From contig NC_013923.1 of assembly GCF_000025625.1 (NCBI RefSeq), positions 1-64,000 of the forward strand: DNA of 64,000 bases, given 5' to 3'. Below, piece by piece: positions 1 to 64,000 of the stretch (its first letter is position 1; the number at the start of each line of letters is the position of its first letter). Below the pieces are notes generated by a model that was not told where the DNA came from, did no database searches, and worked only from the letters and a program-made list of their open reading frames with translations. The position numbers and the translations under genes were made by a program. Origin of the DNA: Natrialba magadii ATCC 43099 (lineage in GTDB: Archaea; Halobacteriota; Halobacteria; Halobacteriales; Natrialbaceae).

Positions 1-301
1 AAAGAATTGTTCGACATCAGTTCCCCGCCCCACTTCTGCACCCCAGCGATCTTCTAAAGTAACACGAATCTCGGTTGATCTGTTTTCGAATTCTGTTCCT
101 GCTTATCACTGTCACTCTCTTGCTATTTTGTACCCTGATCTTCCACTCTATGCGGTACTCTTGCCTATGTGGCACTCTTGCCTATACGGTGCTCTTGCCA
201 GTGACTACTGCCCAACTCTCGCCCGTGACCAACTTTCCTTCTCCCACCTGGACTTCCACAACCCCCGTTTCTACTGCACCCACCACACCATTTCTCCCCA
301 T

Positions 302-320
302 TTCACCGGAAACCCGGTGT
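302..320 (+). repeat. origin recognition box (ORB) 1
   Basis: The sequence is TTCACCGGAAACCCGGTGT, matching the consensus TTCACCGGAAANNNGGTGT shared by eight sites around orc1. It lies about 245 bases before the orc1 start. Confidence 0.75.
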
Positions 321-537
321 GTGTGTGCGCCAACTCAACCTCATCCGTCATCCTTCGCTTCGCCCCTCCATCCCGAATCTCACTACTGTGCCACCCCATT
401 CCTACGGCATGTCTCCTACCCGATTTGATGACTTGTACGCTACCAGACACACTAACGTGGTTCCAGGGAGTACTGACGCAACCTCCGGTGTACTGGCGTG
501 ATTCTTGGTGGCATCGTTGACGAAACGTTCAAGATGA

Positions 538-556
538 TTCACCGGAAACACGGTGT
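538..556 (+). repeat. ORB 2, overlapping the orc1 promoter
   Basis: The sequence is TTCACCGGAAACACGGTGT, ending nine bases before the orc1 start codon. Binding of the initiator here would cover the transcription start, so autoregulation of orc1 is likely (inference). Confidence 0.78.
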
Positions 557-565
557 CTAAGGTAT

Positions 566-1792
566 ATGTCTGAGTCCGACGACCTCTTCATTCGGGAGGA
601 CCCGATCTTCGTTAACAAGGAACTCCTCGAGATCAGTCACCTCCCCGATGAGGGTCGGATCGTCGGCCGGGACGAAGAGATCGGCCAGCTCGCGAATGCC
701 GTCAACCCCGCGATTTTCGGACAGAGTCCCAGCAACGTTCTCATCTACGGGAAGACTGGCACTGGCAAATCGCTGTGTGCGAAGTACGTTTCTAGACGCC
801 TCGTCGATACGGCCGAAGAGGAAGGCGTCAGTGCGGTCTTCGCCTACGTTGACTGTGCACAGGACACGACCGAAACACAGGCCGTCCAGACCATTGCGAG
901 CTCGGTCAACACCGACGAAACTGAGATCTACATTCCCGACAAAGGAATTAGCACGGCGACGTACTACAAGCGTCTCTGGCGCATTCTCAACAAGGAGTAC
1001 GACGTCGCACTCATCATTCTCGACGAGATCGACAAACTCGAGGATGACGCGATTTTGATGCAACTCTCCCGCGCCGGTGAAGCGGGGAAAGTAACCGACT
1101 GTAAGATCGGCGTTATCGGTATCAGTAACAAGATCAAGTACAAAGACCGGATGGACGAGCGGGTCAAATCGAGCCTCTGTGAGCGCGAGTTCGTCTTCCC
1201 GCCGTACAACGCGAGCCAGCTGAATAACATCATGTCGGCGCGTAACGATGCGTTCCGCGACGGCGTACTCGAGGACGCGGTAATTCCACGAGCGGCCGCA
1301 CTCGCAGCGCGAGAGCACGGTGACGCCCGAAAAGCGATCGACATTCTGCGGTATGCCGGCGAAATTGCACAGGCTGAAGGGGCAGCCACCGTTCGCGAGG
1401 AGTTCGTAGTTCAGGCCCGCGAACGTGCGGAAGTCGATCGGTTCCGTGAACTTATCCGCGGTTCGACGCCCCACTCTCGATACGTATTACAGGCGCTGAC
1501 GGTTCTCTCACTCGAACACCGTCCTGACGGTGCATACAGCAATACGTCTGGCGAGAACGACGGCTTTCGAACGACGCGAATCTACGATATCTACGAGCAA
1601 ATTTGTCGTCAGGAAGGTGCCGATACACTGTCGCTTCGTCGCGTTCGTGACCTGCTAAAAGAACATGCGTTTCTGGATATACTCGAACAGTCCCGACACA
1701 GCGGCGGGAGTGCGGAAGGAAGCTATACCGAACATACGCTTCTCGAGGATCCAGAAGTTGTCCGAGATGTGCTTGCAGATACTGTCGAGTAG
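566..1792 (+). CDS. orc1: Orc1/Cdc6-type replication initiator
   Basis: This 408-residue AAA+ ATPase binds origin DNA and recruits the MCM helicase. Walker A (GKTGTGKS) is at residues 62-69 and Walker B (ILDEIDKL) near 151-158. The C-terminal third (about 300-400) has the winged-helix pattern of the family, and the length is normal for haloarchaeal Orc1/Cdc6. The ATG at 566 follows ORB 2 closely, with a short TA-rich stretch (GGTATATG) at the start itself. Eight ORB repeats on both sides make it very likely that this gene and its flanks form one origin. Haloarchaea usually carry several orc1 paralogues, each tied to its own repeat type, so this may be one origin among several, on a chromosome or a large plasmid. 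Confidence 0.95.
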   Translation: MSESDDLFIREDPIFVNKELLEISHLPDEGRIVGRDEEIGQLANAVNPAIFGQSPSNVLIYGKTGTGKSLCAKYVSRRLVDTAEEEGVSAVFAYVDCAQDTTETQAVQTIASSVNTDETEIYIPDKGISTATYYKRLWRILNKEYDVALIILDEIDKLEDDAILMQLSRAGEAGKVTDCKIGVIGISNKIKYKDRMDERVKSSLCEREFVFPPYNASQLNNIMSARNDAFRDGVLEDAVIPRAAALAAREHGDARKAIDILRYAGEIAQAEGAATVREEFVVQARERAEVDRFRELIRGSTPHSRYVLQALTVLSLEHRPDGAYSNTSGENDGFRTTRIYDIYEQICRQEGADTLSLRRVRDLLKEHAFLDILEQSRHSGGSAEGSYTEHTLLEDPEVVRDVLADTVE

Positions 1793-2003
1793 GGACGGAA
1801 CGGTGTTGGCTGGCGTCGACTGGTTCGGTTAGTTGGTTCCGGTTGGCACGGTCAGCTGATCTCGGCTGATCGATCACTGTCTGGTACTCTCCCAGTAGCT
1901 ATACTGATCAGTGCAAGTCACGGACGACTGTGACTTGACGGCTGGTAATCGGTGAGCAGTGTGGGGGCTCGATTCGTTGCCGGTAGCAGACGATAGCAAG
2001 ACG

Positions 2004-2023
2004 TTCCACCGGAAATCCGGTGT
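2004..2023 (+). repeat. ORB 3
   Basis: TTCCACCGGAAATCCGGTGT is the ORB consensus with one extra C in the left arm. Confidence 0.72.
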
Positions 2024-2063
2024 CTGTCCATCGTTTTGGTTCATACCGTTCTGCGGGTAACTG

Positions 2064-2082
2064 TTCACCGGAAACCTGGTGT
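2064..2082 (+). repeat. ORB 4
   Basis: TTCACCGGAAACCTGGTGT is a full match to the ORB consensus. Confidence 0.75.
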
Positions 2083-2105
2083 GCACTGCTAGACATCGGT
2101 GACGT

Positions 2106-2124
2106 TTCACCGGAAATCTGGTGT
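2106..2124 (+). repeat. ORB 5
   Basis: TTCACCGGAAATCTGGTGT is a full match to the consensus, 42 bases after ORB 4 (about four helical turns). Confidence 0.75.
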
Positions 2125-2179
2125 CCTGACGATCACGGTCTGGTATGGGTGTTGACAGCACCACTCATATCCTGGGCGC

Positions 2180-2198
2180 ACACCTGATTTCCGGTGAA
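2180..2198 (-). repeat. ORB 6 (inverted)
   Basis: On the minus strand this reads TTCACCGGAAATCAGGTGT. It is the only inverted copy and faces ORBs 3-5. Confidence 0.75.
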
Positions 2199-2372
2199 AG
2201 CGAACGGTAATAGTTGGCTGGGATATTCTCGGCCCTATTTTCGACTTTTGATTGCGAGCGACTCGGTTCAGGTGAACCTGCTTAACCGAGTAGTTACCAC
2301 GAGACTGACCCTGGATACCACGATATCGACGTTGATCGTATGAGTATGAGGGACTCACACTTCTGTGTCAGT

Positions 2373-2391
2373 TTCACCGGAAACATAGTGT
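2373..2391 (+). repeat. ORB 7
   Basis: TTCACCGGAAACATAGTGT has a weaker right arm (AGTGT instead of GGTGT). It closes the origin on the side away from orc1. Confidence 0.65.
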
Positions 2392-2529
2392 GAGGTACTC
2401 GTGGCTACACCTCTTCACCCAACGATGAGGAGATGGGTGTTGTGCGTCCTCGTTCAGCCTGGACGTACCAGACCCATTTGAATCAACCCGAGATGGGTGC
2501 CGGGTGAACCCGTTTCCATTCGTCTGCGA

Positions 2530-2775
2530 TCAGCTTCTGATCGTCAGGATGCCATCGTTCATTTTCACTTCGTTCGCGTCTGTCGGAATCCCGAATTCGA
2601 ACTGTGTACCGTCGATAACGACGATTGCCGTTTCACCAACAGTGTCGAGCGTTGGTTCGCCAGCCACTTGCCCAAAGTCGACGGCAATGACTTGTTCATC
2701 GTCGTACTGGCGGTTCGTGATCGTAATCTCATCTTGTTCACCTGCTGCTGCCTCAAGTTCTGGTGGTGTTTCCAT
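2530..2775 (-). CDS. Hsp20/alpha-crystallin-like small protein (DUF7127-type)
   Basis: This 81-residue acidic protein starts METPPELEAAAGEQ and is dominated by beta-strand patterns with a run AIVVIDGTQFEFGIPT ending in DGILTIRS. The closing pattern resembles the end of Hsp20 domains (NGVLTI). From memory it belongs to the haloarchaeal DUF7127 family; the function is unknown and a chaperone-like role is inferred only from the fold. It is transcribed towards the origin, away from the neighbouring membrane-protein gene's start. Confidence 0.75.
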   Translation of the reverse strand: METPPELEAAAGEQDEITITNRQYDDEQVIAVDFGQVAGEPTLDTVGETAIVVIDGTQFEFGIPTDANEVKMNDGILTIRS

Positions 2776-2945
2776 AGACGTTGTTCGCGGTCAGGAGCCG
2801 TAAGTACCGTGCACGAACGTGCCACCTGGGGACGTTATAGTGGGTCGCAGCCAATTCGTCACTCCCAGCATACTGGTAGACACGATTTGAAGCTGAGAAA
2901 CACACGATTCAAAACTGCGAATATACGGCTCGAAACTCAGTTTTA

Positions 2946-3305
2946 CTACAGTCCGACGATCGACACGAGTGGATCTCCCGAGAGCAGCAGGAGTACGTTG
3001 TTGATGACGAACAACGTATAGAAGGCAACTATCGCACCGATAAACTGGATATCACGCGGATGAGAGAGCACGTGCCCAATCCCCATAATGAGCAGTGCGT
3101 ACAGCCCTGCTGCAAGCGGAACCCCTGGTAAGCCAAGAAATTCGAAGAACAGGACTGTCACCGGGTTCAGCTCGTTTGCATAGGGAACCACGAAAAATAA
3201 CGTTGCGGCGACCATATCGATGAACCAAAGTGAAAGAAATGCGACTCGCAACGAGAGTGACTCTGGCGGATCGAAGTTTATTCGAGTGATTGTTTCAACT
3301 CTCAT
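2946..3305 (-). CDS. small integral membrane protein, function unknown
   Basis: The 119-residue protein has three to four hydrophobic segments: about residues 22-43, 49-78 (possibly two) and 88-108. The loops carry few charges. It starts with MRVETITRINFDPPESLSLR, a soluble N-terminus typical of haloarchaeal DUF-type membrane proteins. No catalytic motif is visible. It lies alone, divergent from the PadR gene, so its context gives no hint of a role. Confidence 0.72.
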   Translation of the reverse strand: MRVETITRINFDPPESLSLRVAFLSLWFIDMVAATLFFVVPYANELNPVTVLFFEFLGLPGVPLAAGLYALLIMGIGHVLSHPRDIQFIGAIVAFYTLFVINNVLLLLSGDPLVSIVGL

Positions 3306-3572
3306 CTGTAGCTCTACATTGGGGCCGCCAGGAGTTACGTATTGACCTTGCCTACGCTACTGTGAGTTCTTCACACGCTCTCTACTGGCGCTTTTCTTCC
3401 CCGCCAGTTGCGACAACCAGTACTGCTTTCTCCATCTTCAATCGGGTATTACCTTCCACTGTCATGCAAGTATGGAGTTTTTCTATTGGTCTCGTTGTAC
3501 CGAACCTGGAACTGGACCGAGACAGGTCATCGACGGACAAATCCTATTTCTCGCCGTTCTGTTTCCACTATA

Positions 3573-3590
3573 TTTATTATATCTAGTTCC
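3573..3590 (+). promoter_or_regulatory. TATA box region for the PadR gene
   Basis: The AT-only stretch TTTATTATAT lies about 25-30 bases before the ATG at 3603, the spacing of a leaderless haloarchaeal promoter. It decides the start codon of the PadR gene. Confidence 0.6.
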
Positions 3591-3602
3591 ATACCGAATT
3601 GT

Positions 3603-3884
3603 ATGTATGACCTAACCGGCTTCCAGCGTGACCTCCTGTACGTCGCTGCAGGACTCGAAGAACCACACGGCCTCGCGATCAAAGAGGAACTCGAGAACTA
3701 CTACGAGAGCGAAATCCACCACGGCCGACTCTACCCGAACCTGGATACGCTCGTCGACAAGGGTCTCATCGAGAAGGGAACGGCTGACCGGCGAACGAAC
3801 GTCTACAGCGTTACGCGCCGCGGCCGTCGCGAACTCGAAGACCGGCGCGACTGGGAGGAGCAGTACGTTTCTGACCTGGTCTGA
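3603..3884 (+). CDS. PadR-family winged-helix transcription regulator
   Basis: The 93-residue single-domain regulator begins MYDLTGFQRDLLYVAAGL and carries the PadR pattern: helix-turn-helix around residues 20-45 and the HHGRLYPNLDTLVDKGLIEK recognition helix plus wing. It ends in an acidic tail. The frame is open upstream, but the TATA box at about 3575 and family length fix the start at 3603. The upstream extension would add 65 unrelated residues. Its target is unknown; PadR proteins often control neighbouring efflux or stress genes, and here the neighbours are a membrane protein and a UspA protein. Confidence 0.9.
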   Translation: MYDLTGFQRDLLYVAAGLEEPHGLAIKEELENYYESEIHHGRLYPNLDTLVDKGLIEKGTADRRTNVYSVTRRGRRELEDRRDWEEQYVSDLV

Positions 3885-3898
3885 CCGGCAATCCGGTC
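3883..3898 (+). terminator. short hairpin at the end of the PadR gene
   Basis: GACCGG and CCGGTC flank a CAAT loop, overlapping the stop codon. There is no T-tract directly after it, so a role as terminator is only possible. Confidence 0.35.
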
Positions 3899-4108
3899 TC
3901 AGTGTTTGCGTACGCCATCGGAAGCGATTCCTGTAGAAGACTGTCTCCTCTCTCCATTCGAAGCCTTTTCGAGAGTTGAACCACTCACGCCGCGTTCACT
4001 TCTGATGTCTGGTTCGTTGAGCACCAGTTAGTTTTCTCAGTCTAGTGGCTGTTGGCGCAGTCGCCGACCGGTGACCGGTTTATGCTGCTCGCGCGTGATT
4101 GTCTCTCT

Positions 4109-4639
4109 ATGGACGGCACTGATCACGACCACGACCACGACAACAACGACTACCACGACAACAACGACTACCACGACAACGACGACCACAACAACGATCA
4201 CGACCACAGTTCTGCTACTAACCGTAGCCAGGATACCGACCACGTTCTCGTTCCACTCGATGCAACACCACTGCTCGAAGACGTCCTCTCCTACGCGTTC
4301 GACCACCATCCTGTCACAGACGTTACCGTGCTTCACGTCGCAACCGTCCCGACAGACGCCCCACTCGAGTTCAGCGGCGATCCGTCGGCGTGGCACGACA
4401 ATTCGGGTGCTGTATTCGAGCGAGCCACCGCCCTTGCAGCGGACCGTGATCGGTCGATTGAGACGACAGTTGCCTTTGGCCAGCCGGCGCGAGCGATACT
4501 CGAGTACGAACGGGACGAAGCAGTCGATGCGATCGTTCTTGGGAGCCACGGCCGTTCGCGTGTCGAGAAGTTGCTTCTCGGGAGTGTTGCGAATACTGTC
4601 TCCCGGCGTGCGTCTGTTCCGGTGACGATTGTTCGGTGA
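4109..4639 (+). CDS. UspA-type universal stress protein with an Asp/His/Asn-rich N-terminal repeat
   Basis: From the ATG at 4109 the protein has 176 residues. Residues 1-33 are a repeat of Asp, His, Asn and Tyr (DHDHDHD, then NNDYHD units), coded by a CAC/GAC/AAC simple repeat at 4125-4205. From about residue 42 it is a normal Usp domain: DHVLVPLDATP at the start, and near the end GSHGRSRVEKLLLGSVANTV with the ATP-binding G-x2-G-x9-G(S) pattern. A TATA-like TTTATG at 4079-4084 supports 4109 rather than the upstream ATG at 4052. The acidic/His tract could bind divalent metals; this is inference. Confidence 0.85.
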   Translation: MDGTDHDHDHDNNDYHDNNDYHDNDDHNNDHDHSSATNRSQDTDHVLVPLDATPLLEDVLSYAFDHHPVTDVTVLHVATVPTDAPLEFSGDPSAWHDNSGAVFERATALAADRDRSIETTVAFGQPARAILEYERDEAVDAIVLGSHGRSRVEKLLLGSVANTVSRRASVPVTIVR

Positions 4640-4640
4640 C

Positions 4641-4740
4641 GGTTGTCCGGTGCTGAGTGCGGTGTGGTTGTCTGGTGTTGAGTGCGGTGTGGTTGTCCGG
4701 CGCTGAGTACGGTACGGTTGTCTGATAGTGGGTTTCCGGT
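4641..4740 (+). repeat. 25-base tandem repeat, four units
   Basis: Units start at 4641, 4666, 4691 and 4716, each opening with GGTTGTC and containing TGAGT(G/A)CGGT in the first three; the fourth has decayed. The array lies right after the UspA gene, and no coding frame spans it convincingly. Confidence 0.8.
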
Positions 4741-4936
4741 GGCGGGTGTCCAGTAACGGTTGCGTCTGCCGGGTATCATCACTGGCAGAACGACCGTCTC
4801 ACATCGACCAGTAGTCTCTCCGTACACCGATGGTGTTGTCTGTCTGCGCTATCTCGTAGTTCTGGCCTTCTGGACGCTGCTTTGTCGTGAATGCCATTGG
4901 TAACTAAGTGTCGATACGTCTGCAACACGGATACTA

Positions 4937-5842
4937 ATGGCCGAACGGACGACAATCGGTATCCTTGCAGAACCGTTCCTCTATGAGTGGCAAGTCCGTG
5001 CTATCGACCGGGTCCAGACACAGACTGACGCGGAAATTTCGCTCGTCGTAACGAACGCCGAAAACCAAGAGTGCACCGCAGAGTCGTGGAACGACTCTCG
5101 ATTCGAGGCCGCAGACGTTCAGCGGTTCGTCGACGTCCTTCGTGATGAACAGGTGTGGGCGCTGGTCCTCGCAGAACGAGCACTCGCGAGACGATTGGGT
5201 GACGAACAGCGACTCTGGCATCGCCACTCCGTCGATTCGGTCGAGCAACTCGACGCTGCAGACCACATCCAGTGTGACCCCAATCGCGACGGGAACTGGT
5301 ACGAATTTCCCGACGATGTTGTCTCACGACTTGCTGACCAGTGTGACGTGCTGGTTCTTTTCGGGTTCGGCCTCCTGAAGGGCGACGTCCTCACTGCGAC
5401 CGACCACGGTATTCTGAGCTTTCATCCGGCCGATATCCGCTCGTACCGCGGAATGGGGCCGCCGCCGATATTCCACGATGGCCAATCGACAGCTGGCGCA
5501 ACCCTTCAACGCCTGAATGAGTCGATCGACGGCGGTGAAATCATCGCGTACGACGAGGTCGACCTCAGCGACTGTCACACCCTCTGGGACGTCTTTGACA
5601 GACTCGTTACACTCCAACTGCAGTTGCTTCCCGACGGCATCGAACGCGTCTGCGATCCGTCGTTCGAGCCAACTACCGTCCCCGACGACCAGCTCGGTGC
5701 GTTCTATCCGCGCTCGATGCGTCGCAGTCCATCGTTCGCTGGACGAGTCCTCGCGAAAAATGTTGCCGGTCGTCTGCATCGACAACTCTCGACTCGTGTG
5801 GGATTTCCCGCAGTCAAACGGGTAATACCGGCACGGCGGTGA
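4937..5842 (+). CDS. formyltransferase-family protein with a substituted catalytic motif
   Basis: The 301-residue protein resembles the N10-formyltetrahydrofolate-dependent formyltransferase fold (methionyl-tRNA formyltransferase, sugar or purine formyltransferases). The segment FGFGLLKGDVL (142-152) and FHPADIRSYRGMGP (162-175) correspond to the signature usually written N-x-HPS-LP-x-RG. The conserved His is present (H163) and so is the Asp of the second motif (D198 in ESIDGGEII). The catalytic Asn is Ser (S161). The protein lacks the C-terminal tRNA-binding domain of bacterial Fmt, and archaea initiate with unformylated Met, so a sugar or small-molecule acyl/formyl transfer role is more likely. 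It stands alone between UspA and a convergent phosphoribosyltransferase gene. Confidence 0.8.
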   Translation: MAERTTIGILAEPFLYEWQVRAIDRVQTQTDAEISLVVTNAENQECTAESWNDSRFEAADVQRFVDVLRDEQVWALVLAERALARRLGDEQRLWHRHSVDSVEQLDAADHIQCDPNRDGNWYEFPDDVVSRLADQCDVLVLFGFGLLKGDVLTATDHGILSFHPADIRSYRGMGPPPIFHDGQSTAGATLQRLNESIDGGEIIAYDEVDLSDCHTLWDVFDRLVTLQLQLLPDGIERVCDPSFEPTTVPDDQLGAFYPRSMRRSPSFAGRVLAKNVAGRLHRQLSTRVGFPAVKRVIPARR

Positions 5843-5870
5843 CCGATAGTCACTCGTTGGGGACTGACAG

Positions 5871-6503
5871 TCACTCGTCGAGATACGACCGTGCGCGCTT
5901 ATCACTCACCTGTCTGAAATCCTGGTAATACTGGCCGACAGCCCTGAAATTAGCTGGCCGTTCGAGGGCAATGACTGCATCGACAGCCGGTTCGTCCGTC
6001 TCGAGTTCGTTCAGTGATCGCGGTGACCCGACCGGCACCGCCAGCGTGACATGTGCTGCTCCGGCGTCAGCTACCTGCCTGAGACATGCAATCGCCGTTG
6101 CCCCAGTCGCGACGCCGTCGTCGACGACGATCACTTGCTTTCCTGAAACTGCCGGAAAGTCGCCATTGTCCCGATACTGGACCGCTTTTTCGTGTGCAGC
6201 CTCCGCTTCGCGGGCCTGTTCACGTTCGAGATACTCGTCTGCTACCTGTAGCTGTTCGACGAGTTCCTCGTTGAGCCAGTGGCTTCCGTCGCTAGCGACG
6301 GCTCCAAGCGCCAGTTCGGGGTTACCTGGTGCACCGATCTTCGATGCGACGACAACATCGAGTGTCGCCCCCAGTTTGTCCGCGACCGGCCGTGCGACCG
6401 GGAGCGCACCGCGTGGAATCCCGAGGACGATGTCTGCTTCGACTCCTTCCGACGCGAGATATGCTCCGAGTTGCTCGCCAGCGTCCGTTCTATCGGTAAA
6501 CAT
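5871..6503 (-). CDS. phosphoribosyltransferase-domain protein
   Basis: The 210-residue protein starts MFTDRTDAGEQLGAYLASEG and has the type I PRTase core: GIPRGALPVA near 25-35 and the PRPP-binding motif VIVVDDGVATGATA near 120-135. This subfamily (Pfam Pribosyltran, often next to erythromycin-esterase or hydrolase domains in bacteria) is common in haloarchaea, but its base substrate is unknown. A GTG at 6557 would add 18 residues; the ATG at 6503 matches the usual family N-terminus. It converges with the formyltransferase gene, with 28 bases between the stop codons. Confidence 0.87.
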   Translation of the reverse strand: MFTDRTDAGEQLGAYLASEGVEADIVLGIPRGALPVARPVADKLGATLDVVVASKIGAPGNPELALGAVASDGSHWLNEELVEQLQVADEYLEREQAREAEAAHEKAVQYRDNGDFPAVSGKQVIVVDDGVATGATAIACLRQVADAGAAHVTLAVPVGSPRSLNELETDEPAVDAVIALERPANFRAVGQYYQDFRQVSDKRARSYLDE

Positions 6504-6608
6504 CCCTCTTCCTCTTCCATCGTCTACGTGCTCACACTGGTTGTATGTGTCTATCACTATTTGCGTCAGTAACAGCCAGTGATACTGAAATGCTCCTCTT
6601 CGACACGT

Positions 6609-6857
6609 TCAGTACCACCCCTCACCGTCCCCACCGGCGTCATTATCTTTCTCACTCGCTGCTGGCTCTGCTGACTCTACGGGCTCTGCTGGCTCTACGG
6701 ACTCTGCTAACTCCGCAGACTCCGTTTCTGCAAGTACCCACTCGAGTGCGTCTATTTTCCCGTCGATAAGCTTCGTTCGGGGGTCGTAGTAGTCACATGA
6801 TTCTCTCGTTCGACGCAGCGCAGTCAGTCGGTCGCGGATCTCCTCGTGTGCGTGCAT
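6609..6857 (-). CDS. small acidic haloarchaeal protein, function unknown
   Basis: The 82-residue product begins MHAHEEIRDRLTALRRTRES, a basic/acidic helix that could pair as a coiled coil, followed by a tract of Glu, Ala, Ser, Val and Pro repeats (SAEPAEPVESAEPA) and an Asp/Gly-rich tail ending GEGWY. A TATA-like TTTATA lies about 30 bases before this ATG on the minus strand, supporting it over an upstream start at 7043. The repeat tract is coded by a GGCTCTGCTGACTCT-type simple repeat at about 6660-6720. No function is recognised. Confidence 0.65.
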   Translation of the reverse strand: MHAHEEIRDRLTALRRTRESCDYYDPRTKLIDGKIDALEWVLAETESAELAESVEPAEPVESAEPAASEKDNDAGGDGEGWY

Positions 6858-7412
6858 TGTATCACGGATGCACCACAGCGGGGTGTATAAACCATTCACA
6901 GGGTGGAAGCAGTAGGCATGAATAACACCGAGACTATAGTAGCCACTGATTTCTAGTGACTCCGTTCGATTTCGGTGGTTCCTGTCGTTGTGGTTGTTAC
7001 TCGCTTCTCGTTTTTGTTGCGACGCTGCGCCTGTCGCTCCCAATCTGTCGCTGTTAATCTACGACAAACTTGCGTCAGCCAGCGTTGGTTCTCGAGCCGA
7101 GTGCGTGCTGTTTCCGACGGCAACTGCGGAGCAAACCGATGGAATTGGCGTGTGGATTGGTCCGGTCTGGTACGTTGCCGCCAACTCGTAGAGTGTCGCA
7201 CAGCCACTCATACGTGTCAGTATGGCAGCGTGCGGATCTGTTGAAATCGGTGTCGAAGACGTAGCATACCACTGCAGTATGACGATATACCGATGCAGCA
7301 TGATGACATACCACTGGTGCATGACGACCTCGTTTGTTTCACGCCGGAAGCGGTGATCTTTCGCCCACTATCCTTGCCGCTGGATTACCCACTGAGTCAC
7401 CGGGCTGCAGTA
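6858..7412. other. intergenic region with local repeats
   Basis: No supported gene. Reading frames are short, Cys/Arg/Trp-rich and lack family resemblance. Around 7264-7328 the sequence CATACCACTG recurs between CATGATGA/GTATGACGA words (three loose units). It could be decayed DNA, because it borders the accessory stretch that follows. Confidence 0.5.
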
Positions 7413-7688
7413 CTACTGAATCGCTGCCAGGATCGCTTTCAATTCGTCTTTCCGGAACGATGACGGTGCGTTCTCCGGATGAGCCTGCTCTACAGCACCG
7501 ATCTTCCACAGAATCCCTGCCCTCATTTCTGCTTTTGGAGGCAGACGCCCGGTCGTCTCGATTTCATACCCCACTGCATCACAAACTGCGGCGAGGTCCT
7601 CTTTCGTGAACGTTGCCGCCCGCTCACGCTCAAACCGATCGACCGCTATCCTGATTTCATTTCGAAGTTCAGTGACGGTTTGTGCCAT
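7413..7688 (-). CDS. small conserved-looking helical protein, function unknown
   Basis: The 91-residue protein starts MAQTVTELRNEIRIAVDRFE and contains two similar halves: FTKEDLAAVCDAVGY near 28-42 and FRKDELKAILAAIQ at the end. This suggests a duplicated helical recognition unit (FxKxDLxAI). The segment in between (LPPKAEMRAGILWKIGAVE) recalls haloarchaeal DNA-associated proteins, but I cannot name a family. Starts further upstream would run towards the hairpin element at 7793-7872 and look unnatural. Low-complexity DNA surrounds it on both sides. Confidence 0.65.
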   Translation of the reverse strand: MAQTVTELRNEIRIAVDRFERERAATFTKEDLAAVCDAVGYEIETTGRLPPKAEMRAGILWKIGAVEQAHPENAPSSFRKDELKAILAAIQ

Positions 7689-7792
7689 AGGTGCAATGAC
7701 ACACACGGGCACTGTCTTTGTTCCGGTCAGAAACTCATGATCGGTGGGTGCTTCGGAACCAAAGCGAACCCTCAGTCGTTGCTCACTGAGTA

Positions 7793-7872
7793 TAGTAGCC
7801 ACTGCAAGTCACTGCACACCTGATCGCCAGCCTGCTCGGCGATCAGTGTGTCAATAGTTGCAGTTGTTACTA
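7793..7872 (+). mobile_element. 80-base TA-inserted hairpin element (MITE), copy 1
   Basis: The 80-base element starts TAGTAGCCACTGCAA and ends TTGCAGTTGTTACTA, flanked by TA on both sides (7791-7792 and 7873-7874). Its halves are inverted repeats of about 35 bases around an AGCCTGCTC tip. It lies 104 bases before the start of the small gene at 7688. Confidence 0.88.
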
Positions 7873-8370
7873 TAGTAGGATACCCAGTTCCCGCTGTGAC
7901 AGTGATGACTCGGGATAGAACAGGACAAGACAGGGCGAGACAGGGTGAGGAAGAGCAGGGTGAGACAGGGTGAGGAAGAACAGGGTGAGACAGGGCGAGG
8001 AAGAACAGGGTGAGACAGGGCAAGACAGAACAGGCTCCCCCCAAAGCGGCGGTCAATTTCGCAGATGCCGTCACGAACAGCGTGCTGAATACACGGGTTG
8101 TACTCCGCACTCGCGTAGCCAGACCACAACCAGCATTACGATAGTTGCCAGTCTCCGGTGACACCTGCCGTCCTCGGTGACTGCTCTCGGTTCGTCGGTG
8201 GATTTGGACCGACGACAACCGATCGAATGACAGCCTCGCAAGTACCGAGACACGCATCCATCCGCGATCGTGTGGGATTTCTGGTAGCCGTGACGAGTGA
8301 ACTCCTTCCCAGAGGCGTACGCAACCCGGGGACAGTCTCACCTGTCGACAGCAGCTGTCACCGGGCCGGT
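7873..8370. other. intergenic region with a 25-base tandem array
   Basis: No supported gene. It holds the array at 7931-8030 and then unremarkable sequence up to the coiled-coil gene. The words GTGCTGAATA and GCCAGTCTCCG seen at 8090-8155 also occur together at 15270-15305, so part of it may be a dispersed non-coding sequence. Confidence 0.5.
7931..8030 (+). repeat. 25-base tandem repeat, four units
   Basis: Units start at 7931, 7956, 7981 and 8006. Each reads CAGGGYGAGACAGGG followed by a GA-rich remainder, with one to four changes between units. It is purine-rich on the plus strand. Confidence 0.85.
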
Positions 8371-9348
8371 CTATCCGGTCGTTTTTGTATCGATGTCAGT
8401 GTCAGTATCCATGTCAGTATCAGTGTCAGTATCAGTATCCGTGTCAATATCCGCACCTGTGTCTGTCTTACTCCCCGTCTTTGCCTCACTCCCTCTCTCC
8501 ATCCCTCCCCCCTCACCAGGAATCTCCGCATCCTCCATCAGAAGTACACGTCGCTCGGTGTACTCGAGTCCGTTTTTGCGCTGGCGGGTTCGTTTGATTG
8601 CGAGTCGATTCTTCGAGAGATCGAGCAAGGCGTCGATCGTTCTGGAGACGAGTTTCTTCGCGTAGCTCTCGCTGATGCCTGTCTCCTGTCTGCGGATCCA
8701 GTGTTTCATCTCGCTTGCAGTGACGTATTCGCGAACGCCGGCACAGCCGTTCTCCCAGGGATTGTCGCCAACGCCTGGATCAGTCCGTGCTTTCCAGAGC
8801 CGCGCCGCAAGTCGAGATGGTAGGGACGAGACCGTTGCATGGAGCATATCGTCGTCCATGGTTGCAAGTTGCTGAATCGGCAGGAGATCACCGTGTGCGA
8901 GCGCGACGTTACCGCCACGCCCGAGTGGGTCATCGCTCTCGGGGAGTCGGAAGTACCGCCTGCCGTCGTCTTTGCGGATGCGCTCGAGACGGCCATCGGC
9001 GACGTCGACCTCGGTTTCGTCGACGTGTGTTTCGAGTAGATGGGCACCCTTCTCGAGTTCGCGGGCCTGGAGTTCGGTGACGCGCTCTTTGTTCGCGGTG
9101 AGTTTCTTTGCGTAGGCGTCCAGTCGCGCTTCGACCGGGGACTGTGCGTCTTCGAGGTTGTCGATGCGAGTGCGGAGCTGGTCGTTTGTCGTCTGTGCTC
9201 GGTCGAGTGCAGTCTCGAGTTGTTCGAGTCGAGTGTCTCGGTACTCGAGTTCACTTTCGAGGGCGGTCACCCGCTCGCGCAGGGTTTCGAGTTCGGCAGT
9301 CAGTGCTTGCAGTGTGCTCGGGTCGGGGTGCTGGGATTGTGTACTCAT
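8371..9348 (-). CDS. coiled-coil / winged-helix protein with an Asp-Thr repeat tail
   Basis: The 325-residue protein begins MSTQSQHPDPSTLQALTAEL. Residues about 10-80 form a long coiled coil (LRERVTALESELEYRDTRLE). Residues about 190-275 include a probable winged-helix (EYVTASEMKHWIRRQ, then YAKKLVSRTIDALLDL). The last 30 residues alternate Asp and Thr, coded by a simple repeat at 8390-8455. An upstream in-frame extension to 9546 is Pro/Thr-rich and unlikely. The gene follows the TnpB-like gene on the same strand after 287 bases carrying short direct repeats, so the two may form one unit. A DNA-binding or partition/replication accessory role is a guess. Confidence 0.72.
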   Translation of the reverse strand: MSTQSQHPDPSTLQALTAELETLRERVTALESELEYRDTRLEQLETALDRAQTTNDQLRTRIDNLEDAQSPVEARLDAYAKKLTANKERVTELQARELEKGAHLLETHVDETEVDVADGRLERIRKDDGRRYFRLPESDDPLGRGGNVALAHGDLLPIQQLATMDDDMLHATVSSLPSRLAARLWKARTDPGVGDNPWENGCAGVREYVTASEMKHWIRRQETGISESYAKKLVSRTIDALLDLSKNRLAIKRTRQRKNGLEYTERRVLLMEDAEIPGEGGGMERGSEAKTGSKTDTGADIDTDTDTDTDTDMDTDTDIDTKTTG

Positions 9349-9501
9349 GTCTGGTGTGGGGTGGGATGTGTCGTTGGTCGGTGGTGTGTCGTGGGTCGGT
9401 GCTGTGTCGCTGAGACCTGGGTGTGATCGGTCGGTGCGACTGGGGCGGACACCGGTCGGCGAAAAGGGTAGTTGAGTCTGCAGGGGAGTGTTGGTACTGG
9501 C

Positions 9502-9576
9502 GGTGCCACTGCGGTTTGACGGTGCCACTGCAGTTTGGGGTGCCACTGCAGCTTGGCGGTGTCACTGCGGGTTTGG
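9502..9576 (+). repeat. four direct repeats (iteron-like) upstream of the coiled-coil gene
   Basis: GGTGYCACTGC recurs at 9502, 9521, 9539 and 9558 with 18-19 base spacing, each followed by a (A/G)GYTTG-like end. The array lies in the 287-base gap between the TnpB-like gene and the coiled-coil gene, 155-230 bases before the latter's start. Spacing and position suit a binding-site cluster for a DNA-binding protein. Confidence 0.7.
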
Positions 9577-9635
9577 TCGGTGCTGGTCCGGCAGTGGTCG
9601 CGGTGGCGATGGTTATGATGATTTTGTGGTTTCGA

Positions 9636-10388
9636 TCACCCATCGCGCTCGTGTCGGCCACCGTCAGCCAGCATCGCGTGTCGCCCATCGGGTGTAGCGT
9701 GTCGGTCGGCCGGCCCAGTGTGCCGTTCGTCCGGCCCGGTGTGTCGTTGGTCCGGTGCAGCCGAACGCGTCGGGCGGTAGGCACAGCGCTGACCGGGGTA
9801 GTACCGCTGGGCGAGGACCTTCGCAGCGTTGCAATCGGCGTAGACGCCGCCGACGTAACAGTCCGGGTTCGGACAGCAGACTGTCTGGCTTCGCACCCGC
9901 TCGCCGATGACGCCGCAGGCGTGACACTCCAGCGAGGAGTACGGCTCTGGGACCGCCGCGACCTCGAGTCGGTACTCGGCGGCCACGGTGCGGAGCCGGC
10001 GGTGGGCCGCCGGGAGTAGCCACGCAGTCCCGCGGTGTGCGTTGGGGTCGGTCAGCCACGCCCAGAGGTCGGGTTCGTGGTTGCTATCCTCGGTGACCAG
10101 GACGGGGTCGTCGTAGGCGGTTGCGTACTCGCAAATCGTCCGTGCGGCGTCGTCGATCTCGGCGCGGATCGCGGCGTGGTGCTGTGTGACTGCCGAGCGG
10201 ATGGTGTCTCGATCGGTGTCGCTGGCAAGGTGGGCGGCGGTCTGTGCGCGGAGCTCGTCGAGGTGGGCACAGACAGCGTCGCCGCTGATCACGTACGCGC
10301 CGGTCCAATCTGGCATCGTCACCGGACAGGCGGTGTAGAGGTTGTGTTCGCCGATATCGACGCCGATCGCGGTGGGCTCACTACGCAT
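9636..10388 (-). CDS. miniature TnpB/IS605-OrfB-like RuvC nuclease
   Basis: The 250-residue protein is much shorter than ordinary TnpB (about 370-430) because it starts directly at the RuvC-I motif IGVDIGEHNLYTA (Asp 11). The other two acidic residues are in place: Glu 100 in VLVTEDSNHEPD and Asp 185 in VYADCNAAK. The zinc ribbon has CHAC at 155-158 and a second Cys pair around 172 and 177. The N-terminal nucleic-acid-binding part (WED/REC) is absent. The C-terminus has a RHTGP/RHATP repeat of about 45 residues. The start ATG overlaps the stop of the preceding small gene by eight bases. It could be a domesticated remnant of a transposon or a working small nuclease; no tnpA is nearby. Confidence 0.8.
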   Translation of the reverse strand: MRSEPTAIGVDIGEHNLYTACPVTMPDWTGAYVISGDAVCAHLDELRAQTAAHLASDTDRDTIRSAVTQHHAAIRAEIDDAARTICEYATAYDDPVLVTEDSNHEPDLWAWLTDPNAHRGTAWLLPAAHRRLRTVAAEYRLEVAAVPEPYSSLECHACGVIGERVRSQTVCCPNPDCYVGGVYADCNAAKVLAQRYYPGQRCAYRPTRSAAPDQRHTGPDERHTGPADRHATPDGRHAMLADGGRHERDG

Positions 10389-10608
10389 CGCGACCACCGT
10401 CCGTCGGCTCGAAGAGGGTTGCGTCGTCGCCCGCGACGTGGATCGCGTCGTAGTGGGTGGCTGGGTCGCGGGTGGGTGTTGCTGCGGGGAACTCTACTGA
10501 TCGGCGGGTAGCGGGTGCGTCTGCGCTGTTCTCGTGGCCTGTCTGCTGGCCAGCTATACCATCGTCTAGTGGGCAATGTTCATTGCCCCTCGAGCGTTCA
10601 TTTCGCAT
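10381..10608 (-). CDS. small unknown protein translationally coupled to the TnpB-like gene
   Basis: The 75-residue product is acidic and lacks a recognisable family; its end (DATLFEPTDGGRDA) overlaps the start of the TnpB-like gene by eight bases, typical of coupled genes. The 18-base perfect palindrome at 10571-10588 falls inside its first codons, so a later start is possible. It could be a separated N-terminal fragment of the neighbouring nuclease or an unrelated partner. Confidence 0.5.
   Translation of the reverse strand: MRNERSRGNEHCPLDDGIAGQQTGHENSADAPATRRSVEFPAATPTRDPATHYDAIHVAGDDATLFEPTDGGRDA
10571..10588. promoter_or_regulatory. perfect 18-base palindrome, candidate operator
   Basis: GGGCAATGTTCATTGCCC is perfectly self-complementary and lies at the 5' end of the small-gene/TnpB-like unit. 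Size and symmetry fit a dimeric winged-helix repressor, possibly the product of the gene at 10807 (inference). Confidence 0.5.
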
Positions 10609-10725
10609 GGTCGGAACCTCGTGCAGAGGATGACCCGACCCCGGCGTGTCTCCAGCACGCTGGACCTTTGTGGCCCAGAAAGGTCAGGTCAACAATCACT
10701 TATCTTCGACTGCTAATATATCTTA

Positions 10726-10740
10726 CTGACGAGTCGTCAG
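10726..10740. promoter_or_regulatory. 15-base palindrome beside a TATA box, candidate operator
   Basis: CTGACGAGTCGTCAG is a perfect 7+1+7 inverted repeat directly after the TATA-like TAATATATCTTA at 10714-10725. It lies between the TnpB-like unit and the divergent winged-helix gene, so it could control either. Confidence 0.55.
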
Positions 10741-10791
10741 TGACTGGTTGCTTTATACAACTGGGTGAAGGCTAGTAGTCAGAACACACCA

Positions 10792-10804
10792 ACAACCAGT
10801 GGTT
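10792..10804. promoter_or_regulatory. 13-base inverted repeat just before the winged-helix gene
   Basis: CAACCAGTGGTTG is a perfect 6+1+6 inverted repeat ending two bases before the ATG at 10807, with TTTATAC about 50 bases before the ATG. Autoregulation by the encoded protein is plausible. Confidence 0.5.
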
Positions 10805-10806
10805 GT

Positions 10807-11103
10807 ATGTCTATTGCTTCCAATTTCTTGAATGAGATGCGCCAGGAAGCAGAGTGGATGGTTCCGTCGGACAACAAAATTCTCGAACTCATCCGTGAGT
10901 ATGGGAACTTGACTCCCACAGCAATCGAAGATCTCGGTGGCCCAAGTGCTGGTCATGCTCGAAACCGGTGTCCCGTGCTTGCCAAGTATGGACTACTCGA
11001 GCGAATCTCTCGTGGTCTCTACGGAATTACTGCGGAGGGGGAAGCCTACCTCAACGAAGAACTCGACGCAAGTGAACTCGAGTCGGTTGAAGAATCTGAG
11101 TAG
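10807..11103 (+). CDS. winged-helix repressor of the phage PhiH1-repressor type
   Basis: The 98-residue protein starts MSIASNFLNEMRQEAEWMVP and has the pattern KILELIREYGNLTPTAIE (helix-turn-helix), ARNRCPVLAKYGLLERISRGLYGITAEGEAYL (recognition helix and wing), then an acidic tail. This matches the family of haloarchaeal PhiH1 repressor-like proteins common on plasmids, proviruses and near mobile genes. Palindromes at 10726 and 10792 flank its promoter. The start was chosen because residues before it (from 10765) show no family match. It is divergent from the TnpB-like unit. Confidence 0.85.
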   Translation: MSIASNFLNEMRQEAEWMVPSDNKILELIREYGNLTPTAIEDLGGPSAGHARNRCPVLAKYGLLERISRGLYGITAEGEAYLNEELDASELESVEESE

Positions 11104-11386
11104 AATCTCTTTTCAGAACGTAGCTACCGGCTGGTGAACACAGCCTCTATTTTTCCAGCCTTTAACACAACAATATAATGCACAGTTAGTGCAAAAGGTG
11201 GGCTGAAGGGTTGTTCTGAGGACCTTGCGCACTGGTTTCAGTTATGCACACGATTAGCCCGCGTTCGTGTGCATATTCAGGAAACCGATTTTGTCGACAT
11301 GCAACCTCTGGGGGAAGATAGCGGTAGAAAGTAGATAGAGTATTCGCACCCACTGGGTTTTTATTGAAAGAGTAGAAGTTGTACAC

Positions 11387-12028
11387 ATGAAGGATCATAT
11401 AGCGCCAGAAGTGAATAAAGACGGGTTTCACTGTCCTCACTGTGGGATATATGCTTTACAACTTTGGGACAATCTCTCTACACAGAAAGGGTCGGGAGGT
11501 GCTGGACGAACACGCATACTAGATGGAAAAATTGGATATTGTACCCAATGTAAGGATTATACTCTCTGGGTGGGTGAGCAAATGGTATACCCCTCTGCAT
11601 CTTCGGCACCAAAACCAAGTGAAGATATGCCGGAAGACGTCAAACAGGATTTCAATGAAGCAAGACAGATTGTCGATGATTCTCCCAAGGCAGCAGCAGC
11701 CCTTCTTCGACTTGCTATGGAGAAATTGACACAGGATCTCACTGGCAAAGAGGGTCAAAGTTTATATCAAAATATTGGCGACTTGGTTGATGATGGACAG
11801 ATTGATGAACGTGTCCAGCAGGCATTGGATTCGGTGCGTGTAACAGGAAACGACTACGTCCATGCAGGAGAGATCTATAATCCAGATGATCGGGAGGTAG
11901 CTCTTCGATTATTTGAACTCGTGAATATCATTGTCGAGCTTACAATAACTCGGGAAAAGCTGATTGAAGAAGCTTATTCAGATATACCAGAAAATAAGAA
12001 AAAGGGTATTGAACAACGAGATAATTAG
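11387..12028 (+). CDS. DUF4145-domain protein with an N-terminal zinc ribbon
   Basis: The 213-residue protein begins MKDHIAPEVNKDGFHCPHCGIYALQLW. CPHC at about 16-19 and CTQC at about 52-55 form a zinc ribbon, then residues about 85-190 carry the helical DUF4145 pattern (AARQIVDDSPKAAAALLRLAME, then GNDYVHAGE). DUF4145 occurs alone or in restriction/defence-type proteins; its biochemical role is unclear. The gene is markedly A/T-richer than the rest of the window and uses AT-ending codons and Lys more than its neighbours, so it was probably acquired. Confidence 0.85.
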   Translation: MKDHIAPEVNKDGFHCPHCGIYALQLWDNLSTQKGSGGAGRTRILDGKIGYCTQCKDYTLWVGEQMVYPSASSAPKPSEDMPEDVKQDFNEARQIVDDSPKAAAALLRLAMEKLTQDLTGKEGQSLYQNIGDLVDDGQIDERVQQALDSVRVTGNDYVHAGEIYNPDDREVALRLFELVNIIVELTITREKLIEEAYSDIPENKKKGIEQRDN

Positions 12029-12538
12029 CCGGTTCAGACACTATTGTAATCGCAATCGGCCAAACCAAGCGTTAGACGGCCGAATTTCTGCCGAGGAACT
12101 GCTCAACTAGACAGTACCGTTTCTACAGGCTTTCCAGTAATGATTAACCTCTGTTTCATGTGCTTCAACTGGAGATCCGCTGTGCGGAGGTGGGCGGGGG
12201 CGCTGTAATTTTTTGGCTCTGTCCCCTTGGGGACAGTGCGGAGGCGGAACGGTTGGTTTAGAACTTTGTCCATAGCTACAGTCTCCGTCCTAACAGTGCA
12301 TTCCTTTTCTCAACTCGAGTACCCGGAGCACCTCTAGAAGAGCGAGCCCATGCCGAGTCGCAATTATGCCTGCCAGATCGCGTGCGTGCTCCTCTCAATC
12401 TTCGCTATCACAAGCCTTCTCAAGACTATGGGCAGATTCGAACAGCGCATATGCGATCAAAAGGTCATATTCAGGCTGACTTGACTACTCAAAAATAGGA
12501 CTGAGGGTTATTTGCACTATCCCATGGTTGGTGGTAAC
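12029..12538. other. low-GC intergenic region
   Basis: No supported gene in about 510 bases. An 18-base perfect palindrome is at 12219-12236. The composition resembles the DUF4145 gene before it, so it probably belongs to the same acquired segment. A TATA-like TTATTTG at about 12508 precedes the next gene. Confidence 0.5.
12219..12236. terminator. perfect 18-base palindrome
   Basis: CTGTCCCCTTGGGGACAG is perfectly self-complementary. A T-rich run lies before rather than after it on the plus strand, so on the minus strand it could act as a terminator; otherwise it may be a protein-binding site. Confidence 0.4.
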
Positions 12539-13024
12539 ATGCCACTTGGAACAAAACCACGACGGGCAATTCTAGCGGCTCTAGGTAGTGTTGCGGCAGG
12601 CACTACAGTGGCGCAGGCGCATGAGCACCACGAGGAATTTGATCGTCCACGAACTATAGAAGAGAACGGTATTGAATTTACGAAATGGGACTGCTCGCGA
12701 GTTATTATTGAAGACCACACCGGGCGAGCAGACTTCGTCAATATTCTTGTAGCCTATTTCGGTCTGGAAATGCTATCTGAACCTGATGACGAACCCCAGC
12801 GCCTCGCTTATGACCTTTCGACTGGCCATGTCTTGCCAGAACTCGATGGAAGGCTAGATATTAATGTTAATGACTACACAGACGAGGTTCAGCCCGAATA
12901 TGGGTCAATAGTGATCAGTACTGTAGGTGTATACAACACAGACCGTGATGAGCAAATGGCTCTGATTTCGTGGCCTATCGACGAATGGGAATGCGATTAT
13001 GTAATGCAACACGAAGTTGAATAG
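12539..13024 (+). CDS. exported protein with a twin-Arg-like signal, function unknown
   Basis: From the ATG at 12539 the protein has 161 residues. Residues 1-25 (MPLGTKPRRAILAALGSVAA, then GTTVAQAH) look like a Tat-type signal peptide with cleavage after AQA. The mature part is acidic, with a VIIEDHTGRADFVNILVAYFGLE segment and no cysteine pair or catalytic motif I recognise. A TATA-like element about 30 bases upstream supports this start over the ATG at 12512. It stands alone between the low-GC region and a convergent UspA gene. Confidence 0.7.
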   Translation: MPLGTKPRRAILAALGSVAAGTTVAQAHEHHEEFDRPRTIEENGIEFTKWDCSRVIIEDHTGRADFVNILVAYFGLEMLSEPDDEPQRLAYDLSTGHVLPELDGRLDINVNDYTDEVQPEYGSIVISTVGVYNTDRDEQMALISWPIDEWECDYVMQHEVE

Positions 13025-13069
13025 GACAGGTGGTACCTTGTTTGGAGACGAGTCCCCAGAGTAAGCAAT

Positions 13070-13510
13070 TCAGTTCCCGACCCCTGAAACCACCGTCACC
13101 GGCCGGTCACTATCCAGAAGCACCGCCTGCGTCACACTCCCGAAAATCACCTTCCCGACCGGCGACTGCTTGCGCGATCCGAGCACTAACTCGTCAGCCC
13201 CCACCTGCTCCGCCACGTCCAGAATCGCCGGCGGCGGATTCCCAGTCGCGCTATGGACCCGCGTGTCGACGCCTGCATCGCGAAGTGACTCGAGTGCCGT
13301 CGAAACCGTGTCCGGCAACTGGTCGACGTCCTCGTAGTCGAATTTAATCTCGCCGATCTGGATCTCGCTGTCGGCGAACTCGAGTTCCTTGCGGACGTAG
13401 AGTACGTGTACGGCGATTTCGTCTGGAACGCCGGGGCGGGATAGTATGGCGTCGAGTTGGGCCTGGACTCGCGCTTCGGTTTCGTCGACGGGGAGCAAGA
13501 GGGTGTACAT
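13070..13510 (-). CDS. UspA-type universal stress protein
   Basis: The 146-residue protein starts MYTLLLPVDETEARVQAQ and ends with the Usp nucleotide-binding pattern GSRKQSPVGKVIFGSVTQAVLLDSDRPVTVV. One Usp domain fills the protein. An in-frame upstream start at 13540 adds ten residues without family support. It is the last gene of a minus-strand group with the flavin disulfide reductase 73 bases upstream. Confidence 0.92.
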   Translation of the reverse strand: MYTLLLPVDETEARVQAQLDAILSRPGVPDEIAVHVLYVRKELEFADSEIQIGEIKFDYEDVDQLPDTVSTALESLRDAGVDTRVHSATGNPPPAILDVAEQVGADELVLGSRKQSPVGKVIFGSVTQAVLLDSDRPVTVVSGVGN

Positions 13511-13583
13511 ACTGTTGCTGATGGACGCCTGGCATATCAATTTCCGTGCTCGGTGCTAGTTTGGCGAGTATTGTATCGCGTTG

Positions 13584-15194
13584 TTAGTGGCTGTGGTTGT
13601 GGTCATGGTCGTGGTTGCGTTCCTCGTCGTGCCCATGCCCGTGATCGTGGCCGTGTCCATGCTGGCGTTGGTGACCCTCCCCATCAGGCCCTCGCCGAAC
13701 AAACTGCCCGGAAAACGCGCGATCGACGACCTCCGACAGCGCGGGGTGGACGTGCACTGACTCTCGAATGTCCCAGACTGTTCCGGTGCCTGCTGTCATC
13801 GCGACCACGACCTCCTCGATGAGCGTCGGCGCATCGGGGCCGACGATGTGACAGCCGAGAATCTCGCCGCTCGGCTCGATGAGGACTTTGACGACCCCCT
13901 CGGCGTGCATCGCCTGTCCGCGCGCCGTGTCCTCGTACTGGTACGTCGCTGTTGCATACGGCCGTTCTGCCTCGCGTACGTCCTGTTCTCGCAACCCGAC
14001 GCCGGCAACTTCCGGGGAACTGAACACCGCAAACGGCATCGCCGTGTAGTCGATCGGCTCCAACTCGTCTCCGAACAGATTTCGTGCGACGGTTCGCGCC
14101 TCGTGGTTCGCGTTGTGTTTCAGCAGGTACTCGCCGACGATATCCCCGAGCGCCCAGATCCCGTCTGCCGTCGTCCGGAGGTACTCGTCGGTTGCGACGA
14201 ACCCTCGCTCATCGGTTTCGACACCTGTCGCGTCCAGATTCAGCGTATCCGTGTTTGGCTGGCGTCCCGCTGCGACGAGAAGCGTGTCACCGCTCACCGT
14301 GAGCGACTCCCGCTCGTCAGGATTGCCCCACGCGGGCGGGTACGGTCGCGCGTTGACAGTTATCTCATCCCCGGACTGCCCCTCTCCGGACTGCGAGACA
14401 CCGACCGCCTCGTAGCCCGTATACACGTCGAACCGATCGGCGTACCGGTCGGTGAACGACGCGCCAACCTCCTCGTCTGCCTGGGGGAGCAACTGCGGCC
14501 GTCGGCCGATGATCGAGACGTCGCTCCCGAACGTCCCGAAGAAGTGTGCCAGTTCGGCCGCGATGTAGCCACCACCCACGATGACCAGGTCGTCCGGCGG
14601 CGTCTCGAGTTGCAACGCTTCTGTGCTGGTCAGATAGTCCACGTCGTCGATTCCCTCGAGAGACGGAATCGCTGGCCGCGTCCCCGCTGCGATAAGGACG
14701 GTTTCCCCGCGAACTCGCGCCCCACTGTCGGGGCCGCTGACGAGTTCCACCGTTCGGTCGTCGACGAAGCGCCCCTCGCCCTCGAGAAGGGTGTGCTGAC
14801 TCGAGGATCGAATCCCGTGCTCGATCGAGTCGGCGCTCCCCGAAACGTCGTCGTTCACGTCGCGAACGATTTCGGCGAACTCGACGTCGGTGACGGCTGC
14901 ATGGATGCCGAATTCGTCGGCACGCTCGATGGTGGTCATCACGTCGGCGTGATACAGGAGCTTCTTCGAAGGAATGCAGCCCCGATTGAGGCAGGTGCCA
15001 CCGAGCGGTCCCTTTTCGACGACGGCAACCGAGTGGCCGCGATTTGCTGCGACGCTCGCGACGTCGAGACCGGATCCGGAGCCGATGACGAGAAAGTCGA
15101 CCGTCTGTGGTTCTGATTCTGCCGACGACGCTGCCTCCGACCTCGACGTTGACTCTGCTTCCGATTCAGTTTCGGCTCCGGTATCCGTTCGCAT
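13584..15194 (-). CDS. dihydrolipoyl dehydrogenase / mercuric reductase-type flavoprotein with a His-rich tail
   Basis: The 536-residue protein is a class I pyridine nucleotide-disulfide oxidoreductase. An FAD-binding GSGSG is at 38-42, the redox-active pair C68/C73 in GGTCLNRGCIPSK, an NAD(P)-binding VIVGGGYIAAELAHFFG in the middle, a second FAD motif (ADGIWALGDI) and the C-terminal dimerisation domain with the catalytic HVHPALSEV. Two additions are unusual: an acidic Ser/Glu N-terminus of about 30 residues and a C-terminal tail of about 30 residues rich in His, Asp and Gly (HGHGHDHGHGHD), a likely metal-binding sequence. No E2/E1 genes are near, so a mycothione-, mercuric- or persulfide-reductase-like role fits better than a 2-oxoacid dehydrogenase part. 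The ATG at 15194 gives the best start; 15254 is possible. Confidence 0.88.
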   Translation of the reverse strand: MRTDTGAETESEAESTSRSEAASSAESEPQTVDFLVIGSGSGLDVASVAANRGHSVAVVEKGPLGGTCLNRGCIPSKKLLYHADVMTTIERADEFGIHAAVTDVEFAEIVRDVNDDVSGSADSIEHGIRSSSQHTLLEGEGRFVDDRTVELVSGPDSGARVRGETVLIAAGTRPAIPSLEGIDDVDYLTSTEALQLETPPDDLVIVGGGYIAAELAHFFGTFGSDVSIIGRRPQLLPQADEEVGASFTDRYADRFDVYTGYEAVGVSQSGEGQSGDEITVNARPYPPAWGNPDERESLTVSGDTLLVAAGRQPNTDTLNLDATGVETDERGFVATDEYLRTTADGIWALGDIVGEYLLKHNANHEARTVARNLFGDELEPIDYTAMPFAVFSSPEVAGVGLREQDVREAERPYATATYQYEDTARGQAMHAEGVVKVLIEPSGEILGCHIVGPDAPTLIEEVVVAMTAGTGTVWDIRESVHVHPALSEVVDRAFSGQFVRRGPDGEGHQRQHGHGHDHGHGHDEERNHDHDHNHSH

Positions 15195-15524
15195 ACGACC
15201 TGGACACCGCCCAGTCAAATCAAACTCACAGGGTCTGTTGAGACCCTCGGTCACTGATACGAAGCGCGTGCTGAATATAGAGGATAGATTTATCGCCAGT
15301 CTCCGTGCGAGCGAAGCGAGCGCGGTTCCCGGACGGCGAGGCCGAGGGCCGAGCCGTCCGCCTTTTTCAGCGAACTTTTTGCGCCCTGTATGCAGTACGA
15401 ACTCGCAAACGTGTCACCGTAGGGGAGTTCAGCAGGACCCACTCACAGGCACTCGAGTACCTGGCTGTCGAACTGCCGTGGTGCAAGATGCTGGGGTGCC
15501 GGGATACCTCGAGACGAGTCCCGA
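15195..15524. other. intergenic region with a GCGAGCGAAG-type dispersed motif
   Basis: No gene. At 15305-15385 is a GC-rich segment with repeated CGAGCGAAGCGAGC words, an imperfect hairpin (GGACGGC ... GCCGTCC) and T-tracts (CCTTTTTC, CTTTTTGC). Sequences of this kind are scattered in haloarchaeal genomes in my memory; they resemble terminators or processed RNA elements. Confidence 0.45.
15343..15396 (+). terminator. GC hairpin followed by T-tracts
   Basis: GGACGGC pairs with GCCGTCC across about 13 bases, then CTTTTTC and CTTTTTGC follow. It lies between two minus-strand genes but the T-tracts follow on the plus strand, so its role is uncertain. Confidence 0.4.
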
Positions 15525-16649
15525 TCAGTTCGCAGCGCAGTTGTTCGGCCCGAGCTCGAGTTCCTCGACGTCACCGCCAGGCTGTTCCTTGCCCCAGTTG
15601 ATCTGCTTGATCTCGTTGTAGTTCGCCGGTTCGTCGGCCAGACTGTCGACGATCGTCTCGACGAACGCGTCCTCGTCGCCGGCTTCGACGTAACTCAGGA
15701 GTTCGTTCGTCGTCTCCGCTTGCAACTCACCGAGGTCGGTCGCAAGTGGCCTGATCGACTCGTCGCTGAAGTGGCCGGGCAACACGACTCGCTCGTCGTC
15801 GAGTTCCGTCACGCGCTCTAAGCTGTCGAACAACTGGCTCGCGGCCGTTCGGACGGCATCCTCTGCACTGTCCTCGAGGTCCGGCCGGCCGACGCTGCGG
15901 AGGAACAGCGTGTCGCCGCTGAGCAGAGCGTCGCCGAACTCGAAGGAGACACTGCCTGGCGTGTGCCCCGGCGTGTAGATCACGTCCAGATCACGTCCAC
16001 CGACGGCAATTGACTCCCCATCCACGAGCTCTGTGACTCTGCCGAGTTCGCCCGCGTCATCCTCGTGGAGATAGTACGGGACATCGAGTTCGCCGGCGAG
16101 CTGTCGCGCACCCGAGACGTGGTCGGCGTGGGCGTGTGTATCCGCAATGCCAACAATCTCTAGCTCGCGCTCGTCGGCGACGTGCAGATACTCGTCGATG
16201 TACTGGCTCGGATCGACAACGACGGCTTCCCCGTCATCGTGAACGAGATACGACACACAGCCCGTCCCTGGGCGAACGATCTGGACAACGCCGTCGACAC
16301 TCTCGACCTCGTACTGACGATGGACGCGACCCCAGCCGTTCATCCCGTCCGCGACCGACTTCGCGTCGAAGCCATGCGTCCGGAGGAACTCTGCTGCACG
16401 GGCCGACGTCACGCCAGCGATACACATGACTGCAATCTCAGTCTCCGCCGGCAACTCGTCTATGTGTGACTCGAGTGTCGAGTAATCGTACTCGAGTAAC
16501 TCGTCGTAGATCGGGATGTTCATGCTTTCGCCGATCTGCCACTCGTCGTACTCCGATTCGGACCTGACGTCGAGGACGAACAGGTCCGCTGACTCGTCGT
16601 GCTGGAGGCGCCGAGAGACATCGATCGGATCGATGGTGGTATTGCTCAT
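15525..16649 (-). CDS. rhodanese - metallo-beta-lactamase fusion (persulfide dioxygenase-like)
   Basis: The 374-residue protein has an N-terminal rhodanese domain (about 1-110) with its active-site Cys 76 in MCIAGVTSARA. A metallo-beta-lactamase domain (about 120-330) follows, with THAHADH at 171-177, PGHTPGSVSFEFGDALLSGDTL and LPGH. This resembles ETHE1/persulfide dioxygenase and sulfurtransferase fusions, which oxidise persulfide sulfur (glutathione or other low-molecular-weight thiols) to sulfite or thiosulfate. The domain order is rhodanese first. With the disulfide reductase downstream and a regulator upstream, sulfur or electrophile stress handling is likely (inference). Confidence 0.9.
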   Translation of the reverse strand: MSNTTIDPIDVSRRLQHDESADLFVLDVRSESEYDEWQIGESMNIPIYDELLEYDYSTLESHIDELPAETEIAVMCIAGVTSARAAEFLRTHGFDAKSVADGMNGWGRVHRQYEVESVDGVVQIVRPGTGCVSYLVHDDGEAVVVDPSQYIDEYLHVADERELEIVGIADTHAHADHVSGARQLAGELDVPYYLHEDDAGELGRVTELVDGESIAVGGRDLDVIYTPGHTPGSVSFEFGDALLSGDTLFLRSVGRPDLEDSAEDAVRTAASQLFDSLERVTELDDERVVLPGHFSDESIRPLATDLGELQAETTNELLSYVEAGDEDAFVETIVDSLADEPANYNEIKQINWGKEQPGGDVEELELGPNNCAAN

Positions 16650-16884
16650 TCATCCCAATATAAAACGGAGGCCGCTATTAAGTATACTGGTCGGATATCC
16701 TACCAGTCTGCAGTGATGACTCTCATACCATTGGAACAAGCATTGTCGTCGCCGTTCAGCAGCGACGCAACTTTCGTCCGGGTATTCCAGTCGATATCCG
16801 CGACAGAGAGAAATCCGCTTCGTTGTCAAACACTTGAACGACCATCCAGGGTAGCGGCTGGGGCTGTCGGTGTTTCGGTTGCGG

Positions 16885-17286
16885 CTAGCTCTGGGCTGGT
16901 ACGTCGGCGCTCGTTTCGTTGTACTTGTCTTCGAACTCCTGGATGAGCTGCCCCATCTTGGCGTACCAGTCGTTCAACATCCGCTGCATGTCGTTTGCGA
17001 TCTGGTTCGGGTCGGTCGGATAGTAGACGTGGTAGTAGCCGCCCTGGTCGTAGTTGATCTGCTCTTTCTGGATGAAGCCGCTCTGGAGCAGGCGCTGGAT
17101 CGAGCGGTAGGCTGTCGATCGCTCGCGGTCGACGCGCTCTGCGACCTCGTCGATCGTGAGCGGTTCATCGCTCTGGACCATCGCGCGGAAACACTCCTTG
17201 TCTAGTTGCTTTAGCCCGTGAATACACTCGAGCAGCCCTTCACACTGCATATCCTGTTGGAGTTGTTCAGATAGTGACTCAGGCAT
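16885..17286 (-). CDS. winged-helix regulator (TrmB/MarR-like), probably sulfur-linked
   Basis: The 133-residue protein starts MPESLSEQLQQDMQCEGLLE. A winged helix covers about 25-90 (PLTIDEVAERVDRERSTAYRSIQRLLQSGFIQKEQ), followed by a Tyr-rich wing (GGYYHVYYPTDPNQ) and a C-terminal helix for dimerisation. Cys 15 and Cys 21 (MQCEGLLECIHG) sit where a redox sensor could be. It is the first gene of the minus-strand group before the rhodanese-MBL protein, 235 bases away, so it probably controls that group. An in-frame upstream start at 17343 lacks family support. Confidence 0.82.
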   Translation of the reverse strand: MPESLSEQLQQDMQCEGLLECIHGLKQLDKECFRAMVQSDEPLTIDEVAERVDRERSTAYRSIQRLLQSGFIQKEQINYDQGGYYHVYYPTDPNQIANDMQRMLNDWYAKMGQLIQEFEDKYNETSADVPAQS

Positions 17287-17693
17287 GTTGGTATCCAATT
17301 CTACGACTCGTACCCGTATAAGGGTTGTGTGAATATTGTGCAATCTCGATTTGACGGGATCGACGCCATCACGATCTCGTTGACGTTGCCGTTCGTGTTC
17401 GCGTTCCCGTTGACATTCGCATTCGTCCAGATCACACTGGACGTCTCGCGGTTGGCTTCGGTTTCACCCAGATGCGGTGAGTGCTCTGTCCCTCACCGGC
17501 TCGTTCTGGAAGCACTCGAGATCGGTGAGCAACTACTACGTGACGGAACGTCAGACCTCGCTTGACTCGTGTGCGGGGCCTGCTCGCGGTTCAGGTTCTT
17601 CCTCACCGATTTGAGACGATTTTCGCCATTTCTCTCAGCATCTGAGAGAACCATAGGATATTATAATACACGATAGCTAATAATTGTCTTGGT
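17287..17693. other. divergent intergenic region with a simple repeat and the protease promoter
   Basis: At 17377-17430 a GTTGACGTT/CGTTCGCGTTCCC-type simple repeat occurs. The end of the region holds an inverted repeat (17631-17649) and TATA box (17659-17666) for the protease. No gene is seen. Confidence 0.55.
17631..17666 (+). promoter_or_regulatory. operator-like inverted repeat and TATA box of the secreted protease
   Basis: TCTCTCAG-CAT-CTGAGAGA is a perfect 8+3+8 inverted repeat, followed ten bases later by TATTATAA at 17659-17666, about 28 bases before the ATG at 17694. The geometry suggests a regulator binding just upstream of the basal promoter, with a nearly leaderless transcript. 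Confidence 0.65.
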
Positions 17694-18938
17694 ATGGCAC
17701 ACCAACGACAGACACGCCGGCGGGTACTACGGGGAATCACAGCAACGGGCCTGACGCTCGGGATGATCGGGACTGGCAGCGCACAGTCGTCGTCGACGTA
17801 CGTCGTCACCGGGGGTGGGCGGACGCGCCTCGAGAACGCAGGCGCGACGATCAGGCGAGAACTCGCGAACGGATCCGTCTTCATCGTCTCGGCCGAGGAT
17901 GGCGCTGCGGACGACCTGCGCTCCGTTTCGGGCGTCAGTGGGGTCACGGAGAACTTCGAGGTCGAACACGATGGGCCGATTTCAGAGGTGGAGCCACAGA
18001 CGACCGACGACGCCGAATTCACCGAGAAGCAGTGGGACAAGGAGATTACGGATACGTTCGAAGCCCACGACTACGCAACCGGTGAGGGGACGCGAATCGT
18101 CATCGCAGATACCGGCGTCGACGGCACGCATCCGGATCTGGAAGCGAACTTTAACGAGGAGTTGAGCGTCTCGTTCGTCGACGGCGGCGAAAAAGATGAA
18201 CACATCGGCGACTCCGGCGACCACGGCACCCACGTTGCTGGCACCGCGGCCGCAACCGGTGCAGAAGGGATTACCGGAACCGCACCTGACGCCGAACTCG
18301 TCTCCGTTCGTGTCCTCGGTCCAGATAGTAGCTCCTTCGCGGACATCCTCGCCGCAGCCGACTACACCGCCGAGATCGGTGCAGACGTCGCGAACTACAG
18401 CCTCGGTGCGGGTCCGTTCCCACCCGAGGCCAACAGCGACGGTACTCGAGTCGCCGTCCAGAAGGTGATGCAAGATGTCGCCCGTCGTGGGACGGTGTCG
18501 ACAGTCTCTGCAGGCAATGCCGAGACCGATCTTCAGCGGGGTGGCCTGTTCTATCTGCCGGGGACCGTCCAGGGAGTGATGACGGTTTCGGCGAGCGGTC
18601 CGGGGGACAACCTTTCGTTCTACTCGAACTACGGGACGAGTGAGATCGAGGTCGGCGCACCCGGTGGTGGCCGGGGGACACTCGAGGAAACTGTCACCCC
18701 CGACGATCTCGTCTTCTCGACCGAACCAGACGGGACCTACGGCTGGAAGGCCGGCACGTCGATGGCTGCCCCGCAGGTTGCGGGACTCGTTGGACTCGTG
18801 CGTGAACTCGAGCCTGATGCACACGCGAACCAGGTCGAGAACGCGATCGCACACGGTGCGGAACTCGTTCCGGGACGCAGCAGCCCCGAGTTCGGCGCTG
18901 GTCGAATCAACGCGCTGAACACCGTCAGCAACCTGTAG
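17694..18938 (+). CDS. Tat-exported subtilisin-like (S8) protease, halolysin type
   Basis: The 414-residue preproprotein has a Tat signal (RRRVLRGITATGL, cleavage after SAQ at about 31), an inhibitor-like propeptide (about 35-100) and a subtilase domain. The catalytic triad is visible: Asp 139 (IADTGVDGTHP), His 177 (GDHGTHVAGT) and Ser 356 (GTSMAAPQVAG); the oxyanion Asn 275 is in SAGN. The C-terminal extension of about 120 residues found in classical halolysins is missing, since the protein ends at residue 414 soon after the domain. It acts outside the cell. A strong inverted repeat upstream suggests regulated expression. Confidence 0.94.
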   Translation: MAHQRQTRRRVLRGITATGLTLGMIGTGSAQSSSTYVVTGGGRTRLENAGATIRRELANGSVFIVSAEDGAADDLRSVSGVSGVTENFEVEHDGPISEVEPQTTDDAEFTEKQWDKEITDTFEAHDYATGEGTRIVIADTGVDGTHPDLEANFNEELSVSFVDGGEKDEHIGDSGDHGTHVAGTAAATGAEGITGTAPDAELVSVRVLGPDSSSFADILAAADYTAEIGADVANYSLGAGPFPPEANSDGTRVAVQKVMQDVARRGTVSTVSAGNAETDLQRGGLFYLPGTVQGVMTVSASGPGDNLSFYSNYGTSEIEVGAPGGGRGTLEETVTPDDLVFSTEPDGTYGWKAGTSMAAPQVAGLVGLVRELEPDAHANQVENAIAHGAELVPGRSSPEFGAGRINALNTVSNL

Positions 18939-19187
18939 ACAGCGCTGGAGCAGCGATTACGGGTTTCTTTTTCCCTCTTCCCTCTTCCCTCTTCCATCTG
19001 CTCTCCTCTCTTCGTTCTTTGGTTGACCAGTGACCACTGACAGTGCCCTGTAATCACCGACTGTCGACTATCGATCGTCCGTCCAGCCACTGTGGCCACG
19101 CAGAACGATCTTGCCTGCCAGACACGTCCGCTATGTCTCCGTCTTCTACTTCTACTTCTACATCTACGTCTCCAGCACGCGCGAAAC

Positions 19188-19340
19188 TCACTCGAGTTCG
19201 TACTGTGCAACTTCCGTCGAGCCACACGTTGGACACGTCGTCACGTCGTCTTCGATCGAGACGCCGCAGTGTCGACATTCGTAGAGTGTCTCCTCTTCTC
19301 GAACGGCAGAGACCAATTGGCCAAGGTATGTAGAGAGCAT
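19188..19340 (-). CDS. 50-residue zinc-ribbon protein
   Basis: From the ATG at 19340 the minus strand codes for 50 residues: MLSTYLGQLVSAVREE, then TLYECRHCGVSIE and TTCPTCGSTEVAQYELE. Two CxxC knuckles (CRHC, CPTC) are spaced as in one-zinc ribbon proteins abundant in haloarchaea. A TATATA lies about 35-40 bases upstream (19374-19380). The function is unknown; small zinc proteins of this kind have been linked to stress response and biofilm or swarming phenotypes in Haloferax. Confidence 0.8.
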   Translation of the reverse strand: MLSTYLGQLVSAVREEETLYECRHCGVSIEDDVTTCPTCGSTEVAQYELE

Positions 19341-19529
19341 GCGGGCGGGTAGTACCTTCGTCTACCAGCGTAATCGGTATATATCCCACCCAAGTGGAGT
19401 GAAACTGAAAATCTGCCATAGCGGCTTTCAGAAGCCAATATGCTACGCAACGCGAGCAAACATCATACGGTTGCTATAATGGGGAATATGACTCTCAGTC
19501 AATCACTACTGTCAAGATGACGTGTAATT

Positions 19530-20855
19530 TCATTGTGTCTCGGATGTCGCCGTTCCGGGCATCCAGAACGTCAGTGCGATCACCACCGCCATGATCACGG
19601 CGAGCGCAATATAGCCCTGATCGAAGTAGCCGTAGTCGCCAATCACGCCGAAGATCACGGGCCCTGTGGCGGCGAGCGACGCGGATACCGTTCGGACGAC
19701 GCCGAGTCCGGAACCCTGCATCTCTTTGGAGAACGAGTCTGCGAGATACGACTGGGTGACCGCCCCGGTTCCAAGCATTGTGCTGATCAATGCCGTGATC
19801 ACAACGAGCAGCCAGACGCTATCGACGAACGGCAACAGGAGGAATCCAGCCACGGCTGGCGTCAGGATACTGATCAGCGCGATTCGCATGCCGATGCGGT
19901 CGTACGCGGCACCGGCTGCGGGTTTGACGAGTACGCCGACTGCGAAGAAGAAGCCAAACAACACGCTCGCTGTCGTTGGCGACAGATCTTTGATCCTCGT
20001 CAGGTAGGTCGGATAGAACGCGGTGAACGACTGCCAGATGAACATATAGAGGAACAGAATGCCCGTCATAAGCCCCATCGCTGGCCGTCGAAGCTCCGCA
20101 AAGACACTGAGGAGATCGCTGAGCGACTGGGTACTCGAGTCGCCGTCAGAAGCAGCGTCGGAATCGGATCGAGCAGCTGTCTCGGCCGCTTCCTGTTCTT
20201 CTTTCAATCGCCGCGAGCGTGCTGACTTCGTGGACGAGGTGGCGACGACAGCGAGACCGGCGAGGAGGAGTAGCGGTGCAACGAATCCGAGTCCCGCTTG
20301 CCACGCGATGGCTGCGGCGAGCAGCGTTGCAATCGGTGGCAGGACTGTCTGCCCGATATCGCCCGTTGCCATGGTGACACCGAGGGCGCTTCCGAGTCGT
20401 CCTGGGTAGAGATTCGAGAGGAACGTGATCCTCGCAATCGGGTACAGCGAGTGGCCGAGTCCCCAGAGAGCTGTCGCGACAAACAGAACGAGTGCCGACG
20501 ACGAGGTAACGATGATGCCGAGCGAAAGCGCGACGATGGCCGCCCCGACTGCCATGAGTTTTCGCTCGCTGTACCGGTCGGCAAGCATGCCACCCGGGAG
20601 CTGTCCAATCGCTGCAAAGAACCACAGCACCGTCACCAGGAGTCCGGAGACTGCGAGACTCAGTCCGTATGCCGTTTCGAGATGGGGAATGATGACGGGA
20701 TAGATCATCCGCGTTCCGTTCAACAATCCCCAGCCAACGGCAACCGCGACGAGCGAAATTCCCTTTCCGCCGCCCCAGAGTCCAGAAACTTCCTGTCTCA
20801 GTAGTAGGAGAAACGTCATCAAGAGCAGTCCGTACTGAACGATTCGGCTGTCCAC
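19530..20855 (-). CDS. major facilitator superfamily transporter
   Basis: The 441-residue protein has about twelve membrane segments in two blocks of six, separated by a charged loop of about 45 residues (TKSARSRRLKEEQEAAETAARSD and on to about 250). The MFS loop 2-3 motif is present as GGMLADRYSERKLMAVG. The substrate is not evident; the NNP/ACS-like N-half (GLLNGTRMIYPVIIPHLET) recalls nitrate/oxalate/organic acid MFS families. The start used is a GTG at 20855; an ATG at 20819 is the next choice. Confidence 0.88.
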   Translation of the reverse strand: MDSRIVQYGLLLMTFLLLLRQEVSGLWGGGKGISLVAVAVGWGLLNGTRMIYPVIIPHLETAYGLSLAVSGLLVTVLWFFAAIGQLPGGMLADRYSERKLMAVGAAIVALSLGIIVTSSSALVLFVATALWGLGHSLYPIARITFLSNLYPGRLGSALGVTMATGDIGQTVLPPIATLLAAAIAWQAGLGFVAPLLLLAGLAVVATSSTKSARSRRLKEEQEAAETAARSDSDAASDGDSSTQSLSDLLSVFAELRRPAMGLMTGILFLYMFIWQSFTAFYPTYLTRIKDLSPTTASVLFGFFFAVGVLVKPAAGAAYDRIGMRIALISILTPAVAGFLLLPFVDSVWLLVVITALISTMLGTGAVTQSYLADSFSKEMQGSGLGVVRTVSASLAATGPVIFGVIGDYGYFDQGYIALAVIMAVVIALTFWMPGTATSETQ

Positions 20856-21204
20856 CCATAGTTGCTGGTTTTGCTTCTCATCTTACCGCTTTCGTGCGTT
20901 TGGACGCAACGCTTTCGCGAATCCGTACCGTCCTTCCCTGTCCTTTCGCTCTCTCACCTCGTTCCAGTCACGACCTGTCGCAGTCGACGACTCAACGCCG
21001 CTGGTCGCCGCACTGGACTGTGGGTTCGGAACGCAGGCGGGGGTCAGGATGGCCGACCCCAAAATCGCGTGAGCGAAGTTCGAGGCGCTCGTCGAGGGTG
21101 CCAAGATCGCGACCGAGCGTGTCTACTGACGTCACTGCCCTGTTCGACGCCTCCGCTCTTTTCGATAGACGTGCGCGTACAGAAACTGACGCTATCTGGC
21201 CTTC
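20856..21204. other. intergenic region without visible features
   Basis: I see no gene, strong repeat or RNA in these 349 bases between the MFS and pirin genes. It includes a moderately GC-rich stretch, and the frames lack family resemblance. Confidence 0.5.
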
Positions 21205-22062
21205 TCAGCGTCCGATCGTTCCCTGTCGCGTGATCGGGGCATCGGGATTGATAACGAACGCGACAAGCAGCGACGCCTCCTGTGCAGTAACCGTGGCGTC
21301 GGTTTCGTGGACGAGGAGTCCGCTCTCGGCTGTCTCGAACGTCGTGTCTGCGACGGTGACAGCGCCGTCGAAGACGTAGAAGTACGTATCCCAGCCAGGC
21401 CGTGCGGGGAGCGCCACGCTCGCGTCTTCGTCCAGATAGCTATCGTAGAAGTGTACGTCGTTGCGGACGGTGAGTGGTGCGCCAGTGTCCGTCCCGTGAG
21501 TGGCCGTCTGGTCGGTGTCCGTCTCATCGTTCTCTGTCCCGTCGGCGTTTGCCCCGTCAGTGTCTATCTCGTCGGTAACAGCAGTCCCATCACCGTCAGC
21601 CGGTTCGAAGAGATGTCGCCACTCGTTGGCTACCGGTTCGGGAATCGGCTCGTGTTGAATCGTCGCCGGCAACTCGAGACTGTGCGGCCGCACGAAAATC
21701 TGGAGCATCCGAAGCGGTGGGTCGTCCGCGAGCGTTCGCTCCTCGTGCCAGAACGACTGCCCCGCTCCCATCACCATCAGGTGGTCCGAGTCGGTGACGA
21801 GTTCGTTCCCCTCCTGGTCGTCGTGGCGCATCACTCCGTCAGGAATCCACGAGATAATCTCCTCGTTGCGGTGCTGATGCATCGGAATCAGCGTGTCGGG
21901 ATCCATGTACGACTCGACAACCGTCGCGAGCGGGCCGTAGCCGTGGTCCTCGTGGGACGGCCGATTCCGTCCGGGGAAGTTAAAGTGTGTGCGGAAGTTC
22001 CCCTGCTCCTGCGAGACGGTCGTTCGCGAGGCCTTGTAGAGTTCCGTTGACTCGAGTGTCAC
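21205..22062 (-). CDS. pirin-family cupin protein with an Asp/Thr-rich insert
   Basis: The 285-residue protein has an N-terminal pirin cupin (about 10-125) with the metal-binding MHQHRNEEIISWIPDG and HEERT motifs, and a degenerate second cupin at the C-terminus. Between them (about 165-205) lies a low-complexity insert rich in Asp, Thr, Glu and Gly (TDEIDTDGANADGTENDETD), coded by a simple repeat at 21480-21600. Pirins can act as quercetinases or redox-sensing cofactors. I used a GTG start at 22062 (VTLESTELYKAS), because there is no ATG near the conserved N-terminus. Confidence 0.85.
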   Translation of the reverse strand: MTLESTELYKASRTTVSQEQGNFRTHFNFPGRNRPSHEDHGYGPLATVVESYMDPDTLIPMHQHRNEEIISWIPDGVMRHDDQEGNELVTDSDHLMVMGAGQSFWHEERTLADDPPLRMLQIFVRPHSLELPATIQHEPIPEPVANEWRHLFEPADGDGTAVTDEIDTDGANADGTENDETDTDQTATHGTDTGAPLTVRNDVHFYDSYLDEDASVALPARPGWDTYFYVFDGAVTVADTTFETAESGLLVHETDATVTAQEASLLVAFVINPDAPITRQGTIGR

Positions 22063-22349
22063 TACTCGCTCTTTGCAAGAGCGACGTATACTCCTGACGC
22101 CGAGTGCTGTCTCGCGTCCTCCGCTCTCCGTACTCCGTACTCCGTACTCGAGTCCCGAGTCCCCTGGACTCCGCCACACGTCTGTTCACGTCTTGTCGGC
22201 AGCCCTCTTCGGATACCCACTCGGTGTTCACAGACCACCGATGCAATCGTTTCTATCGCTTTCGTCCCGGTTGTTGCTGTGCAGGCCCTGTTTCTGCACG
22301 CGACACGAACGATTCTCCACTCACAACACTGCTCGCTTAGTTGCGTCGC

Positions 22350-24080
22350 TCAGTTGCGTCGCTCAACCGTGAACGACTCGAGCTGGTCGTTCAGTTCGGC
22401 TGCAGTGTCGGAGAGCGAGCGGGCGGAGCCGGCGATTGCTGAAATCGTCGCGGTTTGCTCCTCAGCGGCTGCCGCAACGCTGCTGGTCTCTCTGAGCGTT
22501 CGCTCGCTTTGCTCGGTTGCGTCGTCGACCATCGCGACGACCTGCTGGCTGGTGTGGGACTGTTCGTCGGTTGCGCTGTTTATCGATTGTACACCGTCGT
22601 TTGCGTTCTGGACGCTGTCGGCGATGTCTTCGAGGATTTCGAGGCTTTCCTCGATCGTTTCTGCGCCGTCGGCGACTTCCTGTTGCATCGTCTGGATCTC
22701 GCGGACGGCGTCCTGTGCCGAGTTTTGTACGTCAGTGACGATTTCGTCGACCTCCTCGGTTGCGTTTCCAGTTTCGGCAGACAGCGACTTCACCTCTTGG
22801 GCGACGACGGCGAATCGCTTTCCGTCGTCGTTTGCGCGTGCTGCTTCGATCGACGCGTTAACTGCGAGCAGGTTCGTTTCCTCCGCAATCTCGTCGATGA
22901 GCGTCACAATTTCTGTGACTTCGGTGAGTTCTTCGTCCAGGGTCTCGATCCGTTCGCCAATCGTCTTCGTCTGCTGTTCGATTCGATCGAGTGCCTCGAT
23001 TGCATCGCTCGCCGTTTCGCGTCCCGACCGGGCGTTCGTCGCTGCCTGTTCGGACAGGTCTGCGACGCCGTCTGCCGTCGAGGCAATCTCCTCGATCGTC
23101 GCCGACAGATCAGTCATCTCAGCAAGCACCGCTTCGAAGCGGTCGTTCTGCTCGTCCGTTGCAGCCGAAATTTCGTCTGCCGACTGGCTGACCTCCGTAC
23201 TCGCTTGTTCCATTTCGGAGACGCTCGTCGACACTTCCGTCCCAACCTGGTCCACCTCGTCTGCCATCGCCTGGATGTTCTCGAGCGTTCCAGCGACATC
23301 GTCCAGCATGGTGTTCAACCCGTCGCCAATTTCGACCATCGCATCGTGGTCGCTTTCGATCGTCACGCGGTGGGTGAAATCCCCCCTGGCACACTGTTCG
23401 AGGACCGCTCGACATCGCTCGGCGTCTGCTTCGAGCATGGCGTTTCGCCGTTCGACGTCCTCTCGCTGTTGTTCGATTTCTGCTCGACGCTCCTCGAGTT
23501 CAGTAATGCGCGCCTCGAGTCCGGTTCGCATCCGTTCGAGCGACTCGCCGAACTCGCCGGGGACATCCGCCGTGAGCACGTTCGCAGAGAAGTCTTCGCG
23601 TGCGAGCGCATCAGCCTGGTCGGCGACAGTCGTCAGGTAGTCGTGCATGTCGACGATCGAGTCCTGGAGGCTGCCCACTTCATCGCTCTGGTCGGTTTCG
23701 GTGGGCTGTGTCTGCAGGTCGCCACTCGCAATATCGTCGGCGACACCTTGCATCTCCTGCAGTGGGTGGATAATATCCGTCCTGGCGATGAGCATCGTGT
23801 TTACGAACGCAATACTCGCTAACAGGAAGACGACTGCAGTGAGGACAATTTGCGCTGTCGGGAAGACGGTAAACGCCTCGGTGGGCCCGAGAAATACGAG
23901 CGGGAGTGCGAACACAGCAATTGTCGAGAGAAACTGCAACACAACTGCTGCTATCATCTTCCGTTCGGTACTCCCCGCAATCCCCAGCCGATCCATACTG
24001 CTCCAGAGGAGCGACTCGTAGTGGTGCCGGACGTCTGCATTGCCAGCAGCGTCGGTCCCACTGCTCGAAGCGGTTGCCAT
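22350..24080 (-). CDS. Htr-like methyl-accepting transducer
   Basis: The 576-residue protein has a short cytoplasmic N-terminus, two membrane helices (about 42-64 and 76-97) joined by a loop of only about eleven residues, a HAMP domain (about 98-150), a second HAMP-like segment near 230-270, then a long signalling coiled coil with the hairpin tip EIAEETNLLAVNASIEAARA. The architecture (two helices, almost no outside domain) matches transducers that take their signal from a partner in the membrane, such as HtrII with sensory rhodopsin II, or sense membrane state. No rhodopsin gene is nearby. Phototaxis or energy taxis are both possible. Confidence 0.9.
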   Translation of the reverse strand: MATASSSGTDAAGNADVRHHYESLLWSSMDRLGIAGSTERKMIAAVVLQFLSTIAVFALPLVFLGPTEAFTVFPTAQIVLTAVVFLLASIAFVNTMLIARTDIIHPLQEMQGVADDIASGDLQTQPTETDQSDEVGSLQDSIVDMHDYLTTVADQADALAREDFSANVLTADVPGEFGESLERMRTGLEARITELEERRAEIEQQREDVERRNAMLEADAERCRAVLEQCARGDFTHRVTIESDHDAMVEIGDGLNTMLDDVAGTLENIQAMADEVDQVGTEVSTSVSEMEQASTEVSQSADEISAATDEQNDRFEAVLAEMTDLSATIEEIASTADGVADLSEQAATNARSGRETASDAIEALDRIEQQTKTIGERIETLDEELTEVTEIVTLIDEIAEETNLLAVNASIEAARANDDGKRFAVVAQEVKSLSAETGNATEEVDEIVTDVQNSAQDAVREIQTMQQEVADGAETIEESLEILEDIADSVQNANDGVQSINSATDEQSHTSQQVVAMVDDATEQSERTLRETSSVAAAAEEQTATISAIAGSARSLSDTAAELNDQLESFTVERRN

Positions 24081-24305
24081 GCCTATGCAATCCGACGAGT
24101 GGCACTTAAACGGAGAAGGGGTCTCTCAGCGCCTTGGAAGCGCTAGACTATCGCCTCGAATTTTCTGTCCCGACTCGAGACGACCGGGCACTCCCCGATT
24201 CGGTCGATCTATTCGAGTACGAGTGTCGTCGCTGCTCGAGACCACGCGTTTGCCGCGACAAGAAGTGAGTCGTCGCCGGTGCCGCAAAACCGTCAAATGA
24301 GGCGT

Positions 24306-24941
24306 TTAAACGAAGGGAACGACATCCGGCAGCGGAAGCACCGGCACCATGAACAGTCCTCCGATCGTGACCAGACCCATCAGAACCGGAACGAGGACGC
24401 TCGCGTAGTTCGTCTGCTCGAGCACTCGGCCCAGGTCGCTCCCCATGTTGGACAGCGATGGCGTCGTACTCTGGCGGAGGATCACCAACTCGAGTGCAAA
24501 CAGGACGACCGTCGCTGCGGCGGACACCATACAGAACGGACAGATCTCACCGATAACGCCCAGCTGCAGGTAGACGAAGTACGCCGAGAACGCGACGCCA
24601 CTTGCCGTAATCGGCGTCAGGATCTTGATGAGCAGGGGGTGGCGAGTGTCGAACCACCAGAGTGCGAGTCCAATCGTCGTCAGGTAGTAGAACCCACCGA
24701 GGGTCGCGAGTGGGATCCCGAAGACGTAGGCCCACTGACTGGTAATCACTTCGATGCTTCCCTGCACTGGTGTGTCAGCCGGTATTGCAGGAATTGCAAA
24801 CAAGTGGATTGCCGTGAGAGCGACTGTCACGAACCAACCGAGTACTGCAACAAGCGTGAAACCTCCGAATAGTACTGATACACGCGGTGAGTACTCCCAC
24901 TCGTAATCGAACTCCATTGATTGCCCCATTTCTGTTGACAT
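24306..24941 (-). CDS. vitamin K epoxide reductase (VKOR)-family protein lacking the loop cysteines
   Basis: The 211-residue protein (start MSTEMGQSMEFD) has four to five membrane helices. The active-site CPFC is intact (C134, C137). In the loop before the second helix the pattern QGSIEVITSQWAYVFGIP keeps the Ser (S68) and Trp (W70) of the family but has Ser 62 where the second loop Cys is expected, and no first loop Cys. VKORs pass electrons from quinone to a disulfide partner; the loop cysteines normally relay them. The divergent thioredoxin/thioredoxin reductase pair suggests the partner is a soluble thioredoxin-fold protein. Starts at 24953 or 24929 are also possible. Confidence 0.87.
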   Translation of the reverse strand: MSTEMGQSMEFDYEWEYSPRVSVLFGGFTLVAVLGWFVTVALTAIHLFAIPAIPADTPVQGSIEVITSQWAYVFGIPLATLGGFYYLTTIGLALWWFDTRHPLLIKILTPITASGVAFSAYFVYLQLGVIGEICPFCMVSAAATVVLFALELVILRQSTTPSLSNMGSDLGRVLEQTNYASVLVPVLMGLVTIGGLFMVPVLPLPDVVPFV

Positions 24942-25143
24942 ACAATACTGCATTGACGGAGTCAGTACAAAAGTGTTGTGCACTATCCCCAATTCTATAA
25001 ACCGGCTGCTGGGGTTCCGTCTCGGAACTGGTGTGCACAAGCGTGCCAGTCTCGCTTTTCGTGATGGAACTCGCTCCTTTCACTCTGAACCATATTGTAC
25101 GATCCACACAAAACCTTTAAACACTCCCGTCCCATAAGATGCG

Positions 25144-25506
25144 ATGATGACAACTGATACCGACAGCGGATCCACGCCACAATCTCCGACTGAACCGCTC
25201 TATATCGACGGTAAGGACCACCTCGATGACGTCGTTACCGAACACGATGTCGTCCTCGTGGACTTCTTCGCGGACTGGTGTGGTCCGTGCAAGATGCTCG
25301 AACCGGTTCTCGACGACCTCGCGTCGGCGACGGACGCAACGATCGCGAAGGTCGACGTCGATCAACACCAGCAACTCGCCGGCGCGTACGGCGTCCGCGG
25401 CGTTCCGACGCTGGTCCTCTTCGCCGACGGCGAGCAGGTCGAACAGCACACCGGCGCACTGCCGGCTGACCGACTGCAGACACTCGTCGAAAACTACAGC
25501 GAATGA
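25144..25506 (+). CDS. trxA: thioredoxin
   Basis: The 120-residue protein has the canonical active site FFADWCGPCKM (C46, C49), the cis-Pro GVPTLVLF and normal length, with a 20-residue acidic N-terminus typical of haloarchaea. It reduces disulfides in the cytoplasm. Its stop overlaps the start of the next gene by four bases (ATGA), so it is co-transcribed with the reductase that recharges it. It is divergent from the VKOR-like gene over about 200 bases. Two ATG codons are adjacent (25144, 25147). Confidence 0.96.
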   Translation: MMTTDTDSGSTPQSPTEPLYIDGKDHLDDVVTEHDVVLVDFFADWCGPCKMLEPVLDDLASATDATIAKVDVDQHQQLAGAYGVRGVPTLVLFADGEQVEQHTGALPADRLQTLVENYSE

Positions 25507-26576
25507 GCACGGACACGCCCGTCACTGACGATACCGTTCGAGACGTCGTGATCGTCGGCTCCGGTGTCGCCGGCCTCTCGGCTGCCGTCTACACCGCCCG
25601 CGCGGACCTCGAACCACTCGTCCTCGAGGGGCCCGAACCCGGCGGACAGCTGACGCTGACGACCGAGGTAGAGAACTACCTCGGCTTCCCCGACGGGATC
25701 GGCGGCATGGAACTCATCCAGAACGGCAAAGAGCAAGCCACCCGCTTCGGTGCCGAGTTCACCCACGGGACCGTCGAGACCGCCACGCTCGACGAGCAGC
25801 CGTTCGCACTCGAGTTGGCAAGCGGCGAGACGCTGCGAACGCGGGCCCTGATCGTCGCGACCGGTGCGAGCGCCCGCTGGGTCGGCGCTGACGGCGAGGA
25901 CGACCTGATGGGCTACGGGCTCTCGACGTGTGCAACCTGTGACGGTGCGTTCCACCGCGGCGACGACGTCCTCGTCATCGGCGGCGGCGATTCGGCGATG
26001 GAAGAGGCGCTCTTCCTCGCGAAGTTCGCCGACAGCGTGACGGTCGTCCACCGCCGCGACGAGCTTCGGGCGTCGGACATTATGGCCCAGCGTGCCCGCG
26101 ACCACGACGCGATCGAGTTCCGCTGGAACACCGAACTGCTCGAGATTCACGGCTCTCAGGAGAACGGTGTCACCGGTGCGACGCTGGTCCACCACCCCGA
26201 CGGCCACCCCACGGCGAAACTCGACTCGAGCCACGAAGTCGACCGCGAGACCGTCGACGTCGGCGGCATCTTCTACGGTGTCGGCCACGTCCCGAACACG
26301 GACTTCCTCGCGGAGTCGCCCGTCGAACTCGACGACGCGGGCTACATCCGAACCGAACCCGGAATGACGACCGAGACCGCTGTCGAGGGCGTCTTCGGTG
26401 CTGGTGACGTGATGGATCCGGACTACCGACAGGCGATTACGGCCGCCGGTACCGGGAGCATGGCTGCGCTCGATGCCGAGGCGTGGCTCGAAACCCGCGA
26501 TGTAGCCGAGACCGCGGCACAACCTGTGGTGGAAGTCGAGGCCGAGGCTGAGGCCGAAGTTGAAGCCAACGACTAA
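25503..26576 (+). CDS. trxB: thioredoxin-disulfide reductase
   Basis: The 357-residue flavoprotein has the FAD-binding IVGSGVAGLSAAVYTAR (17-33), the redox pair C143/C146 in STCATCDGAF, the NAD(P)-binding VIGGGDSAMEEALFL and the second FAD motif GVFGAGDVMD. It passes electrons to the thioredoxin coded just upstream. The C-terminal 25 residues are an Ala/Glu/Val repeat (VEVEAEAEAEVEAND) beyond the usual end of the family. The coding sequence ends close to the start of the large pyrimidine tandem repeat. Confidence 0.95.
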   Translation: MSTDTPVTDDTVRDVVIVGSGVAGLSAAVYTARADLEPLVLEGPEPGGQLTLTTEVENYLGFPDGIGGMELIQNGKEQATRFGAEFTHGTVETATLDEQPFALELASGETLRTRALIVATGASARWVGADGEDDLMGYGLSTCATCDGAFHRGDDVLVIGGGDSAMEEALFLAKFADSVTVVHRRDELRASDIMAQRARDHDAIEFRWNTELLEIHGSQENGVTGATLVHHPDGHPTAKLDSSHEVDRETVDVGGIFYGVGHVPNTDFLAESPVELDDAGYIRTEPGMTTETAVEGVFGAGDVMDPDYRQAITAAGTGSMAALDAEAWLETRDVAETAAQPVVEVEAEAEAEVEAND

Positions 26577-27406
26577 GCTTGCTGATCCTCTTTCACTGTA
26601 TTTCTCTCCCCTCTCTCCTCGTCTCTCGTCTCTCCTCGTCTCTCGTCTCTCGTCTCTCCTCGTCTCTCGTCTCTCCTCGTCTCTCGTCTCTCCTCGTCTC
26701 TCCTCGTCTCTCGTCTCTCCTCGTCTCTCCTCGTCTCTCGTCTCTCCTCGTCTCTCCTCGTCTCTCCTCGTCTCTCGTCTCTCCTCGTCTCTCCTCGTCT
26801 CTCGTCTCTCCTCGTCTCTCCTCGTCTCTCGTCTCTCCTCGTCTCTCCTCGTCTCTCGTCTCTCCTCGTCTCTCCTCGTCTCTCGTCTCTCCTCGTCTCT
26901 CCTCGTCTCTCGTCTCTCCTCGTCTCTCCTCGTCTCTCGTCTCTCCTCGTCTCTCCTCGTCTCTCGTCTCTCCTCGTCTCTCCTCGTCTCTCCTCGTCTC
27001 TCGTCTCTCCTCGTCTCTCCTCGTCTCTCGTCTCTCCTCGTCTCTCCTCGTCTCTCGTCTCTCCTCGTCTCTCCTCGTCTCTCGTCTCTCCTCGTCTCTC
27101 CTCGTCTCTCGTCTCTCCTCGTCTCTCCTCGTCTCTCGTCTCTCCTCGTCTCTCCTCGTCTCTCGTCTCTCCTCGTCTCTCCTCGTCTCTCGTCTCTCCT
27201 CGTCTCTCGTCTCTCCTCTCTCCACTCTCCACTCTCCTCTCTCCACTCTCCTCTCTCCACTCTCCCTCTTCCCCCCTACCGTCACCATCTCACACCACGC
27301 GGTCGCGGTTCGAAATGAGCACGAAGGTCGGATCCGTCGCTAATCGACTCTCAATGTGTGGGAGACGCACTCACCATCTATGGTGCTCCGGCACATACAC
27401 TCCCGT
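26577..27406. other. 830-base gap filled mainly by a pyrimidine-rich tandem repeat
   Basis: No real gene. Long uninterrupted frames on both strands result from the repeat having no stop codons. After it come CT-rich remnants (TCTCCACTCTC words to about 27275) and the upstream region of the next UspA gene. Confidence 0.8.
26612..27215 (+). repeat. higher-order tandem repeat of TCTCTCCTCG / TCTCTCG
   Basis: About 600 bases consist of two alternating words, a 10-base TCTCTCCTCG and a 7-base TCTCTCG. Over most of the array they follow the order 10+10+7, giving a 27-base unit repeated about twenty times, with some units of 10+7 or 10+10+10+7. Plus-strand bases are only T, C and G, with no A. Such an array can adopt triplex-like structures and expand or contract by slippage. 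Confidence 0.95.
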
Positions 27407-27832
27407 ATGAGTGAGCAGATTCTCCTCCCATACGACGGTTCGACACCCTCGGAGAAGGCACTCGAGTACGCACTCGAGACGTTCCCCGACGCCGACCTCA
27501 CCGCGCTGTACGTGGTTCCGGCGCCGCGAGGTTATTGGGGAGCGTTCGAAGAAGCCGAAGACAGAATTCCGAACGCGGAGAAGGCCAAAGAACGCGGTCA
27601 TGAGCTACTTGACGACGCGGAGGCGATGGCAGCGGACCAGGATCGGGATCTCGAGACTGAACTGATCGTCGGCGAACCCGAGCACGTGATCGTCGGCCAG
27701 GCGTCGGATGGTGAGTACGACACGATCGTCATCGGAAGCCATGGCCGCGAGGGCGTCTCTCGGGTGCTGCTCGGCAGCGTTGCGGAGAAGGTCGTTCGGC
27801 GGTCTCCGACGCCGGTCGTCGTCGTCCGGTGA
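27407..27832 (+). CDS. UspA-type universal stress protein
   Basis: The 141-residue single Usp domain starts MSEQILLPYDGSTPSEKALE and ends with GSHGREGVSRVLLGSVAEKVVRRSPTPVVVVR, which contains the full ATP-binding pattern. The ATG at 27407 gives the canonical length; the frame is open further up to 27356. It is the third UspA gene in the window. Confidence 0.94.
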   Translation: MSEQILLPYDGSTPSEKALEYALETFPDADLTALYVVPAPRGYWGAFEEAEDRIPNAEKAKERGHELLDDAEAMAADQDRDLETELIVGEPEHVIVGQASDGEYDTIVIGSHGREGVSRVLLGSVAEKVVRRSPTPVVVVR

Positions 27833-28017
27833 CCGGTGTCCGATACTTGCTGTCGGGGAACCGCACCACCTCTCTCCTCATTGTCCTTCCCTTCTTTCAT
27901 CCCTTCGTCCAGCCTTCTCCGGGCTTGCTCTGTTTCGACGCACCTGTTTCCGCACGTTGGCTTGACGAGACAACTCCCTGAAATAACATTCATCCCGCTG
28001 CTCGGACAGGTGGTGCC

Positions 28018-28452
28018 ATGGAACTCGAGTCGTTCTACCACGTTGCAATCAAAGTCGAGGACCCGGAGACAGCCGCAGCGTTCTACCGGGAGTACCTGGA
28101 TGCAGCCATCGTCGACCGCCGTCGAGCAGCGGAGTCGGATGACGCGTTCGCTGTCGACGCAGTTGTCCTCGAGATTGCCGACAAGCGCGTGTATCTGTTC
28201 GATCAGGCTCCCTACGAAGCGGCCGGCATCGTGGAAGAACAGCCGCTCGGATTCTTGCACTTCGGCTACGTCGTCACGGACGGTATCGAGGACGCCATCG
28301 CGACGCTGTCCGACGACGATGTCGAGATCGTCATGGAGCCAGCAGTGTATGACGATTCACGAATCGCGTTCTTTGTTGCGCCGGGAGGGATCCGCATCGA
28401 ACTGATCGAGTACCTCGACTATAGTAGCCACTGCAAGTCACTGCACACCTGA
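28018..28452 (+). CDS. VOC (glyoxalase/bleomycin resistance)-fold protein, stop codon displaced by a hairpin element
   Basis: The first 134 residues form one VOC domain: MELESFYHVAIKVEDPETAA at the start (metal-ligand His 8), HFGYVVTDGIEDAIATL in the middle and PGGIRIELIEYLD at the end (Glu ligand). The last ten residues (YSSHCKSLHT) are coded by mobile element copy 2: the original GAC TAG was split at its TA, so the ribosome now reads into the element. The core domain is intact, so it may still work. Substrate is unknown; VOC proteins include methylmalonyl-CoA epimerases, glyoxalases and dioxygenases. Confidence 0.9.
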   Translation: MELESFYHVAIKVEDPETAAAFYREYLDAAIVDRRRAAESDDAFAVDAVVLEIADKRVYLFDQAPYEAAGIVEEQPLGFLHFGYVVTDGIEDAIATLSDDDVEIVMEPAVYDDSRIAFFVAPGGIRIELIEYLDYSSHCKSLHT

Positions 28453-28501
28453 TCGCCAGCCTGCTCGGCGATCAGTGTGTAACTAGTTGCAGTTGTTACT
28501 A
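28422..28501 (+). mobile_element. 80-base TA-inserted hairpin element (MITE), copy 2
   Basis: The 80-base copy is flanked by TA at 28420-28421 and 28502-28503. It sits in the TAG stop codon of the VOC gene: removing the element and one TA restores GAC TAG. Orientation is as copy 1. Confidence 0.92.
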
Positions 28502-28582
28502 TAGCTTCACACACCCGATTGTGGCGCTTATCCGGCGTTCGATCGTCCAAGCGCTTATTCGACACCACGCCGTGCGTCGCGT

Positions 28583-29053
28583 ATGGATCCAGCGGCGTTC
28601 GACCACGAAGAACACATGCACAGAGCGTTCGACCTCGCACGGGAGGCCGTCGCTCGCGGCGATCGACCGTTCGGGAGCGTGCTCGTTCGCGACAACACGG
28701 TCGTCGACTCGGCCTCGAATCGCGTGGTGACCGAAGACGACATTCGGCGGCATCCGGAACTCCACCTCGCCTACCGTGCAGTCCGGGGGTTCGACCCAGC
28801 GGGGCGGGCTGAACTCGTGATGTACACCAGTACAGAACCGTGCCCGATGTGCGCCGGCGGACTGGTCAGTGCAGGCCTCGATCGAATCGTCTATAGCGTC
28901 GGTGGGGACGAGATCGGGGAGTTCACCGGGGACAGTCCAGCAGTTCGCGCGGCGACCATACTGAAAGGTGTTACCGATGTCGTCGGGCCGGTTCTGAACG
29001 AGGATGGAAGACACCTCCACGAGACGTTCGACTGGGCAGCAACTCGAGACTGA
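28583..29053 (+). CDS. nucleoside/nucleobase deaminase (CMP/dCMP deaminase superfamily)
   Basis: The 156-residue protein has the zinc-binding deaminase pattern: RRHPELHLAYRAVR (His 53 ligand and the catalytic Glu 55 in HPE rather than the commoner HAE) and EPCPMCAGGLVSAGLDRIVYS with the two Cys ligands. This subgroup is closest to guanine deaminase/tRNA-adenosine-deaminase-like proteins (GuaD, TadA). No tRNA-binding extension is evident, so a free base or nucleoside substrate is likelier. A TTATTC box about 25 bases upstream serves as promoter, 50 bases after hairpin element copy 2. Confidence 0.9.
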   Translation: MDPAAFDHEEHMHRAFDLAREAVARGDRPFGSVLVRDNTVVDSASNRVVTEDDIRRHPELHLAYRAVRGFDPAGRAELVMYTSTEPCPMCAGGLVSAGLDRIVYSVGGDEIGEFTGDSPAVRAATILKGVTDVVGPVLNEDGRHLHETFDWAATRD

Positions 29054-29080
29054 CGAGATTCCCCACTTTTGTTTTGGTGA

Positions 29081-30226
29081 CTAACGCCCGCGCACGTCAG
29101 TCCGGCCCGGGAACGGCGATTCCAGCGCAGCGACGAGCACATCGACCGTCTCCTCGGCGTCGTCGAGGTCGATCGTCTCGACAGGTGAGTGCGTGTACCG
29201 ACAGGGGACAGCAATCGCGCCAGCGTGGCGCGCCCGGCCGGCACTCTGGAACTCCGTCGCGTCGGTCGTGCCCCCGATCATGACGTCGTGCTGGAGGGTC
29301 ACGTCGGCCGACGACCCGGCGGCTGTGAGCCACTCGAGTGTCTGTCGATCGACGAGGACGCCACCGAAGAGGTACTCGGAGGTGCCGTCGCCGAACTCCA
29401 CTACCGGACCAGCGCCGAGTTCGACGGTACTCGATCGGTCGCCGTCGATCGGGTAGTCGTCGCTCGGGAAGATCTCGAGTGCGATGGCGATGTCAGGATC
29501 CACCTCGTGAACTGCAGCACGGGCACCGCGGAGGCCGACTTCTTCCTGGACGGTGGCGGCGTAGTGGACGGTTCGATCCGAGTCGGTCTCGCGGGCGACG
29601 GCGACGAGGATTGCGAGTGCGATGCGGTCGTCGAGCGCTCGGCCCGCGAGTCGGCCGTTTGCGAGGTCGGTTAGTTCGCGGTCCCAGGTTGCGTGGTCGC
29701 CGGGTTCGACGTTTAGTTCGGCCACTTCCTCCTGACTTCGGGCACCGAGGTCGATGTGCAGGGTTTCAGGGAGACTGCCTTTCTCGTCGCCGTCCATGAA
29801 GTGTCGCGGCTTCGTCCCGACGACGCCGGGAACCTTGTCGGGGCCGACGAGCACGTGTTGCCCGGGGAGATAGCCCCGGTAGTGGCCGCCAAGCATCGAG
29901 AACGAGCAGAGGCCGTCCTCAGTGATATCGTCGATCAGAAACGCGAGTTCGTCAGTGTGGGCGGCGAGGAGGACGTCTTTGGTGTCTGTGTCGTTGTCGA
30001 TGCCGGTACCAGTGTCGGTCCCGTTCGAACCGCTATCGTCGGTATCGTCAGCACTGGAGTCGTCCTCACCGTAACTCGTCGCGACGACGTTTCCCATCGA
30101 ATCCCACGACACCTCGTCGACGTACGGCTCGATCAATTCCTCGAAAACACGGGCGACGTGATACTCGCCACCGGGACCGCCGCGAGCAGCGACGAGTCGG
30201 TCGAGTTCCGTCCGTTTGAGCGCCAT
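29081..30226 (-). CDS. M42-family zinc aminopeptidase/endoglucanase-type protein with a low-complexity insert
   Basis: The 381-residue protein has the M42/M20-like binuclear zinc site: AAHTDELAFLIDD (first His and Asp), GRALDDRIA (bridging Asp), TVQEEVGLRGA (catalytic Glu and ligand Glu) and RYTHSPVETI (last His). Residues about 53-83 are an Asp/Ser/Thr/Gly-rich insert (GSNGTDTGTGIDNDTDT) coded by a simple repeat at 29985-30060, placed just before the first zinc ligand. M42 enzymes trim N-terminal residues from short peptides in the cytoplasm. It is divergent from the peptide importer by 137 bases, so it could process imported peptides. Confidence 0.92.
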   Translation of the reverse strand: MALKRTELDRLVAARGGPGGEYHVARVFEELIEPYVDEVSWDSMGNVVATSYGEDDSSADDTDDSGSNGTDTGTGIDNDTDTKDVLLAAHTDELAFLIDDITEDGLCSFSMLGGHYRGYLPGQHVLVGPDKVPGVVGTKPRHFMDGDEKGSLPETLHIDLGARSQEEVAELNVEPGDHATWDRELTDLANGRLAGRALDDRIALAILVAVARETDSDRTVHYAATVQEEVGLRGARAAVHEVDPDIAIALEIFPSDDYPIDGDRSSTVELGAGPVVEFGDGTSEYLFGGVLVDRQTLEWLTAAGSSADVTLQHDVMIGGTTDATEFQSAGRARHAGAIAVPCRYTHSPVETIDLDDAEETVDVLVAALESPFPGRTDVRGR

Positions 30227-30228
30227 GA

Positions 30229-30237
30229 CGGTCCTGT
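30229..30237 (+). repeat. left breakpoint word of the dppA tandem duplication
   Basis: CGGTCCTGT here recurs at 32122-32130 and inside dppB at 34014-34022. The two spans between these three sites are 1893 and 1892 bases and align with each other throughout. Confidence 0.8.
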
Positions 30238-30362
30238 GTCGGCGAAACGGACATAGCTCTTGGGGCCCCGGCAGTCGGTGACGCTGACCGCCTATGATGC
30301 TAGGGGCGGATTATTTTCACCCTGGTGTAACGTGCTAGGAGCACACTAGGGTAGTGTTCTCA

Positions 30363-32033
30363 ATGTTCAATGAAGACACGACATCCGACATCGATCGACG
30401 CCGATTCATCAAATCGACGGCTGCTATCGGCGCAGCAGGGCTCTTTGCCGGGTGCGTTGGAACCGATCCAGATGAAACCGGTGATGGGGGTGGGACGTTC
30501 CGGATCGCGACACCAGACGAGGTCGAGACGTTCGATCCGCGAATGAATCAGATGGTGTGGTACAGTACGGCTGCACACTACCTGTTCGACTCGCTTTTCA
30601 TGTTGGAACCGGACGGCAGTGGCGCGGTCCCACACCTTGCCGACGGCGAACTCGAGGAGGTCGACGAAACGACGTTCGTCGTCGACATCCGCGATGACGT
30701 CACCTTCCACAACGGTGACCAGCTGACCGCGGAGGACGTGGCGTACTCGCTCAACTGGGTCCGTGACCCGGACAACGACTCGCCCAACCTCTCGAACGTC
30801 GAGTTCATCGACGAAGCCGAGGCGACTGGTGAGTTCGAGGTCACACTCCACCTCGACTTCCAGTTCGCGCTGATGGAACGGGAGTTATCCTCGATGAACG
30901 CCGCGATCGTTCCAATGGATGCCGCCGAGGAGATGGGACAGGAGGAGTTCGCTCAGAACCCAATCGGCAGTGGGCCGTTCGAACTCGCGAACCACGATCC
31001 GTCGGCCAGCGTCGAACTCACGGCCAACGACGACTACTTCCTCGGCGAACCCACCCTCGGCGGGGTCGAGTACCGGATCATTCCAGAGGCAGAGGTTGGG
31101 TTCGTCGAACTGGCGGACGGTACTATTCACCAGTCGAGTGTGACGGAAGCCCTCGTCGACGAAGCTGAATCGAACGACAACGTCAACACGTACCAGATCA
31201 GTGATTTCAACTTCCAGGGGTTCATCATCAATTGTCTGGAAGGCCCGTTCGTGGACACCAGGGCTCGCGAAGCCGTTCAGTATCTCGTCGACTATGACGA
31301 ACTGCTGACTGGTGCGGTCGGTGACCTCGGTAGTCGAAGTGTTGCCCACATGCCCCCGGGTGTCGCCGAAGCATGGGATTTCCCAGCCGACGAGTGGCGA
31401 GAACAGTACTACCCGGAGCAAGACCACGACCGTGCCGTCGAACTGTTCGAGGAGGCTGGACTCGGCACCGACTTTGAAGTTGACATTGTGACCATGTCTG
31501 GCGAGTCGACGACGGGACGATCCACTGTCTTACAGCACGAGTTCCAGGAAGTCGGAATCGATGCATCGGTCAGAGAGGTCTCAGACGGCGAATGGCTGGA
31601 TGCACTCGATACCGGGGACTACGACATCAACACCTATGGCTGGGGCGGCGGCGACGACCCGGATGGCTACTACTACCGGATGTTCCGTGACCTCGCAAAC
31701 GACGACGGTGGCATGAGCGACGATGTCGTCGGCCATTCGTCGATCGGCTACCTCTACGAGGGCGCTCGAGATCGCGGCGACGACGAATTACTCGACGAGC
31801 TCGAACGACTGGACGAACTCGTTCGTGCAGCGCGAGAGACGACGGATCGAGACGAACGCTACGAGTACTACGTCGAGGCAGTCGACCTCCTCATGCCACT
31901 GCATCCGGTCATCGGCGTCTACTCCGCCGAGGGTATAACTGGCGTCCACACGGACGTACAGGACTACGAGCCGAGTCCGTTCGGCGAGCAGGAGGCGTTC
32001 AACCAGTGGCAAGAGGCGCGGATCGACGACTAG
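30363..32033 (+). CDS. dppA: peptide ABC transporter substrate-binding lipoprotein, copy 1
   Basis: The 556-residue protein is an SBP_bac_5 (DppA/OppA) binding protein. The N-terminus (DIDRRRFIKSTAAIGAAG, then LFAGCVG) is a Tat signal with a lipobox; the Cys after FAG would be lipid-anchored outside the membrane. The family signature is around VAYSLNWVRDPDNDSPN. A GTG nine bases upstream is an alternative start. The promoter is ATTATTTTC at about 30311-30319. A closely similar copy follows; both carry the same 150-base upstream region. With dppBCDF it captures short peptides. Confidence 0.93.
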   Translation: MFNEDTTSDIDRRRFIKSTAAIGAAGLFAGCVGTDPDETGDGGGTFRIATPDEVETFDPRMNQMVWYSTAAHYLFDSLFMLEPDGSGAVPHLADGELEEVDETTFVVDIRDDVTFHNGDQLTAEDVAYSLNWVRDPDNDSPNLSNVEFIDEAEATGEFEVTLHLDFQFALMERELSSMNAAIVPMDAAEEMGQEEFAQNPIGSGPFELANHDPSASVELTANDDYFLGEPTLGGVEYRIIPEAEVGFVELADGTIHQSSVTEALVDEAESNDNVNTYQISDFNFQGFIINCLEGPFVDTRAREAVQYLVDYDELLTGAVGDLGSRSVAHMPPGVAEAWDFPADEWREQYYPEQDHDRAVELFEEAGLGTDFEVDIVTMSGESTTGRSTVLQHEFQEVGIDASVREVSDGEWLDALDTGDYDINTYGWGGGDDPDGYYYRMFRDLANDDGGMSDDVVGHSSIGYLYEGARDRGDDELLDELERLDELVRAARETTDRDERYEYYVEAVDLLMPLHPVIGVYSAEGITGVHTDVQDYEPSPFGEQEAFNQWQEARIDD

Positions 32034-32130
32034 CTGGCAAGCTCCCGTCACTGATCGGAATGGTCTCGTATACAGTTGGGGCTCCGTAGAGACGCCCGTC
32101 GACACTTCGTTCACCACATCCCGGTCCTGT
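32034..32130 (+). pseudogene. remnant of the 5' end of dppB between the two dppA copies
   Basis: The sequence from TCGTATACAG at about 32066 to CGGTCCTGT at 32130 aligns with the region spanning the start of dppB (33957-34022). The ATG is now TTG, and the frame reads GLRRDARRHF-VHHIPVL against GLLRYALRRF-VQIIPVL in dppB. Directly after 32130 the sequence switches to that found before dppA copy 1. This is the scar of the tandem duplication. Confidence 0.85.
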
Positions 32131-32254
32131 GTCGACGAAATGACTCTCGCTCTTTGGGCCCCGACAGTCGGTGACGGCGGCCACCTATGATGCTAGGGAC
32201 GGATTATTTTCCCCTGATGTGACTTGTCTGGAGTACACTAGGGTAGTGTTCTCA

Positions 32255-33925
32255 ATGTCCAAGGAAGACACAACATCCGACATCGATCGACGCCGATTCA
32301 TCAAATCGACGGCTGCTATCGGCGCAGCGGGGCTCTTCGCGGGGTGCGTTGGCAGCGACCCAGACGAGCCAGGAGACGGGAGTGGGACGTTCCGGATCGC
32401 GACCTCTGACGAGGTCGAGACGTTCGATCCGCGAATGAATCAGATGGCGTGGTACAGCACGGCTGCACACTACCTGTTCGACTCACTCCTCATGATGGAG
32501 CCCGACGGCAGTGGCACCGTTCCACACCTCGCCGATGGCGAACTCGAGGAGGTCGACGAAACGACGTTCGTTGCAGATATCCGTGATGACGTCACCTTCC
32601 ACAACGGCGACCAACTAACCGCAGAGGACGTGGCGTACTCGCTCAACTGGGTCCGTGACCCGGACAACGACTCGCCCAACCTCTCGAACGTCGAGTTCCT
32701 CGACGAAGCCGAGGCAACCGGCGAGTTCGAAGTCACGCTTCATCTCGAGTACCAGTCTGCACTGATGGAGCGAACACTCGCCGGCATGAACGCCGCGATT
32801 GTGCCGATGGATGTCGCAGAGGAGATGGGTCAGGAGGAGTTCGGTCAGAACCCAATCGGCAGCGGACCGTTCGAACTCGCGAACCACGATCCGTCGGCCA
32901 GCGTCGAACTCACGGCCAACGAAGACTACTTCCTCGGTGAGCCAGCGCTAGATGGACTCGAGTACCGAGTCATTCCGGAGACGGAGGTCGGGTATGTCGA
33001 ACTTTCAACCGGTGACATTCACCAGTCCGGTGTGACGGAGGCGTTGCTCGACGAGGCACAAGAAGACGACAATATCGACGTCTATCAGCTCGACAACTTC
33101 GACTTCCAGGGGTTCCTCGTGAACTGTCTGGACGGGCCGTTCGAGGATGTGCGAGCGCGTGAGGCACTGCAGTATCTCGTCGATTACGACGAGCTGTTGG
33201 TCGGTGCGGTCGGCGAACTCGGCAGCCGGAACTGGGGACACATGCCACAGGGTGTCATCGACGCCTGGGACTTCCCTGCAGACGAGTGGGAGGAGCAGTA
33301 CTATCCCGAGCAGGACCACGACCGCGCAGTTGAACTCTTCGAGGAGGCCGGTCTTGGCACCGACTTTGACGTCGAGATTACCTCGCAGTCGGGCGAAGCG
33401 ACGACTGGACGGGCGACCGTGCTCCAGAACGAGTTCGAGGAAGTTGGAATCAACGCCACGGTAAGCGAGATTTCAGACGGTGAGTGGCTGGATTCGCTCG
33501 ATACCGGTGACTTCGACATCACCACGTACGGCTGGGGTGGCAACGACGACCCGGACGGCTACTACTACCACATGTTCCGTGACACCGCGAACGACGATGG
33601 TGGTATGAGCGACGATGTCGTCGGCCACTCCTCGATCGGCTACCTTTACGAGGGCGCTCGTGAGCGTGGCGACGAGGAGACGCTCGAGGATCTCGAGCGG
33701 CTCGACGAGATCGTTCGTGCAGCGCGGCAGACGACGGACCGAGACGAACGCTACGAGTACTACGTCGAAGCTGTCGACCTCCTCATGCCGCTCTATCCGG
33801 TTCTCGGTGTGTACTCCGCCGAGAGCGCGACTGGCGTCCACACGGACGTACAGGATTACGAGCCGAGCCCGTTCGGCGAGCAGGAAGCGTTCAACCAGTG
33901 GCAAGAGGCGCGGATCGACGACTAG
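32255..33925 (+). CDS. dppA: peptide ABC transporter substrate-binding lipoprotein, copy 2
   Basis: This 556-residue paralogue of the preceding gene has the same Tat/lipobox N-terminus (MSKEDTTSDIDRRRF) and the same C-terminus (SPFGEQEAFNQWQEARIDD), with most differences in the middle third. Divergence in residues 150-320 and 375-420 could change peptide preference. The frame is open to 32171, but the ATG at 32255 matches copy 1. It is 42 bases from dppB and shares its direction, so it is the copy most directly linked to the permease genes. Confidence 0.93.
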   Translation: MSKEDTTSDIDRRRFIKSTAAIGAAGLFAGCVGSDPDEPGDGSGTFRIATSDEVETFDPRMNQMAWYSTAAHYLFDSLLMMEPDGSGTVPHLADGELEEVDETTFVADIRDDVTFHNGDQLTAEDVAYSLNWVRDPDNDSPNLSNVEFLDEAEATGEFEVTLHLEYQSALMERTLAGMNAAIVPMDVAEEMGQEEFGQNPIGSGPFELANHDPSASVELTANEDYFLGEPALDGLEYRVIPETEVGYVELSTGDIHQSGVTEALLDEAQEDDNIDVYQLDNFDFQGFLVNCLDGPFEDVRAREALQYLVDYDELLVGAVGELGSRNWGHMPQGVIDAWDFPADEWEEQYYPEQDHDRAVELFEEAGLGTDFDVEITSQSGEATTGRATVLQNEFEEVGINATVSEISDGEWLDSLDTGDFDITTYGWGGNDDPDGYYYHMFRDTANDDGGMSDDVVGHSSIGYLYEGARERGDEETLEDLERLDEIVRAARQTTDRDERYEYYVEAVDLLMPLYPVLGVYSAESATGVHTDVQDYEPSPFGEQEAFNQWQEARIDD

Positions 33926-33967
33926 CTGGCCAGCCACATTCACTGATGGCAATCATTTCGTATACAG

Positions 33968-34918
33968 ATGGGACTGCTTAGATACGCCCTTCGACGCTTC
34001 GTTCAGATCATCCCGGTCCTGTTCGGTATCGTGACGCTGATGTTCGTCATGATGCACGCGCTGCCGGGTGATCCCGTTCGCCTCTATCTCGGTACCGAAC
34101 CGGGCCAGGAGCTGGCGGACGATCTGATCGCAAGCTACGGCTTCGACAGGCCGCTTCACGAACAGTACTTCGATTACCTCGTCCGCCTCGGGCAGGGAGA
34201 CCTCGGTCAGTCGTTCGTCTACAACCGCCCAGTGTCGGATCTCATCTGGGAGCGAATGGAGCCGACGCTCGTCGTGATGGGGCTTTCCTACCTCGTTGCG
34301 CTTCCGATGGCGATCGGTCTCGGCATCTACGGCGCGGCACGCCACAACGAAGCCGGTGACCACGCTTCCCGCTTCGCCGGACTCGCCGGCATCTCCACGC
34401 CAAACTTCTGGCTGGCACTGATGCTGATCTACGTGGTGACGTACCATCTCGAGTTGTTACCGGCGTCAGGGTATACCTCGCCGTTTATCGATCCGGTGGA
34501 GTCGCTGACGCTGCTCATCATGCCCGTCATCACCCTTGCGACAGCCCAGACGGCGCTGCTCATGCGGATGACGCGCTCGAGTATGATCGAGGAGCTTCGG
34601 GCGGACTACATCGAGACGGCACGTGCCTACGGGATTCCCGAGCGGAAGGTACTGATACGACACTCGTTCCGCAACGCGTTGTTACCCCTGGTGACGATCG
34701 TTGGGCTCCAGGTCTCGACGTTACTCGGCGGGAGCGTCATCGTCGAAGAGATTTTCGCTATCCCCGGACTGGGACGGCTGTTCTTCGACTCGCTCATCGA
34801 TCAGGACTACTCCGTCGCCGTCGGAGTGACGTTGTTCTTCTCGACGTTGTTCCTGATCGGCGTCGTGCTCACCGACATCGCGTACGCGTACATCGACCCA
34901 CGGATCAAGTATGATTGA
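33968..34918 (+). CDS. dppB: peptide ABC transporter permease DppB
   Basis: The 316-residue protein has six membrane segments and the DppB-type N-terminus MGLLRYALRRFVQIIPVLFG. The cytoplasmic EAA loop reads ADYIETARAYGIPERKVL and the conserved end is DIAYAYIDPRIKYD. It forms the translocation channel together with the next permease. Confidence 0.95.
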   Translation: MGLLRYALRRFVQIIPVLFGIVTLMFVMMHALPGDPVRLYLGTEPGQELADDLIASYGFDRPLHEQYFDYLVRLGQGDLGQSFVYNRPVSDLIWERMEPTLVVMGLSYLVALPMAIGLGIYGAARHNEAGDHASRFAGLAGISTPNFWLALMLIYVVTYHLELLPASGYTSPFIDPVESLTLLIMPVITLATAQTALLMRMTRSSMIEELRADYIETARAYGIPERKVLIRHSFRNALLPLVTIVGLQVSTLLGGSVIVEEIFAIPGLGRLFFDSLIDQDYSVAVGVTLFFSTLFLIGVVLTDIAYAYIDPRIKYD

Positions 34919-35047
34919 CGTAGCACAGAACCCACCGACGGCATCGTCGGTTGCGACACCAGACACAGCAGTAGCACCGGCACCGGCACTGACACCGATA
35001 CTGACACTGACGCCGATACCGACACTAACGCCGTGGAGGGATGACCA
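34919..35047 (+). repeat. intergenic simple repeat between dppB and dppC
   Basis: From about 34955 to 35035 the sequence is a chain of six-base words such as GACACC, GATACT, GACACT, GACGCC and GGCACC. The same repeat type codes for Asp-Thr runs in other genes of this window. Confidence 0.75.
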
Positions 35048-36127
35048 ATGAGCGGCGAAGAGAACCGTGTCGGCGACGCAGAACTCTCCACCAACGGCCG
35101 TGTGCTTGGAACGCTCGCGAAGCTCAGGCACAGCCCAACGTCGGTCGCTGGGCTCCTCATCGTCGGCCTCCTCGTTGCGATGGCGATCTTCAGCGCGATC
35201 GACAGCTTCCTGTTCAACCGCACGATCATCACGTGGCTCCACGCCGATCCGCACGCGATGGATCAGAGTATGCGCTACTCCGAACCGTCGCGAGAGCATC
35301 CGTTTGGAACCGACCGCTACGGTCGCGACGTGTTCGCGCGGATCATCTATGGCAGTCGAACGGCGCTGACGATCGGCATCCTCGCGGTCGGCATCAGCTT
35401 CGTCGGCGGCGTCATCATCGGCGCGATCTCGGCGTACTTCGGCGGCTACGTCGACGACGGCCTCATGCGAACCGTCGAGGTCCTGTACGCGATTCCGGGC
35501 CTCGTCCTCGCGATGATCTTCATGGCGATCTTCGGTCCAAGTATCTACAACCTCTTCATCGCCTACGGGATCGTCGGCATTCCGGCGTACGCCCGGGTGA
35601 TGCGCTCCGAAGTACTCTCCTTGCGAGACCGCCAGTACGTCGAGGCGGCCAAACTCGCAGGGCTGCCGCGACGAACGATCCTCTTCCGCGAGATCGTTCC
35701 CAACGGCCTCGCACCGGTCGTGGTGCAGGCGACGCTGTCGATGGGGACCGTCATCATCGGCGCAGCGGCGCTCTCGTTCCTCGGCTTCGGTGTGCAACCG
35801 CCGACGCCTGACTGGGGCCGAATGCTCGCGGACGGCCGGACGGCGCTGCTCGTCGCGTGGTGGGTCGCGCTGTTCCCCGGCATCATGATCTTCCTCACAG
35901 TTATGGGATTCAACATGCTCGGCGACGGATTGCGAGACGTAATGGATCCGAAAACGACCGTCGAAGACGTCGGCTACGAGGATTTCGATGTCGACTCGAT
36001 CCTCGAGGACGATGGCCACGGCGAGCTCTCACCGAACGAGGGTGACCGCCAGCAAGCGGCAACCGACGGTGGTCTCGAGCACCATGGCACGGAATCATCG
36101 ACGACGGAGCGAGGTGATCGTTCATGA
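35048..36127 (+). CDS. dppC: peptide ABC transporter permease DppC
   Basis: The 359-residue protein has an N-terminal helix, a loop with the DppC hallmark EHPFGTDRYGRDVFARIIYG, five further helices and the EAA loop RQYVEAAKLAGLPRRTILF. After the usual end (GDGLRDVMDPK) it carries an acidic hydrophilic tail of about 60 residues. Its stop overlaps the next gene by four bases (ATGA). Confidence 0.95.
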   Translation: MSGEENRVGDAELSTNGRVLGTLAKLRHSPTSVAGLLIVGLLVAMAIFSAIDSFLFNRTIITWLHADPHAMDQSMRYSEPSREHPFGTDRYGRDVFARIIYGSRTALTIGILAVGISFVGGVIIGAISAYFGGYVDDGLMRTVEVLYAIPGLVLAMIFMAIFGPSIYNLFIAYGIVGIPAYARVMRSEVLSLRDRQYVEAAKLAGLPRRTILFREIVPNGLAPVVVQATLSMGTVIIGAAALSFLGFGVQPPTPDWGRMLADGRTALLVAWWVALFPGIMIFLTVMGFNMLGDGLRDVMDPKTTVEDVGYEDFDVDSILEDDGHGELSPNEGDRQQAATDGGLEHHGTESSTTERGDRS

Positions 36128-37173
36128 GCCTCCTCGAGGTCGAAGACCTGCAGACGTACTTCTTCACGTCCGATGGCGTCGTGCGCGCGGTCGACGGTGT
36201 GAGCTTCGAGGTCGAAACCGGTGAATCGCTGGGACTCGTCGGCGAGAGTGGCGCTGGAAAGAGCGTCGCCGTCAAGAGTCTCATGGGGCTGATCCGAGAA
36301 CCTGGTCGGATCGTCAACGGGAGCATCAAGTACGACGGCCAGGAGCTGACCGACCTCAGCGAGCAGGAACTCAGACGAGACATTCGCGGCAACGAAATCT
36401 CGATCATCTTCCAGGACGCGATGTCCGCGCTCAACCCCGTCTTCACCGTCGGTGAGCAGATCGAGGAAGTCATCGTCGAGAACACAGACCGGTCGCCGAA
36501 AGAGGCACGCGAGCGAGCGATCGAACTCCTCGACGACGTCGGCATCCCGGATCCGGAACAGCGGATCGACGAGTATCCACACCAGTACTCCGGCGGGATG
36601 CAACAGCGAGCGATGATCGCGATGGCGCTCGCCTGTGACCCACAACTGATCATTGCCGACGAGCCAACGACAGCGCTCGACGTGACCATTCAGGCAGGAA
36701 TCCTCGAACTGTTCGAGGATATCAAAGAGAAGTACGAGACGAGCATGGTGTACGTCACGCACGACCTCGGCGTCGTCAGAGAGGTCTGTGACCGTGTAGC
36801 CGTCATGTATCTCGGCCGAGTGGTCGAATCCGCTCCGTACGAGGAACTGTACCGAAACCCGAAACACCCCTACACCCAGTCGCTGATCAACTCGGTCGTC
36901 ACGCCGGACGAGACGCTCGACGAACTCAATCCGATCGGCGGAACCATGCCGAGTGCAGTGTCGCCACCCTCCGGCTGCCGGTTCCGAACACGATGTTCGG
37001 TCGAGTTCGGCGAGTGCTCGCAGTTGACTCCGCCGCTGTACGATGTCAGCGACGACGAGACGCATACGGCCGCCTGCCTCCGATACGATGAGGGTGTCGA
37101 ACGCGAGGAGCCGGCGTTACACGAGTCGACAACCAGCGGGCCGGCCGTCGTGGAGGAATCGACAGATGATTGA
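36124..37173 (+). CDS. dppD: peptide ABC transporter ATPase DppD
   Basis: The 349-residue protein has Walker A GESGAGKSVAVKS (39-51), the signature YSGGMQQRAMIAMALA, Walker B LIIADEPTTALDVT and the oligopeptide ATPase C-terminal Cys segment (GCRFRTRCSVEFGECSQLTP ... AACL). It pairs with DppF to power import. The next gene starts 84 bases later, after a GAGACC-type simple repeat. Confidence 0.96.
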   Translation: MSLLEVEDLQTYFFTSDGVVRAVDGVSFEVETGESLGLVGESGAGKSVAVKSLMGLIREPGRIVNGSIKYDGQELTDLSEQELRRDIRGNEISIIFQDAMSALNPVFTVGEQIEEVIVENTDRSPKEARERAIELLDDVGIPDPEQRIDEYPHQYSGGMQQRAMIAMALACDPQLIIADEPTTALDVTIQAGILELFEDIKEKYETSMVYVTHDLGVVREVCDRVAVMYLGRVVESAPYEELYRNPKHPYTQSLINSVVTPDETLDELNPIGGTMPSAVSPPSGCRFRTRCSVEFGECSQLTPPLYDVSDDETHTAACLRYDEGVEREEPALHESTTSGPAVVEESTDD

Positions 37174-37257
37174 GACCGAGACCGAGACCAGGACTGAGAC
37201 TAACGCTGGCGCTGCGACCGAGACACAACTGCAAACTGACCACAACCGAGGTGCGCT
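37174..37257 (+). repeat. GAGACC-type simple repeat between dppD and dppF
   Basis: From the dppD stop to about 37235 the sequence is built from GAGACC/GAGACT/GCGACC words, another example of the six-base simple repeats of this genome. Confidence 0.6.
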
Positions 37258-38943
37258 ATGAGTACGATCGATCGAACCGACGATGGGGGAACCAGTAGGA
37301 CGAACCGTGCCAACGACCGGGCTAGCGGGTCCAATCAGGAGCCGTTGCTCGAGGTCTCCGATCTTCAGAAACACTTCCCGGTGAACTCGGGGCTGTTCTC
37401 GTCGATCCGATTCGATCCGGACTCGGGAACGTTCCCGTTCCGCTACGACCAGTCGAGCGTGAAAGCCGTCGACGGCGTTGACTTCGAACTACGCCCCGGC
37501 GAGACGCTCGGCATCGTCGGCGAATCCGGCTGCGGGAAGTCGACGCTTGCACGCACCATTCTCGGCCTCGAGGAGCCAACTGCGGGCGACATCACCTTCG
37601 ACGGGCAACCGACGAACGAGATTCCCGAAGGCGAGTTCCGCAAGCGAACGCAGATGGTGTTCCAGGATCCCCAGTCGAGTCTGAACCCGCGCCGAAAGGT
37701 CGGCCACATTATCGAAGACCCACTCGAGGGAACCGACTGGCCACGGTCCGAGCCGTCGGTCCGTGCCGACGCCGAGGTTCGAACGGAGCGCCTCGGTGAC
37801 TATACGGTCGACGCCACGGTCGACGGCGATGCAGACCTCGTCCTCGATCCGGTCGACGGCGTCGCAACGGTCTTGCTGACGGTCCGCCCCGACGGCGGTC
37901 CCGACGACCAAGCGATCCAAACGGCCGACGACGTCGCCGTCGAACTCCCCTGGGGGTTCGACGCTACCGTCACCGTCGACGACACCCAGCGAACGATCGA
38001 CGTCGACGTTTCCGTCTCCGCCTCCAAAGCCGACCTTCGGCGCGAGCGCGCACTCGAGTTACTCGAGCAGGTCGGCCTCAAACGCGAGTACTACGACCGC
38101 CATCCCCACGAGTTCTCCGGGGGGCAACGTCAGCGGATCAACCTCGCGCGGGCGCTGTCGATCAATCCGGATCTCGTCGTGGCGGACGAGCCGGTTAGCG
38201 GACTCGACGTGAGTGTGCAGGCCCAGATCCTCAACCTGATGGACGACTTGCAGGAGGAGTACGGGCTAACGTACCTCCTGATTTCCCACGACCTGAGCGT
38301 CGTTCGGTACGTTGCCGACCGCGTGGCCGTAATGTATCTGGGAGAGTTCGTCGAAATGGCACCGACGGAGGAGCTGTTCACCGAGCAGTACCATCCCTAC
38401 GCCAGGGCGCTGTTGAGCGCCGTGCCGAACCCTGACCCCGATCAGCCGGGGATCGAATCGGTGATTCAGGGGAACGTGCCGAGTGCTTCCGATCCGCCGC
38501 GGGGCTGTCGGTTCCACACGCGTTGTCCGTCGTTCATCCTGCCGGACGGCTTCAGCACCGAGGGGTACGAGGCGTACGACGAACTCCTCGAGGCTGTCCG
38601 TGAGAAGGAACTCGAGGGGAGCGATCCGGACGCGATTGTCGAGACCTATCTCGGGGATATCGACGCGAGTGCGTCTGCTGACACCGCTACCGACGCCGCC
38701 GGCGATGGCGGTGCGATTCCACCCGCCGCAAGGTCGGACGCGCGCCAGGCCGTCGAACGCGCACTCGCGGGCGACTGGACGGCTGCCAGAGAGCGTCTCG
38801 AGGCTCACGAATCGGTCTGTCAGTCTGTAACGCCGGCGCTCGACCCTGCCGCCAGAACCGGTAGTGAAAGCGCTGGCGGAACCGAACGGTTGACGGCGTG
38901 TCATCTCGAAGTAACTGACCAGGGAGGCATCCGTGAGCCGTAA
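37258..38943 (+). CDS. dppF: peptide ABC transporter ATPase DppF with two large insertions
   Basis: At 561 residues this is about 200 longer than usual. Walker A is GESGCGKSTLART (about 88-100), the Q-loop is QMVFQDPQSSLNPR, the signature FSGGQRQRINLARALS and Walker B LVVADEPVSGLDVS. A block of about 100 residues (about 160-262; for example DYTVDATVDGDADLVLDP) is inserted between the Q-loop and the signature, in the helical subdomain; its alternating pattern suggests beta strands. A second insert of about 80 residues splits the C-terminal Cys segment (GCRFHTRCP ... HESVCQSVTP). The end overlaps the next gene by 11 bases. Confidence 0.93.
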   Translation: MSTIDRTDDGGTSRTNRANDRASGSNQEPLLEVSDLQKHFPVNSGLFSSIRFDPDSGTFPFRYDQSSVKAVDGVDFELRPGETLGIVGESGCGKSTLARTILGLEEPTAGDITFDGQPTNEIPEGEFRKRTQMVFQDPQSSLNPRRKVGHIIEDPLEGTDWPRSEPSVRADAEVRTERLGDYTVDATVDGDADLVLDPVDGVATVLLTVRPDGGPDDQAIQTADDVAVELPWGFDATVTVDDTQRTIDVDVSVSASKADLRRERALELLEQVGLKREYYDRHPHEFSGGQRQRINLARALSINPDLVVADEPVSGLDVSVQAQILNLMDDLQEEYGLTYLLISHDLSVVRYVADRVAVMYLGEFVEMAPTEELFTEQYHPYARALLSAVPNPDPDQPGIESVIQGNVPSASDPPRGCRFHTRCPSFILPDGFSTEGYEAYDELLEAVREKELEGSDPDAIVETYLGDIDASASADTATDAAGDGGAIPPAARSDARQAVERALAGDWTAARERLEAHESVCQSVTPALDPAARTGSESAGGTERLTACHLEVTDQGGIREP

Positions 38944-40306
38944 CGAACAGCGACCGACCGAACAGGCCCCGTCCGAATCCCAGTCCGAGTCGCTGGTCGA
39001 GTCGGTGTTTCCGAACCTCGACCGGATAAGCGCGAGCGTCTACGCCGCCGATTTGCGGACCGGCGAGCCGATCGTGGCGGCGAACCCGAACATCCCACTG
39101 TTGCCGGCCTCGAACACGAAACTCGTCACGGCAGCACGGGCGTTCGACGAACTCGGGCCGGCTTACCGGTTCGAAACGACGCTGCACGCAGACGGTCCGA
39201 TACAGGAGGGCCACCTCCTCGGTGACCTCGTCTTGACGGGATACGGCGCGGCGGATCTCTCGCAGGGAGATCTGCTGGCACTCGCCGAGGACATCGCAGA
39301 TGCTGGCATCGACACCGTCGCCGGCGAACTCGTCATCGATGCCTCCGCGTTCGACCGCCAGTCGCTCGGACCCGGCTGGACCTGGGACGACGGCCAGTTC
39401 GAGTACGGCGCGAAGAGTACGCCACTCGCGCTCGAACGGAACACGGTCGATATCACCGTCAGCCACCGCAACGGCTCGGTGACCGTCGACGCCTCGCCGA
39501 CCTCAGAGATCGTCCGGATCGAATCGGATGTCACGACGGGACCGACCGAACAGCTCGAGGTGTACAAGAAACGCGCCTCCGAGGTCATCCGCGTCGAGGG
39601 GCAGATCCCACCCGGCGAGACGACCGTCGAGGCGAGCCCCGTCGACGATCCGATGATGCACGCCGGCTCGCTGCTCCGGCAAGCACTCGAGTCCACCGGC
39701 GTCACAATCGACGGCTGGACCCGGATCGAACACGACCCGGTCGACACCGATGGCCCACCCTGTGCGGCCGTCGAGTCCTCGCCGCTTTCCGCACAGGTTC
39801 GCACTATGCTCGTCACCTCGGACAACTTCGTCGCCGAGCAACTCGCGCGAACGGTCGCGCTCGAACTCGACGGTGAGGGCTCCTGGAACGCCTGGGAAAC
39901 CCACGTCAATGACTTTCTGGAGGCCCGCGGTGCTGACGCCGCCCATCTCCGAGACGGCTCTGGCCTCTCGCGATATAATCTCCTGTCGGCCTCGGGTATC
40001 GCCGCCGTACTCGAGTGGAGCCTCGACCAGCCCTGGGGCGATCGGTACCGCCGGTCGCTCCCGCTGGCTGGCGTCGAGGGCACTGTCAGCAACCGACTCG
40101 AGGATGCGCCGCTCCCAGTCAGAGCGAAGACCGGCACGCTCACGGGGGTTCGAACGCTCTCGGGCTACGTCGAGAATCGGGAGAACGAGCCCGAGATTGT
40201 CTTCTCGTGTCTCCTCTCGAATCTCACGGGCGAGCACGAGGCGACCGCAACAGATCGTATCGACGACCTGGTCGAGTCGATTATCGAGGCGGCTGCACTC
40301 GAGTGA
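38933..40306 (+). CDS. S13-family D-Ala-D-Ala carboxypeptidase/endopeptidase (PBP4/DacB-like), cytoplasmic
   Basis: The 457-residue protein has the three penicillin-binding motifs in order: SNTK (S60, K63), SDN in TSDNFVAEQL and KTG in VRAKTGTLTGVR. Length and spacing between SxxK and SxN, where PBP4 carries extra domains, fit the S13 family (DacB). It has no signal peptide or membrane anchor and starts with a GTG inside the dppF gene, so it probably acts in the cytoplasm on imported peptides. Haloarchaea lack murein, so cell-wall synthesis is not its job; removal of terminal D-Ala from murein peptides is the natural inference. Confidence 0.93.
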   Translation: MSRNEQRPTEQAPSESQSESLVESVFPNLDRISASVYAADLRTGEPIVAANPNIPLLPASNTKLVTAARAFDELGPAYRFETTLHADGPIQEGHLLGDLVLTGYGAADLSQGDLLALAEDIADAGIDTVAGELVIDASAFDRQSLGPGWTWDDGQFEYGAKSTPLALERNTVDITVSHRNGSVTVDASPTSEIVRIESDVTTGPTEQLEVYKKRASEVIRVEGQIPPGETTVEASPVDDPMMHAGSLLRQALESTGVTIDGWTRIEHDPVDTDGPPCAAVESSPLSAQVRTMLVTSDNFVAEQLARTVALELDGEGSWNAWETHVNDFLEARGADAAHLRDGSGLSRYNLLSASGIAAVLEWSLDQPWGDRYRRSLPLAGVEGTVSNRLEDAPLPVRAKTGTLTGVRTLSGYVENRENEPEIVFSCLLSNLTGEHEATATDRIDDLVESIIEAAALE

Positions 40307-40862
40307 GACATCGTTTCGACACGACGTTCATACTGTCGGACAAATATCGTGAATACCTGATCGCGTCTCGATGTTTGTCGTTGGTTGCGACGGCAACTCG
40401 AGTGCAATCGGCGTGTGAACCGTTTTGTCCGACAGTACAGCAGTAACAGGGTAGTGGTGTGGCTTCTCTCGTGGGCTTCCTGAATGTGGTCTTCGATTCG
40501 CGTCGACACTGGGAAGCGAACGTCTGCTGGATTCGAATCGAATACCAGGAGTGAAGAACGACGAGAAGCCGCTACGGTTCACGCTCGCACGTGGAACCAG
40601 ACGACGGACGAACCCGTTTGCAGGTTGCCGGTTCGGCTGTAAACCTATTCGGCGACTCTCGGTTCTTCGAGAACCCTCGTACCTGCTAGGAGTTACTGTT
40701 TCTTGTAGTCCCGATTTAACGAATCCACTCGCGCAAGCCCCGATTCAGCAACTTCACTGGATATCAAACCAGACCATTATTAGTAAAATAATAAAAATAT
40801 GTGTTTACCTATTCGACCACTATCATTTCAGTAGGTATTTTTACTATGTACTATAACTATAA
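40307..40862. other. intergenic region with an inverted-repeat element
   Basis: It contains the 14-base inverted repeats at 40331/40424 and then A/T-rich DNA (40760-40870), with no convincing gene. A frame at 40551-40856 has no family resemblance and runs into the A/T-rich part. Confidence 0.55.
40331..40437. mobile_element. possible second hairpin-ended mobile element (single copy)
   Basis: TACTGTCGGACAAA at 40331-40344 and its exact complement TTTGTCCGACAGTA at 40424-40437 enclose 79 bases with no gene. TA at both outer ends is consistent with insertion at TA. The ends differ from the 80-base family. There is only one copy in the window, so the assignment rests on the perfect terminal inverted repeats. 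Confidence 0.6.
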
Positions 40863-41333
40863 CTCATTAATAGAAGAAAACTCATTAAACTCACGGCCGT
40901 CCCCGTAGCTTGTGGTTTAGCTGGCTGCAATGCGTTGAGTCCCAGCGAAGAAGATGGAAACTCGGATATCGAACTAAACAACATCCACATCTACGCTCAC
41001 CCCTCTGTAGAAGGATACGAACCGATCGATGTCGGAGTTACTGCTGAGCGGGATGGCAGTGAGGTTTATGACGAAAACCACACGATTTCCGACCCGTCTA
41101 CCATGGAGGGGTTCGAAATTAGTGAACAGTGGATGGAATCCCGTGCCGAGTACAGTGTCACAGTTACGACTTCAATCCACGACGAACCAGAGGTATTCAC
41201 CTCGAAAGAGTACGAAGATCGCGTTTCTAATGGTTCCCAGGAGGAGCAGCACTGTATCGATCTCAAATTTCGAATAACACCCTCTACAATCAGAGCTGCG
41301 CCGATATCTGGGTTTTGCTCGACCGATTCGTAA
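40863..41333 (+). pseudogene. Tat-type lipoprotein gene without a normal start codon
   Basis: The open frame reads LINRRKLIKLTAVPVACG, then LAGCNALSPSEEDGNSD and on to a 120-residue mature part (NNIHIYAHPSVEGYEPIDVG). NRRKLIK plus LAGC is a textbook Tat lipobox, but no ATG, GTG or TTG stands before the twin Arg, and a stop lies at 40860. A TTG at 40935 would start after the lipid-anchored Cys. Either an ATT start at 40866 is used or a small deletion removed the start, making this a decayed gene. A/T-rich DNA precedes it. The mature sequence is not recognised. Confidence 0.65.
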
Positions 41334-41482
41334 CTGGTGATGGACAGATCGCGTCTATGTCGTCTGGGGCCTGGTCCCTAGTCCCTCTCAGCCGTCTGAC
41401 CCTTGAAACCTATCGCGTCAATTCACTCGCGTCGCGTTCACGACACCACGTGATGCCAGCGGCCGCGTCTCTCGAGTGGTGC

Positions 41483-42193
41483 TTACGACGAGCGTAACTG
41501 CGCCGTCTCGCTCCGTTCGCGATCCCTAACCTCTTCGAGAATGCGCTCGAGAACGACCGACTCGCCCTTTCGAAGATGTTCGAGTGCAGTCGGTCCGGAG
41601 ACACCGTGCTTTTCGGCGAGATCCTTCGCGGCGATGTCTCGCGGCCAGCCGTAGTAACCCTCCTCGAGTGCAGAGAGGAGATACTCCGTCTGCCGGGCGG
41701 AGAGGTCGTCTCTAATCTCGTCGATGACGGTGTGGTTGGCCGAGGCGTTCGGCTCGTAGTCAGTCACGCGAAGGATATCGACATCTGCGTCCGTCTCGAG
41801 CGTCGAAATTGCGGAGCTGATCGCACCGCCGTCGACGAGCAGGGTCCAGTACTCTGCGTTGTCCTGGATGCGGATATCGCCGATCGGTGTCAACGACGAG
41901 TTGATGATCGCATCGTAAATCGACGACTCCATCTTGTATCTGGTGTGGATCCGAAGCGATTGGATCCCGCCGTCGAGGCGGTCGGTCGAGCGGACGGCAG
42001 GGGCGGCTGCTGCCTCGTCCGCGATTGCGTCGAGATCGAGGTCGCCGTCGCCACTGACGACGACTGTTGCCAGAATGTCGGTTCCATCGGAGCAGATGTC
42101 GGTCACGACGAGCGTCGTATCCGGATACGTTCGCGTCAACGACAGCATCCAGCACCCTTCATGCCACAGTTGGAGGTCGAGTCGCTTTTTCAT
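41483..42193 (-). CDS. bacterio-opsin activator-like HTH_10 regulator
   Basis: The 236-residue protein starts MKKRLDLQLWHEGCWMLSL. Its N-terminal two thirds resemble the ligand-sensing part of haloarchaeal Bat-type regulators, and the C-terminus carries the HTH_10 domain (LSARQTEYLLSALEEGYYGW, then AAKDLAEKHGVSGPTALEHLRK). It is divergent from the decarboxylase-epimerase operon, with the start codons 77-157 bases apart depending on the decarboxylase start, so it is the likely regulator of that operon. Confidence 0.9.
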   Translation of the reverse strand: MKKRLDLQLWHEGCWMLSLTRTYPDTTLVVTDICSDGTDILATVVVSGDGDLDLDAIADEAAAAPAVRSTDRLDGGIQSLRIHTRYKMESSIYDAIINSSLTPIGDIRIQDNAEYWTLLVDGGAISSAISTLETDADVDILRVTDYEPNASANHTVIDEIRDDLSARQTEYLLSALEEGYYGWPRDIAAKDLAEKHGVSGPTALEHLRKGESVVLERILEEVRDRERSETAQLRSS

Positions 42194-42244
42194 GGACGAT
42201 CAGATACTCACGTACCCTGATATTGGATGTCATTCACAGTCATC

Positions 42245-42251
42245 ATATATA
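42245..42251 (+). promoter_or_regulatory. TATA box of the decarboxylase-epimerase operon
   Basis: ATATATA lies 19 bases before the ATG at 42270, so transcription should begin around 42272-42276. That would leave 42270 outside the message and favours a start at 42333 or 42351. Confidence 0.5.
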
Positions 42252-42350
42252 GAACTGTGCATCTGACGGATGCTCTTCCCCGTCGAACAGTCGGGTTCCC
42301 TAGCATGCGAGGGAGGGTGCTTTCACGAACTGATGCGTCACGTAGTACCA

Positions 42351-43643
42351 ATGGATCTCACCCACCGGCGAGAACGCTTGCTCGAACACGAAGCGGCGCT
42401 GTGTGCACCGCACGACAGCCCGGTATACGTCTTCTACGAGGACGACATCCGGGACAACTACCGAACGCTTCGAAGCGCGCTTGACGAGCACTACCCCGAC
42501 TCGACCATCCACTTTGCCGTCAAGGCTAACTACAATCCCGCTATCCTCTCGATTCTCCGCGACGAGGGCTGTCACGCCGAAGTGTACGCCCGCGGTGAAC
42601 TCGCGGCGGCACAGACGGCCGGCTACGATGCCGACGACCTGCTGTTGACCGGGATGAACCGCCGTCCCGAGGACATCGAGCGCGCCCTCGAAACCGGCGT
42701 TGGACACTTCCTCGTCGATAACGCAACCGAACTCGAACGGCTCGTGGCGGCCGCGCGAAAAACCGACGTTCGCCCGCGCGTGCTAATTCGCTGTAACCCG
42801 TCGATGGAGGTCCCCACCCACCCCGAGGTCGCGACGGCGACACTCGAGACGAAGTTCGGGCTGGACATCGATTCGGGTCGCGCGATGGCAGTCACCGAAA
42901 AGGCGGTGGCCGCCGAGGAAATCGACCTTGCGGGCATTCAACTCCACATCGGCAGCCAAATACAAAGTGCCGAGCCATACGGCGTCGCAGCGCGAGATAT
43001 GTGCGCGTTCGCCGTCGATATTCGCGACGAACTCGGCGTCGAGATCGATGTGCTTGATCTTGGCGGCGGGCTCCCGGTACCGTACGACGACGATGTGCCT
43101 GCTCCCGAAACGATCATCGAGACAATCGCGACGAACGTCAAAGACTCGCTCTCTGCGACAGACATGTCGCTCCCAACGCTCTTTCTCGAACCGGGCCGGC
43201 GACTCGTCGGCAACGCCGGGACGCTGCTCGCCCGTGTCGGCGTCGTCAAGGAGACGCCGTACGCGACGTTCGCCGTGCTCGACGCCGGGACGAACACAGT
43301 GTCGTCGTACTGGCCGTACCCGATTTACGCACTTTCGGAGGCAGAGCCAACCGAATCCTATCACCTCGCCGGACCACTTTGCTACTCGGGTGACGTGCTT
43401 GCCGAGGACGTCTCGCTGCCGCCACTCGAGCGCGGCGATACCATCGCGATCGACCGCATCGGCGCGTATTCGCTCGGCAGCGCATCGCACACGAACGCTC
43501 AGCCGAAGCCGCCGATCGTTCTCCTGCGCTCGAACGGTGATGTCGAGACGATCCGTCAGCCAGAATCGGTCGAGGAAATCATCGGCAACGCACAGCAGCC
43601 CGAGGACCTGGCGCTCGACGACGTAACGACGGAGGCTGACTGA
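42351..43643 (+). CDS. diaminopimelate decarboxylase-like PLP enzyme
   Basis: From the ATG at 42351 it has 430 residues; ATG codons at 42333 and 42270 are alternatives. It is a fold III PLP decarboxylase: FAVKANYNPAI (PLP-binding K58), GIQLHIGSQI, LDLGGGLPVPY, LEPGRRLVGNAG, the active-site Cys in GPLCYSGDVLAED and the end SLGSASHTNAQPKP. The GP-x-C-x-SGD pattern is that of diaminopimelate decarboxylase (meso-DAP to L-lysine), though ornithine/arginine-type decarboxylases are related. Here, upstream of the NlpC/P60 enzyme that could release DAP, turning DAP into lysine is a coherent role. The stop overlaps the next start (TGATG). Confidence 0.88.
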   Translation: MDLTHRRERLLEHEAALCAPHDSPVYVFYEDDIRDNYRTLRSALDEHYPDSTIHFAVKANYNPAILSILRDEGCHAEVYARGELAAAQTAGYDADDLLLTGMNRRPEDIERALETGVGHFLVDNATELERLVAAARKTDVRPRVLIRCNPSMEVPTHPEVATATLETKFGLDIDSGRAMAVTEKAVAAEEIDLAGIQLHIGSQIQSAEPYGVAARDMCAFAVDIRDELGVEIDVLDLGGGLPVPYDDDVPAPETIIETIATNVKDSLSATDMSLPTLFLEPGRRLVGNAGTLLARVGVVKETPYATFAVLDAGTNTVSSYWPYPIYALSEAEPTESYHLAGPLCYSGDVLAEDVSLPPLERGDTIAIDRIGAYSLGSASHTNAQPKPPIVLLRSNGDVETIRQPESVEEIIGNAQQPEDLALDDVTTEAD

Positions 43644-44800
43644 TGAGCACGGACGCCGCACTCGAGACGGCTGCGTCGCTCGCTGTCCAGCAGGCAACGA
43701 CGCAGTACGCTCCTGACGAGCGGGCTGCCGTCGCCGCTGTCGATGCAGTCGTCTCCGACGATACCGTCGTTCTCGAAGGGGCGGTAAGCACCGAGCGGGT
43801 TCGAACCGGTGTTCGCAATGCTGTGCAGGAGGCCGTTTCCGCGCAGTCTGACGATGGCTCGGACGCCGCCGCTAACGCCACCACAGACGCCACCACAGAC
43901 GCCACCACAGTTCGCGACGAGCTGACCGTACTCGAGTCTCTGGCTGTGCCACGCACCACTCGTCGTCGCGTGGTCTCCGTCAGGGGCGACCCTGAGGAGG
44001 ACGCTGAGCAGGTCACGAAGGCACTGTACGGAGAAGCCCTGACGGCCTACGATGGCCGCGACGGCTGGTGTCGCGTTCGGACCGCCGACGGCTACCTCGG
44101 CTGGGTCGACGAGGAGGCGCTCTGCGAACTCGACGTCACCGACGAGTGGGAACCAGATGCTGCTGTCGCAACTGCGCCGGCTGACGCGTTCGAGGACGAA
44201 GACCGTGATCCTGACAGCACCGTCGGTCTCGACACCGTTCCCGCGGGTGTCGAGTGCCGAATCGAGTCGGACGGAACCGACGCCGAGTCCAGCGGGACCG
44301 GCTCCGAGACGGCCACCCAAGCCGAACTCGTCGTTTCCTTCCGAACCGGTGCCACAGCGCGACTCCACGCCGACGCCATCCGCGAGACGGCCGGACTTGG
44401 AACCGGCGACGAGGTCGTCTCCATCGCGAGACAGTTCCTCGAGACGCCCTACGAGTGGGGCGGGATGACCAGCGACGGGATCGACTGCTCTGGCCTCGTT
44501 CGCATCGCCTATGCGGCTATTGGCGTGCTCGTTCCGCGCGACGCAGACCAGCAGTCCACGCTCGGAAAGGCCGTCGACCGCGACGAACTCGAACCCGGGG
44601 ATCTGCTCTTTTTCCCCGGCCACGTCGCGATCAGCCTCGGCGGCGACGACTACATCCACGCCTACGGCAGCGACGATGCGGTGACGATCAACAGCCTCGA
44701 CCCCGACGACGAGCAGTATGTCGAATCGCTCGACGAGTCGATGACGGCCACGAAGCGACTCCTGCCGACCGACGCTGACTCGATGGAGGTTGACCGATGA
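43643..44800 (+). CDS. NlpC/P60 cysteine peptidase (YkfC-like), cytoplasmic
   Basis: The 385-residue protein ends in an NlpC/P60 domain (about 253-380) with the catalytic Cys 282 in GIDCSGLVR, His 327 in FPGHVAISLG and third polar residue His 339 in YIHAYG. Before it are two SH3-like segments (VTKALYGEALTAYDGRDGWC, LGWVDEEAL), the architecture of Bacillus YkfC, which cuts the gamma-D-Glu-diaminopimelate bond once the N-terminal L-Ala is free. A Thr/Asp/Ala repeat (NATTDATTDATT) is near residue 80. There is no signal peptide, so it acts inside the cell. It overlaps both neighbours by 1-4 bases. Confidence 0.93.
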   Translation: MSTDAALETAASLAVQQATTQYAPDERAAVAAVDAVVSDDTVVLEGAVSTERVRTGVRNAVQEAVSAQSDDGSDAAANATTDATTDATTVRDELTVLESLAVPRTTRRRVVSVRGDPEEDAEQVTKALYGEALTAYDGRDGWCRVRTADGYLGWVDEEALCELDVTDEWEPDAAVATAPADAFEDEDRDPDSTVGLDTVPAGVECRIESDGTDAESSGTGSETATQAELVVSFRTGATARLHADAIRETAGLGTGDEVVSIARQFLETPYEWGGMTSDGIDCSGLVRIAYAAIGVLVPRDADQQSTLGKAVDRDELEPGDLLFFPGHVAISLGGDDYIHAYGSDDAVTINSLDPDDEQYVESLDESMTATKRLLPTDADSMEVDR

Positions 44801-45879
44801 TCGTCGACCGCGTCGACGTCTATCGAGTCGAGTTCCCCCTGATCGACTCGTTCGAAATCTCGCTCGGGACGAAACACCGCGCGACGAACGTGCTCGTCGA
44901 ACTCGAGACCGACTCCGGCGTCGTCGGCTGGGGCGAAGGCGCACCGCTCGCGCCCATCACGGGCGAGACGATCGACAGCGCCATCGCTGGGGCGACCGCT
45001 GGCGCGGCGGTACTCGAGGGACGCGACCTTCGCGACCGGCGCGAACTCGCACTGGAACTCGACGCGGCGCTTCCCGGGGCGGTCTCCTCGCGCTTTGCAC
45101 TCGAGACGGCGCTGTACGACGCCTATTGTCGCGAGCGAGGGATTGCGCTGGCGGAGTGCTTCGGCGGGAAGCCGGAGCCGGTTCGGACCGATATCACGGT
45201 CGCGATTGTCGATCCGGAAACCGCGGCGGCAGAGACAGAGGCTGCCAAAGAGCAGGGATTCGACGAGTTCAAGGTCAAAGTCGGCAGCGATGTGGAGTCT
45301 GACCTAGAGCGCGTTGCGGCCGTCCGACGTGCGGCCCCCGATGCGGGGCTCAAGGTCGACGCGAATCAGGGCTGGACACCGAAGGAGGCGATTCGGTTTG
45401 CCGACCGGGCTGCCGACCGCGGGCTCGATGTCGGCCTGCTCGAACAGCCCGTTCACCGAGACGACGTTACTGGCCTCAAGCGCGTTACTGAGGCCGTTCG
45501 AACGCCGGTCGCGGCCGACGAGACGGTCTTCACACCTGCGGATGCACACCGGGTCGTTTCGGAGGGTGCCGCCGACGTGATCAACATCAAGGCGGGCAAG
45601 TCGGGGCTGACCGACGGTGCTGCCATCGCCGAAATCGCACGCGGCGCGAATCTCGACGTGATGGTCGGCTGTATGCTAGAGAGCGCGCTCGGCCTCCACG
45701 CCAGCGCCCACTTGGTCGCCGGACTGGGTGACTTCTCGTACGTCGACCTCGACGGCAACCACTCGTTCGAGCGCGGGCTCGCGGACCTCCCATCCGGACC
45801 GACGCACGAACTCACCGGACCCGGCCACGGAATCGTTCCCGAGCCGGATGCTGTGCCCGAGTCGCCCGTCGAGCGATGA
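44797..45879 (+). CDS. dipeptide epimerase (L-Ala-D/L-Glu epimerase type), enolase superfamily
   Basis: The 360-residue protein shows all residues of the muconate-lactonizing subgroup: KVK at 159-161, metal ligands Asp 188 (KVDANQGW), Glu 216 (LLEQPVH) and Asp 241 (ADETVF), and the second base in NIKAGKSG (263-270). The C-terminal DLDG-type loop (YVDLDGNHSF) fits dipeptide epimerases, which use an Asp-x-Asp to hold the dipeptide amine. It would convert L-Ala-D-Glu left by the NlpC/P60 enzyme to L-Ala-L-Glu, which ordinary peptidases can cut. Its ends overlap both neighbours by four bases. Confidence 0.93.
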   Translation: MIVDRVDVYRVEFPLIDSFEISLGTKHRATNVLVELETDSGVVGWGEGAPLAPITGETIDSAIAGATAGAAVLEGRDLRDRRELALELDAALPGAVSSRFALETALYDAYCRERGIALAECFGGKPEPVRTDITVAIVDPETAAAETEAAKEQGFDEFKVKVGSDVESDLERVAAVRRAAPDAGLKVDANQGWTPKEAIRFADRAADRGLDVGLLEQPVHRDDVTGLKRVTEAVRTPVAADETVFTPADAHRVVSEGAADVINIKAGKSGLTDGAAIAEIARGANLDVMVGCMLESALGLHASAHLVAGLGDFSYVDLDGNHSFERGLADLPSGPTHELTGPGHGIVPEPDAVPESPVER

Positions 45880-47000
45880 CGTTTGCCAGCGGTGGCACTG
45901 GGCCTGCTTCCTCGGACACCGCTATCGCCACCGAGCGAGTCCAGTCGCTACTCGAGGAGGGCCTGGAGCGCGAGTACTACACGGCGGCAGTTGCCGTCGC
46001 CGGTGGCGTCGACGAACTACCGGTTACGGTCGCCGTCGGACAGCCGTCGCCAACCGACGAGCGCACGGTTGGCCTCGAGACGCCGTTCGACTGCGCCTCG
46101 CTCACGAAGCCAATCGTCACCACGACGGTACTGTTTCGACTCCTCGAACGGGGGGAGGTGACCCTGACCGACGAACTCGGCGACCACCTGCCTGCACTCG
46201 AGCGCCACCGGCGCGGCGAAATTCCGCTGTGGCGGCTCCTGACGCACACGTCCGGCCTACAGCCGTACGCCTTCTCGCCCGAGTGGGACAGTGTCGACGA
46301 CGTACTGGCGGGGCTCGCCGACCAGAACCTGTTCGATCGCCGACTCGGTGACGGCTTCGTCTACAGCTGTCTGAACTACGTCTACCTCGCGGCCGCTCTT
46401 CGCCAGGTGGCCGGAACCGACCTCGCGACGCTCGCCGACGAGCACGTGTTCGGCCCCGCCGGCATGCGTGATTCGTCCCTCGGTCCGTACGAGACAGGCG
46501 ATTCGGAGTCTGAACTCGAGTCAACCGTCGTTGCGACGTACGATCACGAGTACGGCCGCGGCGAGTGTCGCAACGAGATCCACGACCCGATTGGGAACGT
46601 GATGGGCGGCGAGAGCGGCAACGCCGGGCTGTTTGCGACGGCTCATGACGTTGCACAGTTCGCGCAGACACTGCTCAGCGATTCAGATTCTGATTCGGCG
46701 TCGGCAGCGCCGCCTCGGCTCGTCTCGCCTGCGACCATCGACTGTCTCCCGGTTCGGCGGAGTGGAACGGAGACCGCATCGCAGGGCTACGGCTGGCGCG
46801 TCGGGACGGACCACATTCCGGCGCCCCAGTGGTCCGAGCGAACGATCGGTCACACCGGCTTTACGGGCACCTCGCTGTGGGTCGACATCGACCGTGGACG
46901 TTTCGCCTGCCTCCTCACGAACGCCGTCTACGAGCAGGTGCAACTGTACCGGTTCCGACAGCGCTACCACGCGATCGTTGCTGCGTCGCTGTTTGGCTGA
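45876..47000 (+). CDS. class C beta-lactamase-fold serine hydrolase
   Basis: The 374-residue protein has SLTK (S75, K78) in DCASLTKPIV, the second motif as YSC (163-165, usually YSN or YSD) in FVYSCLNYVYLAAALRQVAG and HTG in IGHTGFTGTSLWVD. It lacks a signal peptide. The family includes D-amino-acid peptidases, esterases and LD-carboxypeptidase-like proteins, and related genes sit in bacterial murein-recycling loci. As the last member of an overlapping four-gene unit it probably acts on another murein-peptide bond, but the bond cannot be read from sequence. Confidence 0.9.
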   Translation: MTFASGGTGPASSDTAIATERVQSLLEEGLEREYYTAAVAVAGGVDELPVTVAVGQPSPTDERTVGLETPFDCASLTKPIVTTTVLFRLLERGEVTLTDELGDHLPALERHRRGEIPLWRLLTHTSGLQPYAFSPEWDSVDDVLAGLADQNLFDRRLGDGFVYSCLNYVYLAAALRQVAGTDLATLADEHVFGPAGMRDSSLGPYETGDSESELESTVVATYDHEYGRGECRNEIHDPIGNVMGGESGNAGLFATAHDVAQFAQTLLSDSDSDSASAAPPRLVSPATIDCLPVRRSGTETASQGYGWRVGTDHIPAPQWSERTIGHTGFTGTSLWVDIDRGRFACLLTNAVYEQVQLYRFRQRYHAIVAASLFG

Positions 47001-47090
47001 CACCGTCCGACCTCCTTGTCGCTGTGTTCAACATAGTCGTCGTTTTCGTTGTCTCCCCCATTCGCTTGACCCCACGCACCGACCGTCCTA

Positions 47091-47170
47091 TAGTAACAAC
47101 TGCACCTAGTTACACACTGCTCGCCGAGTCATCTGGCGATCAGGCGTGCAGTGACTTGCAGTGGCTACTA
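47091..47170 (-). mobile_element. 80-base TA-inserted hairpin element (MITE), copy 3
   Basis: This copy is inverted relative to copies 1 and 2, flanked by TA at 47089-47090 and 47171-47172. It lies 54 bases before the D-aminoacylase start, immediately upstream of its core promoter region, and separates that gene from the epimerase operon. Confidence 0.9.
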
Positions 47171-47224
47171 TAGCCTAGCTACCAAGGGTTGGGTTTTTAG
47201 CTCTCGGACGGGAATCCGTCGACC

Positions 47225-48823
47225 ATGACAGATTTTGACACAGTCCTCCGGAACGGCCGACTCGTCGATGGTACTGGTTCTCCGTGGTTCGACGGCGATA
47301 TCGCCATTCGGGACGGCCGAATCGCTGCAATTGGCACTGTTTCTGGCACCGGGGCTACCGAACTCGACGCAGAGGGACACGTCGTTGCACCAGGCTTTAT
47401 CGACATCCACACGCACTCCGATTACACGCTCCCCGCGAACCGAGCGGCCCACAGCAAGGTCCGTCAGGGCGTCACTCTCGAGATTGTCGGCAACTGCGGG
47501 ACGAGCGCCGCGCCGCGACACGGACTCGCTGCGGAGGACGTCGACGAAGGATTTGCCTACCGCGGCGTCGGCGACGTCGTCGACACGAGCCAGTGGGAAA
47601 CGATGGGCGAGTACCTCAACCACCTCGACGACCCCGAGGCCGGCGGCGTCTCGCTCAACGTCGGCTCGCTCGTCGGCCACGAAAACGTCCGAATTCCCGT
47701 GCTCGGCTACGAGGACCGCGAGCCGACCGCCGACGAACTCGAGGAGATGAAAGCGCTCCTCGACGAGGCGCTCTCGGACGGCGCTGTCGGTCTCTCGACG
47801 GGCCTCATCTACACCCCCGGCGCGTTCGCCGAGACCGAGGAACTCGTCGAACTGGCCTCTGTCGTCGCCGAGCACGACAAACTGTACGCCACCCACATGC
47901 GAAGCGAGGGCGACGATATTTTCGCGGCACTCGAGGAGGCCATCGAGATCGGCGACCGTGCTGGCGTTCCGGTACAGGTTTCCCACCACAAGGCCGTCGG
48001 CCGGGACAACTGGGGCAAGGTCCGATACACCCTCCGCCGGATGGAACGCGCCCGCGAGGACGGCGTCGAAATCCAGTGCGAGCAGTACCCCTACACCGCC
48101 TCTTCGACCAGTCTGGTCGCCCGGCTGCCGACCTGGGCTCGCGAGGGCGGGACCGAGGCGACGCTCGAACGGTTGACCGACACAGAGACGCAGGCCGAGA
48201 TTCGGGAGGCACTCGAGTCGAACACCGATTCCTGGGACGATATTCTCATCACGAACGTCCGGACACCCGAACTCGAACACGTCCAGGGGAAGACCGTCGG
48301 CGAACTCGCGGAGCGGGCGGACGAATCTCGGACGCCTGCCCAGATTGTCGTCGACCTGCTGATCGAGGACCGCTGTCGGCCCCGACACATCCACTTCAGC
48401 ATGAGCGAGCAGGATGTCGAGGAGGTTATGGCCCACGACCTCACGATGATCGGCAGCGACGGCAACTCGCTGCGCCCGGCGGGGCCGCTCGGCGACGGCG
48501 TTCCGCACCCGCGAAGTTACGGCACGTTCCCGCGGGTGCTCGGCCACTACGTTCGCGAGGAGTCAGTTATCTCACTCGAGACGGCCGTCTACAAGATGAC
48601 CGGCCAGCCCGCAGCCAGACTCGGACTCGAGGACCGCGGCGTGCTGAAACGAGGTATGTGGGCGGATATTACGGTGTTCGACCCCGATACGGTGAGCCAG
48701 GGTGGGTCGTTCGTCGATCCGGCCGTCTATCCAGACGGCATTCCGCACGTGCTCGTCAACGGTGAGTTCGTCGTGCGGGATGGCGAGCATACGGATGCGC
48801 GTCCCGGTGTCGCGCTTCGGTGA
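47225..48823 (+). CDS. N-acyl-D-amino-acid deacylase (D-aminoacylase family)
   Basis: The 532-residue amidohydrolase has HTHSDYT near residue 60 in APGFIDIHTHSDYTLP, the zinc-bridging Cys in EIVGNCGTS, a middle THMRSEGD and QVSHHKAVGRDNWGK, then the catalytic Asp in MIGSDGNSLRP. The closing GMWADITVFDPDTV is typical. Family members release free D-amino acids from N-acyl-D-amino acids, for example N-acyl-D-Glu or N-acyl-D-Ala. In this locus it could deal with acylated D-residues from murein. The likely promoter lies between the hairpin element and the start (GGGTTTTTAGC at about 47190). Confidence 0.93.
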   Translation: MTDFDTVLRNGRLVDGTGSPWFDGDIAIRDGRIAAIGTVSGTGATELDAEGHVVAPGFIDIHTHSDYTLPANRAAHSKVRQGVTLEIVGNCGTSAAPRHGLAAEDVDEGFAYRGVGDVVDTSQWETMGEYLNHLDDPEAGGVSLNVGSLVGHENVRIPVLGYEDREPTADELEEMKALLDEALSDGAVGLSTGLIYTPGAFAETEELVELASVVAEHDKLYATHMRSEGDDIFAALEEAIEIGDRAGVPVQVSHHKAVGRDNWGKVRYTLRRMERAREDGVEIQCEQYPYTASSTSLVARLPTWAREGGTEATLERLTDTETQAEIREALESNTDSWDDILITNVRTPELEHVQGKTVGELAERADESRTPAQIVVDLLIEDRCRPRHIHFSMSEQDVEEVMAHDLTMIGSDGNSLRPAGPLGDGVPHPRSYGTFPRVLGHYVREESVISLETAVYKMTGQPAARLGLEDRGVLKRGMWADITVFDPDTVSQGGSFVDPAVYPDGIPHVLVNGEFVVRDGEHTDARPGVALR

Positions 48824-48879
48824 GCGCTTCGTCGTTTCTTTGACGTCCAGCAGTGGGCAGTTATTCGGCGGAGCGGTCG

Positions 48880-49329
48880 TCAGTATTGATCTTGCACCCT
48901 GTCGATTTTGCACTGCACACACAGGTCGTCAGCAAAACAGGAGATACTGTCGTAGGGACAGTCGTACTCCTCGACGTGAACGGACTGGCGGCGCTTTTCC
49001 TGTCGCCAGATGCTCTCCCAGTCGCCGATGTCCATGTCGGCGGACGTGAAGACGACACTTCCGTCTCGAGCCACGATTTTTGCGACCGTCACGTCGTGCT
49101 GATTTGCTTTGACGACTGCAATCGCGTCCTCGTACGAGCGACAACTGTGCTCTTTCGTTCCGGCTGTATCGTCCAGAAGCCGGACCGTTATCGATCCGTC
49201 GTACTCTTCTGTTGGCTCCAGCCCACCAGTCATACCGAGTCGTTCTGGAAGCTGGCGCAAAAGTTTGGGGGCTGTGCTCGAGTGGAGCCGAACTTCTGCT
49301 ACTGTCCTATCCGACCCAGCTGTCCTCAT
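48880..49329 (-). CDS. conserved-looking haloarchaeal protein, function unknown
   Basis: The 149-residue protein starts MRTAGSDRTVAEVRLHSST. It has an alpha/beta N-terminal part (ITVRLLDDTAG ... VTVAKIVARDGSVVFTS) and a Cys-containing C-terminus (YDCPYDSISCFADDLCVQC) that could bind a metal. I cannot assign a family. It is 33 bases downstream of the S9 peptidase stop on the same strand, so co-transcription is possible. Confidence 0.68.
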   Translation of the reverse strand: MRTAGSDRTVAEVRLHSSTAPKLLRQLPERLGMTGGLEPTEEYDGSITVRLLDDTAGTKEHSCRSYEDAIAVVKANQHDVTVAKIVARDGSVVFTSADMDIGDWESIWRQEKRRQSVHVEEYDCPYDSISCFADDLCVQCKIDRVQDQY

Positions 49330-49362
49330 ATTATCGGTCTCCCAACGGTCATTTCCGACATT

Positions 49363-51228
49363 TTACACGTGTTCATCGAGGAACGCATCGATTCGCTCGA
49401 ACTGTTCGATACGGTTCTCGAGCTTGGTCGTGTGGTGACCTTCGTCCTCGAAGATACACGTTTCGACCGGAACGCCCTGCTCTTCGACGGCGTCAGCGAT
49501 CTGGCGTGCCTCATCGACCGGCACGCGCGGATCGTTCGCGCCATGCTGGACGAACAGCGGGCACGCAATCTGATCGACCGTGTGGATTGGACTGATCGAC
49601 TCGAGGAACTCGCGATCAGCATCGAGTGAGCCGTACTCTGCCTCGCGGTGGGGTCGGCGGTAGTCTCCGGTGTTCTCGAGGAACGTCACCCAGTTCGAGA
49701 TACCGACGAAATCGACGGCGGCCGCCCAGATGTCGGGATACTCGGTGATACACGCAAGCACCATGAAGCCGCCGTAAGAGCGGCCGTAGCAGACGATCGA
49801 GTCGGCGTCGATCTCCGGCCGGTCGCGGAGCCACTCGACGCCTTCCGCAATATCTCGAACGGAATCCATCCGTTTCTCGACGTCGTCGAGCGCGGCGTAC
49901 TCGCTCCCGTAGCCCGAGGAGCCACGGACGTTCGGTTCGAAAAGGGCGTATCCTGCATCGAGGAAGTACTGGCGGATCGGCCGGTTCCGCCACGAGGGAC
50001 GCCGCTGAGAGTGTGGGCCGCCGTGAATGTCTACGATCACTGGCGTCTCTCCCTCCTCGTAGTCGTCGGGAAGGGTGAAGAACGCCGGAATCTCCCTGTC
50101 GTCGAACGTCTCGTATCGGATCAGATCGGGTTCGTGGTACTGTTCGAGGGGGATACCACCGGAGGAGGGTATCGTCCAGCGTTCCGACTCCGGTGTAGCA
50201 GTGTCATCGATCGTGTCCAGTTCGACGGTGTAGATCGAGTAGTTCAGGTTGGTCGACGAGACGGTCATTGCCGCTCGGTTTCCTGCAGGGCCGATCGTCA
50301 GCCCAGAGACGACACCGTCTGGGACCCCGACTGAGACGGTGTCTGCCTCGGTCGGTGTCCGAAGCTGACCGACGAAGAGCTCGGAGTAGCCGTCGACGTT
50401 TCGCGCGTATGCGAGCCGACCGGTCGCAGCGTCGAGGCCGAACTCGTCGACACTCCAGTCATCAGATTCCTGATCGTCGACGGTGACTGGTTCCGCCTCG
50501 AGCGTTGCAAGGTCGATGCGGATCAGTTCCGTCGTGTCGCCGAAGGTATCGCTCACACAGTAGATTGCTTCGCCGTCCGGTCCGAAGGTGGGGTGGCTGT
50601 ATCGAGCAGGGTCCTCGTGTGGGGTGACGTGTCGACGTTCGCCACTGTCGACCTCGACGACGGAGAGGTCGATGTCCGAACTGGCGTGGGCGTTTCTGAG
50701 AAGGAGTCGGTCACCGGACGGACTCCAGCCGACGACGCTGATGCGACCGTCGCCCTCACAGACGCGTGTCGGTTCGCTCCCGTCGGCTCCACCCTCGTGA
50801 TCGGTCCCGCCCTCGCCGGTATCGACAGCCATTACGTACACGTCGAAATCAGCGGTGGTACGACGGTTGGCGGTGAACGCGACTCGGTCTCCATCGGGGC
50901 TCCAGGCGCCCCACTGGTGGATCGCATCTGGTCTGTCCGTCAGTTGGACGATCGTCCGGTCGTCGGGACTGAGTCGGTACAACTGATCGTGCTCGTCGGC
51001 GCCGGTGTCCTTACCGAACGCGATCACGTCGCCGCTCGGTGACCAGTCGACGAACGAAACGCGCTCGTCGTAGAACGTCTGCTGGGTCGGCCAACCGCCC
51101 GGCTCGCCGAGTGTCCAGACCTGCATCGTTCCCGTCGTGTCCGCGCGAAACGCCAGGCGACCGTCCGGTGCGACCGTCGCTCCTCTTGTTCCGCGAGCGT
51201 TCAAGTAGCGCCCGACATCACGTGTCAT
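49363..51228 (-). CDS. S9-family prolyl oligopeptidase-type peptidase
   Basis: The 621-residue protein has an N-terminal beta-propeller of WSPSGD/WSPDGDRVAF-type blades (about 1-350) and a C-terminal alpha/beta hydrolase domain. Catalytic residues are visible: Ser in CYGRSYGGFMVLA, Asp in QHGANDPRVPVDEA and His in EDEGHHTTKLEN. It resembles acylaminoacyl peptidases/dipeptidyl peptidases, without signal peptide, acting on short peptides in the cytoplasm. Its location just after the murein-peptide locus suggests it could finish the imported peptides, but it is also a common housekeeping gene. Confidence 0.93.
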   Translation of the reverse strand: MTRDVGRYLNARGTRGATVAPDGRLAFRADTTGTMQVWTLGEPGGWPTQQTFYDERVSFVDWSPSGDVIAFGKDTGADEHDQLYRLSPDDRTIVQLTDRPDAIHQWGAWSPDGDRVAFTANRRTTADFDVYVMAVDTGEGGTDHEGGADGSEPTRVCEGDGRISVVGWSPSGDRLLLRNAHASSDIDLSVVEVDSGERRHVTPHEDPARYSHPTFGPDGEAIYCVSDTFGDTTELIRIDLATLEAEPVTVDDQESDDWSVDEFGLDAATGRLAYARNVDGYSELFVGQLRTPTEADTVSVGVPDGVVSGLTIGPAGNRAAMTVSSTNLNYSIYTVELDTIDDTATPESERWTIPSSGGIPLEQYHEPDLIRYETFDDREIPAFFTLPDDYEEGETPVIVDIHGGPHSQRRPSWRNRPIRQYFLDAGYALFEPNVRGSSGYGSEYAALDDVEKRMDSVRDIAEGVEWLRDRPEIDADSIVCYGRSYGGFMVLACITEYPDIWAAAVDFVGISNWVTFLENTGDYRRPHREAEYGSLDADREFLESISPIHTVDQIACPLFVQHGANDPRVPVDEARQIADAVEEQGVPVETCIFEDEGHHTTKLENRIEQFERIDAFLDEHV

Positions 51229-51319
51229 GATCTGATGCAGTCACGCCGTTTGTTTGAACGTATGGGTCCCGGAACATTCGACTCGAATCTGATGCGTTCA
51301 CTACGCATTCAGCGATTGT

Positions 51320-51595
51320 ATGTCTAACTGGGACATTCTAAAAGACATAAGGAAGCTGCTATTAGTAACTCGAACCAGAAGTCATGACGCTCCCGATGAC
51401 CCTATCCTCGGCTCACTGGCGCAGATTCGACAGAATATCGTCGAACTGCACAATAGCGAGGATCTGTTCCGGACGGACCGGCGGTTGCCGAAAGAATCGG
51501 TCTGGGTGATCAATACCCGTCATACAACTGCTGAATCTTCGGTATCGTGGCTACACGTTTCTGTTATATATGATGGACAAATTATCTTGGGTTGA
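51320..51595 (+). CDS. small protein of unknown function
   Basis: The 91-residue frame begins MSNWDILKDIRKLLLVTRTR and has a helical middle (LGSLAQIRQNIVELHNSEDLF) and a beta-like end (SSVSWLHVSVIYDGQIILG). Composition is less acidic and A/T-richer than most genes here. No family is recognised and it may be an acquired or fast-evolving gene. Confidence 0.5.
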   Translation: MSNWDILKDIRKLLLVTRTRSHDAPDDPILGSLAQIRQNIVELHNSEDLFRTDRRLPKESVWVINTRHTTAESSVSWLHVSVIYDGQIILG

Positions 51596-52053
51596 CAGTA
51601 AACCATCGACAACCACACAATATATAGATTTCATTTAGTGATAGCAAATTAGATAATATCGGTGCTACTACTAATACTGGTTAGTCGATTGCCAATCAAT
51701 GTGCGGAGAGTCGACGGTCGGAAGAACGATTCGAGGTCTCGAGTGCGGGTTGGGTGCCAACCGAGGCACGAACGGTGTCTGTGAAACCGGAGATTTTCGG
51801 ATGATTGTGAGCTTTCGGTTCTCAACATGCTGCATATCGACATCTGGATTTCCGCACGCTCTCGAAACCGTTGTCCGGGGCCGGAGTCGTACCGGCAGAA
51901 CACGAAACGCAGGCCATCGTTCAATGTGATGCTGAGCCTTCGAACTCCGTCGTTTCCGCCGATCAATTTCCAGTGAGGACGTCCGTGACTGCAGCCGTGA
52001 ACGGATCTGGGAAACCATCACGCCTTATATCTTGCAACGACCAAGACGCCAGT
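51596..52053. other. intergenic region without clear features
   Basis: A/T-rich at first (51600-51680), then ordinary composition. The frames on either strand lack family resemblance. A TATA-like TTATAT at 52024-52029 belongs to the next gene. Confidence 0.5.
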
Positions 52054-52335
52054 ATGGCAGATCTCAATCCGATTGCGAAACAACTCCATCAAACCAGTCC
52101 AGCCCCTGTCGAACTGACACTCAGTGATGGAACAACGGCCATTTTCCAGCTCACCGGAGCCGAGTTTTTCCAGCAAGCGTTTCAAGCTGAAGGTACTCGA
52201 GAGGATGATGACGCGGACTACCGATTCGTCTCGAGCGACGATACTGAATCAATCCTGGTTGGACGAAAAGATGTAGACGAATCGGAGTGGACGATGGTTG
52301 GAACTGTTACCGAGGTTTCTACAGTCGAATCGTAA
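52054..52335 (+). CDS. small haloarchaeal protein, function unknown
   Basis: The 93-residue acidic protein starts MADLNPIAKQLHQTSPAPVELTLSDG and reads as a small beta barrel (AIFQLTGAEFFQQAFQAEG ... DYRFVSSDDTESILVGRKD ... WTMVGTVTEVSTVES), possibly LSm- or SH3-like. The TTATAT box 25-30 bases upstream supports this start. No function is known to me. Confidence 0.72.
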   Translation: MADLNPIAKQLHQTSPAPVELTLSDGTTAIFQLTGAEFFQQAFQAEGTREDDDADYRFVSSDDTESILVGRKDVDESEWTMVGTVTEVSTVES

Positions 52336-52398
52336 TCACCGTTGCTTTCGACGCCATGACCGTTCCCGAATCCCGTTGCTGTTCGTTGTGAGCGGAGC

Positions 52399-53202
52399 CT
52401 AGCGGCTCAACTCGTCAACATACGTGCTTTCAATTTCGGTCTCGAGTTCATCGACATACTGCGTCAAAATGTCTGGTAGTTCGTCGGTGTATCGGTTATC
52501 CGTGAATCGGTACTTCGGGCCGATGATGGCGATTGCGCCGAGAACGTTTCCATCGGGTTCTTTGACAGGCCGGCCGACCTCTCTGAGTCCGTCTACGTAC
52601 TCCTCATCGGCGAATGCGATACCTCGCTCACGAATTTGTTCGAGTTCCTGTGAAAGGACAGCTCGTTCCGTAATCGTGTTTGCTGTTTGCCTGGGAAGGC
52701 CCCAGTTGTCCAGTATCGTTTCAACGCGTTCAGCTGGCAATTCGGCGAGGATCGCTTTTCCAGTCGCAACGCAATGGAGATCGTAATAGATCCCGGCAGC
52801 ACTCGGCGCAGTAGAGAGATGTCGCTCCTTCGATGGGATGTGGCTATCCGGATGAAATGATTCGTGAACGAGAATGCCACGACCATTGTTCTCGACGACG
52901 AATTCGACTTCCTCGTCGATCTGATCTGAGAGTTCTGTCACGGTCTGTTTTGCCAGTGTGTACGCTCTCTTTTGGGAGCGCGCGTACTCTCCATGGTTGA
53001 GGAACCGGAGCCCGATCTGATACACTGCTCCTTCCTTCGTGAGATACCCTTTGTCGAGAAGGGTCCGGAGGTGGAGATGAATTGTACTCCTCGAAATATC
53101 TACTTCGTCGACCAATTCATCGAGCGTTGCCCCTCCCAGTTCCTGTATTGTATTGATGATAGCTAGTGACCGCTCCGTGGTTTTTGCTGTCTGTTTGGTC
53201 AT
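52399..53202 (-). CDS. IclR-family transcription regulator
   Basis: The 267-residue protein has an N-terminal winged helix (SLAIINTIQELGGATLDELV, then DISRSTIHLHLRTLLDKGYL) and a C-terminal IclR effector domain (GKAILAELPAERVETIL, GIAFADEEYVDGLREVGRPV, AIAIIGPKYRFT). IclR proteins sense small metabolites and usually control catabolic genes; none stands next to it, so its target is unknown. Confidence 0.94.
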   Translation of the reverse strand: MTKQTAKTTERSLAIINTIQELGGATLDELVDEVDISRSTIHLHLRTLLDKGYLTKEGAVYQIGLRFLNHGEYARSQKRAYTLAKQTVTELSDQIDEEVEFVVENNGRGILVHESFHPDSHIPSKERHLSTAPSAAGIYYDLHCVATGKAILAELPAERVETILDNWGLPRQTANTITERAVLSQELEQIRERGIAFADEEYVDGLREVGRPVKEPDGNVLGAIAIIGPKYRFTDNRYTDELPDILTQYVDELETEIESTYVDELSR

Positions 53203-53296
53203 AGGCTCTCTACTGTCTGGAAGGTATAAAGATTCATCTCACTCGGACTCTTAAGTACCTCGCGACTTTCGCTGTGGATCTGTATACAGCTCATGC

Positions 53297-53572
53297 TTAG
53301 CGGAGCTGTTCTTGTAGAATCCGGTATCGATAGGACCCGTTGTACCCTCGTGACCACTTCTCTAAGTAGGATCGACTTTCACAGAATAACCCGAATAGCT
53401 CTATGGAGAATCGATCATCGATCTCAGCTTCGACGCCCTCGTACAACACACGCGTTTTTATATAGGGTCCTCTTGTGGGATGGTTCAGGCATTCGGCTTG
53501 TAAATACTCTCGTACTATGCTGTCTGTTTCTGCAATATCGAACGTCTGTAATTGGGGAGGTACTTCGCTCAT
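53297..53572 (-). CDS. small protein of unknown function
   Basis: The 91-residue frame starts MSEVPPQLQTFDIAETDSIVREYLQ and contains RGPYIKTRVLYEGVEAEIDDRFSIE before ending GSYRYRILQEQLR. It is moderately acidic and reads like a real protein, but no family is recognised. It is flanked by decayed sequence and hairpin element copy 4. Confidence 0.5.
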   Translation of the reverse strand: MSEVPPQLQTFDIAETDSIVREYLQAECLNHPTRGPYIKTRVLYEGVEAEIDDRFSIELFGLFCESRSYLEKWSRGYNGSYRYRILQEQLR

Positions 53573-54228
53573 ACTGATCGAACGGTTCTATCGAGCACAC
53601 ACTGATGCGTCTCTAGATATCTTTGAGCGGGTGGATCATAATGATGTGGATAGTATTTCATAAACAGTTCGGTCAGTCTGACTATACATTTCTGTCGGTA
53701 GGAAGTAACTCGATGCCTGTACGGACCGTCTGGTCTCTCCCGAACCGACACTGAGGTACGTGGGAGTGTTTCGTGAGCTATAGTAGCCACTGCAAGTCAA
53801 TACACACCTGATCGCCAGCCTGCTCGGCGATCAGTGTGTAAATAGTTGCAGTTGTTACTATACTTCCCATGCGCTGTTCTCCTCTCACAAGTCCCCACTC
53901 CCACATTTGTCTGGCGACCACTCTCTGCCCTCTTATATAAAAGTCCAGCATAGTAGGATCTATATTGGACAATAAATACGAATCTGGCTCTGGTGTATTA
54001 CATATGTACTGCTGTAAATGATGTGTTCACCCAGCCCGCTCACTTCCTCTATCTCCGGTTCTTGCTTCTGCACTTCTGCAACGATCTGTAGTGAAATAAC
54101 TGATATGATGGCACACTCTATCTGATTATGCTGGATTTTTATATAGAAAACCTCTCTCAACCGGCCTCAACACAGTCCCAGTGTGGGCGATATCTTGATT
54201 ACTATCCAACCCGTCTGTTCAGTCTCAC
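53573..54228. other. intergenic region carrying hairpin element copy 4
   Basis: Apart from the 80-base element at 53781-53860 I see only A/T-rich sequence (53940-54150) and short frames without family resemblance. A frame at 53778-53972 on the minus strand is partly coded by the element itself and is not credible. Confidence 0.5.
53781..53860 (+). mobile_element. 80-base TA-inserted hairpin element (MITE), copy 4
   Basis: This copy is flanked by TA at 53779-53780 and 53861-53862, with the same orientation as copies 1 and 2. It differs from copy 2 at a few inner bases (for example AATACAC for CTGCAC). Confidence 0.9.
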
Positions 54229-54402
54229 ATGGGAATGGGAAACTATGACCAGAGTGAGTACGAACGCCGTGAACAAACGCCCACAGAGACTCAATCCAGT
54301 CCTGACGATCAACCCGACGAATATCATGGAACGGTGACCTTTGAAGAGGTTGAGTCGACCGCTACCTTACTCGAGGAACTCAAAGAGATCAAGGAAGGAT
54401 AG
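54229..54402 (+). CDS. small acidic haloarchaeal protein (DUF5786-like)
   Basis: The ATG at 54229 opens a 57-residue frame: MGMGNYDQSEYERREQ at the start, YHGTVTFEEVESTATLLEEL in the middle and KEIKEG at the end. From memory this pattern (MGxGxYDxSE ... GxVTFE ... LxEIK) is a widespread haloarchaeal small-protein family (DUF5786) of unknown role. The coding frame has no cysteines. Confidence 0.75.
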   Translation: MGMGNYDQSEYERREQTPTETQSSPDDQPDEYHGTVTFEEVESTATLLEELKEIKEG

Positions 54403-54575
54403 TTCACCACACATGAGCCTCGACACTCTGTAGCCTCTGATTTTGCACTCGCTGTTTCCGTTCGTTATTCAGACAGGGCCCCAATAATCCAGGGCTGTTG
54501 GCTTCTCTATTTATGTGCTTCGGCTCTAAAGCTTTGGTCAAACGACTTATGCTGATCCAGTTATTACGGTCGTGT

Positions 54576-54707
54576 ATGGGACTGAGTGAGTTCCTCAACG
54601 GTGACCAGATTACAGGCAAACAAGCAGCGATTGTATTCTTCGCTTGGCTTACAATCGTCATCGCGGTAGGCGTTCTTATGCTACTCTATACAAGCAACGC
54701 GGTGTAG
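54576..54707 (+). CDS. possible small single-pass membrane protein
   Basis: The 43-residue frame starts MGLSEFLNGDQITGKQ, followed by one hydrophobic helix (AAIVFFAWLTIVIAVGVLML) and a short tail. The shape is that of small haloarchaeal membrane proteins; an upstream in-frame start at 54498 would add 26 unlikely residues. No function is evident. Confidence 0.5.
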   Translation: MGLSEFLNGDQITGKQAAIVFFAWLTIVIAVGVLMLLYTSNAV

Positions 54708-55093
54708 ACCTATGTACCGCTCACACCGAACTGCGCTCCGCTGATGTGTTCTTCGACTCTCTAGTTGCCACTGAACGTCAGTACGCACCGGTTGCACGAG
54801 GAAAGCACAACTCGGAGCCACACGGTGACTGAGAACTGCGGATAGTGCGACTGGTTACAAACAGTTTCAGTTGTTCTGTAGTACCCACTCCAAGTCGAGT
54901 CCACCTGATCTCGCGGTTTCGTGCGCTCACTGTGTCTCTCGTTGTAGTCGGAACTAGCGGTGAAGAATTCGTCTAGAACTGTGTTAGTCCACTGGACGCG
55001 GTCTGGTATCGCTCTTTAATCACTATGTATATGCTTATACACCTTTTACCCCCTCCAGGGCGTCCTTCGAAAAGCGACGCTCTTGAAGAGAGA
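54708..55093. other. intergenic region with a decayed hairpin-element relic
   Basis: The relic at 54850-54940 is described separately. The rest leads to the glutamate dehydrogenase promoter (TATATGCTTATAC-like A/T-rich sequence at 55026-55042). No gene is seen. Confidence 0.55.
54850..54940 (+). mobile_element. decayed relic(s) of the 80-base hairpin element
   Basis: Around 54855-54880, GTTACAAACAGTTTCAGTTGT resembles the right end of the element, and from 54879 TAGTACCCACTCCAAGTC, CACCTGATC and CACTGTG follow in the order of its left half. It looks like the right end of one old copy joined to the left half of another. Confidence 0.6.
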
Positions 55094-56374
55094 ATGTCTA
55101 CTAGCAACCAGGCTACGACCGAGGAAACGGCTGAACCAGAATCGGCTCTCGAGACTGCCCGAAGACAACTTCGGCGAGTCGCAGAGCACCTCGACATCGA
55201 TCCGAGTATCGTTACTCGACTCGAACACCCTAAACAGGTTCACGAAGTCACGGTGCCGATCGAGCGCGATGATGGGTCTGTGAGTGTATTCACGGGCTAT
55301 CGGGCGCAACACGACAGTGTCAAGGGTCCGTATAAGGGTGGGATCAGATATCACCCTGCGGTGACGAGAAACGAGTGTGTGGGGCTTGGGATGTGGATGA
55401 CCTGGAAGTGCGCAGTCATGGATCTTCCTTTTGGTGGTGCCAAGGGTGGTATTGCGGTCGATCCCACTGATCTGAGTACTGCCGAGAAAGAGCGTCTCAC
55501 CCGGCGATTTACGCAAGAGCTTCGGGATGTTCTGGGGCCAAATCGCGACATCCCAGCTCCAGATATGGGAACTGATCCACAGACGATGGCATGGTTGATG
55601 GATGCGTATTCGATGCAGGAAGGAGAGACAGTACCAGGTGTGGTCACTGGAAAGCCGCCTGTCGTTGGCGGGAGCAAAGGCCGTACTGAAGCACCTGGTC
55701 GAAGCGTCGCAATAATTACGCGTGCAGTCTGTGACTATTACGACCGTCCGCTTTCGGAAACGACGATTGCCGTCCAGGGATACGGGAGCGTTGGCGCACA
55801 CGCTGCACGACTCCTCGATGAGTGGGGTGCAACAATCGTTGCCGTTAGCGACGTGGAGGGCGCAATGTACGATCCGACAGGAATCGATACGCACGCTGTT
55901 CCCTCGTATGATGAGGAACCGAATGCGGTTACAGAACACGCAGACACAGTACTGTCGAACGATGAACTCTTCGAACTTGATGTGGACATTTTTATTCCAG
56001 CAGCAGTCGGCAATGTCATCACCGAGGCTAACGCTGATTCGATCGGCGCAGATATCGTAGTAGAGGGGGCAAACGGTCCGACGACATCAACTGGCGATAC
56101 TATCCTCAACGAACGGGGCATCCCGGTCGTTCCAGATATTCTCGCTAATGCCGGTGGGGTGACTGTGAGCTACTTCGAATGGCTCCAGGATATCAACCGA
56201 CGCTCCTGGACTCTTGAAACGGTCCAGGAGGAACTCGAGGCCGAAATGATCGGTGCCTGGAACGCGGTGTGTGTTGAGTATGAGAGTCGAGACGTCTCGT
56301 GGCGAGATGCTGCGTATATTGTTGCCCTCTCGCGTATTGCTGAGGCACACGAGTCACGTGGACTGTGGCCCTAA
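55094..56374 (+). CDS. gdhA: glutamate dehydrogenase (Glu/Leu/Phe/Val family)
   Basis: The 426-residue enzyme has the substrate-binding [11 protein letters not shown] and the catalytic Lys region [19 protein letters not shown], then a Rossmann domain with [15 protein letters not shown]. It interconverts glutamate and 2-oxoglutarate plus ammonia. The ATG at 55094 is preferred over the in-frame 55025 on family length. Codon use is less GC-rich than in the 30-48 kb region. Haloarchaea often have several copies with different cofactor preference. Confidence 0.95.
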
Positions 56375-56437
56375 CGGATCCCCACTAACGCCGCAAGCCA
56401 CCCACGGAACGTCGCAGGCAGCCGCACTCACCGTATT

Positions 56438-56959
56438 TCACAAGTCCGTGGTTTGCATCCGTTCAATCTGGAGGGTGATACTATTAGAGACGCTATCTTT
56501 TCGTTCTATTGTCCCTTTTACGGTCAATCTCGAGAGTGGGGTTGGACCAACAGTAAGTGAATCCCCCTCGGAGAGCGTATCTATCTGTTCCTGCATGTGT
56601 ATCACTGCTCGACAGCGATCAGGGTGGTGTACGCTCGAAAGTGAAATTTCCTCTACGACTACGTTGTTCATCATTCGGCCATCGTATCTGACTGGGACAA
56701 TGGCTGGATCGTCTATCTGTTGAACTTCGAGCGCTGTGTATGCTGCTGCAGTTGGCCTGTATCCTCCCTTTGGACCAGGAACTCCGTCCACGAGCTGTAG
56801 TGCTTTGAGACTCTGCATTTTATTCCGGATCGTTCCGGCTTTCAACCCCACCTCCGCAGCAATGTCATCGCCCTTCACTGTCGTTTGTTGCTCCATGTGA
56901 AGATCGATCACTGCACGAAGAATCTTCTTTTGACTACTCGTTAGCTCAATTGCTGCCAT
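56438..56959 (-). CDS. winged-helix regulator next to trkA
   Basis: The 173-residue protein starts MAAIELTSSQKKILRAVIDLH and has an Rrf2-like winged helix (GDDIAAEVGLKAGTIRNKMQSLKALQLVDGVPGPKGGYRPT) followed by a beta-rich C-terminal domain (about 90-173). This arrangement is frequently seen beside Trk genes in haloarchaea in my memory. It is divergent from trkA with 208 bases between the starts and probably controls it. An in-frame upstream extension to 57073 is unlikely. Confidence 0.85.
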   Translation of the reverse strand: MAAIELTSSQKKILRAVIDLHMEQQTTVKGDDIAAEVGLKAGTIRNKMQSLKALQLVDGVPGPKGGYRPTAAAYTALEVQQIDDPAIVPVRYDGRMMNNVVVEEISLSSVHHPDRCRAVIHMQEQIDTLSEGDSLTVGPTPLSRLTVKGTIERKDSVSNSITLQIERMQTTDL

Positions 56960-57167
56960 AGTCTCTATTTCGACGTTTGTCCATTTAAACTCGCCGAACG
57001 AAGAACACCTCCGGTTGTGATCTGTGGTTTCTTCGGGTCGGACGGTATGTAATGCCCAACTCGGTTTGAACAAATCACTTCTTTCACGGTAAAACGAAAG
57101 GGGAAGAGGAAGGCATATCAGGTGATGGCAGCTACGGATTGCTGAGGATGTCCCGGGTGATTCCCCA

Positions 57168-58502
57168 ATGCGTGTAGTTGTTGTCGGGGCTGGCGAAGTC
57201 GGTCGAACGATTAGTGCAACCCTCGAGGATTCACACGATGTTGTTGTCGTCGACCGCGACAGTCAGAGTATAGATGAGATTACATATGCCTATGATGTCC
57301 TCGCAATTCAGGGGGACGGAACAGAGATCAGTACGCTACGGAAAGCTGGTATTGAGCAGGCGGATCTAGTAGTCGCCTGTACTGATACTGACGAATCAAA
57401 CATTGTTATCTGTACCGCTGCCAAATCTCGATCTAACGCGTTCACGATTGCCCGCGTCAGACGACGCTCCTTACTCGAAACGTGGGAGGGGGCAAACGAC
57501 TCGTTCGGGATTGATTTCATGATCTGCTCCGACCATCTCACTGCCCAGACCGTCTTTCGAATTTCCGGTTTTCCAGCGGCCCAAAACGTCGATTCCTTTG
57601 TTGGTGGGCGTATTCGCATGGCCGTGTTCGAAATTGAACCAGACAGTCCCATCGCTCACCAGACTATTACCGAGGCAGATCGATACGATTCGTTAACCTT
57701 CATCGCAGTCTTTTGTGAGGATCGAATCGAACTTGCAACGGGAGATACAGTGTTAGAACCATCTGATCGTGTCGTCGTTGTTGGCCGTCCGGAACCTGTG
57801 AGGAAGTTTGCGAACCAAGTAGCAACGCACGTGAACGACGCTGCCGATGAGGTTGTGATTGCTGGTGCTAGCGAGATTGGTATCCAGACGGCAAAAGCGT
57901 TTGAAGAGCACGGCTATCATCCACGCCTCCTCGAACGCAATACTGCTCGTGCACGATACGCTTCCGAACAATTACCAGGGACCACTGTCTTAGAACACGA
58001 TGCGACTGATCGTGAGTTCCTTTCCCGAGAGCATATTGGTGAGGCCGACATACTCATTTCAGCCTTCGAAACTGACGAACGGAACCTGCTCATGTCGTTA
58101 CTGGGCCGGCATATTGGAGTCGACAAAACAGTAGCGATCGTTGAGTCCTTCCAGTACTCCGAATTATTCGAGACGGTTGGTGTTGATATCACGGTTAACC
58201 CTCGAGAAGAGACTGCTGAGGAGATTGTCAAGTTCACACGCGAAAACCATACTGAAAAGATTGTTACGCTCGAACATGACCGTGCTGAAGTTTTCGAGAT
58301 CAAAGTGACGGATGATAGCATATTTACAAACAGAGAGATCGAGGCGGCAATGAGCGAACTTCCTGATGGTGTCATTATCGGTGCTATCTCCCGCAGCGGT
58401 GAATTCGTGACACCGAGGGGGTCGACAGTTATTGAACCGACTGATCATCTGGTTATGTTCGTCGATTCTTCGGTGCTCGATACTGTTGTGCCGGTTATTT
58501 GA
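57168..58502 (+). CDS. trkA: TrkA, NAD-binding regulator of Trk potassium uptake
   Basis: The 444-residue protein has two RCK_N Rossmann domains (MRVVVVGAGEVGRTISATLE at the N-terminus; DEVVIAGASEIGIQTAKAFE near 224-243), each followed by an RCK_C domain, the four-domain TrkA plan. It gates the TrkH channel in response to NAD(H)/ATP. No trkH gene lies within this window; potassium uptake is vital to salt-in halophiles, so the partner should be elsewhere in the genome. Confidence 0.94.
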   Translation: MRVVVVGAGEVGRTISATLEDSHDVVVVDRDSQSIDEITYAYDVLAIQGDGTEISTLRKAGIEQADLVVACTDTDESNIVICTAAKSRSNAFTIARVRRRSLLETWEGANDSFGIDFMICSDHLTAQTVFRISGFPAAQNVDSFVGGRIRMAVFEIEPDSPIAHQTITEADRYDSLTFIAVFCEDRIELATGDTVLEPSDRVVVVGRPEPVRKFANQVATHVNDAADEVVIAGASEIGIQTAKAFEEHGYHPRLLERNTARARYASEQLPGTTVLEHDATDREFLSREHIGEADILISAFETDERNLLMSLLGRHIGVDKTVAIVESFQYSELFETVGVDITVNPREETAEEIVKFTRENHTEKIVTLEHDRAEVFEIKVTDDSIFTNREIEAAMSELPDGVIIGAISRSGEFVTPRGSTVIEPTDHLVMFVDSSVLDTVVPVI

Positions 58503-59105
58503 GTCCCTTGCCCGGTCAGTAGGCACGCTGGCATTCATTGTCAAATTGGACCATCCTGTTTGGGATGTGGTCTAGTTTAGTGTCTTGCCATACATCTCAC
58601 CTAAGTGATTATTATAGGCGTTAGGTATTGCAGTGATGCCTGAATCATTCAAATGTGCTCTACCACTTGACCGGTTGTCCCTACAAGCTTTGGAAGTGAC
58701 TGTTCCGCATATTGAGGATATACCGTTTACTAATTCGAGACTGGTGTACCCACACTACCTCTCAACCGTAATTGATTGCAGAAGTTAAAACTCCTGTTCA
58801 CGGCCTTCTGCGTTGATCCCTCTCGGCGAGAACCATCGCATCGTCGAGATAATGTTCCTGGGCTACTCAATCTAGAACTGAACCGGTTGACCGTTATCCT
58901 GTCGTCGAACGCTGTGACAGAAAGACGAACTTCGAGACTTCTGTATTTCACGATATGACCAAGACAGCTTTTCTTTGAAAGTGATTGTCTGGTTATTATT
59001 CGGGGGTCGTGCTTCCTCCCCAGAAGCGACGCAACAGGTCGCACTCACATTCGAGATAGTGTCTGTCAGGTGAACGCCCCCGTGTTCTCATTCGATAGGG
59101 GCTGG
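58503..59105. other. 600-base intergenic region of low coding content
   Basis: Apart from a doubtful 50-residue frame at 58636-58788, I see no gene, repeat or RNA. The A/T content is higher than the window average. It may be decayed mobile or gene DNA. Confidence 0.5.
58636..58788 (+). CDS. doubtful 50-residue open frame
   Basis: The frame starts MPESFKCALPLDRLSLQALE and ends YPHYLSTVIDCRS. It has a mixed, protein-like composition but no recognisable family, and could be a fragment of a decayed gene. Confidence 0.25.
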   Translation: MPESFKCALPLDRLSLQALEVTVPHIEDIPFTNSRLVYPHYLSTVIDCRS

Positions 59106-60527
59106 TCAGTCCTCGGCTGGCTGCTCGTTGAGACTCCCCCGTTCTCGCATCATCGAGGTGCCCCGTTCGATCCACCGGCGGCGATAGAAGACGGCGCTGA
59201 GGTAACTGACTCGAAACGCGAAGTCGAGGACAACGGCGACATACGCCGCGACGACGCCATACCCGAGGACGACGCCGAACACGTAGGTGAACCCGAGCAG
59301 AAACACAAACGTCCCGATGACGCGGGAGACGAACGGAACGACCGTTTCGTTCCCCCCTCTCAGAGAGCCCGCGAGCGTGAGGTACGCTGCGATCAACAGC
59401 GCGGCGATCGCGTACGCCTGCGCGAAGCCGGTCGCGTAGCTGATCGTCTCCGGTTCTCGCGTGAACACGAGGACGAACTGCTCTGCAAAGAAGAACAACA
59501 GGCCACAGAGGCCACCGATGGTGAGCACACTCAGTGACGTTGCAGCGATCCCGTTGTAGTAGGCGTTGGATCCCTCGTTGCGCCCGAGCGACTGGCCTAC
59601 CATGATGTTCGCCGCGACGCCGTAGCCCCGCGCCAGCGGCGAGGCGACCTGCTGGTACATTCGTCGTCCGATGTGGTAGGCCGCGTTGACCTCCGTGCCG
59701 AACGCGAGCAGGATCGCGTTGAACGGGAACTCGGCGATCATCTCCGTGACGCCCTCGGCGATCCGCGGCCAGCTGATGAGTACCAACTGCTTCGTGATGA
59801 CGAGTTCGCGCGGGGCGACGAACTGAATCTCACTGAGTGGCGACCAGAGTATTGCGAGGAAGGTCAGCGCACCGAGCGTGTCGGCGATGGCGGTTGCGAC
59901 GGCAATCCCGATGACGGTCAGCTCCGGCAGTGGGCCGAGACCGAAGGCGAGGCTGACGGTGAGGACGATGTTCAGTGCGTTGACGGCGCCGTTGACGTAC
60001 ATTGGCGTCTTGGTGTCGCCGGTCCCCTGGATCGACCGGGCGGCGATGAAGTTGGTGTGAATCGCCGGGGCCGAGATCATGATAATCATGAGGTAGGTGC
60101 TCCCGTAGCTGATCACGGCTTCCATCGCGCTTTCCTCGGTGAGCGCCCCGAGCACGGCGATTGCGTACTCGTTGAACAAGAGTCCGAACAGAATGAACGG
60201 GATCCCGCCGAGGAGACCGATCAGCACTGCCTGCGAGACCGCCTGATCTCGGTTCGTCGTCGCATCCGCGCTCGTGTCTTGACTCGAGAGGGCGATCGCA
60301 CCATCGCCGATCCCGATCCCGAATCGAAGAGGAAATCGCGCGTAGATATCCGCGAGTCCGACGGCTGCGACCGCGGCGGGGGAGAAAAAGCCCGCGACGA
60401 TCAGGTCCGTCGTCCGCATCAGCGTCCGCAGCACCTGTTCGGCCATCACCGGCCACGAGAGGCTAAACACGCGCCGCCAGACGCGCCAGAATCGGCGTTC
60501 AGCCAGCGATAGCAGAACGATAAACAC
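59106..60527 (-). CDS. MATE-family multidrug/cation exporter
   Basis: The 473-residue protein has twelve membrane segments. The MATE hallmarks are the N-terminal SLSWPVMAEQVLRTLMRTTD and the mid-protein ISWPRIAEGVTEMIAEFPFN, one for each half, and the GTGDTKTPMYVNGAVNALNI loop. MATE proteins export organic cations or drugs in exchange for Na+ or H+. It ends with a short basic/acidic tail. It is not linked to a regulator on this side. Confidence 0.93.
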   Translation of the reverse strand: MFIVLLSLAERRFWRVWRRVFSLSWPVMAEQVLRTLMRTTDLIVAGFFSPAAVAAVGLADIYARFPLRFGIGIGDGAIALSSQDTSADATTNRDQAVSQAVLIGLLGGIPFILFGLLFNEYAIAVLGALTEESAMEAVISYGSTYLMIIMISAPAIHTNFIAARSIQGTGDTKTPMYVNGAVNALNIVLTVSLAFGLGPLPELTVIGIAVATAIADTLGALTFLAILWSPLSEIQFVAPRELVITKQLVLISWPRIAEGVTEMIAEFPFNAILLAFGTEVNAAYHIGRRMYQQVASPLARGYGVAANIMVGQSLGRNEGSNAYYNGIAATSLSVLTIGGLCGLLFFFAEQFVLVFTREPETISYATGFAQAYAIAALLIAAYLTLAGSLRGGNETVVPFVSRVIGTFVFLLGFTYVFGVVLGYGVVAAYVAVVLDFAFRVSYLSAVFYRRRWIERGTSMMRERGSLNEQPAED

Positions 60528-60747
60528 AGATCCACTTCCAACCTCCAGGGATTAAATATTGAGTTGTCGGAAAAGTGACCCGGATCACGTGGATTTCGGG
60601 TGCAGGTACGCTCAGGACCTCGAATAGTGGGTGGAGATCGGACTGATTTGGTCGCTGTCGTTGCGACCTGTCTCACTCCGACCCGATACTGGTCACCACG
60701 ACACCGACCGCTGTCTCTCGGTCATCGACCATCAGTGACTACCGCTC

Positions 60748-62174
60748 CTACTCGCTGTCGTACGGCCACCGGCCGCCAATCTTCAGTTCCTGCACGTAGC
60801 CCTCGTCGATCATCGCTTTCGTTTCGTCTCGAGTACGCTGTGGGAACTCGCGGTCATTCTCTGCGGCGGTAACGACCGCTGCGGCGGTAAGCACCGACAG
60901 CTCTCGGAGGTCGCGGACGTCTATAGTAACAACTGCAACTAGTTACACACTGCTCGCCGAGCAGGTTGGCGATCAGGTGTGCAGTGACTTGCAGTGGCTA
61001 CTATAGCTTATCCAGCGTGTCGGCGTGCGTGTGTCCCCAGCCGCGGCCGTTCGAATCGGATGTTGAGGATGTCATCGACGCCGGCACGCCCTCCTGGACG
61101 AACGCCCACTGGTCGCCGTGCGGACTGATGGTGTCGCTCGTCGATAGCGGCACGTCGAACTCGTCTGCGATTTCCTCGAACAGGGCTTCCAGCGCGTTGA
61201 ACTCGTTGGCGTTGACCCGGAGGTTCCGGGAGTTTCCAGCGCCGTCGATGTTAATGACGCACTTGACGGTCGAGAGGTCGTGTGTCGCTGCAGAGTGGTA
61301 GGCGCCCTGTAGTCCGATCTCTTCCGAACCAAACGGTCCGAATCGGACGCGGGTCTCGAGTTCGTCTTCGACCTGCGTGAGCAATCGCGCAATCTCACAG
61401 ACCAGGGCAGTTCCTGCGCCGTTGTCGTTGGCACCCTCCGAGATGTCGTGGGCGTCGACGTGTGAGGTAACCATCACAACCTCGTCGGTGTCCGGCCCGG
61501 CCTCGCCGACGACGTTCACCGAGTCAGTTTGTTCGTTTCGGGCCTCGACGTCGAGTTCGACGTGCAGCGATTTCGCCGTTGCATGGCGCAACAGCCGCTG
61601 GCCGACTTCTTTCGAGACGCCGACGGCAGGTATGGGTCCAGGGCGGTTGTCGTAGCCGATTTCACCGGTTGCCGGCAAACAGCCTTCGACGTGGTTGCGG
61701 AAGACGAAGCCGACTGCACCGCCGTCGACCGCGCTGACGTATTTCTCCATCCGGTGGAGCCTGCGGCCGTAATCGCTTGGCGTCTCGCTCGAGGCCATTG
61801 CGACCTTCCCTTCGAGGTCGGCGTCCTCGAAGTCTTCCGGACGCCCGTAGCCGACGTCGACGAGTTCGGCCTCGACAGTATCGCTCGGCGTTCCCGGAAG
61901 CCCGAGTACCTGATAGTCGGCCTCGAACGTGTCCTCGTGTGCGCCGCTCGTCGACAGCGTGGCGGGGCCGCGCCACCAGCCATCGATCGGGAACTCGTCC
62001 AGGTGGACGTTGCGAAGGCCGATCGTTTCGAAGGCGTCACGGACGTTCTGCACCGTCCCGTTCGCCCTGCTGTCCGGCCATTCGGTTTCCGATGTCGACC
62101 AGATCCTCCAGCACGTCCCGGTGGAAGGTGCTCGTGTACGCGTCGCCGACGACCTCGTTCGGGAGTTTTGTCAT
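60748..62174 (-). pseudogene. M28-family zinc peptidase broken by a frameshift and a hairpin-element insertion
   Basis: The gene starts at the ATG 62174 (MTKLPNEVVGDAYTSTFHRD) and reads to about 62054, where a net +1 shift moves it to the frame of QNVRDAFETIGLRNVHLDEF. The middle (62053-61004) has the M28 zinc motifs VTSHVDAHDISEGANDNGAG, GSEEIGLQG and INIDGAG. At DKL the frame meets TAG inside hairpin element copy 5. After the element (60923-60748) the protein resumes as DVRDLRELSVLTAAAVVTAA and ends GRWPYDSE. Without the element and with the shift corrected, the gene would code for about 448 residues. M28 enzymes trim peptides; this copy should be inactive or truncated. Confidence 0.92.
60924..61003 (-). 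mobile_element. 80-base TA-inserted hairpin element (MITE), copy 5
   Basis: This inverted copy is flanked by TA at 60922-60923 and 61004-61005. It lies inside the M28 gene: removing the element and one TA joins GAT AAG CTA to GAC GTC CGC in frame. This proves the 80-base length and TA duplication. Confidence 0.95.
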
Positions 62175-62399
62175 GAATGGGTGGCCGTGGGGCTGTCAAA
62201 AGAAGCTGTGGAATGCGGAACTCTCACATGGATGTCGGTTCGGGCCAGTGTACTGAAGCTGTGCTAGCCGAACTGGCTATTCTGCTCTCTCTATACTGAC
62301 AGGAGAACGGATTTGTACGCGTCAACTCGTGTGTAGTCGACTTCTGACTGGCTACTCGTCTGTCGTCGTCTGCACAGCCGTTGCAATCGTCCGGCTTCC

Positions 62400-62440
62400 T
62401 AATACTTTTGACTGACTGGTTAGTAAGCACTCGTACTCGA
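62400..62440 (+). promoter_or_regulatory. promoter region with a TetR-like operator before the tetR-MATE pair
   Basis: TAATACTTTTGACTGACTGGTTAGTAAGCA lies in 62400-62429 as a TATA-like part plus TGACTGACTGGTTAGTAA, an imperfect inverted repeat (TGACTGAC and GTTAGTAA halves). Sites with ACTGACTGGT cores are typical of TetR regulators in front of exporters. Confidence 0.45.
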
Positions 62441-62755
62441 ATGGACGATTCGGAACGAGCACTTCTTGAAGCGACCTATCGCGCTCTCTGCGAATACGGC
62501 TACGTGGACCTGACGATGCAAGGGATTGTGGACGAACCGGCGCTGCGCAAGACGATCGTTGACGGTGTCGATGTGGGTGAGTTCGACGATCACGCCAATC
62601 CCGATCTGACAGTCGACCTCTCGACGACGGCGAGTAAGGGTGCCCACACACGGCAGGTTGCTGGTTCTCATCAGATTGGCTGCACTTGCGGGGCTGCATG
62701 CACGTTCGTCGTCACTTCCCTTGTCGGCGAGAACGCATCAGAGGTGACCACCTGA
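62441..62755 (+). pseudogene. TetR-family regulator with an internal deletion
   Basis: The 104-residue frame starts like a TetR DNA-binding domain (MDDSERALLEATYRALCEYG, YVDLTMQGIVDE) but breaks off before the recognition helix. It continues with sequence matching the C-terminal part of the same family (TIVDGVDVGEFDDHANPDLT, then GAHTRQVAG), followed by an odd tail. About 90-100 residues, including the rest of the helix-turn-helix, are missing. It overlaps the MATE start by one base, so it was the local repressor and is now probably non-functional. Confidence 0.75.
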
Positions 62756-64000
62756 TGGGGATCAGGGAGTCTGTCGACTCGCTGTTTAAGGGTCCTGAGT
62801 CGCTAGATCTCACGTCAGGTGGTATCAGCTGGCCGCTATTTTACCTCTCGCTGCCGATCATTATCCAGAATCTCTTTCAGGTGTTGTACAACCTGGCCGA
62901 TACCTTTTGGCTTGGCCGCCACAGCACCGAGGCGCTGTCTGCGATTACGTTTGCATTCCCGATCGTTTTCCTGATGATTTCTCTTGCCCTGGGCGTCTCT
63001 GTTGCGGGGAGCGTCCTCGTCGCCCAGCATACTGGGGCTGGCAACGAGAAGCGTGCCGCATACGCCGCCTCGCAGACGATGGCTTACGCGTTCATCATCT
63101 CTATTGTGCTGGGCGTTCTGGGGTACGCCTTCGTCGACGACATCACTGTACTCCTCGGCGTGAACGAAACTGTCGCGCCGCTGGTCGTCGAATACATGCG
63201 CATCTACGCTATCGGCCTGTTCGCCGTCTTTGGCTTCGCGGTCTTTATGGCGCTCATGCGCGGCTACGGCGATACGGTGACGCCGATGTACGTTATGGCC
63301 GGATCGGTGGTTCTTAACATCGTCATCGACCCGATCCTTATCTTCGGTTTCGACGCGAATCCGTTGTTCGGCTTTCTCGGCCTCGGTGGACTGGAAGCTG
63401 CGGCACTCGACGCAACAGGGTACACCGGCTGGGGGATCGGCGGTGCCGCGGTGGCAACGGTGTTCTCGCGGGCAGTCGCGCTGGTGATCGGGCTCGCCAT
63501 CCTGTTCCGTGGCAATCACGGCGTACAGATTCGCCTCTCGGAGATGGTTCCGGACCTCGAGTTCGGCCGAACCATCCTCGACATTGGACTACCGGCCTCC
63601 GTCGAGGGGGCAGCCCGATCGCTCTCTATCACTGCACTTCTCGTCGTCGTCGCGACCTTCCCGAACGCAGTCAGCGGGGCGTATGGCATCGGGACGCGAA
63701 TCTTTTCGGTGATCTTCTTGCCGGCACTCGCCGTCTCGCAGGGGATCGAGACGATGACCGGCCAGAATATTGGGGCCGAAGAACTCGATCGCGCCGCCGA
63801 GACAAATCACTTCGGTGCACGTGCCATGCTGGTGCTCCTCACGGTGGGCGGCGGACTCATTATGCTCGCCGCGAGACCGATCGCCGGCATCTTTTCACCC
63901 GACCCGGCAGTCGTCGACCACACCACGACCTTCCTCCGTGTGACTGGGCTTTCCTTCGGATTCATCGGCGTCATGCGGGCCTACACCGGTGGTTTCCGCG
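62755..64000 (+). CDS. MATE-family exporter, cut by the window end
   Basis: The frame from the ATG at 62755 (MGIRESVDSLFKGPESLDLT) is open to the last base, giving 415 residues so far. It shows ISWPLFYLSLPIIIQNLFQV, YNLADTFWLGRHSTEALSAI, RGYGDTVTPMYVMAGSVVLN and a second-half signature DIGLPASVEGAARSLSITAL, all typical of MATE exporters; the end would lie 20-60 residues beyond the window. With its TetR repressor broken, it may be expressed constantly (inference). Confidence 0.92.
   Translation, partial: MGIRESVDSLFKGPESLDLTSGGISWPLFYLSLPIIIQNLFQVLYNLADTFWLGRHSTEALSAITFAFPIVFLMISLALGVSVAGSVLVAQHTGAGNEKRAAYAASQTMAYAFIISIVLGVLGYAFVDDITVLLGVNETVAPLVVEYMRIYAIGLFAVFGFAVFMALMRGYGDTVTPMYVMAGSVVLNIVIDPILIFGFDANPLFGFLGLGGLEAAALDATGYTGWGIGGAAVATVFSRAVALVIGLAILFRGNHGVQIRLSEMVPDLEFGRTILDIGLPASVEGAARSLSITALLVVVATFPNAVSGAYGIGTRIFSVIFLPALAVSQGIETMTGQNIGAEELDRAAETNHFGARAMLVLLTVGGGLIMLAARPIAGIFSPDPAVVDHTTTFLRVTGLSFGFIGVMRAYTGGFR

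What the first reader, a model, noticed from the sequence alone, without database searches (positions are those of the whole stretch)
8371..11103. Miniature TnpB-like nuclease linked to a small protein, a coiled-coil/winged-helix protein and a repressor with palindromes
The RuvC triad (D11, E100, D185) and zinc ribbon are intact in a 250-residue protein lacking the N-terminal guide-binding part. It is coupled by an eight-base overlap to a 75-residue protein and followed by a coiled-coil DNA-binding-like protein with iteron-like repeats between them. A divergent PhiH1-type repressor and three perfect palindromes (10571, 10726, 10792) sit at the other side. It could be a domesticated nuclease system, a plasmid maintenance or defence module, or a decaying transposon.
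Basis: partly seen in the sequence, partly recalled or inferred. Interest (0 to 1): 0.7.

Follow-up and report, generated by a model that had tools for sequence, protein, structure and literature searches.

The report
RuvC-only TnpB under virus-type RNA switch
A shortened relative of the RNA-guided cutter TnpB is a conserved gene, not debris, in salt-loving archaea, and it sits behind a virus-type control region that contains a previously undescribed folded RNA, so both the cutter and the RNA are testable new parts of the virus-host conflict in archaea.

Summary
S (75 aa), T (RuvC-only TnpB derivative, 250 aa), C (coiled coil plus winged-helix-like, 325 aa) and divergent R lie where stated (pNMAG01 of Natrialba magadii, judged by replicon size). 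T is not a random truncation: relatives in 25 of 125 family genomes start at RuvC-I, keep D11/E100/D185 and the zinc ribbon, show dN/dS 0.11-0.44, and 32 of 33 loci have R divergent upstream; C follows in 22. The segment before the start codon is a second complement of the P1 3' strand, suggesting a translational switch. The RNA is not in Rfam, occurs in 84 of 125 family genomes, and lies at the repressor/early-operon junction of haloviruses BJ1 and Humcor1 and in pleolipovirus Harhisp1. So the module carries a halovirus immunity-type control region driving exchangeable cargo. DNA cleavage, switching and a role in element conflict are inferred.

The parts
9636..10388 (-). T: RuvC-only TnpB/Cas12f-like protein, 250 aa (GTG start at 10397 also possible)
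   Evidence: Pfam Cas12f1-like_TNB; Foldseek Cas12f/TnpB/Fanzor, E 3e-5 to 8e-4; invariant D11, E100, D185 and four Cys
10381..10608 (-). S: 75-aa protein; first codons carry RNA helix P5, C-terminal motif IxVAGDDAxLFEP; S or its first 30 residues fused to T in L075, L083, L085, L109, L110
8371..9348 (-). C: coiled coil (10-99) plus winged-helix-like domain; widespread multicopy haloarchaeal family
   Evidence: 73 of 293 genomes of the order; AlphaFold pLDDT 86; no solved relative beyond coiled coil
10807..11103 (+). R: winged-helix repressor of the phiH/BJ1 type, divergent
   Evidence: PHROG 2440 E 1.6e-32; 61% identity to BJ1 gp20
10561..10690 (-). Structured leader RNA, whole element (5' end about 10690), reaching into the first codons of S
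10680..10690 (-). RNA helix P1, 5' strand (GACCTGACCTT)
10632..10642 (-). RNA helix P1, 3' strand (GGGGTCGGGTC); can also pair with the pre-start segment
10661..10677 (-). RNA helix P2 (TGGGCC / GGTCCA)
10644..10660 (-). RNA helix P3 (GCGTG / CACGC)
10617..10629 (-). RNA helix P4 (CCTC / GAGG), the least supported helix
10609..10614 (-). Pre-start segment CCGACC, second partner of the P1 3' strand, directly before the S start codon
10571..10588 (-).
10713..10722 (-). TATA-like box of the S-T operon, about 28 nt before the RNA
   Evidence: sequence; similar spacing in relatives
10752..10757 (+). TATA-like box of R
   Evidence: sequence
10725..10741 (.). Palindrome ACTGACGA-G-TCGTCAGT, candidate R operator
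   Evidence: seen again or nearly so in loci with a closely related R: L075, L084, L085, L101, L109
10792..10806 (.). Palindrome ACAACCA-G-TGGTTGT directly before the R start, candidate auto-operator
9500..9576 (.). Tandem repeat between T and C, period 18-19 (37)

Best explanation
This is a small accessory module whose control region is that of a temperate halovirus. Shown by sequence: R is a phiH/BJ1-type repressor encoded divergently; the operon promoter is followed at once by a covarying RNA (P1 enclosing P2 and P3, then P4, then P5 inside the first codons of S); S, T and C follow. T is a conserved RuvC-plus-zinc-ribbon protein derived from TnpB without the guide-binding half. Other modules with the same R/RNA and C carry an HNH or Mrr-like protein, or small proteins, in place of T. 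Inferred: R keeps the operon off through the palindromes between the two genes. When R is lost or titrated, for instance by an incoming related virus or plasmid, the operon is transcribed. The leader then sets the output: the P1 3' strand pairs either with the P1 5' strand (start codon free) or, if that strand is missing, cleaved or bound, with the 5-9 nt before the start codon (start blocked). T then acts as a DNA nuclease without an RNA guide, with C as the likely DNA-binding or bridging partner, in conflict between mobile elements (exclusion or damage of competing DNA).
For: T conserved with intact active site and zinc ribbon, purifying selection on T and C (T dN/dS 0.11-0.44, C 0.11-0.27), Cas12f/TnpB fold. 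R divergent in 32 of 33 T loci. Leader RNA: 91.8% of cells paired, 30 of 34 pairs with two-sided change, covariation 0.472 vs 0.196+-0.008 shuffled and at most 0.136 slid; same architecture in T loci that the models score weakly or not at all (L070, L073, L077, L078, L080, L090-L094, L099). Pre-start complementarity: mean run 5.37 vs 3.75+-0.19 permuted, 0 of 2000; in L303 the pre-start segment follows the 3' strand where the 5' strand does not. RNA at the repressor/early-operon junction of BJ1 (E 2.7e-9) and Humcor1 (1.3e-5) and beside the repressor in Harhisp1 (1.4e-12). R beside the RNA in all 18 loci of the L262-L280 set tested and in L317-L322 and L330. Alternative cargo: HNH E 5.8e-7 in L103, Mrr-like sequence in L101, L168, L272. 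S-T fusions.
Against: No transcript, translation or nuclease data. Nothing shows that T and C interact; 11 of 33 T loci lack C. No recognised defence family. Several modules (L105, L107, L278) carry only a small helical protein between S and C, so cargo is not always a nuclease. The Mrr-like call rests on the motif read by eye; Pfam did not call it. The sequences fall into few RNA types, so independent covariation events are fewer than the cell counts. Direct repeats flanking P1 could also be DNA sites. The T model has modest confidence (pLDDT 60).
Confidence: 0.5

Rival explanations
1. T is a structure-specific (Holliday-junction or branch) nuclease that serves the replication or recombination of the plasmid or provirus itself; the control region only times it as an early gene.
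For: RuvC/MOC1 resolvases are among the weaker fold matches (4ld0, 7w8d, 6jrf); in L112 T sits in a long provirus-like operon with HNH and integrase genes, fused to a 732-aa protein.
Against: Best matches are Cas12f/TnpB, not RuvC resolvase; zinc ribbon kept; most loci with the same R/RNA that were read carry no T.
Confidence: 0.25
2. T is still RNA-guided: the upstream leader RNA is its guide RNA, in the 5' position known for IscB (own knowledge).
For: A conserved structured RNA lies directly upstream of T in nearly all loci where the leader is preserved.
Against: T lacks the whole WED/REC half that binds RNA in TnpB. The same RNA precedes modules without T and viral operons. The nucleotides next to the RNA are promoter or start codon, not a variable guide.
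Confidence: 0.06
3. The conserved palindromes are only DNA operators for R or another protein; there is no RNA function.
For: They lie between two divergent promoters; repressor-operator systems of this type are known in phiCh1 and phiH (own knowledge; reference list in PMC6210493).
Against: Helices keep pairing through two-sided changes with variable loops, start about 28 nt after the TATA box, run past the start codon, and do not slide.
Confidence: 0.12
4. T is a decaying remnant of an IS200/IS605 or IS1341-type element.
For: N. magadii carries about 20 IS605 OrfB genes, some truncated (PMC3403918).
Against: Same truncation point, active site, neighbours and selection in 33 loci of 9 genera; no TnpA next to it.
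Confidence: 0.03

Closest known systems
TnpB (IS200/IS605, IS607) RNA-guided nuclease and Cas12f
   Same: RuvC fold, D/E/D triad, zinc ribbon (TNB domain); 32% identity to the C-terminal half of N. magadii TnpB
   Different: No WED/REC half, no TnpA, no conserved guide-RNA-like region downstream, sits in a repressor-controlled operon
TldR, nuclease-dead TnpB used as RNA-guided repressor in phages
   Same: TnpB descendant exapted in a mobile-element context
   Different: T keeps the catalytic triad but lost the guide-binding half, the opposite combination
Immunity region of haloviruses phiH, phiCh1, BJ1 (repressor and divergent early operon)
   Same: Homologous winged-helix repressor divergent from an operon; BJ1, Humcor1 and Harhisp1 carry the same leader RNA
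   Different: phiH, phiCh1 and SNJ2 give no match to the RNA models; here the operon is a short stand-alone cargo
Bacterial riboswitches and attenuators that sequester the start site
   Same: One strand with two mutually exclusive partners, one of them next to the start codon
   Different: Archaeal and viral, no known ligand, helix P5 lies inside the coding sequence; not in Rfam

Membership tests
TnpB | RuvC D-E-D triad | tested here: met
   Invariant in 28 aligned sequences
TnpB | C-terminal zinc ribbon (TNB) | tested here: met
   Pfam PF07282 above cut-off; four Cys invariant
TnpB | N-terminal WED/REC guide-binding half | tested here: not met
   T begins at RuvC-I; residue 6 aligns with residue 228 of a 470-residue TnpB frame; NCBIfam guided_TnpB far below cut-off (16.9 of 100 bits)
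[quoted passage not shown]
   T-C intergenic is an indel-rich repeat tract; RNA sequencing not available
TldR | Loss of the RuvC active site | tested here: not met
   Triad intact
PhiH1-type repressor | Homologous winged-helix regulator | tested here: met
PhiH1-type repressor | Divergent to the operon it controls | tested here: met
   32 of 33 T loci
PhiH1-type repressor | Binds operators and represses | not testable with these tools
   Palindromes only
Known Rfam RNA family | Match to a covariance model | tested here: not met
   No match at the leader up to E 5
Known defence system | PADLOC model | tested here: not met
   Only weak Cas12-type hits to the zinc-ribbon end of T and coiled-coil hits for C
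cis-regulatory switch RNA | Mutually exclusive pairing at the start codon, conserved through sequence change | tested here: met
   about six independent sequence types
cis-regulatory switch RNA | Changes expression | not testable with these tools
   needs reporter assays

The most novel reading that the evidence does not exclude
A new family of structured leader RNA is a general genetic switch of temperate haloarchaeal viruses and of virus-derived modules: it gates early gene expression by strand exchange at the start codon, and host-side modules have captured it to fire exchangeable nucleases, including a guide-free TnpB derivative, when a related virus arrives.
Probability: 0.3. Interest if true: 0.88.

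Novelty: new variant of a known kind. Interest (0 to 1): 0.7.

Why it matters
The TnpB descendants I know of keep the guide-binding half, with or without the active site. A long-conserved descendant that keeps only the cutter asks what a guide-free TnpB does and what targets it. The RNA is, as far as Rfam and the papers searched show, undescribed; it sits at the lysogeny decision region of haloviruses from two unrelated virus groups (tailed viruses and a pleolipovirus) and in a large share of Natrialbaceae genomes, so it offers a handle on post-transcriptional control in archaeal viruses that can be tested with reporters in existing haloarchaeal strains.

Tried and rejected
Split TnpB: the ORF upstream of T in L084/L111 was checked as a missing N-terminal half; it is a zinc-ribbon cargo protein of the F1 group and no TnpB part. 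Guide RNA between T and C: repeat tract, not conserved as RNA. RNA in phiH, phiCh1 and SNJ2 repressor regions: no match. C in phages: none; T in phages: only ISH12 TnpB; T in viral contigs: none. Strict pairing of R type with RNA type: not clear by eye, not claimed. C by fold or sequence search: only coiled-coil or insignificant matches. Paper searches for a domesticated mini-TnpB or a halovirus leader RNA found nothing pertinent.

Full report
Place and parts. The window is the first 64 kb of a 378,348-base contig in a genome of four contigs. Replicon sizes of 3,751,858, 378,348 and 254,950 bp equal those published for Natrialba magadii ATCC 43099, which would make this pNMAG01 (PMC3403918). 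On the minus strand lie S (75 aa), T (250 aa) and C (325 aa); R is divergent on the plus strand.

T. Pfam sees only the zinc-ribbon TNB domain, but the model folds as an RNase H/RuvC core whose best structural matches are Cas12f, TnpB and Fanzor (E 3e-5 to 8e-4; model confidence modest, pLDDT 60). Relatives at 55-90% identity occur in 25 of 125 genomes of the family, 9 genera. Among 28 aligned, the triad D11/E100/D185 and the four zinc cysteines are invariant. All begin directly at RuvC-I apart from S-derived or other short leaders; residue 6 of T aligns with residue 228 of a full-length TnpB frame of the same genome. dN/dS over the core is 0.11-0.44 in nine comparisons. This is a maintained protein, not a fragment; a few copies are themselves damaged (L100, partial L099).

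Neighbourhood. Of 33 T loci 32 have an R homologue divergent upstream; 22 have C downstream. In five loci S, or its first 30 residues, is fused to T. T is one of several cargos: loci with the same R, S and C carry an HNH protein (L103, E 5.8e-7), an Mrr-like protein (L101, L168, L272, motif read by eye), AbrB-like (by eye) or small helical proteins. C is a multicopy haloarchaeal family (73 of 293 genomes of the order) with a 90-residue coiled coil and a winged-helix-like part (pLDDT 86) and no solved relative.

R. PHROG 2440; 61% identical to the BJ1 regulator, weaker to pleolipovirus and phiH/phiCh1 repressors.

The leader RNA. Aligning the R-S intergenic regions showed conserved inverted repeats with changing sequence. 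They begin about 28 nt after the TATA box and run into the first codons of S. A model from 15 sequences (R1) found further, more divergent members upstream of modules with other cargo and hit 41 of 125 family genomes; a second model (R2) hit 84 of 125 family genomes and 75 of 293 genomes of the order, 36 genera. On 57 sequences 91.8% of cells pair, 30 of 34 pairs have two-sided changes, and the covariation score is 0.472 against 0.196 for shuffles and at most 0.136 for slid structures. The alignment was fitted to the structure, which favours it, but single-sequence folds of many divergent members reach the same architecture. Rfam has no match.

Alternative pairing. The nucleotides before the start codon repeat the P1 5' strand: CCGACC-AUG with GGTCGG, AGAAGCC-AUG with GGCTTC, AGAAGTC-AUG with GACTTC, GAATCC-AUG with GGATTC, GACCC-AUG with GGGTC. 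Mean contiguous complementarity to the P1 3' strand is 5.37, against 3.75+-0.19 when pre-start segments are permuted between sequences (0 of 2000) and 2.81 for other 8-mers of the same RNA. In chromosomal T loci the match is 8 of 9 with one mismatch (ACGCAAGCC with GGCTCGCGT, read). The orphan copies L306-L309 match less well (3-4 nt). The number of independent types is about six, so the permutation figure overstates independence.

Viruses. The RNA lies between the repressor and the divergent early operon of BJ1 and Humcor1 (tailed viruses) and next to the repressor and integrase of Harhisp1 (pleolipovirus). In provirus-like operons of Natrialbaceae and other families R is again about 100-160 nt upstream of the RNA. 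The text of the BJ1 paper, searched for repressor, palindromes and stem-loops, does not mention such a structure. So R plus RNA is a halovirus immunity-type control region, and the T module carries one.

Mechanism. Shown: conserved RuvC protein; virus-type R/RNA region; RNA structure by covariation; dual complementarity. Inferred: repression by R at the palindromes, translation gating by strand exchange, DNA cleavage by T, DNA targeting by C, a role in conflict between mobile elements. The main rival for T is a branch nuclease serving its own replicon.

Limits. No expression or biochemical data; genome sampling is one per species; E-values of the RNA models are rough; gene calls in fetched loci are my own.

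Noticed in passing
L070:8647-9366 (contig 2, 74646-75365): A second R-T-C module with 69% identical T on the same replicon, 65 kb away, with a different RNA type.
   Followed up: partly
L323-L325 (N. magadii chromosome), L306-L310, L326-L329: Orphan copies of the leader RNA without R, up to 19 per genome in some genera, often followed by a small zinc-ribbon protein (CPxC...PCGC). Their function and their relation to the viral copies are unexplained.
   Followed up: partly
L006 / L332 (contig 1, 2864338-2864994): A second, separate RuvC-only TnpB-like family of about 220 aa in 8 of 125 genomes, four copies in one of them.
   Followed up: partly
L112:8995-11190 (Natrinema sp. DC36 plasmid): T-like RuvC fused to about 500 further residues with CxxC motifs (732 aa in all) inside a provirus-like operon.
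   Followed up: no
L071, L072 against window 10381-11103: T and C are 85-91% identical between Natrialba species while R and the leader RNA are of different types, as if the control region is exchanged like a phage immunity region.
   Followed up: partly
window 7930-8034, 8387-8451, 9699-9755: Tandem repeats of period 25, 18-30 and 21 around and inside the ends of T and C.
   Followed up: no

Follow-up and report, generated by a model that had tools for sequence, protein, structure and literature searches.

A recurrent gene set of Natrialba magadii and other haloarchaea with a predicted role in the catabolism of bacterial murein peptides

Gene content and layout of the locus

The window analysed here, a stretch of 64,000 nucleotides, is part of the small chromosome of Natrialba magadii. 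It had originally been predicted to carry a dppA-dppA-dppBCDF importer followed by a series of peptide-processing enzymes, and this gene content was borne out by Pfam and NCBIfam matches, with every named gene found at the coordinates first proposed or within a few codons of them. The members from dppA1 to the amidohydrolase lie within 18 kb; the list also includes the M42 gene to their left:

29081..30226, minus strand: M42 family peptidase, glutamyl aminopeptidase-like (Pfam PF05343, E 1.6e-69)
30363..32033, plus strand: dppA1, peptide-binding lipoprotein (Pfam-scanned ORF 30354-32033; PF00496, SBP_bac_5, E 7.5e-65)
32171..33925, plus strand: dppA2, tandem paralogue of dppA1 (PF00496, SBP_bac_5, E 6e-68)
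33968..34918, plus strand: dppB permease (PF00528, BPD_transp_1; PF19300)
35048..36127, plus strand: dppC permease (PF00528, BPD_transp_1)
36124..37173, plus strand: dppD ATPase (PF00005, ABC_tran; PF08352, oligo_HPY)
37258..38943, plus strand: dppF ATPase with an insertion within the ABC domain (PF00005, ABC_tran; oligo_HPY)
38933..40306, plus strand: S13 (PBP4-type) D-Ala-D-Ala peptidase, predicted cytosolic (PF02113, E 3.7e-91)
41483..42193, minus strand: HTH_10 regulator, divergent from LysA2 (PF04967, E 1.4e-14)
42351..43643, plus strand: LysA2, fold-III PLP decarboxylase of the DAP-decarboxylase type (TIGR01048; Orn_Arg_deC_N / Orn_DAP_Arg_deC)
43643..44800, plus strand: NlpC/P60 protein, YkfC / dipeptidyl-peptidase VI subfamily (PF00877, E 6.1e-23; SH3_16)
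44797..45879, plus strand: L-Ala-D/L-Glu-type dipeptide epimerase (MR_MLE; 1jpm/1tkk, E 4e-68)
45876..47000, plus strand: S12 / beta-lactamase-fold hydrolase (PF00144, E 7.6e-43)
47225..48823, plus strand: D-aminoacylase-type amidohydrolase (PF07969, Amidohydro_3, E 3.3e-38)

The overlaps of 1-11 bases noted originally were recovered from the coordinates at five junctions (dppC/dppD, 4 bp; dppF/S13, 11 bp; LysA2/NlpC, 1 bp; NlpC/epimerase, 4 bp; epimerase/S12, 4 bp). The HTH_10 gene is also present, and it runs on the minus strand and diverges from LysA2. A plus-strand ORF at 41576-42220, which is antisense to the HTH_10 gene and has no family match, was rejected as a gene. The start of LysA2 is perhaps at 42351 and not at 42270, since conservation begins there and a Met occupies that column in 10 of 11 aligned LysA2 rows (G081 omitted; row starts picked by script). 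The M42 peptidase gene to the left of dppA1 may also be part of the gene set.

Both dppA translations begin with RRRF..LFAGC Tat/lipobox starts. At the N-termini of the S13, LysA2, NlpC/P60, epimerase, S12 and deacylase-like proteins no signal peptide was seen, in agreement with the earlier description of these enzymes; signal sequences and S13 start motifs were judged by eye and not with a predictor. PBP4 usually has an export signal, which the window S13 protein lacks. This protein scores over the TIGR00666 cut-off and contains SNTK, SDN and KTG, corresponding to the S13 family motifs SxxK, SxN and KTG, and is of the PBP4 type. In dppF, the 137 positions of PF00005 are stretched across residues 72-313. 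The AmpH/PBP4b-like scores of the S12 protein are under the cut-off, and both it and the Amidohydro_3 protein gave weak matches to many diverse models. No S66 LD-carboxypeptidase was found among the Pfam matches of the scanned locus proteins.

Recurrence of the gene set in haloarchaeal genomes

The class searches each covered 292 haloarchaeal genomes, which we take as one common set. LysA2 is present in 12 of these, from four families. All 12 also encode NlpC (23/292 overall) and the epimerase (46/292, at a threshold of 1e-60 set beforehand), and 11 of them encode S13, which is itself found in 12 of the 292 genomes. Amidase_2 was detected in nine LysA2 genomes and a strong M55 match in eight, where "strong" refers to 14 of 22 matches and to a cut at E 1e-70 chosen once the scores were known. 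Two of the class searches scored at most 5 and at most 7 candidates per genome, so that copies may be missed, and the Fisher p-values for co-occurrence ignore shared ancestry. LysA2 is absent from 11 of the 23 NlpC genomes, and in five genomes (G012, G023, G126, G175 and G234) no other window gene was detected within ~10 kb of NlpC.

At the 15 named haloarchaeal LysA2 loci, dpp genes lie nearby in 13 cases, S13 in 14, NlpC in 10, and the epimerase and M55 in five each. NlpC is present somewhere in the genome in 14 of these 15 cases, the exception being a 1.9 Mb MAG-derived genome. G279 has M42-M55-LysA2-HTH10-S13-dppABCDF-DUF1611-epimerase in ~15 kb. The M42 gene adjoins dppA or LysA2 in five genomes (G162, G282, G046, G115 and G146), is one gene off in G279 and adjoins LysA2 at locus L110; loci L107 and L114 duplicate those of G146 and G279. 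Within the same family, and there in some genomes only, a D-aminoacylase-type homologue lies near the module (G044, G162 and G115; ~6 kb from dppA in G046).

The decarboxylase, NlpC/P60, epimerase and S13 genes, whose co-occurrence had been proposed as a check of the original prediction, thus recur together in several haloarchaeal families and are not joined only in N. magadii. A chance neighbourhood was ruled out, as the gene set recurs in other genera and families. A plasmid megablast (15 records) gave short matches, in dppD and dppF only.

Key residues of the NlpC/P60 protein, the epimerase and LysA2

For the NlpC/P60 protein, 3pvq, 3npf and 3h41 were at the top of both the profile and the fold search, and the fold is nearest to that of DPP VI/YkfC (3pvq/3h41). 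The protein has SH3 domains (SH3_16) and an NLPC_P60 domain, with an additional region at the N-terminus. In BcYkfC, a pocket with Asp256 and Tyr118 selects a free N-terminal L-Ala, as described in PMC2954226. The equivalents of BcYkfC Tyr118, Asp237, Cys238, Arg255, Asp256, His291 and His303 are invariant in 22 of 22 NlpC sequences (broken G234 copy omitted; numbering set on 3h41, in which Cys238 is chain residue 216 and Tyr118 chain residue 96). In the window protein (P0001), Y151 and R299-D300 occupy the S2-site positions for free L-Ala, and C282, H327 and H339 form the catalytic Cys-His-His. As far as can be judged from sequence, the NlpC proteins are members of the YkfC subfamily as published. 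A Thermoplasmata NlpC was set aside as support for YkfC specificity, having, by eye, Asn and Phe at the two key positions for free L-Ala.

Among 17 matching NCBIfam models, the epimerase scores best with NF041118 (L-Ala-D/L-Glu epimerase), at 264.9 bits and below the equivalog cut-off of 500, and its best solved relative is the B. subtilis AEE (1jpm/1tkk, E 4e-68). K159, K161, D188 and E216 are invariant and DLDG is found in 11 of 13 rows, in line with the KxK, acidic metal ligands and C-terminal DxD of AEE; both the domain and the ligands of AEE are thus present. DUF1611-linked paralogues keep these residues too, and the motifs therefore do not discriminate. A DgcN-DgcA D-glutamate pathway, in which an enolase-superfamily enzyme returns D-Glu to L-Glu, was reportedly described by Yu et al. 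in 2023 for marine Proteobacteria and halophilic archaea. Like that pathway, the N. magadii chromosome has a separate DUF1611-enolase pair, which contains the only DUF1611 match of the genome and whose enolase scores as DgcA (260 versus 182 bits), whereas for the enzyme of the module AEE is the better match (265 versus 183 bits). DUF1611 was not found among the scanned neighbours of the window epimerase, nor next to the module epimerase in six genomes of family f1. In a tree of 30 haloarchaeal rows (one duplicate omitted), the window epimerase falls in a clade of six members, all from f1. On the basis of the model scores and the chromosomal location of DUF1611, we rejected the idea that the known pathway has its DgcA in the module epimerase, which scores as an L-Ala-D/L-Glu-type enzyme and is distinct from the DgcA-like protein of the same genome. 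In G146, G273 and G279, the epimerase close by is a member of the paralogue group adjoining DUF1611; the 20 epimerase regions examined were picked for a DUF1611 gene nearby. DUF1611-linked AEE-like paralogues also occur in other genomes.

LysA2 passes the curated lysA model TIGR01048 with 323 bits (cut-off 297.9), and its fold search matched 1tuf/1twi. The active-site residues K85 and C371 are kept in 21 of 21 LysA2 sequences, as in fold-III PLP decarboxylases. Glu315, Arg285 and Arg249 of TmDAPDC are the distal-site residues for free DAP according to PMC8277567. In all 21 LysA2 sequences, Glu315 is replaced by Y372 and Arg285 by S346, and Arg249 alone is kept, as R310, which is why we name the protein LysA2 and not LysA. 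This comparison used 21 LysA2 rows of 25, distinct over the last 380 residues, and 21 canonical rows (L069, L104 and L106 were omitted as duplicates of loci in other rows). Equivalence with TmDAPDC was assigned by motif and spacing (36 for both 249-285 and 310-346; 28 for both 315-343 and 372-400), and the numbers Y372 and S346 follow the ORF starting at 42270. The same two changes were seen in 28 of 28 LysA2 rows. The structure model of LysA2 is of moderate confidence (pLDDT 77) and a monomer only.

With two distal residues replaced, LysA2 may use peptide-bound DAP or another substrate, and the original claim that mDAP is decarboxylated to lysine becomes doubtful as written. That claim amounts to LysA2 being an ordinary free meso-DAP decarboxylase that duplicates the biosynthetic LysA. 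We regard this variant of the pathway as a serious possibility, if somewhat short of probable. The lysA model score, the retention of Lys85, Arg310, Cys371 and Tyr400, and a Thermoplasmata MAG in which an NlpC gene, an epimerase-like gene and a canonical LysA gene are neighbours all agree with it, whereas it sits poorly with the change of the distal-amine Glu to Tyr and of the second distal-carboxylate Arg to Ser in 21 of 21 sequences, and with the LysA already carried by the N. magadii chromosome. Most T. maritima Glu315 mutants retain reduced DAP activity, as stated in PMC8277567, which speaks for it. We also put forward, tentatively and as a rather unlikely idea, that LysA2 represents a novel type of decarboxylase, which acts at the free D-end of DAP while the amine of the L-end remains linked to the gamma-D-Glu of the peptide taken up. 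The tripeptide would then become L-Ala-gamma-D-Glu-L-Lys before the NlpC cut, and the archaeal murein-eating pathway would be distinct from the bacterial ones. The loss of the Glu for the distal amine, together with the retention of one distal-carboxylate Arg, accords with a substrate whose amine is acylated and whose neighbouring carboxylate is free. As LysA2 passes the lysA model although its predicted substrate is not the one used by ordinary LysA, automatic annotation may mislead.

A proposed route for bacterial murein peptides

The host of this locus, a haloarchaeon, builds no murein. Judging by homology and genomic context, we consider it likely that the locus forms a module for the catabolism of peptides freed from bacterial murein, and we infer its substrates, where and in what order the steps take place, and its use to the cell as follows. 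N. magadii also has a Tat-type Amidase_2 and a second S13 protein with a Tat-type start, and outside the cell these could free murein peptides, which the Dpp importer would take up. The cytosolic S13 and S12 proteins, together with an M55 D-aminopeptidase encoded on another replicon, would process the D-Ala ends. The YkfC-type NlpC/P60 enzyme, needing a free N-terminal L-Ala, would cut after gamma-D-Glu, the epimerase would convert L-Ala-D-Glu to L-Ala-L-Glu, and M42 or another peptidase would hydrolyse the latter. LysA2 would remove the D-side carboxyl of DAP to give lysine, possibly while DAP is still peptide-bound before the NlpC cut. The import and cytosolic dismantling of murein peptides, as originally predicted, are hence favoured by the recurrence, the YkfC residues and the epimerase score, and it is the conversion of mDAP to lysine that needs revision.

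Alternatively, the locus might serve the general scavenging of D-amino-acid or gamma-linked peptides of mixed origin, with broad transporters and hydrolases for which murein is one source only. Transporters with family 5 SBPs are often broad, the epimerase scores under its curated cut-off, and the S12 and Amidohydro_3 proteins match diverse models only weakly. Dipeptide specificity also varies within the epimerase family, according to PMC3605383. We nevertheless consider this reading improbable, as S13 genes are hardly found outside module genomes (of the 12 S13 genomes among the 292, 11 also have LysA2), the NlpC pocket residues for free L-Ala and gamma-D-Glu are present in 22 of 22 sequences, and the core of the module includes a relative of DAP decarboxylase. 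Turnover of the cell's own gamma-glutamyl polymer (a poly-gamma-glutamate-type capsule or glutaminylglycan) instead of bacterial walls is very improbable, for although some haloarchaea produce poly-gamma-glutamate and gamma-D-glutamyl bonds are within reach of NlpC/P60 enzymes, the Asp256/Tyr118 pocket is selective for peptides with a free N-terminal L-Ala, the closest group to the epimerase is that of the L-Ala-D/L-Glu enzymes, and LysA2, S13 and M55 have no obvious polyglutamate role.

The proposed murein-peptide module resembles the B. subtilis dppABCDE-ykfABCD locus in its Dpp-type importer, AEE-type epimerase (YkfB) and YkfC-subfamily NlpC/P60 protein without a visible signal peptide. B. 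subtilis YkfA is an S66 LD-carboxypeptidase and DppA an M55 D-aminopeptidase; the M55 model matches in B. subtilis, and M55 is likewise found in several archaeal module genomes. Unlike dpp-ykf, the archaeal locus belongs to a host without murein, has S13 with no S66 found in the locus, counts LysA2, whose distal site is altered, among its core genes, and has an HTH_10 regulator, the extra NlpC N-terminal region, and M42 and S12 neighbours. The E. coli recycling of murein peptides (MpaA, YcjG) also involves uptake, a cut between gamma-D-Glu and DAP, and epimerisation to L-Ala-L-Glu. Its set further includes MppA, Opp and LdcA, is without a decarboxylase and serves to recycle the cell's own wall. 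The reaction logic of dpp-ykf, as described in PMC2954226, is the same as that proposed here, and MpaA is unrelated to YkfC according to that paper.

Among the matches listed for open-licence PMC papers, we found no report of murein-peptide catabolism in archaea. Archaeal peptidoglycan hydrolases kill bacteria, and halobacterial enzymes act against bacterial murein, as described in PMC12352652; that 2025 work leaves open whether bacteria are rivals or a nutritional resource, and neither NlpC nor "recycl" occurs in its main text. Unlike these secreted weapons, the N. magadii locus is a predicted cytosolic catabolic module. If this is correct, some haloarchaea hold a dedicated, recurrent route to feed on bacterial walls, the remains of bacteria may serve such archaea as food, and the locus offers a concrete genetic handle on the question of rivals or food. 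As for further murein-related enzymes, Amidase_2 is not specific to the module, since it also occurs in 24 of the 269 genomes that have no NlpC, three of them from the same genus. Amidase_3 was found in none of 26 genomes searched, PG_binding_1 was found in five of 36 genomes searched, with none in N. magadii, and G122 encodes a Tat-type M23 + PG_binding_1 protein.

Gene content and likeness to known pathways

As judged from its sequence, the locus likely operates in the manner of the murein-peptide pathways of bacteria, and it encodes an NlpC/P60 protein that the published sequence criterion places in the YkfC subfamily. The S13, LysA2, M42 and S12 genes make it a different system from dpp-ykf, and no S66 gene turned up among the proteins scanned with Pfam. 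Among the matches listed in open-licence PMC papers, none describes archaea that break down murein peptides. The window comprises bases 1-64000 of contig C2 (378,348 bp), which stands beside C1 (3,751,858 bp) and C3 (254,950 bp); replicons of the same sizes have been described for N. magadii ATCC 43099 as the small chromosome pNMAG01, the chromosome and pNMAG02, respectively, and the main text of that paper nowhere mentions peptidoglycan, murein, diaminopimelate or D-alanyl (PMC3403918).

All genes named in the original prediction are present, with gene calls and profile matches in agreement, and the overlaps that it described are found at five junctions, of 4, 11, 1, 4 and 4 bp. LysA2, NlpC, the epimerase and S12 are encoded in a single string of overlapping genes, from which the HTH_10 gene diverges. 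No signal peptide is visible by eye on S13, LysA2, NlpC, the epimerase, S12 or the D-aminoacylase-type protein; DppA1 and DppA2 both start with a Tat/lipobox sequence. Two further features were recorded:

about 40863-41333, + strand, small lipoprotein-like frame (RRKLIKL...GLAGC) between S13 and HTH_10
49363-51228, - strand, S9 peptidase flanking the module

The apparent start of the lipoprotein-like frame lacks ATG, GTG or TTG, and the frame is either a relic or one with a non-standard start. Distant S9 peptidases are also encoded close to module genes in four other genomes (G072, G146, G273 and G122), a placement that is perhaps due to chance. DppF (37258-38943) carries an acidic insertion of ~100 residues within its ABC domain, which is common to the Natrialba loci; with homologues outside Natrialba, the alignment splits into two pieces flanking it. 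The G+C content falls to 0.50-0.52 at 52001-58000, whereas the module, taken in steps of 2 kb, has 0.55-0.67; the low stretch is possibly acquired DNA.

Recurrence across haloarchaea

In the 292 haloarchaeal class genomes searched, NlpC/P60 was found in 23, S13 in 12, the epimerase in 46 (E up to 1e-60), M55 in 22 and Amidase_2 in 36. The LysA2 clade is present in 12/292, spread over four families of the sample, with each match scoring at least 527 bits and the next one 186. The co-occurrence check proposed in the original prediction supported the association, as the 12 LysA2 genomes encode NlpC in 12, the epimerase in 12 and S13 in 11 cases (Fisher p, kinship ignored, 2e-15, 6e-11 and 5e-18, respectively). 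A separate scan yielded 15 haloarchaeal LysA2 loci (Natrialba, Natronorubrum, Haladaptatus, Halorussus, Haloprofundus, Halolamina, Salinarchaeum and others); the two counts overlap, because six of these loci belong to class-sample genomes (G162, G282, G146, G115, G081 and G279). LysA2 has as neighbours dpp in 13/15, S13 in 14/15, NlpC in 10/15, the epimerase and M55 in 5/15 each and M42 in 3/15 loci, and all of the 15 genomes but one, a 1.9 Mb MAG, encode NlpC at some position. In 6/7 wider regions, M42 adjoins dppA or LysA2 or is one gene away, two of the six being already counted among the three loci, and due to this recurrence the M42 gene at 29081-30226 may belong to the module.

The absence of LysA2 from 11 of the 23 NlpC genomes counts against the recurrence of the set. 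Here, M55 is close to NlpC in G208, G256 and G276, epimerase and dpp genes in G056, and dpp in G026; no other window gene was detected within ~10 kb of NlpC in G012, G023, G126, G175 and G234.

Specificity of the module enzymes

By profile and fold (predicted model, pLDDT 86), the window NlpC is closest, among solved structures, to dipeptidyl-peptidase VI proteins and to YkfC of B. cereus; a single-sequence search placed an isolated NlpC/P60 domain, 8er5, second. PMC2954226 describes the YkfC subfamily, found predominantly in four bacterial phyla, as marked by Asp256 and Tyr118 and as requiring a free N-terminal L-Ala. In an alignment anchored on Cys238, the equivalents are D300 and Y151, which are unchanged in 22/22 aligned haloarchaeal proteins, and by this criterion the window NlpC is a subfamily member. 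It has ~100 extra N-terminal residues (43643-43945), predicted as alpha-beta-beta-alpha-beta and without a Pfam match. In a Thermoplasmata MAG (L118:6995-10227), genes for NlpC/P60, a dipeptide-epimerase-like enolase and canonical LysA are mutually adjacent. This backs the association of the three families, not a shared specificity, since that NlpC has neither the Asp nor the Tyr typical of YkfC.

LysA2 had been predicted to decarboxylate mDAP. Its kinship with DAP decarboxylases stands, as it scores above the cut-off of the curated lysA model and resembles these enzymes in fold; free mDAP as its substrate is doubtful. In the T. maritima enzyme, according to PMC8277567, Glu315 binds the distal amine and Arg249 and Arg285 the distal carboxylate, and most Glu315 changes reduced DAP activity and broadened the substrate range. 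All 21 distinct LysA2 proteins have Tyr at the Glu315 and Ser at the Arg285 position, while keeping Arg249, the PLP Lys and Cys; the equivalence is based on alignment, on motifs and on spacings of 36 and 28 residues that are shared by the two enzymes. Because the distal Glu and Arg285 are replaced, LysA2 is unlikely to recognise free DAP the way LysA does, and peptide-bound DAP with an acylated distal amine is an attractive alternative candidate substrate. Canonical archaeal LysA rows retain the Arg in 21/21 and the Glu in 20/21 cases. The sole exception, the chromosomal LysA of N. magadii (L047, G000:C1:2821952-2823124), has Thr and thereby resembles the T. maritima E315T mutant, which prefers 2-aminopimelate (PMC8277567).

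The top solved relative of the epimerase is B. subtilis L-Ala-D/L-Glu epimerase (AEE), which is also its best NCBIfam model (265 bits, below the cut-off of 500, versus 183 for DgcA). A separate DUF1611-enolase pair is encoded on the chromosome, and its enolase favours DgcA (260 versus 182 bits). DUF1611 genes are present in 46/46 genomes with an epimerase match, and in many of them a second one directly adjoins an epimerase paralogue. DUF1611 adjoins an AEE-like epimerase, besides another DUF1611 elsewhere, in 20/20 fetched regions (L155-L174), which were picked because DUF1611 was already placed near the epimerase there. In the tree, the six module epimerases of one family (f1) form a single clade (support 99/99), and all nine rows without a DUF1611 neighbour are found on the same side of a less well supported branch (79/88). 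Both kinds co-reside in G044, G046 and G081. As the DUF1611-linked paralogue tested also scores AEE over DgcA (259 versus 162 bits) and both kinds retain the DxD motif, neither score nor motif settles the specificity.

Possible release of peptides outside the cell

N. magadii encodes a Tat-type N-acetylmuramoyl-L-alanine amidase-family protein (PF01510, E 1.6e-20) and a second S13 copy with a Tat motif; S13 copies have an RR-type start in 8/12 S13 genomes. Amidase_2 occurs in 9/12 LysA2 genomes but is shared by three genomes of the same genus that lack the module, and is therefore supportive, not diagnostic. Amidase_3 was found in 0/26 genomes searched, and PG_binding_1 in 5/36, with strong matches in G122, G146 and G175 and none in N. 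magadii. The following was recorded in G122, which also carries the LysA2 module:

L129:673-1668 and L179:2241-3326, M23 plus PG_binding_1 protein with a Tat-type start, and Amidase_2 protein

The latter, an Amidase_2 plus PG_binding_1 protein, also has a Tat-type start, and its gene lies ~23 to 37 kb from S13, LysA2 and NlpC.
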